64,000 bases of DNA from Liolophura sinensis (lineage: Eukaryota > Mollusca > Polyplacophora > Chitonida > Chitonidae): positions 7,059,435 to 7,123,434 of the forward strand of contig NC_088296.1 in NCBI RefSeq assembly GCF_032854445.1, read 5' to 3'. The notes below the pieces were generated by a model that ran no database searches, was not told the DNA's origin, and saw only the letters and a program-made list of their open reading frames with translations. The position numbers and the translations under genes were made by a program. Positions 1 through 64,000 of the stretch are shown here, in pieces; positions within the stretch are counted from its first letter, which is position 1, and each line of letters opens with the position of its first letter.

Positions 1-299
1 TCAGGTTATGTCGACACAGGAAAATGGTGATGTGATGGTGAGAAAACAACATTTGTGTTATGCACTCTTCAAGTTTGAAACTCATGCCACTTTGTCCTCT
101 TTTGTCGTTTTATAATGCACAGTGCTTCATTTTGTCACATTGTTTATTACATTTATTACCTACAATGTTTGTTTGCAAATTTTGTCTGTCGCCGCCATGA
201 GTTGTGGCATGGTTGTGCCTTTAGCATGATACAGTGCATGTATTGGTACACTTTAATGCAGCAGTGTAAGCTCTCAACTTTGTGCTGTTTGGGCTGAAG
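1..299. other. Unassigned AT-rich sequence
   Basis: No coding exon or recognisable repeat is visible. It probably belongs to the intron upstream of the exon at 6698. Short open frames here have no domain signal. Confidence 0.4.
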
Positions 300-725
300 T
301 CATCACATGCACAATGTGTACATTTGAGATATAACTTGTGTACTTCACATGTAATTTGTGTACACTTATCACATAATTTGTATATATTTCACATGTACTG
401 GATATACACTCCACATGTGATGTGTGTATATTTCACATGTAATGTTTGCATGCGTCACATGTAATTTGTATACATGTACACTTTACCTGTACTGTATTTA
501 CTGAACAATTGTATTTACTGTACACATCACATGTAATTTGTGTACATGTACACTTTACCTGTACCGTGTTTACTGTACAACTGTATTTACTGTATATTTC
601 ACATGTAATTTGTGTACATGTACATTTTACCTCTACTGTATTTACTGTACACTTCACATGTAATTTGTGTACATGTACACTTATCTGTACCATATTTACT
701 GTACACTTCACATGTAATGGGTGCA
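300..725. repeat. Irregular tandem repeat rich in CACATGTAATTTGTGTACA
   Basis: CACATGTAATTTGTGTACATG recurs with variable spacers containing TTTACTGTACA. Units range from about 18 to 70 bp, and CACATGT/TGTACA palindromes are frequent. The array runs directly into a SINE copy. Open frames across it on both strands are products of the repeat. Confidence 0.75.
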
Positions 726-732
726 CTGCCAT

Positions 733-893
733 CACTTCCTCTCCAGCCGTACGTGGGAAGGTCTGGCAACAACCTGTGGATGGTCGTGGGTTTCCTCCAG
801 GCCCTGCCCGGTTTCTTCCCACCGTAATGCTGGCTTCTGTCATATAAGTGAAATATTCTTGAGTATGGGGTAAAAAACCAATCCACCACATAA
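733..893 (+). mobile_element. SINE family 1, 5'-truncated copy
   Basis: This copy matches the body of the main SINE in the window. It has CTTCCTCTCC-GCCGTACGTGGGAAGG, then a GTGGGTTTCC block, then ATAAGTGAAATATTCTTGAGTA, and decays into CACATAAATAC at the tail. The tRNA-like head is absent. Confidence 0.85.
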
Positions 894-1532
894 ATACATC
901 CATCTCACTGCTGCAGACCCAAAGGGCTTTGTTCAACAGTGTAGTTGATGCACATACATCAGAATTGTATATTTGTGGATTTAAATCAACATACGCATAT
1001 CTATAGATATGTTTAAAACACACGTTGACTAAGTATAGATGTAAAACTGTTGCACTTAATTAATTAAGGAAAATGAACACAGTGTTCTTGATAAAACAAT
1101 ATAAAACCGAGGGGTTCGATTCCAACTTTAGGGCTAATTTTTAGACCCTAAAAATTTTGTTTGTCAACTCATTGTTATCTCAGGGCAAATGTGTCTACGT
1201 TTCAGTTTCTAGTACCAAAAACATAGCTTTCAAAATTTCGAGGTTTTGAAATAGCTTTGTGGAATCAGCCCCTGTTCCTCAATGGAAGTTCAGGGAGAGG
1301 AATATCATGGCTGGAAAATAATTATTAAAATTGCTAGACTTGTAAAATTAATAACAGTATTGGACTATAATCAAAACACCTTTATATGAAACACTGTGTA
1401 TGTATAAACCCAATAACCCATTCACACAGTAATATGATAATTTACTGTTATGTTCTCATGATACTAATTTGCATGTTTGGGAGTGGATCTAACTCCAGTT
1501 GATGTTTACATTGTGCAATTTACTTATTTTTG
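894..1532. other. Intronic or intergenic sequence, no gene seen
   Basis: AT-rich sequence with no exon signal I can support. GGGGTTCGATTCC near 1113 looks like a tRNA B box, but no A box or tRNA fold accompanies it. Confidence 0.4.
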
Positions 1533-1663
1533 TGATTAGCGTTTTGTGCTGTACTCAAGAATATTTCACTTATACGACGGCAGCCAACATTATGGTGGGA
1601 GGAAACCGGATAGAGTCTGGGGGAAACCCATGACCATCCGCAGGCTGCTGTCACACCTTCTCA
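1533..1663 (-). mobile_element. SINE family 1, truncated, reverse orientation
   Basis: Reverse complement of the SINE 3' half: TACTCAAGAATATTTCACTT, then a GGTGGGAGGAAACCGG block and ACCATCCGCAGGCTGCTG. The AT-rich tail is weak and the tRNA head is missing. Confidence 0.85.
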
Positions 1664-1830
1664 TACATTCTACAAAAGTATGATCATACATATATATTTT
1701 GCAAATCATGGCAATAGGTAATTGAATCCAATTCAGTGTGATGCTAAAATTTATCAGTAAAGTGTTTTTTCCGCTTTGAAGATGCACCATAATTGTTGAG
1801 AAAGTTGTGCTGTTGGTAATATCATAGGTG

Positions 1831-1905
1831 TACTCGATAATACTGGTACATGTGTACTCAGTAATACTAGTACATGTGTACTCAGTAATACTGGTACATG
1901 TGCAC
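1831..1905. repeat. 24-bp tandem repeat, about 3 copies
   Basis: Unit is roughly GGTACATGTGTACTCAGTAA plus TACT. Three near-identical copies are visible. Confidence 0.8.
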
Positions 1906-2689
1906 TTAATGATGCTTTCATCATATGCATTCCAAAGAAGATATATTTGAAATTTGGTTCATATAAAAGTATTTTTGAAGAAAACGAGAATTGATCCGGA
2001 ATAATGGTAACATGGTTGCTGTGGAAAATAAATTATATGCCCTGGAGTATTAAAGTCAGCATAAGTACATGTAGGCGTGAAAATTGGAAACAAAAGGCGC
2101 GAATTTTCGCGATAAATCGCTTTAAAGAGGTGTGGCATGCATGTTCCCCTTGACAACAGGTCAGTGGCTTTAATGAATTCATGACTTTTAGCAGTTTGCT
2201 TTTCACTGCTTGAAAACGCCTCAAATGCTCAGTGCTTGTCATGGAATTAAGCCACTTTAACCCCAAAGCCACTAACTTGATCTCAGCCAATAAGCTTACA
2301 GTCAAGCAGAGCTGTAGTTGTGAGATAGCAGTAGTAAAGTATAACACTAATATAACACAGCATACCTTAATTCCTTGACCTTTTCACACATGAATGGGAA
2401 ACTTTCAGTGCAGTTTACACACCTTTTTAATTTGATTTCGAAGACAAAACTACATTAGCTGGTAAGTCAAATTTCGGGGATTCAGAAAAAGTAAGATTTT
2501 GTGTACACAGAATAATCCCCCCTGTGAAATGTACGTGAATAAACATGTTGCAAACATGTGAAAAGGTTGAAGAATTACAGTGTCAATTATTAGAAGTAAC
2601 AACTTTTTTTGTTTAACTGTTTAACTCGCCAGTCACATATAAGCAGTAATAAGTTTATCCTAATATACCTGTGTGTATTTTAACCATAG
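1906..2689. other. Non-coding stretch, no feature recognised
   Basis: AT-rich and without long conserved frames. I see no exon, RNA gene or mobile element that I can support. Confidence 0.4.
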
Positions 2690-2945
2690 TTCAGAACTAT
2701 CATTTTATTGCTAATCTAGTACTTTTATTGCAAATCTATTACTTGTATTGCTAATCTATTACTTTTATTGAAAATCCTGTACCCTGCTACATGTATTGGA
2801 ATTGCAGTACTTTTGTTGTTATTAAAATGCAGTACTTTTATTGCTAACCCAGTACTATTATTGCTAACCCAGTACTATTATTGCTAACCCAGTACTATTA
2901 TTGCTAACCCAGTACTATTATTGTTAATCAATTACTTTTATTGCT
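2690..2945. repeat. About 20-bp tandem repeat (TATTGCTAACCCAGTAC)
   Basis: The core has exact 20-bp copies of GTACTATTATTGCTAACCCA at about 2832-2930. More diverged copies built on CTTTTATTGCTAATCTA lie upstream. Confidence 0.8.
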
Positions 2946-3799
2946 GACAAAACTGCTTGATGTCAATTATCATTAATACTCTTCAATTCCTAACGATGAG
3001 TTAACACAAAGAAGAACACTTTCTCACATATGTGTAAAGTTTTGAGGGTCATAACTTTTGAAATTAAAAAAAAAAAAACAGTGTTTTACAAGTTATAGAT
3101 TTAATGACATCATTTGTATTTGGGAAGGGAGGCCTATATTAACGTCGTCTTTGGAGATCACTTATGTTGATCCAAGGGAGATCACTCCCAGAGACATGTT
3201 TGTAGTTGTGCAACAACAACACCGTAGATTTGTAGCTTTCCTTTCAGCGTTCACCATAAAGTTCTACCTACTTCTGAAAGCCTTTTTTGTTTGTTTTAAA
3301 TAGTTTAGACTAACACTTAAATTGTTTTAATACTTTATTCCATTGTTTGTTTTTGATTTTGTTATTATGTATTTCACTTTTTGTGCATTCATGTATATAT
3401 ATTGCACTCACTGATGGAATACTGTATTTGATGGGTATTTACTGTTGTGAGAATACACAAACCAAATGATGGATTGTGTTTATTTTTGTACTGTGTACAT
3501 TGATTCTCTGAATCGTTCAGGTATACAGCATTTCTTTTACAGATTATAATTATTTAGTTACTTTGGGTATACACAAAATGTTTTTTTTTTGTTTCCAGTA
3601 TCTTTGTAACTTGATTTTCCAACATTCTTTCAGATAATTTAGAAGGTAGTGTATGAAAATGCAGCAGATTTACTAAATGGAACACACAAAAGGATACATT
3701 GTGAAAAAAATATTTTAGCTAAAAATTGGTCTCAACATTTATTACTCTAGCTGAATTAATAGTTAGTTATTTTAATTGAAAAAAGATTGTTGGAAAATC
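2946..3799. other. AT-rich intronic sequence, no gene seen
   Basis: An 81-codon open frame near 3058-3303 begins in a poly-A run and shows no domain or splice context. I treat it as chance. Confidence 0.4.
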
Positions 3800-6558
3800 A
3801 TTGCAGTGTTGTCATAAGTGGATGTCATTGCAGTGTTGTCATCAGTGGTTGTAATTGTAATGTTATCAGTGGTTGTCATTGCAGTGTTATCATCAGTGGA
3901 TGTCATTGTTGTGTTATCATCGGTGTTTGTCTTTGCAGTGTTATCATCAGTGGATGTCATTGTTGTGTTGTCATCTGTGGATGTCATTGTAGTGTTGTCA
4001 TCAGTGGATGTCCTTGTTGTGTTGTCATCAGTGGATGTCATTGTAGTGTTATCTTCAGTGGATGTCATTGTAGTGTTATCATCAGTGGATGTCATTTCAG
4101 TGTTATCATCAGTGGATGTCATTGCTGTGTTATCATCAGTGGATGTCACTGTTGTGTTGTCATCAGTGGATGTCATTGCAGTGTTATCATCAGTGGATGT
4201 CATTGTTGTGTTGTCTCGGTGTTTGTCATTGCAGTGTTGTCATCAGTGGATGTCATTGATGTGTTATCAGTGGATGTCATTGTTGTGTTGTCATCTGTGG
4301 ATGTCATTGTTGTGTTGTCATCAGTGGGTGTCATTGTAGTGTTATCATCAGTGGATGTCATTGTTGTGTTGTCATCAGTAAATGTCATTGTAGTGTTATC
4401 ATCAGTGGATGTCATTGTTGTGTTGTCATCAGTGGGTTTCATTGTAGTATTATCATCAGTGGATGTCATTGTTGTGTTGTCATCTGTGGATGTCATTGCA
4501 GTGTTATCATCAGTGAATGTCATTGTTGTGTTGTCATCAGTGGGTGTCATTGTAGTGTTATCATCAGTGGATGTCATTGTTGTGTTGTCATCTGTGGATG
4601 TCATTTCAGTGTTATCAGTGAATGTCATTGCAGTGTTGTCATCAGTGGATGTCATTGTTGTGTTATCAGCAGTGGATGTCATTTCAGTGTTATCATCAGT
4701 AAATGTCATTGCAGTGTTATCATCAGTGGATGTCATTGTTGTGTTGTCATCAGTGGGTGTCATTGTAGTGTTATCATCAGTGGATGTCATTGTTGTGTTG
4801 TCATCTGTGGATGTCATTTCAGTGTTATCAGTGAATGTCATTGTTGTGTTGTCATCAGTAGGTCTCATTGTAGTGTTATCATCAGTGGATGTCATTGTAG
4901 TGTTATCATCAGTGGATGTCATTGTAGTGTTATCATCAGTGGATGTCATTGTTGTGTTGTCATCAGTGGATGTCATTGTTGTTATCATCAGTAAATGTCA
5001 TTGTTGTGTTGTCATCAGTAAATGTCATTGTTGTGTTGTCATCAGTGGATGTCATTGCAGTGATGTCATCAGTGGATGTTATTGCAGTGTTATCATCAGT
5101 GGATGTCATTGTTGTGTTATCATCAGTGGATGTCATTGTAGTGTTATCATCAGTGGATGTCATTGTTGTGTTGTCATCAGTGGATGTCATTGTTGTTATC
5201 ATCAGTAAATGTCATTGTTGTGTTGTCATCAGTAAATGTCATTGTTGTGTTGTCATCAGTGGATGTCATTGCAGTGATGTCATCAGTGGATGTTATTGCA
5301 GTGTTATCATCAGTGGATGTCATTGTTGTGTTATCATCAGTGGATGTCATTGTAGTGTTGTCATCAGTGGATGTCATTGTTGTGTTGTCATCAGTGGATG
5401 TTATTGCAGTGTTATCATCAGTGGATGTCATTGTTGTGTTGTCATCAGTGGGTTTCATTGTAGTATTATCATCAGTGGATGTCATTGTTGTGTTGTCATC
5501 TGTGGATGTCATTGCAGTGTTATCATCAGTGAATGTCATTGTTGTGTTGTCATCAGTGGGTGTCATTGTAGTGTTATCATCAGTGGATGTCATTGTTGTG
5601 TTGTCATCTGTGGATGTCATTTCAGTGTTATCAGTGAATGTCATTGCAGTGTTGTCATCAGTGGATGTCATTGCAGTGTTATCATCAGTGAATGTCATTG
5701 TTGTGTTGTCATCAGTGGGTGTCATTGTAGTGTTATCATCAGTGGATGTCATTGTTGTGTTGTCATCTGTGGATGTCATTTCAGTGTTATCAGTGAATGT
5801 CATTGCAGTGTTGTCATCAGTGGATGTCATTGTTGTGTTATCAGCAGTGGATGTCATTTCAGTGTTATCATCAGTAAATGTCATTGCAGTGTTATCATCA
5901 GTGAATGTCATTGTTGTGTTGTCATCAGTGGGTGTCATTGTAGTGTTATCATCAGTGGATGTCATTGTTGTGTTGTCATCTGTGGATGTCATTTCAGTGT
6001 TATCAGTGAATGTCATTGTTGTGTTGTCATCAGTAGGTCTCATTGTAGTGTTATCATCAGTGGATGTCATTGTAGTGTTATCATCAGTGGATGTCATTGT
6101 TGTTATCATCAGTAAATGTCATTGTTGTGTTGTCATCAGTAAATGTCATTGTTGTGTTGTCATCTGTGGATGTCATTTCAGTGTTATCAGTGAATGTCAT
6201 TGTTGTGTTGTCATCAGTAGGTCTCATTGTAGTGTTATCATCAGTGGATGTCATTGTAGTGTTATCATCAGTGGATGTCATTGTAGTGTTATCATCAGTG
6301 GATGTCATTGTTGTGTTGTCATCAGTGGATGTCATTGTTGTTATCATCAGTAAATGTCATTGTTGTGTTGTCATCAGTAAATGTCATTGTTGTGTTGTCA
6401 TCAGTGGATGTCATTGCAGTGATGTCATCAGTGGATGTTATTGCAGTGTTATCATCAGTGGATGTCATTGTTGTGTTGTCATCAGTGGATGTTATTGCAG
6501 TGTTATCATCAGTGGATGTCATTGTTGTGTTGTCATCAGTGGATGTTATTGCAGTGAT
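3800..6558. repeat. 27-bp minisatellite, about 100 units with higher-order structure
   Basis: Units resemble ATGTCATTGTTGTGTTGTCA plus TCAGTGG (27 bp). Length variants of 24-25 bp occur. Larger blocks are duplicated: the segment starting near 4943 recurs near 5157 and 6302, marked by a 25-bp variant with TTGTTGTTATCATCAGTAAA. The - strand reads as repeats of MTSTDDNTT and the + strand as VDVIVVLSS. The reverse frame breaks at each 25-bp unit, so I interpret the array as non-coding. It ends about 140 bp before the splice acceptor of the exon at 6698. Confidence 0.95.
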
Positions 6559-6697
6559 AATTGGGTCATATTGAAATAAAAAAGAATTGTCTTTCCGTCA
6601 GTTTTTCTTTAAAATTCATTGGTGCTAACAAAATATGTGGCATTGCAATAAAGTGAAAAAATAGTTTAAAGCTACTGTTTTTCTCTATATATTACAG

Positions 6698-6940
6698 TGC
6701 TGCAAGAGAGGAACACATAAAAAGTACAAATTGCCCGTCACTGACCCAGATGACATTGGGTACAGACGTAGTTGGGCTGATAGTCCGTCTCCTTCCGCCA
6801 ATGGGGACAGTACCTTTGATACCAACACCAATAAAGTAGTTCCTTCAGAAGACTTGCGACGTGGAGAAGAATTATCGTACATAAATGAAGGGATGTATGT
6901 AAATGATGATGTTGAGGCCGGAAAACGAAATGGTGACTTG
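6698..6940 (+). CDS. Internal coding exon, probable juxtamembrane/cytoplasmic tail (tail A, exon 1)
   Basis: An 81-codon exon, phase 0 at both ends, bounded by a TATTACAG acceptor and a GTAAGT donor. It starts CCKRGTHKKYKLPVTDPDDI and continues with GYRRSWADSPSPSANGD. The Cys-Cys then basic start, followed by a hydrophilic Ser/Asp/Asn-rich stretch, fits the first cytoplasmic segment after a membrane helix. That is inference, because the transmembrane exon would lie upstream of the window. It joins in frame to the exon at 12183, giving a 111-residue C-terminus. The family is not recognised. LPVTDPDDIGYRR resembles LPLADPSIAVTGYRR in the exon at 27049, suggesting a duplicated or alternative tail. 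Confidence 0.62.
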
Positions 6941-6963
6941 GTAAGTCTCAAGGATTTCATTAC

Positions 6964-7090
6964 TTATGGTCATCAGTTATGGTCATCAGTTATGGTCATC
7001 ACTTATGGTCATCAGTTATGGTCATCACTTATGGTCATCACTTATGGTCATCAGTTATGGTCATCAGTTATGGTCATCAGTTATGGTCAC
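6964..7090. repeat. 12-bp tandem repeat (TTATGGTCATCA plus G/C)
   Basis: About ten copies of a 12-bp unit begin 23 bp after the donor of the preceding exon. The TCATCAGT core resembles the 27-bp array on the other side of that exon, so the two may share an origin. Confidence 0.9.
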
Positions 7091-7189
7091 TCCTAGTTCT
7101 ATTGCAGTGATATAATAATTGCTTTGTCTTGGTTTTAAATGTCAGGGTTCTGTACCATCTGTTTACACTTGCATGGAGCTGATGATTGC

Positions 7190-7270
7190 TGATAATTTGT
7201 GTTGAGTGTTAATTTGTGTTGGATGTTGATTTGTGTTGATGTTGATTTGTGTTGAGTGCAAACAGTACTA
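7190..7270. repeat. Short GT-rich repeat (TGTGTTGATGTTGATT)
   Basis: Four or five imperfect copies of TTGTGTTGAG/TTGATTTGTGTTGATG. No other function is visible. Confidence 0.6.
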
Positions 7271-7384
7271 TACACATGTGCATTCTCTTTCTTGAGATGA
7301 CGGATTTGGCGACAAGATACACGTTTAGGACACAATTACAACCGACATAGGACAAGCAGTGACAGAAATGGGATGAAAAACTGC

Positions 7385-7770
7385 CAGAATGGGACTTGGA
7401 AAAACCAAAATAGTGCCAATGAAAAATCAAAATTTAATAAATATTGGAATCCAGAAGAGGACAGATGACAATATACATGTAATTGGTAGGGCAAGTGACA
7501 CTTGGAAATGGACAAATGCCTACCAAAATGGGACAAATGTCAACCAAAAAAAACAAAAAGACACATCCCAACCAAAATGGGACAAATGCCAACCAAAATG
7601 GGACAAATAAAAGCTGCACTTGTACAAATGAGGAACAGTGTGAGACAAAATAATAAACAACGAACATATGAAAACCAAAATGGGATAACTGGAAATCAAA
7701 ATGGAAAAAATGAAGATCAAAATGAGTCAAATGACAGCCAAAGTTGGATAATTGACAACCAAACATACCA
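7385..7770. repeat. Low-complexity CCAAAATGGGACAAATG repeats
   Basis: Degenerate copies of AACCAAAATGGGACAAATGC (about 18-20 bp) with wandering spacing. Frames are open on both strands because the units are stop-poor, not because of coding signal. Confidence 0.65.
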
Positions 7771-8677
7771 GTGACAAACAGACTTTATAGCCAAATCCTC
7801 ATCAAGTCTTGTGAACATGAGCTCCATGCAGAGAGCACAGTATAAGTTTGTTTCACAACTGTGACAGTTCCTTGTGGATTGCCATGTTTACACTGCAATT
7901 GTATTTGACCCTGCCGAATTCGACCAGTCAAATGAAAATAGGACTTGTGCTACATTTGCAGAATTCAGCAAATCGCATTCTCTGAACGTGGCTAGACTTG
8001 TCCTATTTTTATTCCAGTTGTACAATTCAACAAGTTCTTTCAACAAATCGCACGATGTTAACATGGCTGTATGTTTGTGTGCTTTTGTTTGGTATGCGGA
8101 TTTGTCTTATTGAATGTCTGGGATTGGGGATGGTTAAATAAACACTGTTCTAAGATAATACCATATATCCTGCTGGTCCAGGGGTCTACATATTAACATG
8201 TAAATAGGCCTGCTCTGAATTACCTCCCTTTTATACGACAGCAGCTGTGATGTAAGGAGAGATAAGTTTTTGAGGCGTGAAACTACGAGAAGTGCGATCC
8301 GGCCTACTAAAGCATGCAGTATGTAGGTTATATCTCGACAACAGAATGTTAAAAAAAAAATGATATCATCCTTTCAGTGACGGCAATATCATCCTTTGAA
8401 AATCACAGAAATGTTGAGCGATCTTACATGCAGTAGATATTTTTCAGCTGATATATTTGATTGAGTTGGCCAAAGTTGTCTGTTGTATTTAATTAGTCCA
8501 AAATTTTTAAAATACCTCTGAATTGATCAAAAATATACATAGCATTCATGCTGGGCTTTCAAAATAAGTTTACAAAATTTTAAAATTTGTCTTATGCCCC
8601 TTTAGCTCTGAAACTTGTCATTAGCAATTTTCTAAGATAACCTTAGCTTACTTCTAAAAATACACCTTTTAAACAGG
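7771..8677. other. Intronic sequence, no gene seen
   Basis: AT-rich and unique-looking. A 79-codon open frame near 7874-8113 lacks splice signals and domains. The stretch lies inside the intron between 6940 and 12183. Confidence 0.4.
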
Positions 8678-8747
8678 TGGCCGCAGTCGTATAAGTGAAA
8701 TATTCTTGAGTACGGTGTAAAACACCAATCAAATAAATAAATAAATT
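8678..8747 (+). mobile_element. SINE family 1, 3' end only
   Basis: Carries GTCGTATAAGTGAAATATTC, then TTGAGTACGGTGTAAAACAC and a (TAAA)n tail. Severely 5'-truncated. Confidence 0.88.
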
Positions 8748-8898
8748 TAAACAGATGAGTAAAGAATTTTGGAACAGATTTAAATTTTAAAGAAAATTAT
8801 TCTTTGTGTTTCGTTTGGGAAAATTTTGGAAATTGCATTATAATTGAATTTAAAAAACACACTAGACAATTATTAGAATACTAGAATATTATTTGCAA

Positions 8899-9842
8899 AC
8901 AACAGTAGAGATAAACACCAGTGGAGATAAACACCATTCGAGATAAAGAACAGTAGAGACAAACAACAGTAGAGATAAACACCAGTGGAGATAAACACCA
9001 GTGGAGATAAACAACAGTAGAGACAAGCAAGAGTGGAGATAAACAACAGTAGAGCCAAGCAAGAGTGGAGATAAACAACAGTAGAGACAAGCAAGAGTGG
9101 AGATAAACAACAGTAGAGATAAGCAAGAGTGGAGATGAACAACAGTAGAGATAAACACCAGTGGAGATAAACATCAGTGGAGATAAACAACAGTAGAGAC
9201 AAGCAAGAGTGGAGATAAACAACAGTAGAGATAAACACCAGTGGAGATAAACAACAGTAGAGACAAGCAAGAGTGGAGATAAACAACAGTAGAGATAAGC
9301 AAGAGTGGAGATGAACAACAGTAGAGATAAACACCAGTGGAGATAAACAACAGTAGAGACAAGCAAGAGTGGAGATAAACAACAGTAGAGATAAGCAAGA
9401 GTGGAGATGAACAACAGTAGAGATAAACACCAGTGGAGATAAACATCAGTGGAGATAAACAACAGTAGAGACAAGCAAGAGTGGAGATAAACAACAGTAG
9501 AGATAAACACCAGTGGAGATAAACAACAGTGGAGATAAACAACAGTAGAGACAAGCAAGAGTGGAGATAAACAACAGTAGAGATAAGAAAGAGTGGAGAT
9601 AAACAACAGTAGAGACAAGCAAGAGTGGAGATAAACAACAGTAGAGACAAGCAAGAGTGGAGATGAACAACAGTAGAGATAAACACCAGTGGAGATAAAC
9701 AACAGTAGAGACAAGCAAGAGTGGAGATAAACAACAGTGGAGATAAACACCAGTGGAGATAAACAACAGTGGAGATAAACAACAGTAGAGACAAGCAAGA
9801 GGGGAGATAAACAACAGTAGAGATAAACAACAGTAGAGATAC
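8899..9842. repeat. 16-bp minisatellite, about 59 units
   Basis: Units are CAGTAGAGATAAACAC, CAGTGGAGATAAACAA, GAGTGGAGATAAACAA and CAGTAGAGACAAGCAA in varying order. Sixteen is not a multiple of three, so the same 16-residue pattern appears in all three reverse frames. That explains the overlapping reverse open frames of up to about 500 codons, which are not a gene. Confidence 0.95.
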
Positions 9843-9949
9843 CCTGGCTGTTTGTAGAAAGAGTAAAACTATTATTACTACTATTAATCAGTAACAACAT
9901 ATACGTGCATTTGCACTCAAACATGGTTACAGGTACATTTTGAATAAAG

Positions 9950-10348
9950 ACATGCATGTATGTGTGGTTAGGAAAAAGAGTAAAGGTATGCATGTATATG
10001 TGGTTGGGAGAAAGAATAAAGACATGCATGTATGTGTGGTTGGGAAAAAGAGTAAAGGTAGGCATGTATGTGTGGTTGGGGAAAAGAGTAAAGGTATGCA
10101 TGTATTTGTGGTTGGGGAAAAGAGTAAAGGTATGCATGTATGTGTGGTTGGGGAAAAGAGTAAAGGTATGCATGTATGTGTGGTTGGGGAAAAGAGTAAA
10201 GGTAGGCATGTATGCGTGGTTGGGGAAAAGAGTAAAGGTAGGCATGTATGTGTGGTTGGGGAAAAGAGTAAAGGTATGCATGTATGTGTGGTTGGGAAAA
10301 AGGGTAAAGACATGCATGTATGTGTGATTGGGAAAAAGAGTAAATGAT
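9950..10348. repeat. 36-bp minisatellite, about 11 units
   Basis: Unit is GGTATGCATGTATGTGTGGT plus TGGGGAAAAGAGTAAA, exactly 36 bp in the core. The unit length is divisible by three and lacks stops, so open frames run through on both strands (KGMHVCVVGEKS on +). I see no evidence of expression. Confidence 0.95.
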
Positions 10349-10687
10349 ATACATTGTACATGTAATTGGGAAAAAGACATGTTTTTAAGACCCTACTGGT
10401 GACACTTAATTCAGAGTTGGGTTGTCTTCATCCTAACCACTGAACCGTAGACCCAGAGCTTAATACTGTATGTGTATACATGTTTTTTGTGGTATGTGGT
10501 ATTTTTATGTCCATACCTGTTTTTGTCACGCATGCCTCTTGTCTTACGTCAATGTATGTTTGTTTGCTTCCCTAGGATAAAACTACTTCTTTATGATCTT
10601 AACTACATGGGACTGTTGCATGCTGTAAGTATACATGGAATGGAAATGTTGCTGATATGGTTCTGTTATATTCTGTTATACATATTG

Positions 10688-10990
10688 GGAGTGGGCCGTG
10701 GCCTAGTGGTTAATAAAGGTTTTTACCTTTCAACTGCTAGGACACACCAGGTGAGGGTTCAAAACCGGAACATGGGCAGGGAATTTGTGGATTCCTCCGT
10801 TCTTACTGCTTGTGGGGCCATGGTGACAATGAGCAGTAGATGACGCTCGTGTGGCTGTTTGTGCAGTCTTACGTTTGTCATAAGGCCACTTGGCTTTCAT
10901 CAGTATGGTGTGCATGTCTGTGTCACATGTGGTGAAGTTTGTCAGTAACTTGCCAAAGGTCGGTGGTTTATCCTGAACATACGAAAATGG
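10688..10990 (+). mobile_element. SINE family 2, tRNA-derived, near full length
   Basis: The head GGGCCGTGGCCTAGTGGTTA fits a tRNA A box and GAGGGTTCAAAACC about 45 bp later fits a B box. The body follows with GGGAATTTGTGGATTCCTCC, then AACTTGCCAAAGGTCGGTGG. The body differs from family 1. Related copies lie near 26.1, 26.9, 28.9 and 34.1 kb. Confidence 0.8.
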
Positions 10991-11009
10991 TCACCTTGGT
11001 CAATCCTCT

Positions 11010-11579
11010 GTTGTTTGGTATCACAAGCTTGATCTCAGAGTAAAAGAAAGCTAAAATTTGTAATAAAGTTCATGGTACAGACAGCTGAAAACTGTGCCTT
11101 AAAAAAACTCATTTTAATTTTCAGATCTTTTTTAAGAGTGTTGATAGGCATTCAAATATTTTAATACTATGGTGGCCATTATGTGCCATACTAACGGTAT
11201 CCAGAAACTCTGACGTCACATGACCTTTTGTTTTTAATGTTAAAAAAAAGGAAGGAATTTTTGGAAACAATGTTTCAGTAATCTTTTATTCATGGGTAAA
11301 AAGAGTTATTCCAACCTTCAGGGTTGTGAATAGAAGTGGAAAAACTTCGTGTGATGTCAGTGTTCCAAAACCCTGGTGGTATGGTCCATAAAGCCCACCT
11401 TAGAATTGAAATGTTTAAACACCTTTAACTTTTTTCACAAAAATCTGAAAAAAAGTAAATGGAAGTATATTTTATGCATAGTTTTAAATGATATATTCAG
11501 TGATAAATACTGTGATTTTTAGAAATCTTTGCCTTTAAGGGATAAACTGTAACTGACAAACTAGGTGTTTCCATCACTT
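11010..11579. other. Intronic sequence, no gene seen
   Basis: AT-rich. A CTGACGTCACATGACC stretch near 11211 contains a CRE-like TGACGTCA, but nothing nearby supports a promoter. Confidence 0.4.
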
Positions 11580-11950
11580 GGCACTCATATGTTGAGTGAT
11601 TGAGTGAGGTATCATGTCTGTGTTGGGATAAAGTGTGTGACTAGGGTGTGCTGTGGGGTGTCATGCCTGGTGTCATTATGCAGTGACTAGTTGGGATGTC
11701 ATGTCAGGTGTAAGTATACCATGACTTGGTGTGGTATCCTGTCTGGTGTCAGCATACAATGACTGGGTGTGATGTCATGTCTAGTGAGAGTGTGCAGTGA
11801 CTAGCTGTGGTGTCATGCCTGGTGTCAGCATTCACATACATTGACTGGGTGTGGAGTCATGTCTGATATCAGTATACTTGGCGAGGGGTCATGTCTGATG
11901 TCATTGCGACTCGTTTGGGTGTCATGTGAGGTGTCATTAACATGGTACTT
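11580..11950. repeat. Degenerate tandem repeat of about 35-50 bp (GTGTCATGTCTGGTGTCA)
   Basis: Eight or so imperfect units contain GTGTCATG-CTGGTGTCA and CAGTGACTGG. Spacing varies. It lies about 230 bp before the last coding exon. Confidence 0.7.
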
Positions 11951-12182
11951 TATGGAGGCAGCACAATAGATATGTCTGCAATGTGACCTGTGACTAATAC
12001 AAGAAGACCACTTTTGTGATCCACCCAGATCTTTTGGAACAATATTGAACCCAGAGAAAGGCAGATAAAAAAATAATAGGGATGAAGTGAGAAGACAATT
12101 TACCATTGTTCCTGCTATAATGTTCTTATTGTTTTGGTAAAATAATATGGATTATTTTTTACTGTTTTTTTTTTACCTTCAG

Positions 12183-12275
12183 GAAACTGAGTTTTCAGCA
12201 TTCAAAGAAAAAGAATTCACAAGCAGCTCCTTCCACCCACAACAAGCAAATGGAAGGTCTGAGAGCAACATGTAA
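12183..12275 (+). CDS. Terminal coding exon of tail A
   Basis: A long T tract and TTTACCTTCAG precede the exon, which is in phase 0 and joins the exon ending at 6940. It encodes 30 residues, starting ETEFSAFKEKEFTSSSF and ending GRSESNM, then TAA. The last four residues, ESNM, fit a class I PDZ ligand (S/T-x-hydrophobic). PDZ binding is inference only. Protein family unknown. An exon between 6940 and 12183 cannot be excluded. Confidence 0.6.
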   Translation, partial: ETEFSAFKEKEFTSSSFHPQQANGRSESNM

Positions 12276-14716
12276 TATGCATGTATAAACATAAAAGTGG
12301 ACAAATCCATTCTGTCTCAGAGGAGGTAGAGACGACACAGTATTGCTACTGGGAGTTTTGGAGCATTCACGAGAAATGCTGAAATGATAATTCAGCATTT
12401 CTGTTTTCTCATTTTGTGCATCGTTTTTATTCTTATAAAATGCAATATAAAATGCTATAAATGTATAATATCATGGGATTGCATGTGTGAATGTGTATTA
12501 TAAAGTGTGTATGTCTTTTTTTTTTGTATGGTATAAAAAAGAGTTTTTTTTTTTCTCAGTGTGTATGGAATGTTATGTACATTTGGAAGCTATGCATTTT
12601 AAAGTGCTATTTGGTGTAATATATTTGTGAGCTATGCATTTTTATACACTGCTGTCTCGTTTTATATCGCATCAGTGTACGCTCAGTTTTACATATGTAT
12701 TGTTATTAGGTTTAAAACATGTTTATTCAGGACAGTGCATTACTAATCTGTCTAAAATTTTACAGAAGTGGATTATGTATCGTTTCACACGATATTAGGT
12801 GAATTTTTTACGAAAATAATTCAAATAATTTCTGGAAAATTTTATTCACAAGAATGGTTTTCTATATTTTCGTGACTCTGTTCCCTAATTTGTGGGAAAT
12901 CTGTTTGTGCAAAAATTCACAAAGAGTGACTTTTTTAAGGAACACAAGAAGTTGCAATAACTGTTACAAAAAGAATAGAAATATCAGGAGAGAAAGAATG
13001 TTTTTTGGTAGACACGTAGCAAATATGTTCTTGAAAAGTTGCTTTTGCTGAAGAAATCTTACATGTTGGAGTCACCTTTGACAAGAAAGGCTCTACTGGT
13101 GAAGTAACTTGTATTCTATTGTAACGTTAGATGGTGAAGTCACTTTTGGCCTACTGGTAGATTTTGAAGTCACTTGAAACATACCAGTAGGTGGCGAAGT
13201 CACGTATAACATACAAGTAGGTGGTGAAGTCACTTGGATAGGGCATTCGTGTGTCAAGAGTTCTGGGTAGCCAAAAAATTTTTTTCTCAAAAAACGTCTT
13301 GTGGTGTAAAAAGTCTCTCTGTCACAAGAAAAGTTGAAGAGCCTTCTATTTAAAAAGAAAAGGAAAATTCCCTTGAGGGAATAGATACTGAGGGACAAGA
13401 TTGACTTTCTTATGTCTACTTAAAGATTTTTTGCTAAGTGGATTCACTGCTTCCATTGACAGAAAAGGCTGCTGTTATGCTGTTTTCTTGATGAAAAACA
13501 AGAAAACTACTCATGAATGGACGTTGCAATAAATCATGTTTCCCATCTGTGTAAATGCACATAAACCATTGCAGAGAGGAGAATCCATTTGCAAGGTAAA
13601 TATATAATTGCAAAGACATAAATATAGTGTTGCAAAATTGCATAGTATAGCCAGTCACGCTATACTGTCTCTGTTGAAAGGGGTCTTTACTCTGCATCCA
13701 AAATATATATGTATAATTACGAGTTCATTTTTGTAAAGTGTACATGATTTCTGATAGTTTTTGTTAATATAATCCACTAGTCATGTTTACTCAACCGTGA
13801 CATGTGATGAACTAAAGTATTGACCCCCTGATAATGGGATTAAATACATTTGTGGTATTTTAATTTGTCTCTATCTCAAAATGTTTAGAAAGATGAATAT
13901 TTCTTGATACCTGGCGTGCAGAAGAACGTGTTTTTTTGAAGAAAATGTGTTTTATGATGTGTTATCTTTTTGAAAATCAAAGTGGTTCATGCATGTGAAT
14001 GTATAGAATTCACGTATGGCATTGCTTCATCTCATCTGAATGGACGTTGACGCTGGATCTCGCATGGGTGGTGTATTTTCACATGACTTGGTGTGGTTGA
14101 TTTTTTGGGGGGAGGGGGGGGGGGAATTTGTGCGTTGTGTTTAAATCCATTAAATCGAACATAGCCACTATCCTGGAGAACAAAATCTTCCATTTGCTTC
14201 TGCCAACAGCTTGCCTCAGTTTCATCTTACCTTTTATCTTCTCTCTTTTATTTTTAGTATTTTCTGTTTTTAATAATAATAATCAATGGAAGACATCTTG
14301 CAGTGTACACTAAATAAACAATTATTATTAAAAGGTAATGTATGCGGCATTGTCTGGTAAAAGCCAGCTTCAAACTTCCTCACGACAGCATCAATTTTCA
14401 GCTGATTAAAAAAATATTTTATCCATGGAATTTAGGAGGTTGACTCTTTTATTTTATAAAAACAATGCTGATCTTGATTTCTTCATTTAATCATGATAGT
14501 TGTGATCATTTATTGTATTTGTTATATTGCAAATGTTCCTAACCACATTTGTATATCTTTAACTCTTAATACTGTCTTGTCTCAAGATTGTATCGGCAAC
14601 ATCTGTGAGAGCTGACAGAAGTACTGTTATATACATATTGTTTGTAAATATTAACATTTTGTATATATTTATGTATAAAAAAATCACCTGGGGAAACACC
14701 ATGATATATTAATAAA
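12276..14716 (+). other. Candidate 3'UTR of the tail A gene
   Basis: AT-rich, SINE-free sequence follows the stop codon. AATAAA signals lie at 14313-14318 and 14711-14716, either of which could end the transcript. Poly-T, poly-A and G-rich tracts (near 14107) occur. The 3' boundary is inferred. Confidence 0.4.
13085..13235. repeat. About 36-bp imperfect tandem repeat (GGTGAAGTCACTT)
   Basis: Five copies of a unit with GTAGGTGGTGAAGTCACTT and an ACATAC or CTACTG spacer. They lie inside the candidate 3'UTR. Confidence 0.65.
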
Positions 14717-14849
14717 AACCTCATTTACACCAATATTGTTATGCTACTTTTGTTTTCCCTTTTTTAGTTTTTGTATTTGTTTTTATTACATGTATATGGC
14801 AGGTTATGTATTATTATTTTCCCTTCTTATATGCCCTGATCATACACAT

Positions 14850-15660
14850 CAATATACTCCAGAGGGAACGGCCAAACCTCATTGCTGTGTAATTTATGCC
14901 TCGAAACAAACTGAGAGAAAAAAAAACACACTAAAGACCAACCATTATGTAAGGCCTAAGGTGTAAGAACAAATATGTTTTTGTATAGCAAAATTTGCTA
15001 TTAGTTTGCGCGACAGTGAACTTTTTTCTAGATAACCAATTCTTACTCTAAAGTTACATCCAGTTGCTTGGTTGCACATAGGCAAGGTGTTTTTGCTCAA
15101 ATGTGGAAATCCATTTAAATATACAACATCCATGATTGCAAATTTACATCTATATTATGCACGGTAGGTCAATCTCGTAAACCCACAGCAGATATTGCAT
15201 TTGTACGATCTGTAAGATCTATTTGTAAGAGTTTTTTTTAAGACCTACTCCATTTATCTTTATGAAATATTTGCGGTACTTTCCTGTGTCGTGAAATGCA
15301 GACACACATTCAGTATATTGTGAAAATATAAAACAAAGGAAAAAGAAAAAAATTCACGCTGCAAGCGTCTAGAATGTTCCGGAGAATCTTGATATTCTTT
15401 CCCAAAAGAGGGATTTTAGGAAAACAAGTCATAAAAAAAAATAAATAAATCTATGTGTGTTACCTGACCCATTGACTTTCGTTATACGTCGCTTTCGGCA
15501 TAAAATTTGACTAGTGTGGAAGTTAACAGATGTATGCTGAATCGTAGATATAGGTATCAAGGATTCTGTGACAAATCCATTCAATGAATTCATTAAAAAT
15601 GTCTTTATACAACAATGAGGTTTGACTATTCCTTCCGAGTGTTTTATCAATAAACCTCAA
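14850..15660. repeat. Inverted-repeat-flanked segment
   Basis: CCAAACCTCATTGCTGTGTA near 14872-14891 and the reverse complement of about 15603-15622 (CAAACCTCATTGTTGTATAA) are near matches, and both lie next to a CGGAAGGAA/AGAGGGAACGG-type block. The interior of about 700 bp is unique-looking. It could be a decayed foldback element. Confidence 0.4.
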
Positions 15661-16448
15661 CTACATTGAATTCCTTCGATATATATCCACCTTTGCTAGA
15701 CTGAAAGGAAACCACAGACTCTCCAGGCGGTCGGGGCCTATACGTGTACGCTGTACGTACTGTACGCCAGGAGGGATAGTTTTAATTTTGTGATTGTAAA
15801 TTATCCTTACATGGACAGCAATATATCGAAGTGTCCTGCACATGACGTGTACATATTTCGTGTGACAGCATTTGTTAGATCCTGTGTCTCATATGACAAT
15901 TTGAATCAACGTCACAATTTAATCTATCTTCATCATTGTGTCCATTTCCGCTTTACTGGGGGCTAGAGGCCGTATGTTCATCGTGTTGAATTAAATCGCC
16001 GCGTTGTATATATGAACAGTTGCAATCAAAGCGCAACTGAGATACTTATTGTATTATCGACAACTTATATTCTAGCGTGGTACACGATTTGAATACTGAT
16101 TTCACTCAGTAGGCTAGAATATACCTTGCGTCTTTCCAACCTCACGGAAAACTGCACGTTGGCTGCTTCCCTTTGTATGATTCCGTCCTGTTTTTGTACT
16201 TCATATTCTTTCTTAGTTCTTTGGTGGTTTGTGTTATACGTCGTTTTGGGAATTGGCCCTAGGGATATTGACCAAGAACGTCCATCTTGGTTGACAGCGA
16301 GTACCCGAATGTCTATTTCGACGCATATAGATTCGATTCTCACTCTTGGATTCACAGTCGTGTATGTGTGAACATACTAGTAACCGACGCGATTTTATTG
16401 TCACGTATATTGATACCAAGCAACGAAGAATTTAAAACCTCAATGATA
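15661..16448. other. No gene seen; contains an interspersed repeat at about 16200-16340
   Basis: Sequence around TCGTTTTGGGAATTGGC, AACGTCCATCTTGGTTGAC and TTTCGACGCATA recurs at about 48745-48840, and its first part recurs in reverse at about 24622-24655. This is an unnamed repeat family. A 96-codon reverse frame spans it, but the other copies do not keep the frame open. Confidence 0.5.
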
Positions 16449-17164
16449 ACGGTATCATCCAATATCTGGATTGCATGTAGTAGATATTGTCTCATTAATA
16501 CAGGTATCATCCAGTATCTGGAATGCATATAGTAGATACTGTCTCATTAATACAGGTATCATCCAATATCTGGATTGCATGTAGTAGATATTGTCTCATT
16601 AATACAGGTATCATCCAATATCTGGATTGCATGTAGTAGATATTGTCTCATTAATACAGGTATCATCCAATATCTGGATTGCATGTAGTAGATATTGTCT
16701 CATTAATACAGGTATCATCCAATATCTGGATTGCATGTAGTAAATATTGTCTCATTAATACAGGTATCATCCAATATCTGGATTGCATGTAGTAGATACT
16801 GTCTCATTGATAACGGTATCATCCAGTATCTGGAATGCATATAGTAGATATTGTCTCATTAATACAGGTATCATCCAATATCTGGACTGCATGTAGTAGA
16901 TATTGTCTCATTAATACAGGTATCATCCAGTATCTGGAATGCATACAGTAGATATTGTCTCATTAATACAGGTATCATCCAATATCTGGATTGCATGTAG
17001 TAGATATTGTCTCATTAATACAGGTATCATCCAATATCTGGATTGCATGTAGTAAATATTGTCTCATTAATACAGGTATCATCCAATATCTGGATTGCAT
17101 GTAGTAGATACTGTCTCATTGATAACGGTATCATCCAATATCTGGAGTGCATATAGTAGATATT
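16449..17164. repeat. 52-bp minisatellite, about 14 units
   Basis: Unit is CAGGTATCATCCAATATCTG, then GATTGCATGTAGTAGATATT, then GTCTCATTAATA (52 bp; 16501 to 16553). Variants such as GATAACGGTATC and GAATGCATATAG occur in a partly ordered pattern, indicating block duplication. Confidence 0.95.
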
Positions 17165-17572
17165 CGATGAGGTATTTGATAGTTCTAAAACGGTAGTATA
17201 TGCACCTACTTCAAAAAGCAAATATATGTACCGGTTTTTACACATGTGATTGTGTAGTGCGCGATGTGAACATAATATGGTAAACATTAAAAGTGTAGTT
17301 ACATAATGATGACGTACCAGGGGCACAGCATACAGAACACTGTACAGCATAGAGAGTAAAACAAGAGCATGTAGCCACGAGAGTCTGATATTTGGTTAAT
17401 GGTCACACGTACTACGAGCGAATCGAAGTACGGCTTGTAGTCAGTTTACCTCAGATGTGTTTTTTTTTATCCCAAAGCACCACTCGTCTTCCATTTGTGC
17501 AAATTGGTACACATATTTTTACACTCACTTTTGAAGAGTCGCCCATGTCGACTGTCTTAAATATGTATATTT

Positions 17573-17668
17573 AACAGAATAATCTGCTGTAATTTCATTT
17601 TAGAGTACATTGTAGCATTACTCAGACAACACACTTTCTGTTAAATTTAACAGATTTTTTTGAGTGTA
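17573..17668. mobile_element. MITE-like palindromic element, half copy
   Basis: Matches the right arm of the foldback family: AATAATCTGCTGTAAT, then GCATTACTCAGACAACA, CTTTCTGTTAAATTTAACAG and TTTTTTTGAGTGT. The left arm is missing. Confidence 0.7.
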
Positions 17669-18157
17669 TCCAGAATATCAAGATCCGCTGTTTTAAACGT
17701 GTTTTAAACGTGTATATATAAACACATCGACAGTATTCATATGCACACGTATAGAGGCTGTGTTAAGAAGGTTGTAACCGGCCTTACATAGCACAACTTA
17801 GAAAGTGATTAACAATGCTTTCCTGAAGCGGAAAAAAATGCACGCAAAATATACATGAATACAATGGCCGACAATGACGCCAGGGTTCAATATGTACATG
17901 TACACATGCGAGTTTCATACAAATGTCAAAGGTTATAGGCTATACATTCATTTTACTACTCTCTAAAAACTACCCCTGTATTCATGTATGGGTGGTACAC
18001 AGTAGAGTAGCGAAAATGTACACGCAAATAATTTTGTTCACCAGCAGTAGGCCTACACAAAAATGGACAGTTTTCAACATTACAAGTGTGCTCTACAAAT
18101 CGTGTACTATGTACATGTCTTGGTGTTAATTTGTACCTATGATCGCTTGTAGAGAGG

Positions 18158-18515
18158 ACACTAAAAATAATCCTTTAATTTTAACAGAAAGTCTGTTGTC
18201 AGAGTGTTGTTACGACGTCTTCTGCTATTGCAACAGATTATTCTGTGAAATATAAATATATAGTCTATTAATTAAATTCTATTAGACTTACAGGACATTA
18301 TGTTGAATATGACACAGTAGTATGTTATATTCTATTAATTCAACATAAAAATTCTATTAGACTTACAGGACATTATGTTGAATATGACACAGTATTATGT
18401 TACATTCTATTAACTCAACATAAAAATTCTATTAGACTTACAGGACATGATGTTGAATATGACACAGTATTATGTTACAATTATGTTAACATTAACAGAT
18501 TAATTTTTTGAGTGC
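18158..18515. mobile_element. MITE-like palindromic element with internal 75-bp triplication
   Basis: Starts ACACTAAAAATAATC-TTTAATTTTAACAGAAAGTCTGTTGTCAGAG as two adjoining blocks and ends AACAGATTAATTTTTTGAGT, the inverse of the start. The centre holds three direct 75-bp copies (starting 18276, 18351 and 18426) built on ATTCTATTAGACTTACAGGA and TTGAATATGACACAGT. Copies near 20 kb and 36 kb have a single central unit. Confidence 0.75.
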
Positions 18516-18654
18516 ATACATGTCTATGTAAGTGTGCAAATTTGTACCTAGTCGCTTTTAGAGAGTAGTGTAGGCCCACGAGGACTTTGTTTTGACTTTT
18601 AATCGAGTTATATAGGAACAGGGGTAGAAACAGATGTGATGTGTTTTTATAGAC

Positions 18655-18760
18655 AGCTAGGAACCGACTTGTATAGGTGGGAAATGCTGAGCTATCACAC
18701 ACGTTAACTATATAGGTCGCGTGTTCAATCCAGCTCTCGTTGAGTCGACTGTTTCTCATA
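18655..18760 (+). mobile_element. SINE-like family 4 fragment
   Basis: AGGAACCGACTTGTATAGG through GTTCAATCCAGCTCTCGTTG matches the reverse complement of about 23440-23525. GTTCAATCC resembles a tRNA B box. Confidence 0.6.
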
Positions 18761-19364
18761 AAAGTACTGGTGCAACCAGCCCCCCCCCCCCCACTTTCCA
18801 TATCACAACCCTATACCCCTTCCACACGATAGTCTATACACCGACGTCTTACATGACCTATAACCCATGTGTTGCCTCGAAATTATATTAGTGCGACGTC
18901 TATCATCAATATGATGAACAAACGGTAGCGGGGCCAACATGTAGCTAACAAGCCATACAGTCACAGACATTTTTTGTGACGCGCTTGCTGACGTTATAAA
19001 TACATTTTAATCTGGAATTCTTGCAAGGCCTTACGATATGCAATATTAGAGCAACCGGAAACACATGTCGCGTGACTCGTACCCCATGCACGCACATATG
19101 GTTCAAAAAAAGAGGTTGCGGGTGACGTAAGCGGAAACAGCTGCGTTCTCAGGTTGTCGAGATAACTCGAGCCTGGTTGGATCAAAACTGATAACATGGA
19201 GGAACTTTTGATTTTCTCAATGTCTGCAATTTTGCTTTCTTTGAACTGCGATATCTTGACTAAGCAACATTACAAAAATAATATAGAATGCTTTTTAAAC
19301 TCCTTGTGGCATACTCTATCGATTCATATAAACATGTACGTTTGTGTGGTCTTGTCTATTTTGG
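18761..19364. other. No gene seen
   Basis: Contains a run of about 12 C near 18780. Otherwise unique-looking sequence without a supportable exon. Confidence 0.4.
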
Positions 19365-19486
19365 GGTGGGTTCGGTCGTGGGTTTCCAAGAGCTCTGTCC
19401 GTTTTCCTCCCACCAGAATGCTGGCCGCCGTCGTATAAGTGAAATATTCTTGAGTATGCGTAAAACACCAATCAAATAAATAAATA
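19365..19486 (+). mobile_element. SINE family 1, 5'-truncated
   Basis: GGTCGTGGGTTTCCAAGAG, CCTCCCACCAGAATGCTGG, GTATAAGTGAAATATTCTTG and a TAAATAAAT tail. Confidence 0.88.
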
Positions 19487-19740
19487 TGTCAAATATGCGC
19501 ATGAAGTGCATACTTAAAAAGCGAATTGACTCAATCAGTCATGCAAACAATGAATAAATAAATCTTTTCGTTTAGGTATAACTATATATGTGAGCTGATA
19601 TAAATGTAGTACCACCAGTGTTGAGCCCAAACTGATGAATTGTACACATGGGCATCGGCAGCCCTGTATATTATATTATTAGGCCTAGTGTTGTGCTCTC
19701 ATGGCTAATACTCAAACACTGACGGCTATATGCCCAAAAC

Positions 19741-19946
19741 GGGGCCTCTGTGGCTCAGTTGGTTAGGGCAGCGTAATGACCCAGGACCTCTCACCATTGC
19801 GGTCGCTGTGAGTTCAAGTCGAGCTCATGTTGGCTTCCTCTCCGGCCGTAAGTGGGAAGGTCTTGCAGCAACCTGTGTAAAATAAGTGAAATATTCTTGA
19901 GTACGGCGTAAAACACCAATCAAATATATAAATAAATAAATAAATT
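19741..19946 (+). mobile_element. SINE family 1, intact ends with internal deletion and target-site duplication
   Basis: The tRNA-like head carries an A box (TGGCTCAGTTGG) and a B box (GAGTTCAAGTC). The body jumps from AGCAACCTGTG straight to AAAATAAGTGAAATATTC, losing about 70 bp relative to other copies. The tail is (TAAA)n. The element is flanked by TATGCCCAAAAC at 19729-19740 and 19947-19958, a perfect 12-bp target-site duplication. Confidence 0.92.
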
Positions 19947-19988
19947 TATGCCCAAAACAAGTTACAATTTTATTATCTGCTTGCGGAG

Positions 19989-20238
19989 TACAGTAAAAAA
20001 ATCATCTACTAATTTTAACAGAAAGCCTGTTGTGTGAGTGATGATAGAATGTATTCTTTTGTTATAACATAATACTGTCATATTCAACATAATATCCTGT
20101 TAGTCAAATACAATGGATATGTTGAATTAATAGAATATGTGTGTTATATTTAGCGGAATAATCTGTTGTAACAGCAGAATACATTCCAGCATCACTCAGA
20201 CAACAGACTTTCTGTTATCAGATTGATTTTTTGAGTGT
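19989..20238. mobile_element. MITE-like palindromic element, about 250 bp
   Basis: Left arm ACAGTAAAAAAATC, then TTTTAACAGAAAGCCTGTTG. Right arm CAACAGACTTTCTGTTATC, then TTTTTTGAGTGT. The arms are inverted copies about 85 bp long. The centre has ATATTCAACATAATATCCTG. No coding capacity, as expected for a non-autonomous foldback or MITE. Confidence 0.78.
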
Positions 20239-20529
20239 AATGCTTGGCGTTTCAGTATATATCCGTATCTCCAGTTTACCTATGGCGCGGATAAATACAC
20301 TACAGATCCTATATACTAGTATACGTCTGTTTCCTTATCGAATAAACATTGATTCTGTACTTTCAGGGCCACAATGGGTATCAGGGGCAGGTCACCCATA
20401 TTAACAATACAATAATGTGACGCTTGTTGATTTTAGCTGGGTCACTGGGCAACAGGTTTAACAACAGCTTCTTCAGTCAGTAAACCCCAACATTAAGCTC
20501 TCGTCAGGCAATATGGTGTTGTATAAATC
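20239..20529. other. No gene seen
   Basis: Short unique-looking spacer between a MITE-like element and a SINE. Confidence 0.4.
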
Positions 20530-20690
20530 ACGCCCGTACGTGGGGAGGTTTGGCAGCAACCTGCGGATGGTCGTGGGTTTCCCCTGGGCTCTACCCGGTT
20601 TCCTCCCATTATAATGCTGACCGCCGTCGTATTTGTGAAGTATTCTTGAGTACGGCGTAAAACACCAACCGAATAAACTAATTAATAGAA
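20530..20690 (+). mobile_element. SINE family 1, 5'-truncated
   Basis: CCCGTACGTGGGGAGGTTTG, GGATGGTCGTGGGTTTCCCC, AGTATTCTTGAGTACGGCGT and a weak AT-rich tail. Confidence 0.88.
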
Positions 20691-21504
20691 ATCAGGCGAG
20701 ATTTGCTCTGATTCATGTGTTGCAAAGTTCATATACTTCTGACTGTTTGTTTGTTTGGATTAGAAAGTCGTTTTATAATACCGATATGTCACTTCTTACC
20801 TTTTTTCACGATATATACTATATAGGTATCAGCGTCAGCATAAACAGTGATATGAATCTGACAGACAGACATTTAATGTGAATTTATTTCTGCACGTTTC
20901 TTCGCGAGTATATCTTGGTATCAGAGGGACAGAAATGCTACTACGCCATGTTCAGATCCCAGCTAAAATCTGAGTTGTGTTTAGACCTACGCTGATTAAA
21001 TGGTATAGCAAGGAGTATATTTTAGACTTAATTAGTTAAGAACGATATAGACCCCGTTTGAACATAACCATTAGTTGGTCTGAATTTTTACCTGTAAGTT
21101 GAGTAAATGCTGTCAGTACCATATACACGAATAAAGCTTAATAACGAAGAGATTTAACTACCACTTGAAACATATGTTTAACACAACATATAATACAGAC
21201 CATCACAAAATATCACAGTATTTACAGCTTTGAGAGTGAAACGAGAGCAGCGACGACAGTTAACAATTGACAAATAGTCACGCGTAACCGGTGTCAGTTT
21301 ATCCCAATTAGGGTTTTAATTTAACTGTTAATTTAAATTTGTAAATAATGGTAACTTACACCCACCTATAGCACCATGACTTAAGTAGATTTTGTTGAAA
21401 AACTGAAGGTTAAATTAATGTATACAGTGATGTTAATTGCAATTTATTTGATGTCACTTGTCTACAATTACTCAAAGTTACTCAACATTAATGCTGTGTT
21501 ATTC
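20691..21504. other. No gene seen
   Basis: A segment near 21356-21440 (ACCTATAGCACCATGACTTA, then GTGATGTTAATTGCA) resembles 46365-46425, suggesting an old shared repeat. Otherwise unassigned. Confidence 0.4.
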
Positions 21505-21670
21505 GTCATGATATCATACGCATCATCAAAATCGTCATGATATCATACGGATCATCAGAATCGTCGTGAAATCATACGGATCATCAAAATCGTCATGATA
21601 TCATACGGATCATCAGAATCGTCGTGATATCATGCGCATTATCAAAATCGTCATGATATCATACACATCG
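21505..21670. repeat. About 29-bp tandem repeat, 6 copies
   Basis: Unit is CGTCATGATATCATACGGAT plus CATCAAAAT, with variants GTGAAATC and GCATTATC. The internal ATGATATCAT is palindromic. Confidence 0.85.
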
Positions 21671-22079
21671 TCAACCTCATACACAGCATAAAAACAATGC
21701 AGAGGGATCAGTCTGTGTACCGCTGAAGCGTGGTGTGTCACTTAGTCATTATTTTACTTACGCTTCTAACGGCCTCTAACAACGCATGACCTTTTCTAGC
21801 ATTCACCAATTAATTGCCTTGGTAATGAATTGCATATGTATATACATATATATAGGCCTAGTGTAAACATACGTGTATTTACGGAAATAAATCACCATAA
21901 CAAACTGACCCTGGTGGATCGAGCCCAGTGTAGCATAACAAGTGACCTCATTCAAAGGACAGCTTCGATCTCTCATCTACGCACTTGTTATTCTAATGCA
22001 TTTCACTTGTATGCATTCTGTGCAGTGTTTAATTCCAGGCACAAGGTCACATTTTCCCGTCAATCGATATGCCTCACCC

Positions 22080-22329
22080 CAATAGCGCCTCATTCGCATA
22101 ATTCTGCCTCGTGCGGGTCAAGTTCGCCCTCCAATAGAGCCTCACAGAAAATCTTCCATTGGGATCGCGTGCGCCCTTTCCGAGTATCATATTCAGTTGG
22201 CCCTTCCTTCTACTCTCGTTTTCTCCGCTAATCTGCTTCAGCAGCCAAGGTCATCTTTGCCTTCATCCTTCGTTGTGTTCGCAGTTGGCTTGACAAAGAG
22301 GCCGGCAAACAAGCCTGATTTACAAGCGG
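22080..22329 (+). other. Possible non-coding first exon with strong donor
   Basis: A locally GC-richer, stop-poor stretch ends AAGCGG followed by GTAAGT at 22330. No in-frame ATG precedes the donor in the frame open across it, and its end phase (1) does not match the phase-0 exon at 27049. A 5'UTR exon is possible; chance is equally possible. Confidence 0.25.
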
Positions 22330-22409
22330 GTAAGTTGTCATCGCCGTTTTGGGGGCATTGCCCAAGATTGCGAATTAAGCGGTGCACATCGAGCTTTTCT
22401 ATATATTAG

Positions 22410-23219
22410 TCTACCAGCGTACAGGCTGTGTCTGCCAAGAATCACTGAGTTTTGGACGCATAAATTAATCATCGAGTGACTCTGACACATACTCGTCCGT
22501 GGGAGGTTAAAGTGTGCCGATGTAAGCTAAGCTAAGCTAAGCTACATGCAAGTGTTCTTCACTCTCTATGGCTGGTTTCTACGCGGACAGCACTGACTGA
22601 TACAGATGTTCATGACCCTTTAATATTTGTTACCGTACAGTGCAAATGTCCACTGCTTGGACACGCTGGGTCAGTACGTACTTGTTCTTGAACTACGTAC
22701 AGGTTCTGCTACTGAGTTGAATGAAGAATCAGGCTTATTGTGGATTTCCATGGACAACTTACACACTCCGAGTCATGCCAGCCATGTACACGTAGGCTTT
22801 GTTGAACGTATTATATAGCATGCACAAACATTCGGCCTAAGGACTTCATGCAAGCAGCTTTACGTTCTGTACCAAAAAAGGCTTAGTTGAACTGATCTTT
22901 TGGGGACGAAGTATAGTGAAGATGGCCGTATCACGGTTATGAACACTGCTTATATTTCTAGGCTTCTATAGGCTATAAACTCATGGACGTATGTAGGAAC
23001 CGTGAGTCCATAATTCTGATTACGGGCATATATATAGTGTAGTCACGTACCATAAGACATGTATAGGCCAATGAACTATCATTGAATCAACACCTTTTGA
23101 CCACAATTATGTGACCTATCTAACATGTGGTCAAATAGCCGTGGAATTAAGATAGACGATTTTAATCCCTGATATAGCCGTATTATCTATTGCCCACTGA
23201 AGGTCATCATCATTGGTAC
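22410..23219. other. No gene seen
   Basis: Contains (AAGCT)n near 22525. No exon or element is supportable. Confidence 0.4.
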
Positions 23220-23300
23220 TGTACAAATATGGGCATCTGGCCGTGGGTATCTGGCGGTGGGTATGTGGCCGGGGGTTTCTGGCCGTGGGTATCATTGCAT
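23220..23300. repeat. About 16-bp GC-rich repeat (TGGCCGTGGGTATC)
   Basis: Four or five copies of CTGGCCGTGGGTATC with variants. Confidence 0.75.
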
Positions 23301-23329
23301 ACAACTTTAGGTTTAACAATCGTGCACCG

Positions 23330-23530
23330 TATAGATGAATGAATGAATGTTTGGGGTTGAGCGTCGTATCTAACAATGTTTCAGTCATTGTGAGGTTGGG
23401 GCTGATGTATCAGCACGATCATTACCACGGCCCATCCAACGAGAGCTGGATTCGAACCATAGACCTATGCAATTAGTAGGCGTGGTTGCTCTTTATATCC
23501 CGCCTACACAAGTCGGTTCCAAGCTAAATC
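23330..23530 (-). mobile_element. SINE-like element, tRNA-related head in reverse orientation
   Basis: The left part (GAATGAATGAATG, then GTCGTATCTAACAATGTTTC and AGTCAT) resembles family 3 bodies. GGATTCGAACC is an exact reverse B box. The right end pairs with 18655-18745. A tRNA-derived SINE is likely; the A box is weak. Confidence 0.6.
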
Positions 23531-24346
23531 TTTACATATATAACGTATATGTATCTGTTTTACAACAAGAATGGGACATTTTATTAATTTCGCCCAGAAA
23601 ATAATACAACAGATTATAAGCGAAAGCCTGATTTAAAGTATACAAGAAACGCTTTGGTTTTTAGGTTTGCTTGAAAGTACAAGAACGCTTCTCGGCTTAC
23701 CTCTTGGTGCGAAACAATGTCTTACACTACAGTTTTCCCATGGCCCCGTGCAGTCAGTCCGGAAATTAAGTGTACAGTAGCCTGCTCTGGTGACGTAAAC
23801 GGTGAAATCTGTCAACACAAACTTTGTTGATGGAGATGCCCAATAGGTGGCGTTAAGCTGGTCTGGCGTTACCAGTATGTCCACGGATGACGTCATTTCC
23901 GACTATTTCCACAAGTGACGGAAAACATACATTAAATAGAGGGGTAATAAGAAATATAGAATATGCCTTAAGAATGTTTTTTGTTTTTCTCATTTTTTTT
24001 TCTTATATTGCTTCTTTTTCCTTGAAACCATACTCTTCGATTTATAGTACCTCTTAATGTATCCGCTAGACAGCTTCTTGATCCCTGGGGCCACGCGTGT
24101 ACCATTGTTTTTACTGTGTTTGCACAACTGTGCTAGTGTGATAACACTGATGTTCAGATACACATATACACGCACGTTTGCAATACTTCCTCATTCACGG
24201 TTTGAACCACATACTACTTCAGTGATAAAATCTATCAATTTATTATGTAAACTGATAGTAATTGTTGATAATTTTAATCAAGGAAGAAGAGTCATATAGC
24301 TGGGATCAGTATATATGAACGCGAGATGTATAGTTTTCATGCAGAT
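23531..24346. other. No gene seen
   Basis: An 87-codon reverse open frame (23633-23896) has no recognised domain or splice context. I do not call it. Confidence 0.35.
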
Positions 24347-24348
24347 TT

Positions 24349-24436
<88 letters not shown>
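24347..24436. repeat. (TA)n microsatellite, about 45 units
   Basis: Uninterrupted TA dinucleotides. Length is likely polymorphic and error-prone in assembly. Confidence 0.97.
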
Positions 24437-24441
<5 letters not shown>

Positions 24442-26132
24442 TAACTGTGTACAATATATACAGTAACGCCAATGTGCGACTAATGATTTAGGTACTCAAA
24501 CAAGCTAAGCTATAAACACATGCTCGATGCAATGATAGAATCTATGCGCCGAAACAGACATTAGTATACCAACCGTCAACCAGTAAGAAGGTTCCAGGTC
24601 AATAATCACAAAATAATAATAATCCCAAAACGACGTATAACGCAAACTACCAAAGAACCAAGTAAGTATATAAAGCATGAAATTACACCGGAATCATGCC
24701 AAGAGAAGCAGTCAGCAGTTTTCAATGATGTTTGAGGTATGTTCCAGGCGAATGGGGAAATCAGTGTTGTAAGCGTGTCAGTTGTCAGCAATGAAATATG
24801 TATCTCAGGTGCGCTTTGATTGCAAATATTCATTCATACAACGCGGCGATCTAGTTCAATGGCGTTTATAGATGCGATGTATAAGGCGCTATATAGGACA
24901 TTAAGAATTAATGCAGGATAGCGCGTGCAATATATATCCAGGCCCTTTACAACTGGAGGCTGCAGAGTGAATGATAGCTTTGTACATATTGCGCACCTGA
25001 GCGTATTGGATTGTCTCCCCCTTGTAACGGTAAAGGTTCAGCCCAAACTGCGGGCAATAAAATTTTGTACATAAGTTGTGTCACGTACCGTTTGTTTAGT
25101 GTGCGAACTTAATGTGATTATCACGTATTTTGATGCGCATTTTACACACCAATAGGCAATGTAATTTAAAGTTACAGGTAAAGTCGTTGCATGTTATATG
25201 GCTATACGTCAATACAGTAATTTTTCTAGATTTACCCCAGTACTTTTAACTGTCGTATAAAATACTGTAAAAATGTGTATATTGCGCAGTTTTTGTTGTG
25301 ATATTGCATACTAGTAGTCTCAAATGCTTTCGACTTACATTTTCTATACCAAAGCCGTGATTGATTGAAATAAATTTTCTAATGTTCAAAAGTTTTGAAA
25401 TTTACCTCTCCCTTCAAAACTGTGCTAAGATTTTAGCCTGGTATTTAATTAGGATAAGACTGGTATTAAAATTTAAGCCTGGTTTAACTTTAATACACTT
25501 TGAACAACTGTCTGCTGGCCGCCATTAGTTAACCACATGTATTGCTATCAGATGACGTCATTCCTGCATAAAAATGCACGTGCCACACCTAGTTACCACA
25601 GGCCACTCGTCTGGTTTTCTTTGAACGCGGTCGCCACCACATGGTTGCAAAATTGCCGATGTAGCGTTAAGCCATAATTATTCATTCATTCTTTGAACGC
25701 GGCTTATCGATTTCGTGGCATGTTTTCGAGAACTGTTTACACAGTATTAAACCTAAGAATCGATTTCCAGGCGCAAGATTTCAGAAATACATAATATTTA
25801 TACATAGGCCAATATGGTATATTTACTGGATTCTAAATATGTGCAATCTCGATTTACACATTGCACAAGCTATAGACCTACAAATCTACCAACTTCTCGC
25901 CAGTGCGTGTGTAAATGAAACAAGTAAATGAAAAAATGGCATGGTAAATTGGCTTCAATCCCCCACTTTCTTCAAAAGCAGCCAATTTTGTTAGGAAAAC
26001 GCTGGACTTTCGCTTTGTTTGTAATTTTCCTCTACCTTCACTATGATGAATAAGTCAGAACTATTCACTCCATTGTTTTAGTTTTATCCGCGACATTCAG
26101 TCCCCTTCCTGGAAATATCTTTGCCATTTTGT
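24437..26132. other. No gene seen
   Basis: About 1.7 kb of mostly unique-looking AT-rich sequence. About 24622-24655 is a reverse fragment of the repeat also seen near 16.2 and 48.8 kb. Confidence 0.4.
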
Positions 26133-26285
26133 TCGCCGTGGTCCAGTGGTAAGAAGCGCCTGCCTTTCAACAGATGGGACACATGAGCTGCGGGATCAAA
26201 CCCGGCACTGGACAGGGAATTTAGTAGATTCCTCGCTCTCACTTCCTGCTCGTGGGACTCTGGTCGCACGAGCAGGCGGACAACA
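26133..26285 (+). mobile_element. SINE family 2, 5' half
   Basis: The head GCCGTGGTCCAGTGGTAAGA has an A-box-like TGGTCCAGTGG, and GGGATCAAACCC is B-box-like. GGGAATTTAGTAGATTCCTC follows, as in the copy at 10688. Confidence 0.78.
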
Positions 26286-26844
26286 GTTTAAAGGCATGGA
26301 AAACACTGAAATGAAGTATTTATCAGATGAAAGAACATTAAATATTGCCCGGGAAAATAGTTTATTTTTTTTAGAATATTTCTAACCGACTTAAATCTAT
26401 TAAAACGTAGAATTCTATGATGGTCTGTTGGGACCCAGAGGGTATCAGTGACGTCACAGCAACATTTTTGGCTTGAAATGGTTCGTTTCAAGGTCCATTT
26501 TTTAAAAATCCATTTACAGCTCTTAATGAAGATGCACTTTGAATGATGAAATATAGCAGTCTATGTGTGTCAAGTGGCAAAAAGCTGAAGTGACATCACT
26601 GGTCCCAATATGGTCAGAAAAGACCACAGTAGGATCCAAGGTTTTAAACTCATTTTACTCGGTCGAAAAATATTCTAAGTAATAAATCAAAATCAAATTT
26701 CGCTGACAATGTTTAACGGTCTTGCATCTTACACGTCCGTCATATTAGTATTTTCTTTGCGTTTAAACTTCGTTGGACCATGCACTTGCCTTGAACCAAT
26801 ATGATTCGCCAATCTGTTCTTCACGTGTGGAAATATAACTTCGT
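26286..26844. other. No gene seen
   Basis: AT-rich sequence between two family 2 SINE parts. A CAGTGACGTCACAGC stretch near 26447 contains a CRE-like TGACGTCA without promoter context. Confidence 0.35.
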
Positions 26845-26985
26845 CAGTTACATTGCAAAGGTCAGTGGTTTACGCCATGCAACCCTGCTCCGTCCATTTA
26901 TAAAACTTCCCGCCATCGTATGTGAAACGTTCTTGAACATGACGGTGAACAATAATCCAAAACATATATAAATAAATGAATAAGT
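26845..26985 (+). mobile_element. SINE family 2, 3' part
   Basis: CATTGCAAAGGTCAGTGGTT, GTATGTGAAACGTTCTTGAA and an ATAAATAAATGAATAA tail. Confidence 0.65.
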
Positions 26986-27048
26986 AAAAGCGCCAGGGAT
27001 CCATATTTCTGAAACTGACAAAATCATATCCTTGGTTTCTTCCCTCAG

Positions 27049-27189
27049 TGTGGCGGCTGCAGACGAGATTCGGACTCCACTCCCGCGATAACCCCTAAGC
27101 AGAGCGAGAGGCGGAGACAGTCATCTGTGGCGTTACCTTTGGCAGACCCGTCCATAGCTGTGACCGGTTACAGGCGGGACGACCCCTTG
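27049..27189 (+). CDS. Internal coding exon, probable cytoplasmic tail (tail B, exon 1)
   Basis: A 47-codon exon, phase 0 at both ends, with acceptor TTCCCTCAG and donor GTAAGT. It begins CGGCRRDSDSTPAITP and contains RRRQSSVALPLADPSIAV followed by TGYRRDDPL. The Cys-rich basic start mirrors the exon at 6698, and LPLADP...GYRR aligns with LPVTDP...GYRR there. Phase 0 at the 5' end would let either exon splice to the same upstream donor. It joins 28038-28132 and 29481-29670 in a consistent frame to give 142 residues. Family not recognised. An independent duplicated gene with its 5' part elsewhere is the main alternative. Confidence 0.62.
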
Positions 27190-27404
27190 GTAAGTCAAAA
27201 TTCAGGGGAGACAATTCATATATCGCACATGTGGATGAATGTGGAGAACCGAATTAATTAACGTGTTACATGTTTTGGCAAGTTAATGTAAAGGCCAGTG
27301 ACAAAACATGCTCTTTAACGGAGAAAAAAACAAAAACACTGAATAAAAGAAAAAAACTAAGAAGGTATGTTTACCTAATTTGTTTTCGCCATGTAGACTT
27401 TATG

Positions 27405-27730
27405 TAGTCGTATTTTTCGCATGGATTTCGCTTAAATCGTCTTTGTCACCTGGATTTCGCTCAATCGTCTTTGTCACCTGGATTTTGTTTGATCGTCTTT
27501 GCCACTTGGACTTCGTTTAATCATCTTTGCCACCTGGGCCTTGTTCAATCATCTTTGCCACCTGGGCCTTGTTTAATCATCTTTGCCACCCGGACTTATT
27601 TTATCTTTTTGGCCATCCGAACTGTATTTAAGCGTTTTCGCCACCCGAATTGTATTTAATCGTTATTGCCACGTGAACTTTGTTTAATCGTTATTGCCAC
27701 GTAGCCGATGTTTATTCTTTAATGCCACAT
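27405..27730. repeat. About 28-bp tandem repeat (ATCGTCTTTGCCACCTGG)
   Basis: About 11 imperfect units of TTTAATCATCTTTGCCACCT plus GGGCCTTG, decaying toward the 3' end. It lies in the intron after the exon at 27049. Confidence 0.88.
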
Positions 27731-28037
27731 GAACTTAAACTGTTAAATTTGCGGTTGATTGATTGACGGATTTGATTAAATGTTGTTTAACGCCTTACCC
27801 AAGATTTTTTTTACTACAGTTACGGCGATCAGATTTATAGGTGGAGTAAACCGTTCTAAACAACCGACCTTTGGCAAACATTTTGAAGTCGCAACGGAAA
27901 GGAGAAGGGATATCGCTTTTGCTTCATGCAATTTGCGCCATTGTGTTTGTCTCAAAAACTACAGATGAATTCGCAAAAACACTATGTCCTTGTCAGTAGA
28001 TATTATAACGCCTGATTTTTTTTATATTTATTTCCAG

Positions 28038-28132
28038 GAATTTAGTCAAATTGACGACTTAAGTTTTCTCAAGGCGACGACTTTCCGTTTATGTCGGACG
28101 AGAAACGACCGTCCAAACAGCCTGAGCGAGAG
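28038..28132 (+). CDS. Internal coding exon (tail B, exon 2)
   Basis: Acceptor TATTTCCAG and donor GAGAG|GTAGGA, 95 nt, entering in phase 0 and leaving in phase 2. It encodes EFSQIDDLSFLKATTF, then RLCRTRNDRPNSLSE. The split codon AG|T completes at 29481. The donor is weaker than its neighbours, but the preserved frame supports the exon. Confidence 0.55.
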
Positions 28133-28528
28133 GTAGGAAATCCACGTAGGATTGTGGAAATTTCGAACTTGAACTCTTTTGACATGAAAGGTAAATATAG
28201 TCCTACTGTATCATGGGACATGTCAAAGATGTCAGGCTAATTTGTTGACAGTAAGATACCAATCACCTGACTCACCGTGTTTCGGAGCAACAAATGACAC
28301 CTCTTTCCTTCAGGAATGTCCAGGTCCTCATTTTTCTCCATCTTCGTCTACTCTGAAAAGAGTTTTGTGAACTTTTTTCACACGCCTGATGTTATAGTAA
28401 ATGTTGCCAATTAACATATTTGCCACATGATACAGCAGGACCTTTTGTTTACCTTCACAAGGATAAAATATTTCAAACTTGAAACCCCTCTGTTCGACTC
28501 CTCTCAAGAACCATTCTCAAATACCTTG

Positions 28529-28650
28529 CAAAGATTTATTTATTTATTTGATTGGTGTTTTACGCCGTACTCAAGAATATTTCACTTATACGACAGCGGC
28601 CAGCATTATGGTGGGAGGAACCCACGACCATCCGCAGGTTGCTGCCGGAC
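28529..28650 (-). mobile_element. SINE family 1, reverse, truncated
   Basis: (ATTT)n tail, TTGGTGTTTTACGCCGTACT, AGAATATTTCACTTATACGA, then the GGTGGGAGGAACCC block, in which part of the usual sequence is deleted. Confidence 0.9.
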
Positions 28651-28775
28651 TCCTGTAAAGAAAGGAATAGAACTGCATTTCTGTTTGGAAATGTAGCCCA
28701 AAAATGAAAAATGCACGACGTAACCATGCACGCGGCACACGTTCTGAGTTTTCAACCTCTCCCCAGCACTAGGAA

Positions 28776-28915
28776 TTGATTGATTTATTTATTTATTTAT
28801 CGTTGTCAAGAATATTTCACTTATACGACGGCGGCCAGCATTATAGTGGAAGGAGCCCGGGGGAAACCCACGACCGTCCACAGCTTGTTGCAGACCGTTC
28901 CACCTTCCCACACTT
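28776..28915 (-). mobile_element. SINE family 1, reverse, truncated
   Basis: (ATTT)n tail, AAGAATATTTCACTTATACG, GGGGGAAACCCACGACCGTC and TGCAGACCGTTCCACC. Part of the usual TTACGCCGTACTC segment is missing. Confidence 0.88.
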
Positions 28916-28929
28916 TGACGGTTTGTTAT

Positions 28930-29175
28930 GCATGCTTTTGCTGACAATTAGCGATGGACGGAGCTCGTGTGACAGTTTGCACAGCCCTGTGTTCATTGAC
29001 GTCCTCTTACCTTCCACCATTATGGCACAGAAATAGCTCCGACGTGGGAAAGTTAATCACTAACTTGCCAGAGGTCGGTGGTTTACACCAGGCACTCCTG
29101 TTGCCTCTGTGTATATAATTGACTGCATTGTTTAGGTCAGAAATTCTTATCTCTGTGACGTTAAACAATAAATTC
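28930..29175 (+). mobile_element. SINE family 2, 3' part
   Basis: GATGGACGGAGCTCGTGTGA, AACTTGCCAGAGGTCGGTGG, GACGTTAAACAATAAATTCA. It abuts the reverse family 1 SINE just upstream. Confidence 0.65.
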
Positions 29176-29480
29176 ATTAAAAATAGCTTATTTTGGGTAT
29201 GCTTGAAAACCTATTGATGACATACAGTAATTAATTTATGGCAATAGGTAGCGCCAATACAAATGACTTAATTCGATTCCACATCAAGAATATTCTGACG
29301 AATTGGCGTCTTGCGATGTTCCGTGAAAGGCCGAGAAATTTAGGGCGATTGCTGGCTACTTGACTTAAGAGACAAATCACCAAATATTTTGTCCGTCCAC
29401 ATTTAGTTAGTGAAAAGCAATTTCAAACATCATTGTCTTAAGTAAATCAGTTCCTTTAGACATTTCTTGTGTCTTTACAG

Positions 29481-29670
29481 TTACGCGGAGAGCTTAGACA
29501 AGTTGCCTGCCATTATCGACGCGGAGGAGCAGGGTGAAAATCACGGGACTCACGTGACACATGACAAGAACTCGTCTGGCGATTCTGATAAATGTCACGT
29601 GCTCCCTAACGGACAGCATCTGGAGAAAGTTCCTGTTCCGGAATATCTACGGGAATGCCTGTTGACAAAT
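29481..29670 (+). CDS. Internal coding exon (tail B, exon 3)
   Basis: Acceptor GTCTTTACAG, donor GTATGT, 190 nt. After the completed Ser codon it encodes YAESLDKLPAIIDAEEQG and ends VPVPEYLRECLLTN. Acidic and His-rich, probably disordered. It leaves in phase 0. If unspliced at 29671 the frame ends seven codons later at 29691. The next exon is uncertain: the open frame at 30006 offers only weak acceptors in the required phase. Confidence 0.6.
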
Positions 29671-30005
29671 GTATGTTCACATCATATGTAACTACTGGCG
29701 CATTATCCTTAGTATCTTAAAGTAATGTGATGTTGACAAATTGACATTGAAAAATGGTCTAAATTGATATTTTCAAGTAATCTGAACCGGGTTGTTGTGT
29801 ATATATATGATAGCGAAATTACCACAATACTTAAGTCAAATAGTAAAATCACCCAAGGCCACCAGTGATATCTTTTGTGATTCCATAAAAAGTTTTAAAA
29901 TCACCATTTAGCTAAATGACACTTGCGCCTAAATTTTCATGTGCTGGACATCGAACTTTAGTCGGAGACGCAGTATTTTGATGCCTTTTCCGTGAAAGAC
30001 TCTTT

Positions 30006-30980
30006 ATGAGCAGACTTTGGACGTTACTAAAATCTAGTACTAGCTCATTAGGTTACAGAATCAGGGCTGAAGTCTTTGGCGTCAAATACACCAAAATGTC
30101 GACAGCAGTAACCTTTCCGGACGAGTCCAAGATCAGGGAGAACCAAGAGCTTTTCCGTCAAAAATTCCAGGAGGAGTTTTGGCTTCACAGGAAAAAGTAC
30201 GATTCTTTGTTGAGGAAGAGTAAGCGTAACTCAGACACAGTAGATTCTTCGCATCCCAACTCCTCCCCACAAAGCGAGGAAATTTCTCTGGAAGAAGGCA
30301 CGGCGTTTGAAGAGCTATACGACATGACGCTTGGGCGAAAGCAGCACAGCAAAGCGCGGGGAATTTACCGCACTTTGTCCCGTTCAGGCGGTGATAACAG
30401 CGTCGGTGCTGTTGTCAAAAATGTCGGCAAAGAGATTTCCGAGGCGTTTCAGTACCAGTTGGCTATTTTGGCTGGGGCAGACGACATCAAGAAAGCGGCG
30501 AAATTCGCCATCCACGCCATTTTACATTACATGAAGTCCCCGGATGCTGTCATCAACGAATCAGCGTTAATGGACGCGGTGATGGAAGAGAATGTGCATC
30601 CCGGAATTATGGAAGATTTACATTTGAAAACTCGTTTTCCGAACGATAAACATTTCCACGGTATCCACTGGACAGCAGATGGGTTGTTCCGCGAACCAGG
30701 AATTCGTTGGCCCGAAGAGGTAGTTTGCAAGAATAGCGCTGAGGATCAAGGGGAGATGAAAGTCCGCTTTTCCGGATCCTTTACACCGTTCGGTTGTTCC
30801 TGTCGACCAGAAATTTACGGTTATCGCGCGCCAATACATGTGCGCGATGCAGAAACCGGAAATACAGTTATTCTCTGTCGGGACAGAACCATGCTGTGCA
30901 GGCTGAAGAACGCAGGGAAGCAAGGGAGAGAATCCCCAAATGTGCATCAGCAGTTCACTCCCTTGGAAACGACAAGTTAA
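30006..30980 (+). CDS. 324-codon open frame, unrecognised protein or terminal exon
   Basis: The longest uninterrupted non-repetitive frame in the first half of the window. ATG codons lie at 30006 and 30096, and an in-frame stop at 29979 limits it upstream. The interior is hydrophilic (QELFRQKFQEEFWLHRKKYD), with AILAGADDIKKAAKFAIHAI in the middle and a Cys-containing C-terminal part (FTPFGCSCRPEIYGYRAP). Local composition is richer in GC than the flanks, consistent with coding. I recognise no domain. It is either an independent gene with few introns or the last exon of the tail B transcript. AG sites compatible with the phase-0 donor at 29670 (after 30125 and 30131) lack a good pyrimidine tract. 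Confidence 0.6.
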   Translation: MSRLWTLLKSSTSSLGYRIRAEVFGVKYTKMSTAVTFPDESKIRENQELFRQKFQEEFWLHRKKYDSLLRKSKRNSDTVDSSHPNSSPQSEEISLEEGTAFEELYDMTLGRKQHSKARGIYRTLSRSGGDNSVGAVVKNVGKEISEAFQYQLAILAGADDIKKAAKFAIHAILHYMKSPDAVINESALMDAVMEENVHPGIMEDLHLKTRFPNDKHFHGIHWTADGLFREPGIRWPEEVVCKNSAEDQGEMKVRFSGSFTPFGCSCRPEIYGYRAPIHVRDAETGNTVILCRDRTMLCRLKNAGKQGRESPNVHQQFTPLETTS

Positions 30981-31479
30981 TCTCTCTCAGAATTAGTTGT
31001 GGTAAAATATCTCTTGGTCGCAAGCACTGGAATCTCTAAAATCAGCTTTGCACAACGTGATGGCACAGGATATAATAATGACTTTGATTTGCTTAGGTCA
31101 GAAAGCACTGTAGGACGGTTCTCTGTAAGGGAGAATGCTGGTAATTAGACCTCGATCATTCAAAAGTGTTCCATCATCTGTGAAACTCTGCTGACTGATA
31201 ACTTCACTCCCGTTTTATCTCGTTGAATCTCGTCTGCAGAGTAAGACATTTCTGGAATGTTAAACTTACCTCTGACTGCAAACATAGTCACAATGCTTCT
31301 CCTGAAATCACGTGATTCGTCTTCTACCTCAAATACACACATCTTAATACCCAACGAATCATTGCTGAAAGGATGCTGGTCTTCGGAAATCAGGCAGTAT
31401 GCAGGCCTAGGAAAACAATATCCCGTCATACATCGTATCATCAGTGTATAGGCCTAACAAAATATTTAGCATCAAATGT
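30981..31479 (+). other. Candidate 3'UTR, no further coding seen
   Basis: Follows the TAA at 30980. The first clear AATAAA downstream is at 32843-32848, beyond the 94-bp array, so the transcript may include that array. Confidence 0.35.
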
Positions 31480-32470
31480 GCAGTATATGCAGAAGAATAA
31501 GAAAAGCAATGGTGCGTGTCACATGGATATATAGACAGTTTAGGCCTATTGAAGGATTTTGCATCGTACGTCCAGTACTTGCAGAAGGATGCAACGCTGC
31601 GCCATACATATCAAGGCAGTACTGGCAGGTATGGAGGTATATTGCATCACATACCATTACAGACAGATGGACCGCAGGAAACCAATGTTGTATCAATCGT
31701 CATGTAGGACCCCATTGACAGTACAAGCCTATAAATCATTTTGCACCAAACACGATTATAGGCAGAAGGATTACAGGCAAAGAGTATTGCGTCACACATG
31801 TATAGGCAGTATGGGCCGATGTGGAAGTATTTACCATCACACACCATTATAGGCAGAAGGATTACAGGCAAACAGTATTGCGTCGTACATCATGTATAGG
31901 CAGTATGGGGCGATGCGGAAGTATTTAACACCACACTCCATTACAGGCAGAAGGATTACAGGCAAACAGTATTGCGTCGCACGTGTATAGGCAGTATGGG
32001 GCGATGTGGAAGTATTTAACACCACACTCCATTATAGGCAGAAGGATTACAGGCAAACAGTATTACGTCGTACATAATGTATAGGCAGTATGTTGCGATG
32101 TGGAAGTATATACCATCACACTCCAATACAGGCAGAAGAATTACAGGCAAACAGTATTGCGTCGTACGTCAGGTATAGGCAGTATGGGCCGATGTGGAAG
32201 TATATACCATCACACTCCATTATAGGCAGAAGGATTACAGGCAAACAGCATTGCGTCGTACATCATGTATAGGCAGTATGGGGCGATGTGGAAATATTTA
32301 GCATCACACACCATTATAGGCATAGGGACAAGGAAAGCAGAGTTGCGTTACACATCGATATAGAGTATGGAGTCATTCTACATCACACATCCAGCACAGG
32401 CAGAAAGACAACAGGAAAAAAGTTGTTTATGTGCAGCACAGGCCAGGGAAACATTTTACGTCACACATCC
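31480..32470. repeat. 94-bp tandem repeat, about 6 good units with decayed flanks
   Basis: TAGGCAGTATGGG recurs at 31803, 31897, 31988, 32082, 32176 and 32270 (spacings 94, 91, 94, 94, 94). Units contain GATGTGGAAGTATTTA, CATCACACTCCATTATAGGC, AGAAGGATTACAGGCAAACA and GTATTGCGTCGTACAT. Flanking copies are progressively diverged. Confidence 0.93.
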
Positions 32471-33446
32471 AGTATCACGAGAGGGAAGAACTTAGAAAGT
32501 CAACCCCAGAAGTCAGACTATAATGCTATCTCCAGTTTGAGTCTTGAGAACTGGTCGGCATTCTACGACATACACCTTCCCCAATTCGCTCATGCTGATC
32601 TGTTCTTATTCAAGCTTTTATCAAAGGAGATTTCGGTTTTGGCGGGAAATCAAAGCAGTCTGGACTTGTAAAAGGCAAGTAACTGTGGACCAGATTGAAA
32701 AACAAACTGTGAAGATCACGAATTAGCTGTGGAGGTATGAACTGCTTATCGCACCGTGTTACAACTGCTGTGGCCTGTATATACTTTCAATGAAGTCTGT
32801 ACCGAACGACTACGTAAAAAGTGAATCGACTATTTAGAATTTAATAAAGTTTAAAGTGATGTAAATGTACATTTTAAATAACGGAACTACCTTGCAATGT
32901 TTACTTACAGTGTTCAATTTAGGACCAGATTTTATGTTGTGTGCGTTTTCAAACATTTTGTTTAATATTTTGCTCAGTTCACAAGGTTGCTATAAAGAGG
33001 CCATGTAGCTCAATTTTGTCGACGGAATAATCTCATAATAGCTGTGTAATGCGGCGTACTACATTTATTCTTCCGCAGTTTCCCGTTACGGTGAAAAATT
33101 ACTCAAACTTTTTTGCAACTCTTTGTTCTAGGTTGGTGATACATTTTGAATAATTTAATTTCTATGAGATATATTTTGTTTTTTACTTTTTTGTCTCAAT
33201 TAAATGATAAATACTCAAACAAGTATATAAGTGTACATTTACAATGTTTTTAGGTACTGTTAGGCCCACGTCATATGTACATACTTCAATGTGACCTCTT
33301 TTTGAGTATTGCTAGACCTAATTTTTTTAACCTAATTCTGTCTCAGCCTTGGTACTGAGCCTGGGTGGGGGGCGGGGGTGTAAGTTGCTGCTATTTATGC
33401 ATTTACATGAACAGTTAGAATAAAACCCTGACAGAGGTAAGTTGAG
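32471..33446. other. No gene seen
   Basis: Includes AATAAA at 32843-32848, which may terminate the transcript from the 30-kb gene. The rest is AT-rich and unassigned. Confidence 0.4.
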
Positions 33447-33609
33447 ACAGTGTTTCACCGGTTACGTATGATTATTTGCCAGCTATCACACTGTCGTCGC
33501 TGCTCTGGTTTTACTGTCTATGCTGTAGCCGTATTTCACCGGTTACGTGTGCCCATTTGCAACCTATCACACTGTCGTAACTACTCTGGCTTTACTCTCC
33601 ATGCTGTAC
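33447..33609. repeat. 81-bp direct duplication
   Basis: TTTCACCGGTTACGT begins at 33453 and again at 33534, followed in both by CTATCACACTGTCGT and a CTCTGG-TTTTACT block. Confidence 0.9.
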
Positions 33610-34094
33610 GTCTTTGATTATATTTATAGGTCTGTTCAGGATGCGGGGTTATCTTCTATTGGGGATTTATAGCTCTGACTTTTAGATTTCCCAGATCTCA
33701 CTGTTCGTTGGACCTTGGTGACAGTGAGCCAGGTAGCTATATTTAGTGCGCATGGCCGAGATTTCTTCGCTGTGGGACAATCAAGGCCATGTGGCCATTG
33801 GTTAAAGCAATATAACTCTCGGCAGTCACACACATTTCAGCAAGTTTCGTGCATTTTATGCGAGTCTTTGTGACAGCAACGACTTTAAATGGGCTGAAAC
33901 ATAGTTTCACATTGAAATCAGGCAGATACACATACAAATTAGACTTGGACTGAATATTTGTCTTTTTGTCCAAGTCTGTAATGTTGTAGCGTAGGCATCG
34001 ATGTACTTTTGTTTATCCCACGTATGACTCGTTTGCTCATGCGCATTTATGCACCTATAGAAACAGCTATCTGGCTTATAAACACTCGGTTTAG
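33610..34094. other. No gene seen
   Basis: Unassigned. Short reverse frames lack supporting signals. Confidence 0.35.
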
Positions 34095-34318
34095 CTCAGG
34101 TGTCTGTTTGCGCTTGCGCAGTCTAACGTTCGTTGAAGATCATTTATCTTCCAAACCATTATAGCGCGCAAATCTACGTCATACGTGGAAAAGCTCGTCA
34201 TTAATTTGCCAAAGGTCGGTGGTTTTCCCTAGGCATTCCAAGCCCTGTTTCACGCACCACATCAGACTGACCACCATCCCTGAAAATGTTTGATAGTGTC
34301 AAACCATAAATAAATAAA
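34095..34318 (+). mobile_element. SINE family 2, 3' part
   Basis: TTTGCGCTTGCGCAGTCTAA, AATTTGCCAAAGGTCGGTGG and a (TAAA)n tail. Confidence 0.7.
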
Positions 34319-34639
34319 TCCCAAAGAAGAGTTATCTTCTCTTGCAAACCTTGAGCTCCACGTAACAAGTTCCAAACCAAGAAGATCTCTACCGCTATTT
34401 TGAATGGACCTATGTACGTCTCTGTTTGACAATTATCACCGTAAGTAATAACCCATGCAGATCACCAAATCTTGTATCTTATCTTTTTTTTACGTTGAAA
34501 CCCATTGTTTTCGTTTCAATTGACCATTTTGCTTGAAAATATTTTAGTTACTTACCCTGTAAATCAAACCATTTTTAAACAACTATTCTATTCCTTTACC
34601 CTGGTAGTTTTACAATACTACTTTATTGTCTTAATAAAC
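34319..34639. other. No gene seen
   Basis: AT-rich spacer. Confidence 0.35.
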
Positions 34640-34755
34640 TTGGCAAAATAATGTGCATGCAAAATAATGTGCATGCAAAATAATGTGCATGCAAAATAAT
34701 GTGCATGCAAAATAATGTGCATGCATAATAATGTGCATGCATAATAATGTGCATC
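34640..34755. repeat. 16-bp tandem repeat (AAAATAATGTGCATGC), about 7 units
   Basis: Near-perfect units with a palindromic GTGCATGCA core, followed by a (TA)n run at about 34878-34907. Confidence 0.93.
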
Positions 34756-34872
34756 CAAACATAAGGAGTATTGTTTGGAGAGCTGATCTTGTAAAAAGTT
34801 ACGTGCAACTCTTATGCGGCACATTTATTGATATTTTGTGCTTCCATGTTTTCAAGGATTCGCAATATGAAT

Positions 34873-34907
<35 letters not shown>

Positions 34908-34908
<1 letters not shown>

Positions 34909-35349
34909 GTTTTCCTGGCATGAAGGATATAAAGAAACAGCTTTTTATTTCTTTATCTGAATGTGTTCTTCCTGTAATACATTATCTGTGAAAATTAATT
35001 CTTTTATTCTTTGTGTTTCGTATTTTCCATGTACTAAAGTAATGGCTACATGCTTGCATTAAAAAAAACCCTTGATTCTTGCCTCATTACCATTGTATTC
35101 TCACGTTCACAAACTTTTATTAACTGGAGAACGCTTTAAAATTCGTGAACAATAGTTGAAAACAAAGCGTCACATGACTGTTGCTTTCATTTGTTACAAC
35201 ACATAATATCTGAACATTTCATGATTGGGAAATAGGCCTGCCTGTACAGCTTATGTATTAATGTACCACAGACAACTGTTGTTGTGCTGACTGACCCTAA
35301 TGCATGACGGTGGTCGAGAGGGGTCGTATGCCAGAACGGCGCAATGACC
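34908..35349. other. No gene seen
   Basis: AT-rich. The last 40 bp contains a duplicate of the SINE-like phrase GGCGCAATGACCCA, possibly part of the next element. Confidence 0.35.
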
Positions 35350-35605
35350 CACGGGCCCGAGGAGGTTAGCACTCCAGACCGGCGCAATGACCCAGTTGCT
35401 TCCTACCAATGCGATCAGTGTGAATTCAAGTCCAAGCACATGCTGGCTTCCTCTACGGCCGTGGGAAGGTCTGTCACCAACCAGCGGATGTTCCCCCGGG
35501 CTCAGTCCTGTTTCCTTCCACCATAATGCTGGACGCCGTCGTATAAGTGAAATATTCTCAAGTATAGCTTAAAACACCATTAAAAAAAATAAATACATCA
35601 ATAAT
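35350..35605 (+). mobile_element. SINE family 1, nearly full length, diverged
   Basis: GGCGCAATGACCCAGTTGC, GAATTCAAGTCCAAGCACAT (B-box region), then CATGCTGGCTTCCTCTACGG, AAGTGAAATATTC and an A-rich tail. The A-box end is damaged. Confidence 0.85.
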
Positions 35606-36288
35606 GCCTAACGTAAAGCATTACAATTTGAAAATGTGTATGAACGCATGTTGCTATGAAAGAGTTTGGTATGCAAAAATTGGTGTTAACGTGTAACCAC
35701 ATGGCGCTAATATATGCTTAACAATTTCTAAACCGAACAAACATTGTACAAATTGTATAATTAGTCTTAACATGCTCTGAAATAAAAAAAATATTCACAA
35801 ATTTTTTTTACTGATTTGTTGAGGCGTCACACTTATTTTAGTGCACGGCCTGTGCAGTAATAAGTGAGATTCGAGTTAGTATACTCTTTAATCGCAAAAG
35901 GTAAAGAAAAGTCCAACGGTACCGTGTGACCAGTCAGAAATGTTATTTGTAAGGCGGCTATTTTTGATTATATATTTAATCGCATGGGCGTGCGTATAAA
36001 AGTTTCAGAAAAGATTATATTTATCTATTATATTTGGAGTAGACAAACGGTGGAGAAAATTCAGGAGCTGAATGTTTGTGGAAACTTCAGTAGTTCCTAT
36101 AGGAATAGGGGTCATTTGTATCTCTGAAGTACGGAAAGACAGGTGATCGGTAAATTAATGTCAACAAAAGTGGTCTGACTTTTTTCACAAGTGACACGAT
36201 ACAAAAGGTCTTTTTTTCCTTTAGCAACAAAAGTGTTCACTCTTAAAACACGTCTAACAGGGCGAACCAAACGCAAACTGTTACAGAT
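35606..36288. other. No gene seen
   Basis: AT-rich, unassigned. Confidence 0.4.
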
Positions 36289-36546
36289 ACACTAAAAAAA
36301 TAATCTGTTGAATTAAACAGAAAGTATGTTGTTAGAGTGATGCTAGACTGTATTCTGTTATTATAACACAATATGTTGTCATATTCAACATAATACCCTG
36401 TTAGTCTAATAGAACTGTGATGTTGAATTAATAGAATATGTGTATTATATTTGACAGAATTATCTGCTACAATAACAGAATACAATCTAGCATCACTCAG
36501 ATAACAGACTTAAACAGTTAAATTCAACAGATTGTTTTTTGAGGGA
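36289..36546. mobile_element. MITE-like palindromic element, about 258 bp, complete
   Basis: Left arm ACACTAAAAAAATAATCTGT with AGAGTGATGCTAGACTGTAT. Right arm ATACAATCTAGCATCACTCA with AACAGATTGTTTTTTGAG. The long inverted arms mirror each other. The central single-copy unit includes CATATTCAACATAATACCCT. This is the best-preserved copy. Confidence 0.8.
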
Positions 36547-37119
36547 ACATGATATTGTTTGCATACCTGGATTAGATCATTCCTTACGTGGACAGTCATT
36601 GGCCAGATGTTGAATGGAATATGAATATGAAAGATCCATTGACCAATCAGAATCGATGATCTGTTAATGTTTGGTACGAAATCTTCTGTCTGACAAAAGT
36701 AACAGCAGCATGGGGGAAGCCTGAGACAACCATTCAGTATATTGGTAAATGAAAACCTTTTGGCCGCTAACGGAACACAGGCTGGTTTGCATGGAGTATG
36801 GAGGCCAAATCACTGGTTACAAAACCATTAACAAACCTGATAGAGACCTTTAAATAATATTATCAGGTGGATCTGGCAAAGTTTTCAAGTACAAGTGACT
36901 GATACACCAAGACAACGTATCTCTACCGCATGTGTCGTCATGACAGTTTGACGTTAATAAGTTGTATCGCAATCTATTTATCTTCAAATCAATTAAAATT
37001 TTTGCTATACAAACGTGATAGCCCAATACCCTTAGGCTCATTTTTATGGCGAGGCGAAGAGGGAGGTAATCCAGGCTATGAACGTCAAATCGCGATGAAT
37101 TTCGCGGGAATACGTTACC
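36547..37119. other. Upstream region of the gene at 37.2-43.6 kb
   Basis: No exon seen. A 63-codon reverse frame is not supported by anything else. Confidence 0.35.
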
Positions 37120-37200
37120 GACGTTTCAATTGGACCTTACGGTCACGTGCGGGGACGTGATTGTGACGTCAGCCTTTGTGACGTCAAGTTGCTATCTGGA
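37120..37200 (+). promoter_or_regulatory. Candidate promoter with two CREs and an E-box
   Basis: Perfect TGACGTCA palindromes at 37164-37171 and 37179-37186, start to start 15 bp. CACGTG lies at 37144-37149, and an inverted CCAAT (ATTGG) near 37127. CREs bind CREB/ATF-type bZIP factors. Their clustering just before a non-coding exon with a good donor supports a core promoter. No TATA box is obvious. Confidence 0.6.
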
Positions 37201-37320
37201 TCAACGTTTTAGTTCAGGTTTCGACCAACTGAGACGTGTGGATTGATCTATCTGCAGCACAGCGATAGGAAAAGTCGTTGTGAAAGGAAGAAATCATCTG
37301 AAAGCTGTTATTTTTTCAGG
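37201..37320 (+). other. Candidate non-coding first exon (5'UTR)
   Basis: Sequence after the CRE cluster ends TTTTTTCAG followed by GTAAAT at 37321. It would splice to the acceptor at 38820 (CATTGACTTCAG), 43 nt before the ATG at 38864. The 5' boundary is not defined by the sequence. Confidence 0.5.
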
Positions 37321-37614
37321 TAAATGACCTTTTTGTGCTATCCGAAGATGAATAATCACCCGAAAATTCCCAGGACTTGTAAACTCACCTAATTTTGTAA
37401 AACATTACCCCAAGATGTAAAATGTTGGTTACCCGCAAATATAAAACATTTACTTGAATATGTAAACAGGCAAAACATAATAGCATTTATAAAAAGTTAC
37501 CCGCAAATGTAAAATCATCTTAGCGGTTCCTTCCCGCTGCTGTGAGCCAAAGTATTTAATTTCACTTAAACTGCAAGGAGTGGCTACATTCGTAACAGTG
37601 ATATAAGTCTTTAG

Positions 37615-37822
37615 CGCTCAAGTCAAGGTCAAAAATCGGTTCATGCTGTCTTCCTCTCCGGCCGTACGAGGAAAGATCTTCCAGCAGCCTGCGGATGGCG
37701 TGGGTTTTGTCCCCGGCTCTGTCCTGTTTCCTCGTTCCATAATGCTGGACGCTGTCGTATGAGTGAAATATTCTTGAATGTGGCGTAAAACACCAATCAA
37801 ATAAATAAATAAATAAATAAAC
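37615..37822 (+). mobile_element. SINE family 1, 5'-truncated, intronic
   Basis: TCTTCCTCTCCGGCCGTACG, CAGCCTGCGGATGGCGTGGG, GAGTGAAATATTCTTGAATG and a (TAAA)n tail. Confidence 0.88.
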
Positions 37823-38099
37823 ACCTTTCACCGAAAATATACCCCACCCCCAGCCCCGATTCTTTTAGCTCTATTATTAAACATTTTAAACAACATACAC
37901 GTACTTCCGTTTGAATAGATCTAATCAACTAATTTGTATATGACAGACAAGGATAGATTCCCCTTTTACAGTCAGTGTTATCTGAACACCTAAACCTTTC
38001 CTTCAATGTGGCATTTAAGTTAAAGTTTTGATATGTATTCCACCTATATTACCTATATATCATGACATGCACGTTCCCAACATGTTTAAGCAACTTCTA

Positions 38100-38740
38100 C
38101 AAAGTTAGGTATAAAGGTATGTTATTTTACAAATGCTGGCAACTGAAAATGTAAAGCTTTTTTCCATCTAAGTCAGTTAATGACAAACGCAAGACAAGTT
38201 CGGGATATTATTTAACTTACAGAGATTATGTAACCTACTGAGATAATCTAACTTACAGAGAACATCTATTGCTTTTTCAAGATACATATACCGGTACCTA
38301 CACAAATTTACTGATCGGGGTCATGGTTTTACAATTTCTGGTAATTATGTCCAACAACCGAAAATATAAAACCTTTCCCATCTAAGCTAATATCTTACAA
38401 ACTTTAAGTTTTGGACATATATGTAATTTAGAGAGAAAACCTATAACGCATCAACTAATTCAGTTCCCGACTTTCTGTGGATGTATTTTAACAAATGTCC
38501 CAGTTTTACACATGTGGTGTGTCGTTTTACAAACTGCTAACCGAAAATATAAAACTTTTTTCATCTGATTCAACTTGCAGTTTTACCTAATGTTATGTGA
38601 CAGTGAACACCCATATTACACAATAACTTATATACATATAGAGTTGTAAACTGAAGTTAACTTTTCCAAATTTTACAGTTTAAGGGTTGGCATTTTACTA
38701 ATTCTGCTAATAAAAACAAATAAAACCTTTTTGAATCGAT
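38100..38740. repeat. Degenerate tandem repeat of about 170-200 bp, 4 units
   Basis: A block reading TTTTAC-AAxTxCTG, then AACCGAAAATATAAAACCTT and TTCATCT recurs at about 38124, 38324, 38524 and 38691. It fills the intron before the first coding exon. Confidence 0.65.
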
Positions 38741-38863
38741 TCATTATTCCTAGTATTTTAGAATCGCCCAAGAAATTTCACATAATATCAGTCTGTTGAA
38801 AGGCGTTTCATTGACTTCAGATAACGGTAGTAACACACACAGACGACACCATCGGCAAAGACG

Positions 38864-38978
38864 ATGGCTACGAAAGATGAAATGGCGGAGTACAAAAGGC
38901 TCGTAAAGCTGAGAGAGAGGCAGTCACGTGGCCTCGAAAAGAAACGAACTTTTGCCAGGTTAAGGGGACCTGTACAAG
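38864..38978 (+). CDS. First coding exon of a 684-residue unrecognised protein
   Basis: The ATG at 38864 begins MATKDEMAEYKRLVKLRERQ and the exon ends LRGPVQ with donor GTATGT, in phase 1. The next exons at 40325-41818 and 43038-43483 continue in frame through two independent phase-1 junctions, giving 684 residues and a TGA at 43483. The N-terminus (about residues 1-38) is strongly basic and predicted helical. The protein is mostly hydrophilic and low in hydrophobic segments: no signal peptide or membrane helix. Function and family are not recognised. Upstream context (CREs, non-coding exon) suggests this is the complete coding region. An alternative donor CAG|GTTAAG lies inside the exon. Confidence 0.85.
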
Positions 38979-40324
38979 GTATGTGATTACTCTTTTCGTT
39001 CCATTGCGTCTGTCACCAGGGAATATCATTATACAGCGCTCTCTTTTGTCTGACGTGCACTTTGTACCGTCAGAACCATCCAGTCAATACTTCCTATAAA
39101 AAAAAAGGTGGTAGCAACGACTACTCTGAAATGTAAAGTTTTCTTTGGATAAAATATGGATTCTTGCAAACAGACAAACGCATATCACAATTAAGTCACT
39201 TGAATGCAATCAAGATCACGGTCATTGAAAGTTATCACACACGGGCTGAAACTAAGGGAAAGAAAAGAGTTCATGTCGCGCCTTCCAATCAGAAAACGAC
39301 CGTTTTGAGACGTCCTGTGCGGATTTAAAATCGGAGTAATATGTTAACTGAGTCATGGCCGTCCATGTCAGACTAATTCTTATAAACTACATTGAGTTGC
39401 TATTTTATAAAAGGAAGAAGGTTGTATTTCTAGTCGTGGGTCGTGTTTTCTGCAGAGAAAAAAACAGGAGTCGCAAAAAGTCAAAAAAAAACCTCTGTGA
39501 AGAAAACACTGAGACAAAATGCAAAATACACTTGACTAGCTATAATTTTACCAAAACTACGAGGTATTGTAAACAAAGCTTCAGAATTTTCTTTTGTCCG
39601 TCGTTTAAGAAACACTGTTATGGTATACTTGAATAGATTTTCTGTGTCTGTAGCGGCCTTCGATAATGAAATAGTTGATTTGTTTGCCATATGATGTTTT
39701 GGTGCGACTAGATATAGATGTACTTAAAAGACATCTATTTCGGCGGTCCCATGATTATTTGCAATCTGGCTTTTTACATCCTGCGTCAAAGTGTGATTTT
39801 GATGTTGATTGATGTTTCCCACCATACTGAAGAATATTTCATCGATACGACGGCGGCCAGCATTATGGTGGAACGAAACGGGACATAGCCGGGGTAAAAC
39901 TCACGACCTTCCCCCCCCCCCCCCCCCCCCATTCCCACGTACAGCCGGAGAGGAAGTCAGCATGAGCATTGGCGAGAGGCTCCAGGGTCATTGCTGTCAC
40001 AAATCATACATATAACGTACAACAGATCACAAAATTGGCACCAACATGGTACCTTTAATTAAGAAAGTCTTTCCGATTCTTGCTAGAAAATGAGTGTTTT
40101 TGTCCGAACACAGCTCTTAATGGATATGCTTTTTTTTACTACAAAGTGCTTTTTCATTGAATTATTTACTAGCATATAATTTGCTCGACTAAGGTATTTA
40201 CTAACACTCAATTAATAAGGTAGAGTTTACCAACATGTGAAACGATTTGACGATACAGCTAAAACCTTTGTGAGACGTCTTTTGTTTACTTCTTAAATGT
40301 TTTTTTTCTTTGATTGTTCTTTAG
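38979..40324 (+). other. Intron 2 of the gene, with poly-C-bearing SINE
   Basis: Donor GTATGT, acceptor GATTGTTCTTTAG. It holds a reverse SINE at 39803-39996. A 93-codon frame near 39355 shows no coding evidence. Confidence 0.75.
39803..39996 (-). mobile_element. SINE family 1, reverse, with internal 20-C tract
   Basis: ATATTTCATCGATACGACGG, GGCCAGCATTATGGTGGAAC, then 20 C residues at 39911-39930 in place of the usual CATCCGCAGGTTGCTG segment, then ATTCCCACGTACAGCCGGAG and GGCTCCAGGGTCATTGC. Confidence 0.88.
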
Positions 40325-41818
40325 TTTATCTTTCCCAAAAGGGTTACACTGATCACGTGTCTGCTCTTCTGGACAACGCTGACTTAGAGTCGGAAACCGT
40401 TCCCGATGGTTTGGATATAGACGCCAAAGACTGGCCAGACGCCAAGCTACTCATCAGAGCCTTAAAGAACAAAGATTACTCCGGCTTCTGGTCGGACAAT
40501 GCGAGCAGCGACGAGGAGGAGAAGGAAGTCATCCACGTGACCAACAAGCAAAAATCTCGTCCGGAATCCTTCAGAGCAAATCCCGAGCGCAAGACGGGAT
40601 TTGAAAGTCTGAGCAACGCTAAGTTTCTCCGGCCAAGGGAGAAAGTTTCCACCAACAACATTAGGGTAGACGAACTGGACGATCTGGATCTGTACGTTTC
40701 ACGCCGACTGCGATATAAAAAAGTCCAGAATTCCAATGAAAAAGACAGCAAGTCTCCTCAAGCCTCAGCAGGAATAGAGCTGAGGAGAACCTCTGCTCGG
40801 ATCAATTGTTCGGCCTTATGTAGGCAGGATGGCCCCAAAGCAAAAGCATGGCAGGAACCTGTCCCCTTAACAGGGAAAAGCGATATCATGGAGAAGAAGG
40901 CATGCCGTGGCGAATTGGAGACAAGGATGGAAGCCAAAAGATTCATCGGAGTATCCCATGGTGATCTTCAGGGCACAAGGAGAGAGATTGCAGGCTGGAG
41001 CAGGCGGGAGACAGACCCTGATTTGGAATATCTAGCAAAGCTTGGAAAGCCGGTTGGTGTACGGAATCATGTTGAGAGAATCATGGAGAAACAAAAACCT
41101 GAGACAGAAGCCATGTCTTTTTGCCGTAAGATCGCAGCCGATGGCAGTGTAATGCTCTCACGATGCGATGGTACAGACCTGCTATTAGACAAGCCTCTGG
41201 CTCCATTCCCTACCCACTACTACCCCGTATTTCCTGTGGAAGAACAAAGTTATGAAGGATCAGTGGAGAAGCCATGGTCGCCAGAACCTCTGAGGAACAA
41301 GACATCTGCTGGACTGTTGGAACCAGTGTCAGTAAAAGCTGACCGTCATGTGCGCGTGCACTGTCCGTTAGAAGATGGGGGCTACCAACCCAGTTTCCAT
41401 TCAGTCAATGGTGGCAAGAAACCCGCTAAAAAGCAAGCTGACACACCATACACTCGCCCTCTGCCCACTTCAAACTTACTACAAGCTCACGGTGTGCAAG
41501 TGCCAAGAACCCTAACTGTTCCCCCAATCCCATGTGTAATTCCAGTTAATCAAGCATCAACAGGTGAGAACTTGCCCACAACACAAAGTCTGAAACAACC
41601 TAAACTCCAAACCACACATGGAGCCCAACACCCAACAGCCAATAGCATGGGAGGGTGTAGAGAAGCTGGTAACAAAACCAATCCTCTGTTTAGAGCAGAG
41701 ACTGTTAATACAGATGGAGAAGTCGAGCGTATCAAAGAAGGAAGACCAAGTCTATATCAGCATCAGGAGAGATCGAGGGCTGTTTGTTCTCTGACAACTC
41801 CTGTGGCAGTGAATAATG
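40325..41818 (+). CDS. Second coding exon of the unrecognised protein
   Basis: Encodes residues 39-536 after the split Val codon, beginning YLSQKGYTDHVSALLDNADL. An acidic segment SDNASSDEEEKE lies near residues 95-107. Arg/Lys-rich stretches follow (ELDDLDLYVSRRLRYKK), then a Pro/Ser/Thr-rich, probably disordered second half. The exon ends at AATG|GTAATT in phase 1. Reading on gives a stop two codons later, so splicing is required to reach the exon at 43038. A nuclear or scaffold-type protein is conceivable, but nothing diagnostic is seen. Confidence 0.88.
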
Positions 41819-41841
41819 GTAATTAAGTTTATGTATATACG

Positions 41842-41883
41842 TATGTATGTATGTATGTATATATGTATGTATGTATGTATGTG

Positions 41884-41915
<32 letters not shown>

Positions 41916-41945
41916 TGTGTGGATGTATGTATGTATGTATGTTTA
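41842..41945. repeat. (TATG)n microsatellite
   Basis: Interrupted GTAT tetranucleotides immediately after the exon donor. The array continues at about 42212 on the far side of a SINE inserted into it. Confidence 0.95.
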
Positions 41946-42211
41946 TTTTTTAATTTATTTGATTGGTGTTCTTCGTCCGTACTTAAGAATTTTCACCTAT
42001 ACGACGGCGACCAGCATTATGATTGGAGGAAACCGGACAGAGCCCAGGGGAAACCCACGGCCATCCGCAGGTTGCTGCAAAACCTTCCCACGTACGGCCG
42101 GAGAGGAAGCCAGCAAGAGCTGGACTTGAACTCACAGCGGCCGCACTGGTGAAGGACTCCTGGGTCATTACGCTGCGCTAGCGCGCTATCCAAATGAGCC
42201 ACGGAGGCCCC
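41946..42211 (-). mobile_element. SINE family 1, full-length, inserted in (TATG)n
   Basis: Reading in reverse: GGGGCCTCCGTGGCTCATTT (A box), AGCGTAATGACCCAGGAGTC, GAGTTCAAGTCCAGCTCTTG (B box), CTTCCTCTCCGGCCGTACGT, the GTGGGTTTCCCC block, the GAATATT-type 3' block and an A/T-rich tail. This is the most complete copy. Flanks are TATG repeats on both sides, so the target-site duplication cannot be told from the microsatellite. Confidence 0.95.
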
Positions 42212-42214
42212 ATG

Positions 42215-42572
42215 TATGTATGTATGTGTGGATGTATGTGTGTATGGGTGTATGTATGGCGTTTAACGTCGTAGATAACAATTTTTCAGTCATATGATGA
42301 CGAGGAGTCATTAATTGTGTGTTCTTGAGGCAGGGTAAGTCGATACCGCTGAAGCGCTTCCACCACTGAAGTATCATGTCGAAAACACTAGTGATGACAT
42401 CCCATCTAGTGAGATTATACTGACACCAGGTCAACCAGTCATGTTTCTTAGCTTTAGCCTCTCACTGCTGAGTACCGCGCAAGGCAGCAACAAGTAGGCC
42501 TACCATTTTTAAAGTGTTTGATATTACCTCATTTCGAGGCGGACATTGTAACCACTAGGCCACCGAAGCGGT
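42215..42572 (-). mobile_element. SINE family 3, tRNA-derived, reverse orientation
   Basis: The right end read in reverse gives CGCTTCGGTGGCCTAGTGG (A box) and AATGTCCGCCTCGAAATGAG. The body contains GGCGTTTAACGTCGTAGATA, TTTTTCAGTCATATGATGAC and GAGGAGTCATTAATTG. Related fragments lie at 57137-57205 and in part at 23330. Confidence 0.75.
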
Positions 42573-43037
42573 AATTAAGTTTATGTCTTCGCGGTATATC
42601 ATCTGGTATCCAATTACCCTAATTCTATCAGTATCCAAATCAAACCACCGTGAGGATATCAGCGGGTAAAAGTAATATCCACGGTCAGTTTGACAGAAAG
42701 AAAAGGCACCATTGCTGAAAACAATTTGCAGCATAACACGATGTCTGAAAGCCAATCGGTTATTGAACTACCTTCATATTGCTAGTAAAATATATCAGAA
42801 CATTGGACGGCTGGAGTGTACGGAAGTGTAGTCTGTTTGAGCGAGAGAGCGAAGTTCTCCCCTGGCGGCTGGAAGCCTGATTGCGGAGACGTTGTCGAAT
42901 TGAATTTTATACCTTTACTTCTTTACATACATTTTGGGATAGAGGTATATTTCATATAGGGTTGACTTATTGTTTGCGAGCTCCTGTGCTTTAAGCTATA
43001 AAGTATTCAAACTTAAGAATGTTGTTTTTGTGTTCAG

Positions 43038-43483
43038 AATTTAGGCCTACTGGCCCAAGACCAACAAGAGGCAAATTCCCACACAAGGGGAGAGACCGTG
43101 CGTGTCTGAAGCCGACGTTGGCTGCTAACTTCGCTCGTCATCTGCCACAGCCCGATTCCTCCTTAACCCGGAAGCAGCCAGCGACCAGTCCAAACATTAT
43201 CCGTGGCTGTCGGGAGATCAGGCCAACAAGATGTGGACAACAGTCAGAGCAGACGACCAGCCGAGTTCACCCACGTGACACGGGCAATGACGTCAACTCC
43301 AGCCAGGCCAGCCGTGAGCCGTCGTCGACTCAAGTGATGTCGGATACTGTGAGATCGCCTGGGGGAGGGCCAGATCAGATTCAGAGGAAAAGCGTTGGAG
43401 AGAGACTTGTTAGCTTTGTCAGGCGACGCTGGAATCAACTCCAGCAAAGTGCCAAACGCTTAAATTGTGCTGCAGAGCCTTGA
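43038..43483 (+). CDS. Last coding exon of the unrecognised protein
   Basis: Acceptor TTTTTGTGTTCAG. The split codon G|AA gives Glu537, then FRPTGPRPTRGKFPHKGRDR. It is rich in Arg, Ser and Gln and ends with a basic stretch (GERLVSFVRRRWNQLQQSAK) before the last residues and TGA. The tail could be an amphipathic helix. An AATAAA lies at 43574-43579, about 90 bp after the stop. Confidence 0.85.
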
Positions 43484-43573
43484 ATTTAGGAATAAGTGTC
43501 CTCTGCATGATGGTAGTTATCTTTTTATCTCTGTTTATGTTTGCGTTTGTTCTTAGCTTTGCTTTGTTATAAA

Positions 43574-43579
43574 AATAAA
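43574..43579 (+). terminator. Polyadenylation signal AATAAA
   Basis: Canonical hexamer downstream of the TGA at 43483. The spacing is typical of a short 3'UTR. Confidence 0.6.
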
Positions 43580-43789
43580 TTTCCTAAAACATATATAAAT
43601 TCTTTGATAATTCAAAAACAGTTATGAATTTATAGTTATGTATATAGCAAAGCATAGTAATGCAATGTATATGCTGCAATGTCTGTGAAAAAAAGTTAAA
43701 AGCTACAACTGAGCAACCAGAATTGTAATGTATTGTCGAGGCGGATGTATTGTCACAGAAACACCATAGCAGCGATGGCTGACACCAGA

Positions 43790-44830
43790 GAATTTTTCAG
43801 GACGTAAGAGATCGTCCGTGCTCAGGGTAAAGACGCCTGCGCAAGATCGGTGGATTCGTTTGACACACTTCAGAAAAAGACATCAGAAGTTTGACACACC
43901 TCAGAAACTTCAGGACAAACAGCCCTAGAAACCGTTCGAATCATTCCACACCATCCCCATATAATCCCACAAACCGTATGAAATCGTCAATGGGATATTG
44001 GGTTGAGCGCACGTCGCAATGCGTCGTAGACGCCACAACATGGTCAAGCAAGGTTGCAGTGGTGCAAACAGGACATCACACGCCCTGCAAGCTGGTGACA
44101 AAATGTACTGTTTAGGGACAAATTGCGTTTTCACCTTTCCCATTCAAATGGGAGTCTACGCCAGTGTGGTCGTCCGGGTGAGCCTTACTTTGATGCAGTT
44201 GTTGTTGAGAGAAGCCGTTTTGGCGGCGGGTCAGTGATGGTGTGGAGAGGTGTCACATTTCGCCACCGTACTCTTGTCGTTGATGACAGTAATTTGAATG
44301 CTGCAGGTTTTACCGAGACCAGATCCTTCAGCCCGTTGTCGTTCCTTTCATGCAGCTTCGCGGCCCCAGGATGACATTATAACAGAGTAAAGCTCATCCC
44401 TCGGGTGACAGGAGCATTTATGGATGCAAACACCTTTAACGTAGACCATTGGCCTGCAAATTCACCTGATTTATAGCATCCATTTAGCAAGTTAATTACG
44501 AAATGCACCTACGCTTGAGACAGCAGCGACGCCAGCACCAGCATGTTGACGCAATAGCTGGACACCTAACCAGGATCTGGGCGGAGATTCCGCAAACAGT
44601 CCTTGTTCGTCTGGCGACTTCATTTATTTATTTGTTTATTTATTTAGTCGGTATTTTACGCCGGACTCAGGAATATTTCACTTATACGACGGCGGCTAGC
44701 ATTATGGTGAGAGGAAACCAAGCAGAACCCGGGGGAAACCAAGGCGACTTCATTGAGACGGAGATACACGGAAACCATCGACGCTCGTGTTGACCAAACC
44801 CCGTTACTGAGTTTTCCGATCTTCATTTTG
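43790..44830 (+). pseudogene. Tc1-like DNA transposase fossil, broken and SINE-interrupted
   Basis: Frames contain several stops and shifts, but Tc1 landmarks survive in order. There is a helix-turn-helix region near 43850-44000. Next come PYFDAVVVERSRFGGGSVMV, then WRGVTFRHRTLVVDDSNLNA (around the second catalytic Asp region), NVDHWPANSPDL near 44440-44475, and a C-terminal piece split by a SINE (RIWAEIPQTVLVRL before, LRRRYTETIDARV after). Terminal inverted repeats are not recognised. Inactive. Confidence 0.85.
44625..44742 (-). mobile_element. SINE family 1, nested in the Tc1 fossil, with 12-bp target-site duplication
   Basis: (ATTT)n tail, TATTTTACGCCGGACTC, GAATATTTCACTTATACGAC, GGTGAGAGGAAACC. 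5'-truncated. GGCGACTTCATT flanks it at 44613-44624 and 44743-44754. Removing the insert restores the transposase reading across the site, so the SINE arrived after the transposon. Confidence 0.95.
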
Positions 44831-45289
44831 ACCCTTCCTCCGTCAATGACCTTGAAAACACGTTAGCGACGTGTGACTCGAATAATCATATCAATGACAA
44901 TACTTTGTTTTTCAACCATGAATATAAAAAAGACAGTATGTATTCGAAAATGGAAGAACAACACATTTATATCTACGTACAGTTACTTAGTTGAATGGGT
45001 GTATAATTGAATAGCTACCTAAGCCGCAAGAGCCACATTAGTCCCGGCAGATCATCACTACTAAGTACATTTAATGTACGTGGCCAGAGGACTACATTTG
45101 TGAGCTGCATGCAGCGATCCATAAACAATTCAAACTGTGTGAATGGCTGAGCCAATGTTGAGCTATGGTAGTAAAAAAAACACTTTACTGTGGGGTATTT
45201 AAGTACCAACTTGCTGGAGTGGTCTTTGATATGCAAATTGCTTCCCATGACTGGTTGTCAAGGGTAGCACCAACCGTTAAAAACAATTT
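44831..45289. other. No gene seen
   Basis: AT-rich, unassigned. Confidence 0.35.
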
Positions 45290-47220
45290 TTTTTTAATTG
45301 GAATTTATATTTTAGGATTTAGGCCAATGGCCCTCAAGTATTTCATGATGGCATTGAGAGTGAGGCTGTCAAACAAAACATGTATAGAGTTGACTCTTTG
45401 TCGAACATCACCTGCACGTGGGGAACAAACCAATTTATTTCTACATTGACCATTGCCATGTCCACACTTTTGGCATGAAACGAACCTAGTCGAGTTAGGT
45501 ATGTGCATGTCTACTTGGACATTGTGTGGCTATATTGAGATCGACTGAGGACCATACAGTTTATTAAATATCGATAAGTTCTTATTAAGTTTGCCGTTAC
45601 TGTAATTTTTTGTAATTTATGTGAATTACCTGACATTTACAACCCCTTGAGATTTTAGTTCGTAGTACATTTGCTCCAGCCGATTAGTTGAATTGGACCA
45701 ATCCAACCTCCCGTCTTTATCTAAGCAAGGCTCATGTGCAGTCTTGGGCTTGAAAATCTCGCAAGACTAACCTGCCCTCAACCACTGGTATCCCGTTCTC
45801 TTCTCTAAAGGTCGCAACCCACAGCAAACAGGTACTCCATGATCAACATGTAATCCACCACCCGCTAAGATATGGGTCTATTATATTCACATGGGCCACA
45901 TGGATGAGCTCTAGGTTAGTCGCCTTGTACGACAAGGTTGCCCAGAGGCCTGATTTCACCCCGGAGATTCCATTGGAGTAATGCCGCTTGAATTCAGTGA
46001 GCAACTCTTGTAGCTGTAACCTACTCTCATTATACTGATTTTAGAAAATGCATCCAACAGTTCTCAACTATAGTTTTCATATATTCTGTTTGGAACCGAA
46101 AGTGATAACGCTTACACATAATTTGAACATATCTGTTGATGTAATTTTGTAGAAAATTGGTTCTTTGTTGAAATTTGACATATAAAGTTGAAGGCGATGG
46201 GTGCAAACCATTGTTGAGATGTCACAGAGTATAAATGTGTACAAGCATACTGAGGGATTTACCTCCCCTGCATAGATCACGTTCAATTCTCAGAACTGTG
46301 TATTTTCTATTTCCATCTGTTCAGTTTTATCAACTTGTGAAAGGGTGTATAGTAGCAAATTACACACCCACTAGCACCATGGTTGAAGCAGATTTAGGTA
46401 AAAATGGCAATGATGTTAATTGCAGACTGACGGCTAGGGCGTGTCTTTTATAGATTCTACCGTCAGCCTGTGTGTGAACCTATAGCACTGTCGATAAACA
46501 GTCTGAATATTTACGTCAAGGAAAACAACTGGATTGGGTTCAGGTTCATACTGTTTATTTATGCCGGTCTTGTCACTACATGTATATGTACAGAGCGATG
46601 GGAGGCCTCTATGTTATTGAGTTTCTGAAGCTTTGACATTGAAAGGCCTTATACAGAGTTATGCTGAAGGTCGATTACTGGCGGTGACGTGTCGCCTGTG
46701 GTACACAAAGCCCGAACGTATTGCCTTGATCATGCATCGGTGTTTATTGTTTACTTAACAACGTTCGGCTGTCCGTTCCAAATATAAACCTGTGGTTGGT
46801 AATGATTAATGGTTATAGGGTATACAGTTCTCCTATTCTATATAGGTCAGCACATCTGTTATACGATAGCCTATACTAGTTGATCATGACGTCAAAGATT
46901 AGGAATGTCTGTATAGGTAAATGGTGCTGAAAGTAAATCGAATCTTAAAATTATGTACGGATTTGCACATATTATTTTATAAAATTGGGTCAAAATTACC
47001 AAGTTCCAACATTGCTTCTGGAGGTCTTTCTTTCTTTTGTTTTTTTTCCTACTTTTATATCGCCAGAGTCTTTTTTACACACTGCTGTTTATAGCATAAC
47101 AATAGCAAAAGTCGCCATATTTCTAACTGAGCAGAAGGGAAGACCTCCGAGGCAAACCAGGCACACATACTGATATGAGTCTTACAATGCTTTTTGGATG
47201 AAAATTGCAATAGTGAGAAA
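45290..47220. repeat. Diverged ~2-kb unit, copy 1
   Basis: Shares collinear blocks with copy 2 (49915-51990) and partly copy 3 (52000-54000): TTGGGCTTGAAAATCTCGC, GAGATGTCACAGAGTATAAA, GGGATTTACCTCCCCTGC, GTCAGCCTGTGTGTGAACC, AAAATTATGTAC. A TATAAAT lies at 46230-46236. The end, near ATTTCTAACTGAGCAGAA and TACAATGCTTTTTG, matches sequence just before the TRIM coding exon (about 53890-54000), so the unit appears to include TRIM upstream sequence. No TRIM exon follows copy 1. Confidence 0.75.
45305..45760 (-). pseudogene. Decayed LINE ORF1-like (CCHC zinc-knuckle) fragment
   Basis: Reverse-strand reading gives NRLEQMYYELKSQGVVNVR-like sequence, then after frame breaks MHIPNSTRFVSCQKCGHGNG and QCRNKLVC. 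The pattern IPN-x-R-C-x-x-C-x-K-x-GH matches zinc-knuckle ORF1/gag proteins of non-LTR retrotransposons. Copy 2 (about 49990-50260) keeps DILRTKITRGCQCQAIHN at the matching place. Element clade not determined. Confidence 0.6.
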
Positions 47221-48309
47221 GGGTATTACGTGTTCCCCACCCCACCCCCCATATATGGTTGGAAATGTTTTGAGAGAGAACTCTCTCTGAAAAATTGGCA
47301 CTACGTTTAATATAGATTGCTAAAGAATGTATGTTGTTTGTAGAAGATACATAAGTTGGAAAAAGTAACTGCGAGTAAACGATTTTATATTTAACCTCGT
47401 CGGCCTACAAACTTACATCACATGAATCCACTATTTTTTTTTGAAGAAAGGGATACTGTGTAAGCAAACACCGCAAAACCTTATCATCATTTAAAGGGTT
47501 GTTTTATGACAGAAAATAAAAAAGCAATCATAAGCGTGAACAAAAACAAATTAGTTTTAAAAAGGAATAAATCTTTTCTGGTTAGCCAGTCATAGGTACT
47601 TCATATTTGTAAACTTCATATTTGTAAACTCATAAAACTGAGTACAAAATTATGTTGACGGGTGGAAACCTGTTCTGGAGGAAGCAGAGTAACTGAACAC
47701 GTAAAGCCCTAAGGTTGTGACTTCAGCACAAATGACTATGTGGCTTTTTTCTTGGTTACAATATTAATAAGCAGTAAAACAGCAAACAATTGCATTCATC
47801 TTTTGTTGCCATTGTACATGTACATGTTGGGTTTCTTGCACATGTGTGTCGGATGTGTTTTGTGTTCACTTTGGTTTTTTTTTAACATACATCTAATACA
47901 TTTTGAGCACTTTGTGGGTTTACTGTACGTCTGATCAGTTTGCGTTCTCTTTGAATTTAAATCACAAGTCATTTTCACCCAGGAGTGATCTTGTATAATT
48001 TTCAAAGAAGAAAGTTTTCGTTATCAACCTGAATGTGCGTAGGCTTAGCGCAAATGCAGTTTAATTTTCAGCTCAATCGCATCAGCCGCTCTGGAGAAGA
48101 AGATTTGCTCAAGTTGGCACAAAATCCAATATGGCCACCAACTGTCCCCAAAAGCCAAAAAGCACAATTTCAGATACATTCCTAAAACATACTAAAGTTT
48201 CAGGGACGTATCACTTGTCGTTTTCTCATAAAAGTTATCACCAAACTGCCTATAATTATAATAATAATTCGAACAGATACAACTAGGGCTCAAGTCTAGG
48301 GATTCACGC
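47221..48309. other. No gene seen
   Basis: C-rich run near 47238. Remainder AT-rich and unassigned. Confidence 0.4.
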
Positions 48310-48435
48310 CTGTATTGCTTCGGATGGTCGTGTGCTTCCCCCGGGCTTTGCCCGGTTTCCTCCCACCATAATGCAGACTGCATATGAAATGGTCTTGAGG
48401 ATTGTGTAAAACACCAATCACAAAAATAAATAAAT
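48310..48435 (+). mobile_element. SINE family 1, diverged, 5'-truncated
   Basis: GCTTCGGATGGTCGTGTGCT, CCGGTTTCCTCCCACCATAA, TGTAAAACACCAATCAC and AAATAAATAAAT. Confidence 0.82.
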
Positions 48436-49550
48436 CAAGCTTGTATGGCTTGAACTCCTAATAATCCGTACTATAACACTAGGTTTTCTAAACTTTTAGT
48501 TTGGAAGTCTAAAAAAAAAAACCCACTGCATTGATGTTAACTGTTATATTTTATACATTACTGGTTTAGAACTAGCTGTCCCTCAAAAACTGTGTCACCA
48601 GAGAATTTGAAATTGATTTCTTATGATTACGGGGATCAGATATTAATTCAGGTTTTGGAAGAAGCGAGAGAGGAAACGCCGGTAAAACCCGAGTCAGTGC
48701 TGGGCTGTGCTATATAAGACTTTAATTGTATCTAGATGCTTACTTAAACGTAGTTTTGGGAATTGGCTTTGCGATTGTTGACCTCGAACGTCCATGTTGA
48801 TTGACGGTTGGTATACGAATGTTTGTTTCGACGCATAGATTTGTACATTTAATTTTAAGAATTTTAACACGTGGAGAAAAAGCGTAATTTGCTAATTTGC
48901 TGCGGCTGCCTTTCGATGTAATTCATAATTCAGCACGGTAGCCTATAAGGAAACCATCAACATATAAAGAACCCTCTGTAACAGATGTTAAGTTTTTTGA
49001 CAAGCTATTAAGTTGAAGCTAAACAGTGTTGGCGATAGTATACTGCCCTGGAGTACACCCATTTTTGCTCATAAGAGTCGAAAAGATTGTACCTACTCGT
49101 ACTCTAAACTGACGATCAAAGTTCTGATACATACATAAATGACGACAAGTCCAATATCCGAGAAGTCTTTTAAAACACCGTATTACGAATAAAAGTTTCA
49201 ATGCGACAAACTTTAAATCGACTTTGAGGAAAACCACATTTAATATTATACAGTAAAGTCTATTATTTATTATTTGTCATTTACTACCGGGTTTTGGAAC
49301 CGGTATAATATACACCTTCTTCCACAACTGTGGAAAAATTACAACTAATCTAAATACCATGATTAAACAAGCCCAAGTGAGTCTCCAGTGGCTGAGAGGA
49401 CAAATTGGTTAGAAACTGAAACTGAAAAATAAAGTTTGATCATAATGTGGAGAATTGGTCAGCATTTTTAGTGATTCAGGGCGTCTTGCAGCAAAACAAT
49501 GCTATTGCTCTAGGCAAAGCTATTGATGATTCCGCTGGAGATGTTTAATT
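48436..49550. other. No gene seen; interspersed repeat at about 48745-48840
   Basis: AGTTTTGGGAATTGGC, GAACGTCCATGTTGATTGAC and TTCGACGCATAGATT match about 16230-16335. Otherwise unassigned. Confidence 0.45.
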
Positions 49551-49808
49551 CGTTTATTTGATTAATGTTTTACGCCGTACACAAGAATATTTCATTTATA
49601 CGACTTCGGCCAGCATTATAGTGAGAGGAAGCCGGACAAATCCCGGGGGAACCCACGACCATCCGCAGTCTGCTGGAAGACCATCCCACATACAAGCGGA
49701 GAGGAAGACAGCGTGGGCTGGACTTGAATTTACAGAAACCGCATTGTGAGATCCCCCTGGGTCATTGCGTCGCGTTGGCACACTAACCACCTCGGGCACG
49801 GAGGCCCC
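49551..49808 (-). mobile_element. SINE family 1, full-length, reverse, with target-site duplication
   Basis: Runs from GTTTATTTGATTAATG to a reversed head ending CGGGCACGGAGGCCCC. GAGATGTT flanks it at 49538-49545 and 49809-49816. The 5-bp TAATT beside the tail may belong to either flank or tail. Confidence 0.9.
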
Positions 49809-49914
49809 GAGATGTTAAAAAAAAGTTAGGTCCAGTGATACGTTGATTGAGTGCAGAGCCAGATGAGGACGTAGTTTTATTGACAGGTTAGTTAATTCTT
49901 TCACAGATATAGTT

Positions 49915-51990
49915 TTAGGTTTTAGGTTTACCGTCCCCAATCATCGGCAAGTCAGTGTCAATAAATGTTGATTTATGGCCTTCTCCTGCAAATTGGACGC
50001 AAAACAGTTTATCTCAACAATGACCATTACAATGCCCAAGTTTTGGCATGACAAGTTAGGTATGTATAGGTCTACCTGGGGAGTGTACTGGCAAATTGAG
50101 AATGACTGAGGGAAAGAGGGGTTATTAAATGTCGATAAGTACGTACTGAGTTTTCTATCACTGTCACTTGTATGTTGTGAATTGCTTGACATTGACAACC
50201 CCTTGTGATTTTAGTTCGGAGGATATCTTCTCTAACCGATTGGTCAAACTGGGCCAATCCGATCTTCAGTCTCTAACTAAGTAAAAGCCGAAGTGGAGTG
50301 TTGGGCTTGAAAATCTCGCATTTAAGGGTTGCAACCGACGGCAATCAGGTAGGCCTACTCCTCTATGGCCCCTCATACAGAGATGGGAGATGTGACTCCA
50401 TTATATTTCACCGAGTTCTCACGGCAGAGGTCTAGGTTACGACAAGCTTGCCAAGAAAACTCAGGCCCTTTTCTTTTCAACCGGAGACCCCACGAGGGTA
50501 ATGCTGCTTGAATTCAATGGGCAAATATTGTAGATATAGCCTAATCTCATTATGCTGGTTTCAGAAAATCCATCCGACATTTCTCAGATATCTTTCCAAT
50601 GTATTCTGTTTAGAACTAAACCTGATCAATATAAATGATTTGAACCTATTTACTGAAATAATTTTGTGAGAAAGTGATTGTTTGTTGAAAGGTGACATTC
50701 ACATATAGGCTTAAAGTTAATGGCGAGCTGCGGAAACCAATGTTGAGATGTCACAGAGTATAAATGTGTACAAACATAGGCCTAGGGAGGGATTTACCTC
50801 CCCTCCACAGATCACGTGCATTTCTCAGATCTAAGTATTTTCTATTGCAATCTTCTCAGTTACACAAAGATCTGAAGTCAAGTTGGATCTGTGTCGACAG
50901 GTAAGCTCTGTAAGACGATTATATGTAGTTTGGATGGAAACGATCACTCAGGTTAAGGAGTTGTCTATACTTGATCATATCACCGACTGTCAGACACAAC
51001 TTAATTGGCTTGGTCGTCCATAAATCGACACAGTGTAGATATACGAATGGGGCGTTTCCTTTATAGACTTTAACATTAGCCATGTCAGCCTGTGTGTGAA
51101 CATCAAACTGTCGATATTTGCGTATAAATAAAAACGACTGATTTTTATTCAGGTTCATACTGTTTAACTGTGTCAGTCTTGTCACTATGTATACAGGTCG
51201 ATAGTACGTCATTAATGTGAGGTTCTGAAACTTTGACCTTGAAAGACATTATGCAGTTATGTTGAAGGTCGATTACTGGCGGTGACGTGCCGCATGTGAC
51301 ACACAAAGTCTGAATATCTTGCCTAAATGGATCGCTGTTTGTTTACTTACAACGTTCGCCTGTCTGGTCCAAATATAACAACTGTGATAGTATAAAAGCC
51401 CTGTCAGGGGTACAAGCGTTCTCCTAATCCATGTAGGTCAGTCCATCTGTTGTATGATATCCTATATCAGTTGCCCATATTGGCCTCCGTGGCCGAGGGT
51501 ATTAGCACAACAGAACAGCTCAATGACCATGAAGCCTTCCGATACGATCGCTGCGAGTTCAAGTCCAGCTGATGCTGGCTTCCTCTCGGGCCGTATGTGG
51601 GAATGTCTGTCAGCATTAAGCGGATGGTTGTTGGCTTCCCCCAAACCCAGTTTCCTCCTACCATAATGCTGGCCGCTGTCGTATAAGTGAAGTATTCATG
51701 AGTACGGTATAAATCAAATAAATAAATAAATATTGTTAGAGGTAAATTGTTATTGATCGGTGATCTGTGAGCCATCCGATCAGCTGCAGTTAAAACAGTA
51801 CACTGCAAATAATGGCCTTTGCGAGGGCCAACATTTTTACGGTTATGTGCACATTCTTGAGTTGGGCATAAAAGTAAAATAAATAATTAAAATCTATTGC
51901 CCATAATGTGTGTGTACGTAATTGGTGCTAAAAGTATATAGAATCTTAAAATTATGTACAGATGTGCACACATTATTTTCAGCCCTACTA
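49915..51990. repeat. Diverged ~2-kb unit, copy 2, with first-exon-like donor
   Basis: Collinear with copy 1. TATAAAT at 50759-50765 is followed by GGGATTTACCTCCCCT, and 135 bp later by GTCGACAG with donor GTAAGC at 50901. This could be a promoter plus non-coding first exon of the TRIM gene or of an extinct copy. Its 5' third holds decayed reverse LINE ORF1-like sequence. A SINE-containing insert occupies 51480-51896. Confidence 0.7.
51480..51896 (+). mobile_element. Composite SINE insert (full-length SINE plus second SINE-like tail)
   Basis: A full-length family 1 SINE (head TGGCCTCCGTGGCCGAGGG, B-box region GAGTTCAAGTCCAGC) ends in (TAAA)n at about 51732. About 160 bp of other sequence follows, ending ACATTCTTGAGTTGGGCATA, then AAAATAAATAATTAAA, like another SINE end. 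TTGCCCATA flanks the whole at 51471-51479 and 51897-51905. Copy 1 lacks the insert at the matching position. Confidence 0.8.
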
Positions 51991-51999
51991 TAATATATA

Positions 52000-54000
52000 T
52001 AGGTGATGTCTTCGTAAGACTGTCTATTGGACAGTGTTTAGACGCAAATCTCTATACAAATATAAATGAATTGAGCCAAACTACTGAATTAATTTTAGGG
52101 AAACTGCATGGTAGTTTATTAAAATATAGCATTCGCATATAAAGTTAAAAGAGAACTGTGCTAACCACTGTAGGGATGCCATAGATTTGTTTATTTATTT
52201 GATTGGTGTTTTATGACGTACTCAAGTGAGGCATTTACCTCCCCTGCTCAGATGACGTGTATTTCACCGAACAAAGTATTTTCCATTTCAATTTGCGCAG
52301 TTTTATCAAGTAGTGAAACACGGTGGGGATTGTGTCGACAGGTAAGTCCTGTAAGATATGGCACGTCTATGTTTATGACGGGATGATTCTATTAGGTGAA
52401 GGAGATGTCTTATTTGATCGTGTGCCCGATTCTCAGACAGTATTTAATTGGTCTGAACGTCCTCAAATGGACACGAAGCCGATGTACGATTCCGGGCGTG
52501 TCTTTGCATAGACTCTACTCTCGGCTTGTGTGTGAACCTCTGATACTGTCTACAAACACTCGGAATATTTTCTTCTCAAGCAAACGACTGATTTAATTGG
52601 GTTCATACTGTCTAATTATGTTGATCTTCTCACTATATCCAGGACGATAGTACGTTTTTAATGTACATTTCTGAAGCTTTGACCTTGAGAGGCATTATGC
52701 AGGGTTTTGCTGAAAGTCGTTGGTTGCCGGCGACGTGCTGTCTGAGGTTGGGCCTACATACATATTAATAGCCACAACAACCGACCTATATGGATCGCTG
52801 TTTGTTTACTTATAAGGTTCGCCTCTACGCTTCAAATATAAAAAAAGACTGTAATAGTTAAAAATTTCTAGTTAGGATATATATGTCCTCCGTTTGAAGT
52901 GTTTGGTTTGATCTTGGATCTACCGACTTCCAGGCGGGCTTAAACAGAAGGGGTGTATTACACTGTATAAGTAAATGGAATCTGAAAATTATGTACTGAA
53001 TTGCACACAGGATTTTCAGTGTTGCAGAACTGGAAGGCTACATGTATTATTAACTTCTCACTCAGCAAGCATTACAACCTCGCCCACTGATCACCAATAA
53101 TGGGGTGTGTTATATGACACAGCTTAACCAGTCAGGACAGCCGTATACTGCACGTAGGTCTACTTATACATTAGCTCGAGCTGTCTGTATGGAGGTATTG
53201 TTGACGATGACCTACTTCTACAGTCTACCTAAGGTTACATATCTCCAATCCACGCTTTTGGGTTCTCTTTAAACTGCCCCTGTCATAACACTGTATCTAA
53301 CTGGACGTGTACTTCACACTTCTACAGTGGAGCGAAGTCAGCATTTACGGTTTAAACATTTTGTTTGACCAGTGGTGATCGGAGGGTGTAGCAGCTCTGC
53401 TGTAGTCTGTACTTCTGTAGTTCCTGACAACTAATCAAACACTGGGAGCTGGAAGACTTTGACCTTAATTCATATCCCTCTTTAATCTAAGTAAGACATG
53501 TTTGTGTTAATCATCACTATTACAAATGTGATCTGTATTATATCTCTTTAATTATTTATTTTAATTCTGTAGATAGAGCTGTTCCAAATGTTTTGCCCTA
53601 TTATCATAAAGTATATAGAATCAAGTTACCTTCATAACCAATGCAGTTCACAGGCTTGGCCAAATTATCATATTGAGTCAAGTCCCGACATTGGGGCTGA
53701 AGAAGATTTCGCACTGACTCTCTGTAAATCTACTTTTAAACCGCGACAGGTTCGTTTTTACACACGAATCTGTTCATTATCTGGATGGGAGCTATATGTC
53801 TATCGAACATCAGTATCAAACACATCTGCCCAAACTGGCTTGACCAGACCTTTGTCAAAACAGTCTCTCGTGGGCAATAAAGGGTTGGATCGCTAAATTT
53901 CTAACTGACCAGAATGGATTCCTTTTCAGAAAAGTGATTTGCGCACACTCTCCTCATACATGAATAGGTACTAAAATGCTTTTTAAATGAGAATAGGAGA
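52000..54000. repeat. Diverged ~2-kb unit, copy 3, adjoining the TRIM gene
   Basis: Best matches to the other copies are at 52050-53040 and 53870-54000. It contains GTCGACAG with donor GTAAGT at 52342. A 42-bp SINE end (52186-52227) sits where copies 1 and 2 have the TATA segment. The middle part (53040-53870) is unique-looking. A 102-codon frame at 53588 is not supported. Confidence 0.65.
52186..52227 (-). mobile_element. SINE family 1, 42-bp tail fragment
   Basis: TTTATTTATTTGATTGGTGT, TTTATGACGTACTCAAGT. It replaces about 30 bp including CAGAGTATAAATGTG of the other two copies. Confidence 0.8.
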
Positions 54001-54132
54001 ATAGCAACTAAAAAGTAACGTGTATAGTGTTGAAATAGGCGGAGGCTGTGTGTTGTCTTGAAAGTTAATATTTTTTTAAATAGGAACACCCTCACAGGTG
54101 CCAATCTGAGCGATTTGTCGTTTTTATTTTAG

Positions 54133-54820
54133 GAAAAAGAACCCTGAGCAAATGATGGCCGAGAGCAAGCAGAATCGGGATGATGTTCTCACATGTTCGA
54201 TATGTATGGAAACATTCCAGAAACCAGTAATGCTACCCTGTCAGCACAGTTTTTGTAAAAAATGCATTGGTTTGTATGCTGACAAGTCCAAATCTGTGCA
54301 GATAGATGACACCTCCGACAGCAGGGGGAATGATGACGCTCATCTGATAGCATGCCCTGTGTGTCGGGCACCAACGAATCTGGGGAGAGAAGGTGTGGCT
54401 GGACTGGCTCCTAACTTTCATCTGGCAGAAATGGTGGAGAGGTTCTCTACTGCTGTTAAGGTTGAGGAAGACATTCCATATTGTTCTCTGTGTGAGGAGG
54501 ACAATCATGCTAAAGCTGTCAAGTTTTGCACCATCTGTGGTGTGTTCTACTGTCAGGAATGTCTTGCTATTTGTCACCCAATGAAGGGGCCCCTGAAACG
54601 TCACAAACTGATTTCGTCCCAGGAATACCTCTCCCAGGAAACATCACAGGGTGAAGTCAGCAGGGACCAACAATCAACTCAGCAGCCGTCATGTGCTAGA
54701 CACGGTCAGCCGTTCGTCATGTACTGTGTACCGTGTCGGATGGTAATTTGTCTGGGGTGTGTGGTTGAGCATCCGGAACATGCTATGCGGGATATACCAT
54801 CAGCTGCTGAGAATGACAAG
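54133..54820 (+). CDS. TRIM protein exon 1: RING and two B-boxes (coding from 54152)
   Basis: The exon follows a T-rich acceptor (TTTATTTTAG). An ATG at 54152, directly followed by a second ATG, starts 223 codons in phase 0 up to GTAATG. The C3HC4 RING has C15, C18, C30, H32, C35, C38, C68 and C71 (CSIC...CQHSFC..C...CPVC), all present. B-box 1 runs about residues 108-153 (YCSLCEEDNHAKAVKFC...) and B-box 2 about 179-215 (CARHGQPFVMYCVPC...). RING TRIM proteins are usually E3 ubiquitin ligases. The spacer in the RING (residues 45-65) is long and Asp/Ser-rich. The following exons supply the coiled coil and a damaged SPRY. Which TRIM orthologue this is cannot be decided here; invertebrate TRIMs expand lineage-specifically. 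Confidence 0.96.
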
Positions 54821-55227
54821 GTAATGCGAAAAAGACATTCGTTTATCAGCCATCAACCCAAATGGATGTCATGAGTCATTAATCGTAAGGTCAATTCCCG
54901 AACAATGATTAATACGGACCACGAAAAAACTAAGAAATTGTGCAAGTTCAAAATTACTTTGGAATCATGTAATGAGAAGTAATAAAAAGTTTTTAATGTT
55001 GTTAGAAAGACGCAAGGGAATGTTTTGGGCGAATAACTTAAATCACTATCTAAATCGTGTACCATGCTAGTATATAAATCGATACTCAAAATAAAGATGG
55101 CATGATTTGGAACTAAATATTAACCCAAAGTTTGTGATCTATAGTAAAGAAAAGGGGCTTTGTGTTCTGTACTGTAGTGAGTCATTTGAAAGGCTGATTT
55201 TTTAATGTAGTATTTTTTCCATTACAG

Positions 55228-55323
55228 CCAGCTGTTTTGAACAAAACTAGTGAAGTGGAGAAAGTGCTACAGGAAACTAAAGAATCGCTGGCAGGAGTTA
55301 TGAGGTTGCACAGCAAGATACAG
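55228..55323 (+). CDS. TRIM exon 2, 96-nt coiled-coil exon
   Basis: ATTACAG acceptor and GTTGGT donor, phase 0 to 0, 32 residues beginning PAVLNKTSEVEKVLQETKES. The 96-nt length is the classic size of this TRIM exon. Confidence 0.93.
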
Positions 55324-55721
55324 GTTGGTATTTTCCATGACACTTTTTCAGCCTGTGTTGTACTGCATACCCTGGTGACTCATATTGACTATGTGGAGTA
55401 TTGCTATCATTCACAAATCCAGGTAACATACAGCTGTCAATTAACTAGTCTTGATAAAGCGGTCTTCTGTCACATATTATATATGTAGATTACAATCAAA
55501 GAGTTAAACCCGAAAAGTGACGACTTTTTACAAGAACGTAAACAGGGGAATGCACGAACTGATGAGGGAATTTACTTGCGTGATGGGCGAGTCAATTTCA
55601 CCTATTTCTTGTTTATCTTATCTACTATCGTATCATTATTAAGTAACACACACGGTATATGCCCACCTCAGACATCTCCATTTGATGTATTATCGCCGAT
55701 AATACGCTGTCATAATAATAT

Positions 55722-55774
<53 letters not shown>

Positions 55775-56093
55775 CATTTGATCTGATGGGGAGACAGCGT
55801 TCGGGTTCGGGCACTGTCCGAAGCAATGTAAGACTCCACCATCTCACCCTGTTCTGAGCATCAGTTGTGATGGCACGACCCTTTTTGGAATTAAACGACG
55901 TACTTTGGGTTTTGAGTCGACACTTACATGTACATCCCTAAACTAGAGGGAAATCATCTCCATCCCGGAGATACATTGTAGCCACATTTGTGAGGCGCTT
56001 ATATTTCACCCTGTTACACATACATATATAACTTCTTCAACACACAATTCTATAGGTCTAGATGAGGCAGTAAACGATTTTTCTGTTCGGCAG
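55324..56093 (+). other. TRIM intron with (AT)n
   Basis: Contains an (AT)n run at about 55729-55768. A 93-codon frame over it is an artefact. Confidence 0.85.
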
Positions 56094-56324
56094 GAAAACC
56101 AGGAACTTCACACTCAGGAGGTGGAAAGGGCTTATTGTGCAGCCTTTGAAGCTTTACAAGCATGGAAACAGCAATCCTTAGATGGCATAAAAACCCGCTA
56201 TTCACAGTGGAGCGTGGAGTGTAGCGCCATACTCAAACATTTTCAGCTACAGACCCAGGAAATGGAGAGGATGGTACACGCTTCCAAAGATTTGTTAGCG
56301 TCAGTGGACGTCGAGTTTTTGCAG
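56094..56324 (+). CDS. TRIM exon 3, 231-nt coiled-coil exon
   Basis: Acceptor TTCGGCAG, donor GTAAGT, phase 0 to 0, 77 residues beginning ENQELHTQEVERAYCAAFEA. Heptad-like, Glu/Gln-rich. The 231-nt length is the conserved TRIM size. Confidence 0.94.
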
Positions 56325-56567
56325 GTAAGTCAGATGTGCACATTCTCAAACATTGGTTCAGCAGCCTATACTATGTAATAGATCAGGAAATGGTCTAAAT
56401 GTTTTGAGGTAAAAGCCAGGGGTGCCTGTGTACTTGAAGAGGTAAGACATTTCAATTACAAATGTGTTCTTGTTATATGTTGAATTGACAGTATAGCTAC
56501 AGTATCTCAGTTTCGGTTATCATCTTTACATGATTTTATATGAGTTTTTAATTCTGTTTGTTGACAG

Positions 56568-56590
56568 GGTTCCACGGACTTCACCAAAAC
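56568..56590 (+). CDS. TRIM exon 4, 23-nt micro-exon
   Basis: Acceptor TTGACAG, donor GTATGT, 23 nt: GSTDFTK plus two bases of a Thr codon. The 23-nt exon directly after the 231-nt exon is a hallmark of TRIM genes. Phase 0 in, phase 2 out. Confidence 0.92.
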
Positions 56591-56862
56591 GTATGTATAA
56601 ATGTGTGATACCTCTCTAGGTTTGTTATACATTTGCACGTCTCTGTTGTCAGCAGATATGTTTCTATAACATTTAGTACCAGCACTGTAGTTATCCAAAA
56701 CATGACCCGACTGTAAAATATATCCAATGTTTAAACATACGTTTGTCCAGACAAATCAGATCTAATCTACTAGGAACAGTACATCATGGCATTCTTATAA
56801 CTGCGTTGTACACAAGATTACTACACGACTGTGTCTCTTTGTTTTCTCTTCTCTTCTCACAG

Positions 56863-57050
56863 AGTTGATGACCAGCTGAATGATATAAGAACAGATCTGG
56901 AGAAACATGAGGTCAGCAAACAGAAGCTTCTAGATTCTGTACAACATGACTACGTTGTCCCTAGACAGGTGACTGTAAAAGAGACAGTGCAAGAACGTCA
57001 GGACTTAGAAAGAGCTGTCGGTGGACAAATATCACCCCTACGTGTTACAA
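56863..57050 (+). CDS. TRIM exon 5, linker exon
   Basis: Acceptor CTTCTCTTCTCACAG, donor GTAAGT, 188 nt. Encodes VDDQLNDIRTDLEKHEVSKQ through ISPLRVT after completing the Thr codon, exiting in phase 1. Charged helical linker between coiled coil and SPRY. Confidence 0.9.
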
Positions 57051-57136
57051 GTAAGTTCGTATATGTATGAAAGATATACAGTAGGGTGTGCTGAAAGGAC
57101 ATAAACAACTGTAGGGTTTATGTTAGTATGTGCATC

Positions 57137-57205
57137 GAGTGAGTGAGTGAGTGAGAGCTTGGAGTTTAACGTCGAACATAACAACTTTTCAGTCATATGA
57201 TGACA
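57137..57205 (+). mobile_element. SINE family 3 fragment
   Basis: (GAGT)n, GGAGTTTAACGTCGAACATA, TTTTCAGTCATATGATGAC. Matches the family 3 body at 42.2 kb. Confidence 0.7.
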
Positions 57206-58640
57206 ATGTGTGCATCGAAGACACAAACATAAAAGTATAAGGTGTACACTAGGGTGTGATCAAAACTGGGGTTTGGAAAAAAGGCACAAAGTTATGCAAG
57301 GTGTAAGTAGGGTGTACACAGAAGACACACACTAATGTGAGACATGCATTAGGCTGTTCACTAAACATACCACATAAACCTATCCATCCCCTTAAGGCCT
57401 TCACAACAGATACAAACTAGTGGGAGGCATGGGATAGGGTGGGCAAAACAAGATAGAAACTCATGTGAGGCATGGGATAGGGTGGGCAAAACAAGATAGA
57501 AATTCATGTGAGGCATGGAATAGGGTGGGCAAAACAAGACACAAACTAATGTGAGGCATGGAATAGGGTGGGCAAAACAAGACACAAACTAATTGAGGCA
57601 TGCACTAGGGTGGTCTAAACAAGATAGAAACTAATGTGAGGCACGCTCTAGGGTGGGCAAAACAGATACAAACTAATGTGAGACATGCACCAGGGTGGGC
57701 AAAACAAGATAGAATCTAATGTGAGGCATGTTCTAGGGCGGGCAAAACAAGATAGAAACTCATGTGAGGCATGCACTAGGGTGGGCAAAACAAGATAGAA
57801 ACTCATGTGAGGCATTCACTAGGGTAGGCAAAACAGATACAAACTAATGTGAGATATGCACTAGGGTGGGCAAAACAAGATAGAATCTAATGTGAGGCAT
57901 GTACTAGGGTAGGCAAAAACAAGATACAAACTCATGTGAGGCATGCACTAGGGTGGGCAAAACAAGATAGAAACTAATGTGAGGCATTTAATAGGGTGGG
58001 CAAAAACAAGATAGAAACTAATGTGAGGCATGCACTAGGGTGGGGCAAAACAAGATAGAAACTCTTGTGAGGCATTCACTAGGTAGGGAAAACAGATACA
58101 AACTAATGGCAGGCATGTACTAGGGTGGGCAAAACAAGATAGAAACTCATGTGAGGCATGCACTAGGGTGGGCAAAACAAGATAGAAACTAATGTGAGGC
58201 ATTCACTAGGGTTGGTAAAAGAAGACAGACACTAATGTGAGGCATGGCACTAGGTTGGCAAAACAAGAATAGAAACTCGTGAGGCATTCACTAGGGTAGG
58301 CAAAACAAGATACAAACTAATATGAGGCATGCACTAGGGTGTGCAAAACAAGATATAGACTCATGTGAGGCATTCACTAGGGTAGGCAAAACAAGATACA
58401 AACTAATATGAGGCATGCACTAGGGTGGGCAAAACAAGATAGACACTAATGCGAGGCATGCACTAGGGTGGGCAAAACAGATACAATCTAATGGCAGGCA
58501 TGCACTAGGGTGGGCAAACAAGATAAAAACTAATGTGAGGCATACACTAGGGTGGGCAAAACAAGATACAAACTAATGGGAAGCATGCAGTTGGATGGGC
58601 AAAACTGATACAAACTAATGTGAGACATGGAATAGGGTGG
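57206..58640. repeat. 43-bp minisatellite, about 29 units, in the TRIM intron
   Basis: From about 57400 the unit is ACTAGGGTGGGCAAAACAAG, then ATAGAAACTCATGTGAGGCA, then TGC. Single-base indels and ACAGATACAAACTAATG variants are frequent. Sequence just upstream is a diverged lead-in. Confidence 0.93.
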
Positions 58641-58739
58641 ACAAAAAAGATTCGCAAGCTCGTCCCTTTCTTGGGCGCCCAGGACTCGTCCATACAGGAC
58701 CATACAATCAAATAACCTATAATTATAGAGTACCTTGTG

Positions 58740-59840
58740 GGCAAAGGACACAGGCTAATGTAAGGTATACAATAGAGTGTGCTCAGAAGACACAGACTAA
58801 TCTGAGGTGTGCAGTAAAGTGTGCTCAGAAGACATAGACTCATGTAAGACTTACAGTAGGGTCTGTACAAAAGACACAGACCAATGTGAGGTATACAGAA
58901 AGGTGTGCCCAGGAGATACAGATACAATAGGGTGTGCCCAGGAGACACAGACCAATGTGTTGTATAGAGAAGGGTGTGCTCAGAAGACACAGACTAATCT
59001 GAGGTGTGCAGTAAGGTGTGCTCAGAAGACATAGACTCATGTAAGACTAACAGTAGGGTATGTACAAAAGACACAGACCAATGTGAGGTATACAGAAAGG
59101 TGTGCCCAGGAGACACAGATACAATAGGGTGTGCCCAGGAGACACAGACCAATGTGTTGTATAGAGAAGGGTGTGCTCAGAAGACACAGACTAATCTGAG
59201 GTGTGCAGTAAGGTGTGCACAGAAGACATAGACTCATGTAAGACTAACAGTAGGGTATGTACAAAAGACACAGACCAATGTGAGGTATACAGTGGGATGT
59301 CCCCAGAAGACACAAACAGATGTGAGGTATACAGTCAGGCATGCTCAAAAGACACTGACTAATGTGAGGTACACAGTAAGGTGTCCCAAGAAGACAAGCT
59401 GATAAGAGGTTTACAGCAGGGTATGCCCAGAAGACACAAACTAATGTAAGGCATACACTGGGGTGTGTCCAGAAGACACAGAGTAATGTGAGGTTTACAG
59501 TAGGGAGTGCACAAAAGTCACAAACAAATGTGAGGTATACAGTAGGGTATGCTCAAAAGACACAAACTAATGTGAGGTATACAGTAAGGTGTTCCAAGAA
59601 GACACCAGCTGATATGAGGTATACAGTAGGGTATGCCCAGAATACACAAACTAATGTAAGGTATACAGTAGGATGTGCACAGGAAACACAGATTATTGTG
59701 AGGTATACAGTAGGGTGTGCACAAAAGACACAAAGAATTGTGAGGTATACAGTAGAGTGGGCCCCAGAAGACAACAACTAAAGTGACGTATACAGCAGGG
59801 TGATGTATTCTATAGGGTGTGTGCAGAGAACACAACCTAA
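58740..59840. repeat. Related 42-45 bp minisatellite with 197-bp higher-order repeat
   Basis: Units read CACAGACTAATGTGAGGTAT, then ACAGTAGGGTGTGCTCAGAA, then GA. Shared ACTAATGTGAGG ties them to the preceding array. The segment from 58807 repeats nearly exactly from 59004, a 197-bp multi-unit duplication. Confidence 0.92.
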
Positions 59841-60977
59841 TGTGAGACATAAAATAGTGTGTGGTACTCGTAAAGTGTACAGTGGGCTCTTTGAAGTCTA
59901 AAGGCATTCAGTAGGCCATTCTAAGAAATATAAAGCCAGTGTAAGCTATATACACAATGGTTCGCTAAAAATTAATAAAAATGTAATTTATACAACATTA
60001 TGTTTTTTTTCGTTTTTTTTTAATGGAAGTACATTGCAGAGCTTTATATCAGCAGCTGTATAGTTAGAACAGGACAGATAGTTGTGTAACCCCTTTGTCA
60101 GGTGTACTGTTAGGAGAGAACAGATAACATATTGTACCCCTGAGTGTCTGAGTGATATTTACCTCATGTGTACAAATCAGCAGATTGTACTGTTAGGACA
60201 GAACAGTAACATATTGTAGCCTACCCCTCGGTGTCAAACATGTATTTCAAAGGGAAAACAACCCTCATATCTGTTTTATTGTTAATATTAAAGGGTTTCC
60301 ATCTATGTATGTAGAAATAATTGTTGATCTAGATTTATTTCCTCACTTGATATAAGTTTGCTTTTAAAATTTAAATATATTAACTGTCCTTTAAAAATAT
60401 AAATTGGAGAAAACTTCAATAGTTAGAAGATTCCAATACTTCTTTATTACTAATAATTCTGATGGATTAAATAGTCTTTTGAATACTGTGGTAAAAGAAT
60501 GTCACTTGGTGAGTTATGTGTGGCGAGTTACCTCCCTTACTAGAGGACGGCTTCGGTAGCTGGTCACTCCACGAATGACAACAGGTCTACCACAGCCTCA
60601 TAGTGAGTTTTGTGTTCAAATGTGCCATAACTGATAACTAAAACCAAGTACCGGATAGAGGAAGGTATTGTTCTTGTTGTAGGTAATAAGTTTCAAACAA
60701 ATTAGAGCGCTAAATGTGTGTATTTTAACGCATTACTCGGCCTGTGTCGTACCCGTCAGTTAGTCATATATCCAGTTCTTGTCGAAGAACAACTCTTTTA
60801 AACTGGCTGAAAATGACAGAGATCAGTGTATAAATTACATTCATGTCAGAAGTATATGTTATTTTATGCCAAGAGATTGTGTGGAGAAAGTAAAACCACG
60901 CTTTGTGTACACCTCAGTCTTACAGCGTGTGTTTATGGTTTGCTGTTGTTTATACTGCTTCTGTTGTGTGTTTGCAG
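59841..60977 (+). other. Remainder of the TRIM intron, no gene seen
   Basis: Contains GCGAGTTACCTCCCTTAC near 60525 and a 78-codon frame that merely runs into the next exon. Acceptor GTGTTTGCAG at 60977. Confidence 0.5.
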
Positions 60978-61548
60978 AGCCGACGCTGAGATTCACAGAG
61001 ACAGACGGACAGTGAGCTGAGAATCACTGACAGCGGCTCTGCAGTAAAGGGGTGAGGACTTATCCTGGGGGTGGAGGAGAGCTGTGACAGACGGGCTTTA
61101 CCAGACGGGCAGGTACTACTGGGAGATACACATCACCTGTTCACTTGGCCGTGACTGTGACTGTCGTGTAGGAGTGACACAGGAGAGCTGTGGTGTGAGG
61201 GAGAGGCTAGACCCTGGCCGTAACTCCTGGTACATTGAGATGGTGTACCGTGGTGATGAGGTCAGGTGTTATAGTCACAGTGGTGGTGGTGAGGTCAAAC
61301 CTGACTATCTACAGTGGAGACGTTACACACGACCTCATCACCTGGGTGTGTACCTGGACTGTGATGACCACACACTGACAGTCCTGGACTGTGACAACAA
61401 CCAGGTAATGTACACTGTCAGTGATGTTATCGTCACAGAGCCTCTCGTGCCATGGGTTGGGTTTGGTGTCGGGTTTGGATCTGTGTCTGTGTCTGCTCGT
61501 CTGGTAACGGTGACTCTACAACTCTGCCTCAAGTTCTCTGTGATATGA
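60978..61548 (+). pseudogene. TRIM terminal SPRY exon with two frame disruptions
   Basis: The incoming phase-1 junction gives KPTLRFTETDGQ then TGA at about 61013. One base further on the frame reads SELRITDSGSAVKG then stops. One more base on it reads DLSWGWRR, AVTDGLYQTGRYYWEI and the rest of a good SPRY, including NSWYIEMVY and GVYLDCDDHTLTVLDC, to TGA at 61548. Two +1 shifts therefore lie in the PRY part (about 61003-61011 and 61045-61056), while about 155 downstream codons are intact. Either the gene recently lost its SPRY or the assembly has indels in the GACGGACAG and AAAGGGG tracts. If real, translation ends after 12 residues of this exon. Confidence 0.85.
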
Positions 61549-62733
61549 TAAGCACTTCCTGACCATCGCGTAATTATTCATTTACATCTTTTCCGTCATA
61601 TTATAGTTTGTTGAAATAGACTTTGATTAAGTTTTTTTTAAACAAACTGACCATTTGCGTATAGATGTTTTAGTTAATTCAGCAGTGTGGCTAATTCAGT
61701 ATGTTTAGCTTCTCCGCAAAGTGGTCAGTTATCTGTCACAAGCTTACAACTTGGTGTAGTTATACACAGTCTGTCTGACTTGTCCTGAATATCAATGTCA
61801 GTTTTCTTCCAGACAAAATACATGTAGATAATGACTGGGTAGTTTTATTTTTAGTAATGGTGACTTGTAAATCAGCATAATCAGGAGTGTCACTGAGCAA
61901 AAACAGGTCACAGTTTATACATGACAATACATATAGTCAACATGGTACATGTAGTAATTCTTGTTGTGTTATGTAACTTTAGTTTCGAAGAAAAAAAAAA
62001 GATATTTCCCTTACAGTTTTTAGGTTAGATGCGAGCATTGATTTTCTGCAATAATTCTGTAGCAAATCTTCAACTTTTACAATATACATATACCCTAAAC
62101 TTTCGCGTGGTGCCTTGCCATACCTCCACATGTAGCTTGACCTTTAGTCTACAACATTCTCAGCTACCATTTTTTTTTAGCTGTGGTAGTGAAGTCATAA
62201 CATTTCTTACCTAAGTAACCTTTGAGATATGGGTAATGGTTGTAATGGTTGGGGATAACCCAGGGCCTTATCTGTCCATCGGAAAGGCAGTGGGTGGAAT
62301 CACCGGTGAAGGGCACCTCATTGTTGAATATTTTGATATATCTGCCATCCGGATGACATGTGCATCTGATCATCACATTGTATCATAGCTACCCCAGGCC
62401 ATCATTAAAAAGTTGTTTGTTGCAGGTAACAAACCCTGTTTTTTTTTTAAAGTCGGGTTGGTCGTCATTTTTTTTTTTTTTTTGAAAGTAAATTGAAAGT
62501 AACCCGGTCCACGTAATCTGAATGATAGTTGAACTATCGCGCCTCCAATTTTCGTCACCTGCTTCAGGCACACGTTCCAATTTTAAATTCTCTTTAAAAA
62601 CTTTGTGTTTTGATAACCAAGTTCTTTCACAGTGAACTCAAATATTCCTTATTGATTCTGGGTCCAACATTAAATTTGAGAAAATTTACAAACTTTAAAC
62701 CTAAACAACTGAAGTTGAAAGGCATATATTGCT
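61549..62733. other. Downstream of TRIM, no gene seen
   Basis: Unassigned AT-rich sequence with poly-T and poly-A runs. No clear AATAAA near the TRIM stop. Short reverse frames near 62164-62580 have no domain. Confidence 0.4.
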
Positions 62734-62832
62734 TTCGCCACTGTGGCGAAGGGACGTTCCCTCGAAAAGGGCACTTCGAGGGAACGGCAGCGTCCGGTAA
62801 TGGGACGCTGAGAAGGGCTGGATTAGGGCCCT
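62734..62832. other. Cluster of four consecutive hairpins
   Basis: Perfect inverted repeats in series: TTCGCCA/TGGCGAA (62734-62750, 3-nt loop); CGTTCCCTCGAA/TTCGAGGGAACG (62755-62786, 8-nt loop); CAGCGTCC/GGACGCTG (62788-62810, 7-nt loop); AGGGC/GCCCT (62814-62832, 9-nt loop). GC-rich in an AT-rich setting. It could be a structured RNA, a foldback element end or a regulatory palindrome cluster. No family recognised. Confidence 0.7.
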
Positions 62833-64000
62833 GTAACCCATGGTAAATACCCCAAAAAGTAGTCCAGTTAAGATAAGACACTCACAACCTGATCCAGGGC
62901 CTCCGTTGGCACTCGTCATTGTCGCAAATTTAGAACAGTTTTTTGAAATGGCGATAAAATTTGAAAAAATGTGAATGCCTTTGGTGACAAATTAATTTAC
63001 TTAAGAAAAGATACAAAACGTTTTACAAAATCTAACAAGAAAGTTTTCTGGGGCTGTTTGCAGATTTTCGCAATTTTTCTTATGAAAAAATCCACTTAGG
63101 CCTACTTTCATTTTTAAACGGCCTCATGTCGGCAAAGTGAGGCAGGATGATAAGCATTTATATTATAAATTATAAATATTTCCTTTCCACGAGATTTCCA
63201 TGTAAGTGCTGTGATGTTAGATTATATGCATTACTACACATTGTATTCACTGCCCAGGTAGATCCATATCCTGTAAGTATTACACCGTGTGTGATGAATA
63301 TATGTGATGACACTGTGATAATTTCGCCCAGTGCAAGTCATATGTTTTAGATGTATTAGATGCTTTTCTTAATACATGTATATACGTTGATTACATGTAT
63401 GATGTGTGTCAGTTGTTTAAGAACTTTGTTCAGAATATAGATCGTGTTTGGTTTGGATGTGCTTAGTCCGGTGAACTGATAGGTGTATCGTTGTTACACC
63501 GTTTTTATTTTTCAAATTTTAATGTAAACAATACTGTCCATAGTTTTTCTTTAAAAAACCTGATCAGTTGTTGTTGTACATGTACTGAGCGCTAATTCTC
63601 TTTTATTGCATACATGTATGAATAACTACAAGATGAGCTGTCTCCTTCTTATGTTTACTTAACTTCATTCAGATCTGTGGACCTACACGTGCTTAAGTTA
63701 AAGTAAATTGACATGTATAATATACACCCTGACATTATCTGCTTCTAAGACACTCACAGCCAGCTTGTAATGGCATGTATCACCATGTGTGCTCTACAGA
63801 ATTGGTAGATAGCTCCATTTTAAGTTTAACCTCAAAGACCACCATTCGTCTCCAAGTTGATGTCCAGCTCATGTATCCAAGCGCTTAACATGTTGCCATG
63901 TGTGACTTTGTTTTGCTTCAAAATCCCCGTACATGTATGTTAAAACACACAACTTCGCAAATGTGTGAGTCTAGCTTTGGGTAATTCTATATCAGTGACA
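62833..64000. other. No gene seen
   Basis: AT-rich with frequent ACATGTA motifs. No supportable exon, RNA gene or mobile element. Confidence 0.4.

Follow-up and report, generated by a model that had tools for sequence, protein, structure and literature searches.

Candidate alternative cytoplasmic tails of a predicted SEA-domain, mucin-like membrane protein in the chiton Liolophura sinensis

The sequence analysed here, referred to as the window, comprises 64,000 nucleotides of contig NC_088296.1 of Liolophura sinensis. It contains two sets of candidate exons, A and B. Ahead of it, in the same genome, lie exons that encode a mucin-like ectodomain, including Thr-rich repeats and four SEA units, at a distance of 8 to 25 kb, and a transmembrane exon at a distance of 2 kb (Table 1). 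Exons were called by a naive scan with hand-made splice scores, based on general knowledge, over a span of 184 kb, i.e. the window plus 100 kb upstream and 20 kb downstream.

Table 1. Features in and upstream of the window; negative positions lie upstream of its first letter.
Feature	Position	Strand	Remarks
Long repeat exon, Pro/Thr/Ser-rich tandem repeats	-15202..-13608	+	repeats of type TTVANVTEMYNATTESVQPTRPAE
Last SEA exon	-8177..-8026	+	ends phase 1, fits transmembrane exon
Transmembrane exon	-2136..-2009	+	acceptor 5.3, donor 6.8, phase 1 to 0
Possible microexon VMSTQENGDVM, between transmembrane exon and A1	5..37	+	33 bases, phase 0-0; weak
Exon A1, start of tail A	6698..6940	+	243 bases, phase 0-0, donor GTAAGT
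Exon A2, last coding exon of tail A, includes the stop	12183..12275	+	acceptor 8.7, open to stop at 12275
Presumed 3' untranslated region of set A	12276..14730	+	hexamer search; putative cleavage site
Exon B1, start of tail B	27049..27189	+	phase 0-0, donor GTAAGT
Exon B2, EFSQIDDLSFLKATTFRLCRTRNDRPNSLSE	28038..28132	+	ends phase 2; acceptor 6.4, donor 4.5, coding 2.3
Exon B3, YAESLDKLPAIIDAEEQGENHG...PVPEYLRECLLTN	29481..29670	+	back to phase 0; acceptor 4.8, weak donor 1.3, coding 14.5
324-codon open frame	30006-30980	+	open frame

All four assembled SEA units scored above the Pfam cut-off of 26.4 bits for PF01390 (30.9, 51.0, 52.4 and 31.7 bits), the first being a half unit that consists of two of three exons only and covers positions 2-55 of the 106 in the profile. 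The three units for which the third exon was identified carry GS[IV] (GSI or GSV) at the SEA cleavage position, and the ectodomain is probably cleaved in the SEA domain, as is that of human MUC1. A single helix follows the last SEA domain (best 19-residue hydropathy of 3.16), and the transmembrane exon ends with FIYLIVML directly on its phase-0 donor, without stop-transfer basic residues. A signal-peptide filter (ATG, hydrophobic segment and phase-1 donor) passed no candidate in -99900..-24800; the first exon may lie elsewhere or escape the filter. When the 184 kb were searched with a custom SEA profile, all 12 places with E below 1 were upstream of the window, in keeping with the original observation that ectodomain exons are absent between the two sets. 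A genome-wide search for the SEA family returned one weak match, below the cut-off and located on a different contig, and missed all the units described here, indicating that such a search is insensitive to exon-split domains and uninformative on paralogues. Comparison of the SEA units with the Protein Data Bank by sequence gave nothing useful.

Exon A1 is preceded by an acceptor reading ...TATATATTACAG and translates as CCKRGTHKK...GDL (CCKRGTHKKYKLPVTDPDDIGYRR...SYINEGMYVNDD...GDL); a genome search with its DNA returned the self-match only. It is continued by A2, which supplies set A with a stop of its own, as originally noted, and AATAAA hexamers were found by hexamer search behind A2 at 13528, 14313 and 14711. 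Coding scores were 6.6 for A1 and 4.0 for A2, and the microexon candidate ahead of them received naive scores of 3.2 (acceptor), 4.5 (donor) and 2.4 (coding). The predicted tail A contains two Y-x-N sites, YINE and YVND, of the type that would bind GRB2 once phosphorylated.

Exon B1 (coding score 15.2) translates as CGGCRRDSDS...DDPL (CGGCRRDSDS...LPLADPSIAVTGYRRDDPL), and B2 and B3 both follow it in frame, in agreement with the expectation that set B runs on. Without a splice at 29670, B3 ends in VCSHHM-stop. Tail B has no Y-x-N site, and when it was searched against the 609 Mb genome only its own three exons were matched (3/3 scored candidates). The open frame near 30 kb was considered as a continuation of B3 and rejected, since none of the 22 AG acceptors at 29713-30073 reaches it in frame from 29670; no acceptor in 29690-30100 scores above 0.1. 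From B2 the same frame would be entered at 29999 or 30014, where the acceptors are weak (-1.3 and -1.1, respectively). A single-sequence fold of the frame had a mean pLDDT of 36.8.

With regard to the strength of the exon calls, 38 plus-strand candidates in the 184 kb scored at least 8, with B1, A1 and B2 at 24.4, 14.2 and 13.2, respectively. The best minus-strand candidate in the window, which served as control, scored 14.3. B1 is clearly above this value and A1 and B2 singly are not, so that support for the latter two comes from combined length, phase, strand and chaining. Filtering left ten internal exon candidates of phase 0-0 in the 184 kb (seven plus strand, three minus strand), among them A1 and B1, whose phases had been predicted correctly. 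These are also the only two of the ten to start with Cys plus basic residues, again as originally described, a criterion chosen after both had been seen. Scanning the window for Rfam families and tRNA genes yielded no match.

The likeness between the tails was less than had been proposed. L-P-x-x-D-P followed by G-Y-R-R is present in both, at residues 12-24 of A1 and 29-43 of B1, but the spacing is not nearly the same, with three residues between DP and GYRR in A and five in B. The local alignment score of A1 against B1 was equalled by 63 of 2000 shuffles, and for the full tails the local score was reached in 360/2000 shuffles and the global score in 139/2000. Homology of the tails is thus not established, the motif is weak evidence, and the description of the tails as duplicated finds no support in the sequence. 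Neither tail had a Pfam match at E up to 1, and matches in the Protein Data Bank were at chance level (best E of 1.3 for A and 1.1 for B); naming the tails by family was therefore abandoned. When viral contigs were searched with tail A and with the open frame near 30 kb, no relative emerged.

The stretch between the sets was also searched for a possible upstream partner of B1. No convincing second transmembrane exon was found there, and no internal exon with a phase-0 donor exceeded the thresholds in 12276-27040 on either strand. The comparison stretch -10000..6690 has nine such exons, some of which are wrong-frame or transposon readings, and the transmembrane exon scores best among them. ATG-started phase-0 candidates numbered five in 12276-27040, as against two and three in two control stretches, with best scores of 4.9 and of 3.5 and 5.4, respectively. 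A 45-base exon candidate ending in phase 1 was observed at 22285-22329.

On balance, A and B probably represent alternative tails of one plus-strand SEA mucin gene, a reading held with modest confidence. The window would then begin within the intron that separates the transmembrane exon from the tail exons, and the gene product would be a type I, SEA-domain, mucin-like membrane protein. The transmembrane phase-0 donor may be joined to A1-A2, giving a tail with its own stop and poly(A) signals behind it; alternatively, tail A may be skipped and the same donor joined to B1-B2-B3, such that one ectodomain would serve two different cytoplasmic outputs. A shared upstream donor with mutually exclusive tails had been proposed as plausible, and a suitable donor is present outside the window: the one at -2009, base 7057425 of the contig, follows the SEA ectodomain and is in frame with both A1 and B1. 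Since the transmembrane exon lacks basic residues, and both A1 and B1 start with Cys plus basic residues, either tail can complete the membrane anchor. We infer the splices, the choice of tail, the cleavage and the signalling from genomic sequence, and the coupling of B to the SEA gene is deduced from the failure to find alternatives. However, G+C-ending codons are commoner in B than in the SEA exons or tail A, splicing of the transmembrane exon to B1 would remove an intron of 29 kb and bypass A1, A2 and the AATAAA hexamers that follow A2, and the donor of B3 is weak.

The codon usage bears on a rather doubtful alternative, namely that B1-B3, perhaps together with the 30006-30980 frame, are part of a different plus-strand gene that has a promoter of its own and a first exon missed by the scan. 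GC3 is 0.58 +- 0.04 in tail B, closer to the 0.54 +- 0.03 of the 30 kb frame than to the 0.435 +- 0.022 obtained for the SEA and transmembrane exons together, a value that excludes the long repeat exon (0.34); tail A is at 0.40 +- 0.05, and the transmembrane exon alone at 0.64. First exons may be short or non-coding, and the candidate at 22285-22329 is available, but B1 requires a phase-0 donor, which this candidate does not provide and which no internal exon found in 12276-27040 has. The phase-2 end of B2 could lead into the 30 kb frame through the two weak acceptors, whereas none of the 22 acceptors tried from the end of B3 reaches it, and a Cys/Arg start behind an acceptor has no obvious reason unless it is spliced from a transmembrane exon.

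It seems very improbable that the SEA gene was once copied in tandem and that set B is all that survives of the copy, the ectodomain having been lost. The motif and the similar start are in common with A, and local tandem duplication does occur, parts of 36.5-56 kb being copied at 65-84 kb, but the tails show no wider similarity, the B frames are open with splice sites, and the coding scores of B1 and B3 exceed those of A1 and A2 (that of B2 is lower). The absence of a SEA match (E below 1), a convincing transmembrane exon and a phase-0 donor exon between the sets, with tail B matching only itself, disfavours a tandem gene duplicate, which had been offered as the alternative, and leaves one SEA mucin with alternative tails as the best supported reading. 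Mutual exclusivity of the tails is not a given, however, since A1 has 243 bases in phase 0-0 and its splice to B1 is also in frame. A gene in which A1 is common and is followed either by A2, giving a short tail, or by B1-B2-B3, giving an extended one, is improbable all the same, as the Cys plus basic start of B1 looks juxtamembrane and would be superfluous after A1.

Several SEA domains per mucin are known from MUC16 and other SEA mucins, and the locus resembles MUC16 in this respect, the sequence relation being judged by the Pfam SEA model only. Alternative inner ends are a known route to two signalling outputs from one receptor; examples are CD46 and myelin oligodendrocyte glycoprotein (MOG), in which different cytoplasmic ends are attached to the same ectodomain and transmembrane segment. 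Excerpts from the literature describe these tails as arising by alternative splicing (PMC4124149, PMC2156149). As far as those excerpts go, the present locus would be similar in combining the same outer part with different, here predicted, cytoplasmic ends, but differs in that the tail sets lie ~15 kb apart and each is a multi-exon block. CD46 and MOG are not known to contain SEA domains or mucin repeats of such kind.

The excerpted accounts of human MUC1 place its cleavage at the G-S junction of GSVVV (PMC9564314), and report a tail that starts CQCRRKN and a YTNP site that binds GRB2 when phosphorylated (PMC9564314, PMC4877578). By these accounts, the protein predicted here is MUC1-like in its tandem repeats, an SEA domain that is close to the membrane and bears a GS-V type motif, single transmembrane helix, cysteine-plus-basic tail start and Y-x-N site in the tail, the tails having been compared by eye only. 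Unlike MUC1, which has one SEA domain, it has four SEA units, plus a second candidate tail set downstream. A literature search, at the level of titles and abstract openings, returned no report of an invertebrate SEA mucin with alternative tails. It may be proposed, tentatively and as something rather unlikely, that a lophotrochozoan SEA mucin, unrelated by descent to the MUC1 tail, reached the same layout of auto-cleaving SEA domain at the membrane, Cys-basic juxtamembrane segment and Y-x-N docking, and added a switch, in which a common transmembrane exon can be followed either by a docking tail or by a second tail of several exons that lacks these sites, the two versions differing in signalling. 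If the tails are alternative, a single surface mucin of an invertebrate would feed two outputs inside the cell; it would also represent the MUC1 layout in an independent case, a layout that PMC9564314 presents as an emergence in mammals.

The exons of the two candidate cytoplasmic tails (tail A, exons A1 and A2; tail B, exons B1 to B3) are listed in the table with neighbouring features. The original prediction placed A1 and B1 in phase 0 to 0, ended set A on its own stop at 12275, the end of A2, and carried set B through at least two further in-phase exons, all of which the translations bear out. Internal exons were sought by a naive scan of the + strand over 184 kb, which took in the window (contig 2, 7059435-7123434) with 100 kb of 5' and 20 kb of 3' flank; its splice model was written out by hand from general knowledge, and its codon model was fitted to five open frames in the window. 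It returned 38 candidates scoring at least 8, with scores of 24.4 for B1, 14.2 for A1 and 13.2 for B2. Since the best minus-strand candidate in the window reached 14.3, B1 alone stands out on score. Despite a high codon score of 14.5, B3 is missing from the list on account of its weak donor (1.3). In the intron before the tails, ~103 copies of a 27-base unit stand in tandem at 3798-6556, ending ~140 bases 5' of A1, and further long arrays lie between A1 and A2 (8897-9841 and 9945-10344).

Coordinates of features; negative positions lie upstream of the window
Feature	Position	Strand	Remarks
Transmembrane exon	-2136..-2009	+	reads STLPPTTKAPAEESSWLPGWAIAVIVCSCILFVFFIYLIVML
A1	6698-6940	+	phase 0 to 0, from translation
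A2	12183-12275	+	closes set A with stop codon
B1	27049-27189	+	phase 0 to 0, from translation
B2	28038-28132	+	in frame with set B
B3	29481-29670	+	in frame with set B
TRIM-like gene	54152-54874, 56094-56324, 61048-61548		RING and B-box zinc fingers, coiled-coil-looking exon, SPRY domain
Dispersed short repeat copies	822-890, 8680-8745, 19380-19480, 20540-20680, 28529-28620, 37680-37820, others	both orientations	spotted by eye; end ~GTATAAGTGAAATATTCTTGAGTACGGCGTAAAACACCAATCAAATAAATAAA, SINE-like look

Without splicing, B3 terminates in VCSHHM-stop, whereas splicing to 29962 or 29974 would give the end ...YFDAFSVKDSL-stop, both acceptors being weak. If B3 is skipped, B2 could join in phase, again through weak acceptors, a single-exon open frame of 324 codons (30006-30980) for which Pfam gave nothing at E up to 1 and the Protein Data Bank no match better than chance. 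The first AATAAA 3' of B3 is at 32843. Past set B begins a tandem segmental duplication (36512-55768 and 65336-83971); its copies are offset by 28-29 kb, share 82-94% identity in the main blocks, and each contain a RING/B-box (TRIM-like) gene together with one other gene.

Both tails contain L-P-x-x-D-P and G-Y-R-R, as predicted, but not at nearly equal spacing: the halves are 3 residues apart in A but 5 apart in B, where the motif also lies 17 residues deeper. The pattern with 0-8 residues between its halves, itself derived from these sites, occurred only at them in six frames of the 184 kb. The local alignment score of A1 with B1 (33; shuffle mean 22.8) was matched by 63 of 2000 shuffles, and for the full tails the local and global scores were matched by 360 and 139 of 2000, respectively. 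Given these results and the unequal motif gap and position, the tails are not treated as duplicates.

Upstream of the window, ectodomain exons at -25 to -8 kb comprise four SEA units plus one long exon with repeats of type TTVANVTEMYNATTESVQPTRPAE. Exon 1 ends in phase 0 and exon 2 runs from phase 0 to 2 in 4/4 units; exon 3, starting in phase 2, was located in three, and leaves in phase 1 in the two with a placed donor. For the first unit, exon 3 may correspond to a weak profile match at -23064 (E 0.012). All four assembled units exceed the cut-off of the Pfam SEA model, the first as a half. No signal-peptide exon was found in -99900..-24800 by a filter for ATG, hydrophobic segment and phase-1 donor. 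Transposase-like open frames at -30820..-28882, in the upstream flank, and ~-4594..-4375, in the intron 5' of the transmembrane exon, are presumably pogo-like and Tc1-like.

The transmembrane exon (19-residue peak hydropathy 3.16; acceptor 5.3 and donor 6.8 by the hand-typed model) enters in phase 1, the phase in which the last SEA exon leaves, and exits in phase 0. Of the predicted upstream donor shared by both tails, the phase-0 donor at -2009 is present, while the splices from it into the tails are ones that we infer. The exon has no basic residue C-terminal to the helix; A1 would supply CCKRGTHKKYK and B1 CGGCRRDSDST, in keeping with the predicted Cys-plus-basic start. Among 10 candidate phase 0-0 exons passing one filter (both strands, 184 kb), A1 and B1 alone begin so, by a criterion chosen after both had been seen.

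The alternative that B belongs to a tandem gene copy is unlikely, since searches for SEA, transmembrane and phase-0 exons between the sets, and for tail B matches elsewhere in the genome, gave nothing convincing. The four-unit SEA profile found 12 places at E<1 in 184 kb, all upstream of the window, which, for exons of SEA type, upholds the claim that no ectodomain exons separate the sets; three matches inside it (E 1.9, 2.9 and 4.7) are taken as chance. A hydropathy scan of 12276-27040 revealed no convincing transmembrane exon: a phase-0 candidate at 14948 was rejected (donor 1.4, codon score -24), as were three more, in other frames at their end or with weak donors. Internal exons with a phase-0 donor above thresholds were absent there on either strand, whereas -10000..6690 yielded nine, of which some are readings of transposons or in the wrong frame. 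A genome search with tail B protein, to E 10, returned no place besides its own three exons. With these negatives, B1 is most likely to be spliced from the transmembrane exon or from A1.

Possibly B has its own first exon, very short, non-coding or weakly spliced; ATG-started candidates numbered five in 12276-27040 and two and three in control stretches, the best scoring 4.9 against 3.5 and 5.4. Membership of B in another gene would fit its GC3 of 0.58 ± 0.04, compared with 0.435 ± 0.022 for pooled SEA and transmembrane exons (repeat exon left out) and 0.40 ± 0.05 for tail A; however, the transmembrane exon by itself is likewise high (0.64, 42 codons). The 30006-30980 frame gave 0.54 ± 0.03 and four other window exons or frames 0.49 ± 0.015.

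The candidate gene, judged from sequence, shares with SEA mucins their SEA domains, repeats and transmembrane helix and resembles MUC1 in layout; it is not classed as a MUC1 orthologue. In choice of tail it resembles CD46 and MOG. Third-exon starts in three SEA units (PGSII, EGSVI and QGSVA) correspond to the MUC1 self-cleavage position, between G and S of GSVVV (PMC9564314). Tail A contains YINE and YVND, comparable to the MUC1 YTNP that binds GRB2 once phosphorylated (PMC4877578), whereas tail B has no Y-x-N. By analogy with the CQC start of the MUC1 tail, described in both papers as mediating homodimers, the Cys-rich tail starts could dimerise, or be acylated. The reading favoured is of one membrane mucin, its ectodomain perhaps cleaved in SEA and then held non-covalently, whose common helix would be joined to tail A or tail B; an A1-to-B1 splice is in frame as well, so A1 and B1 need not exclude each other.
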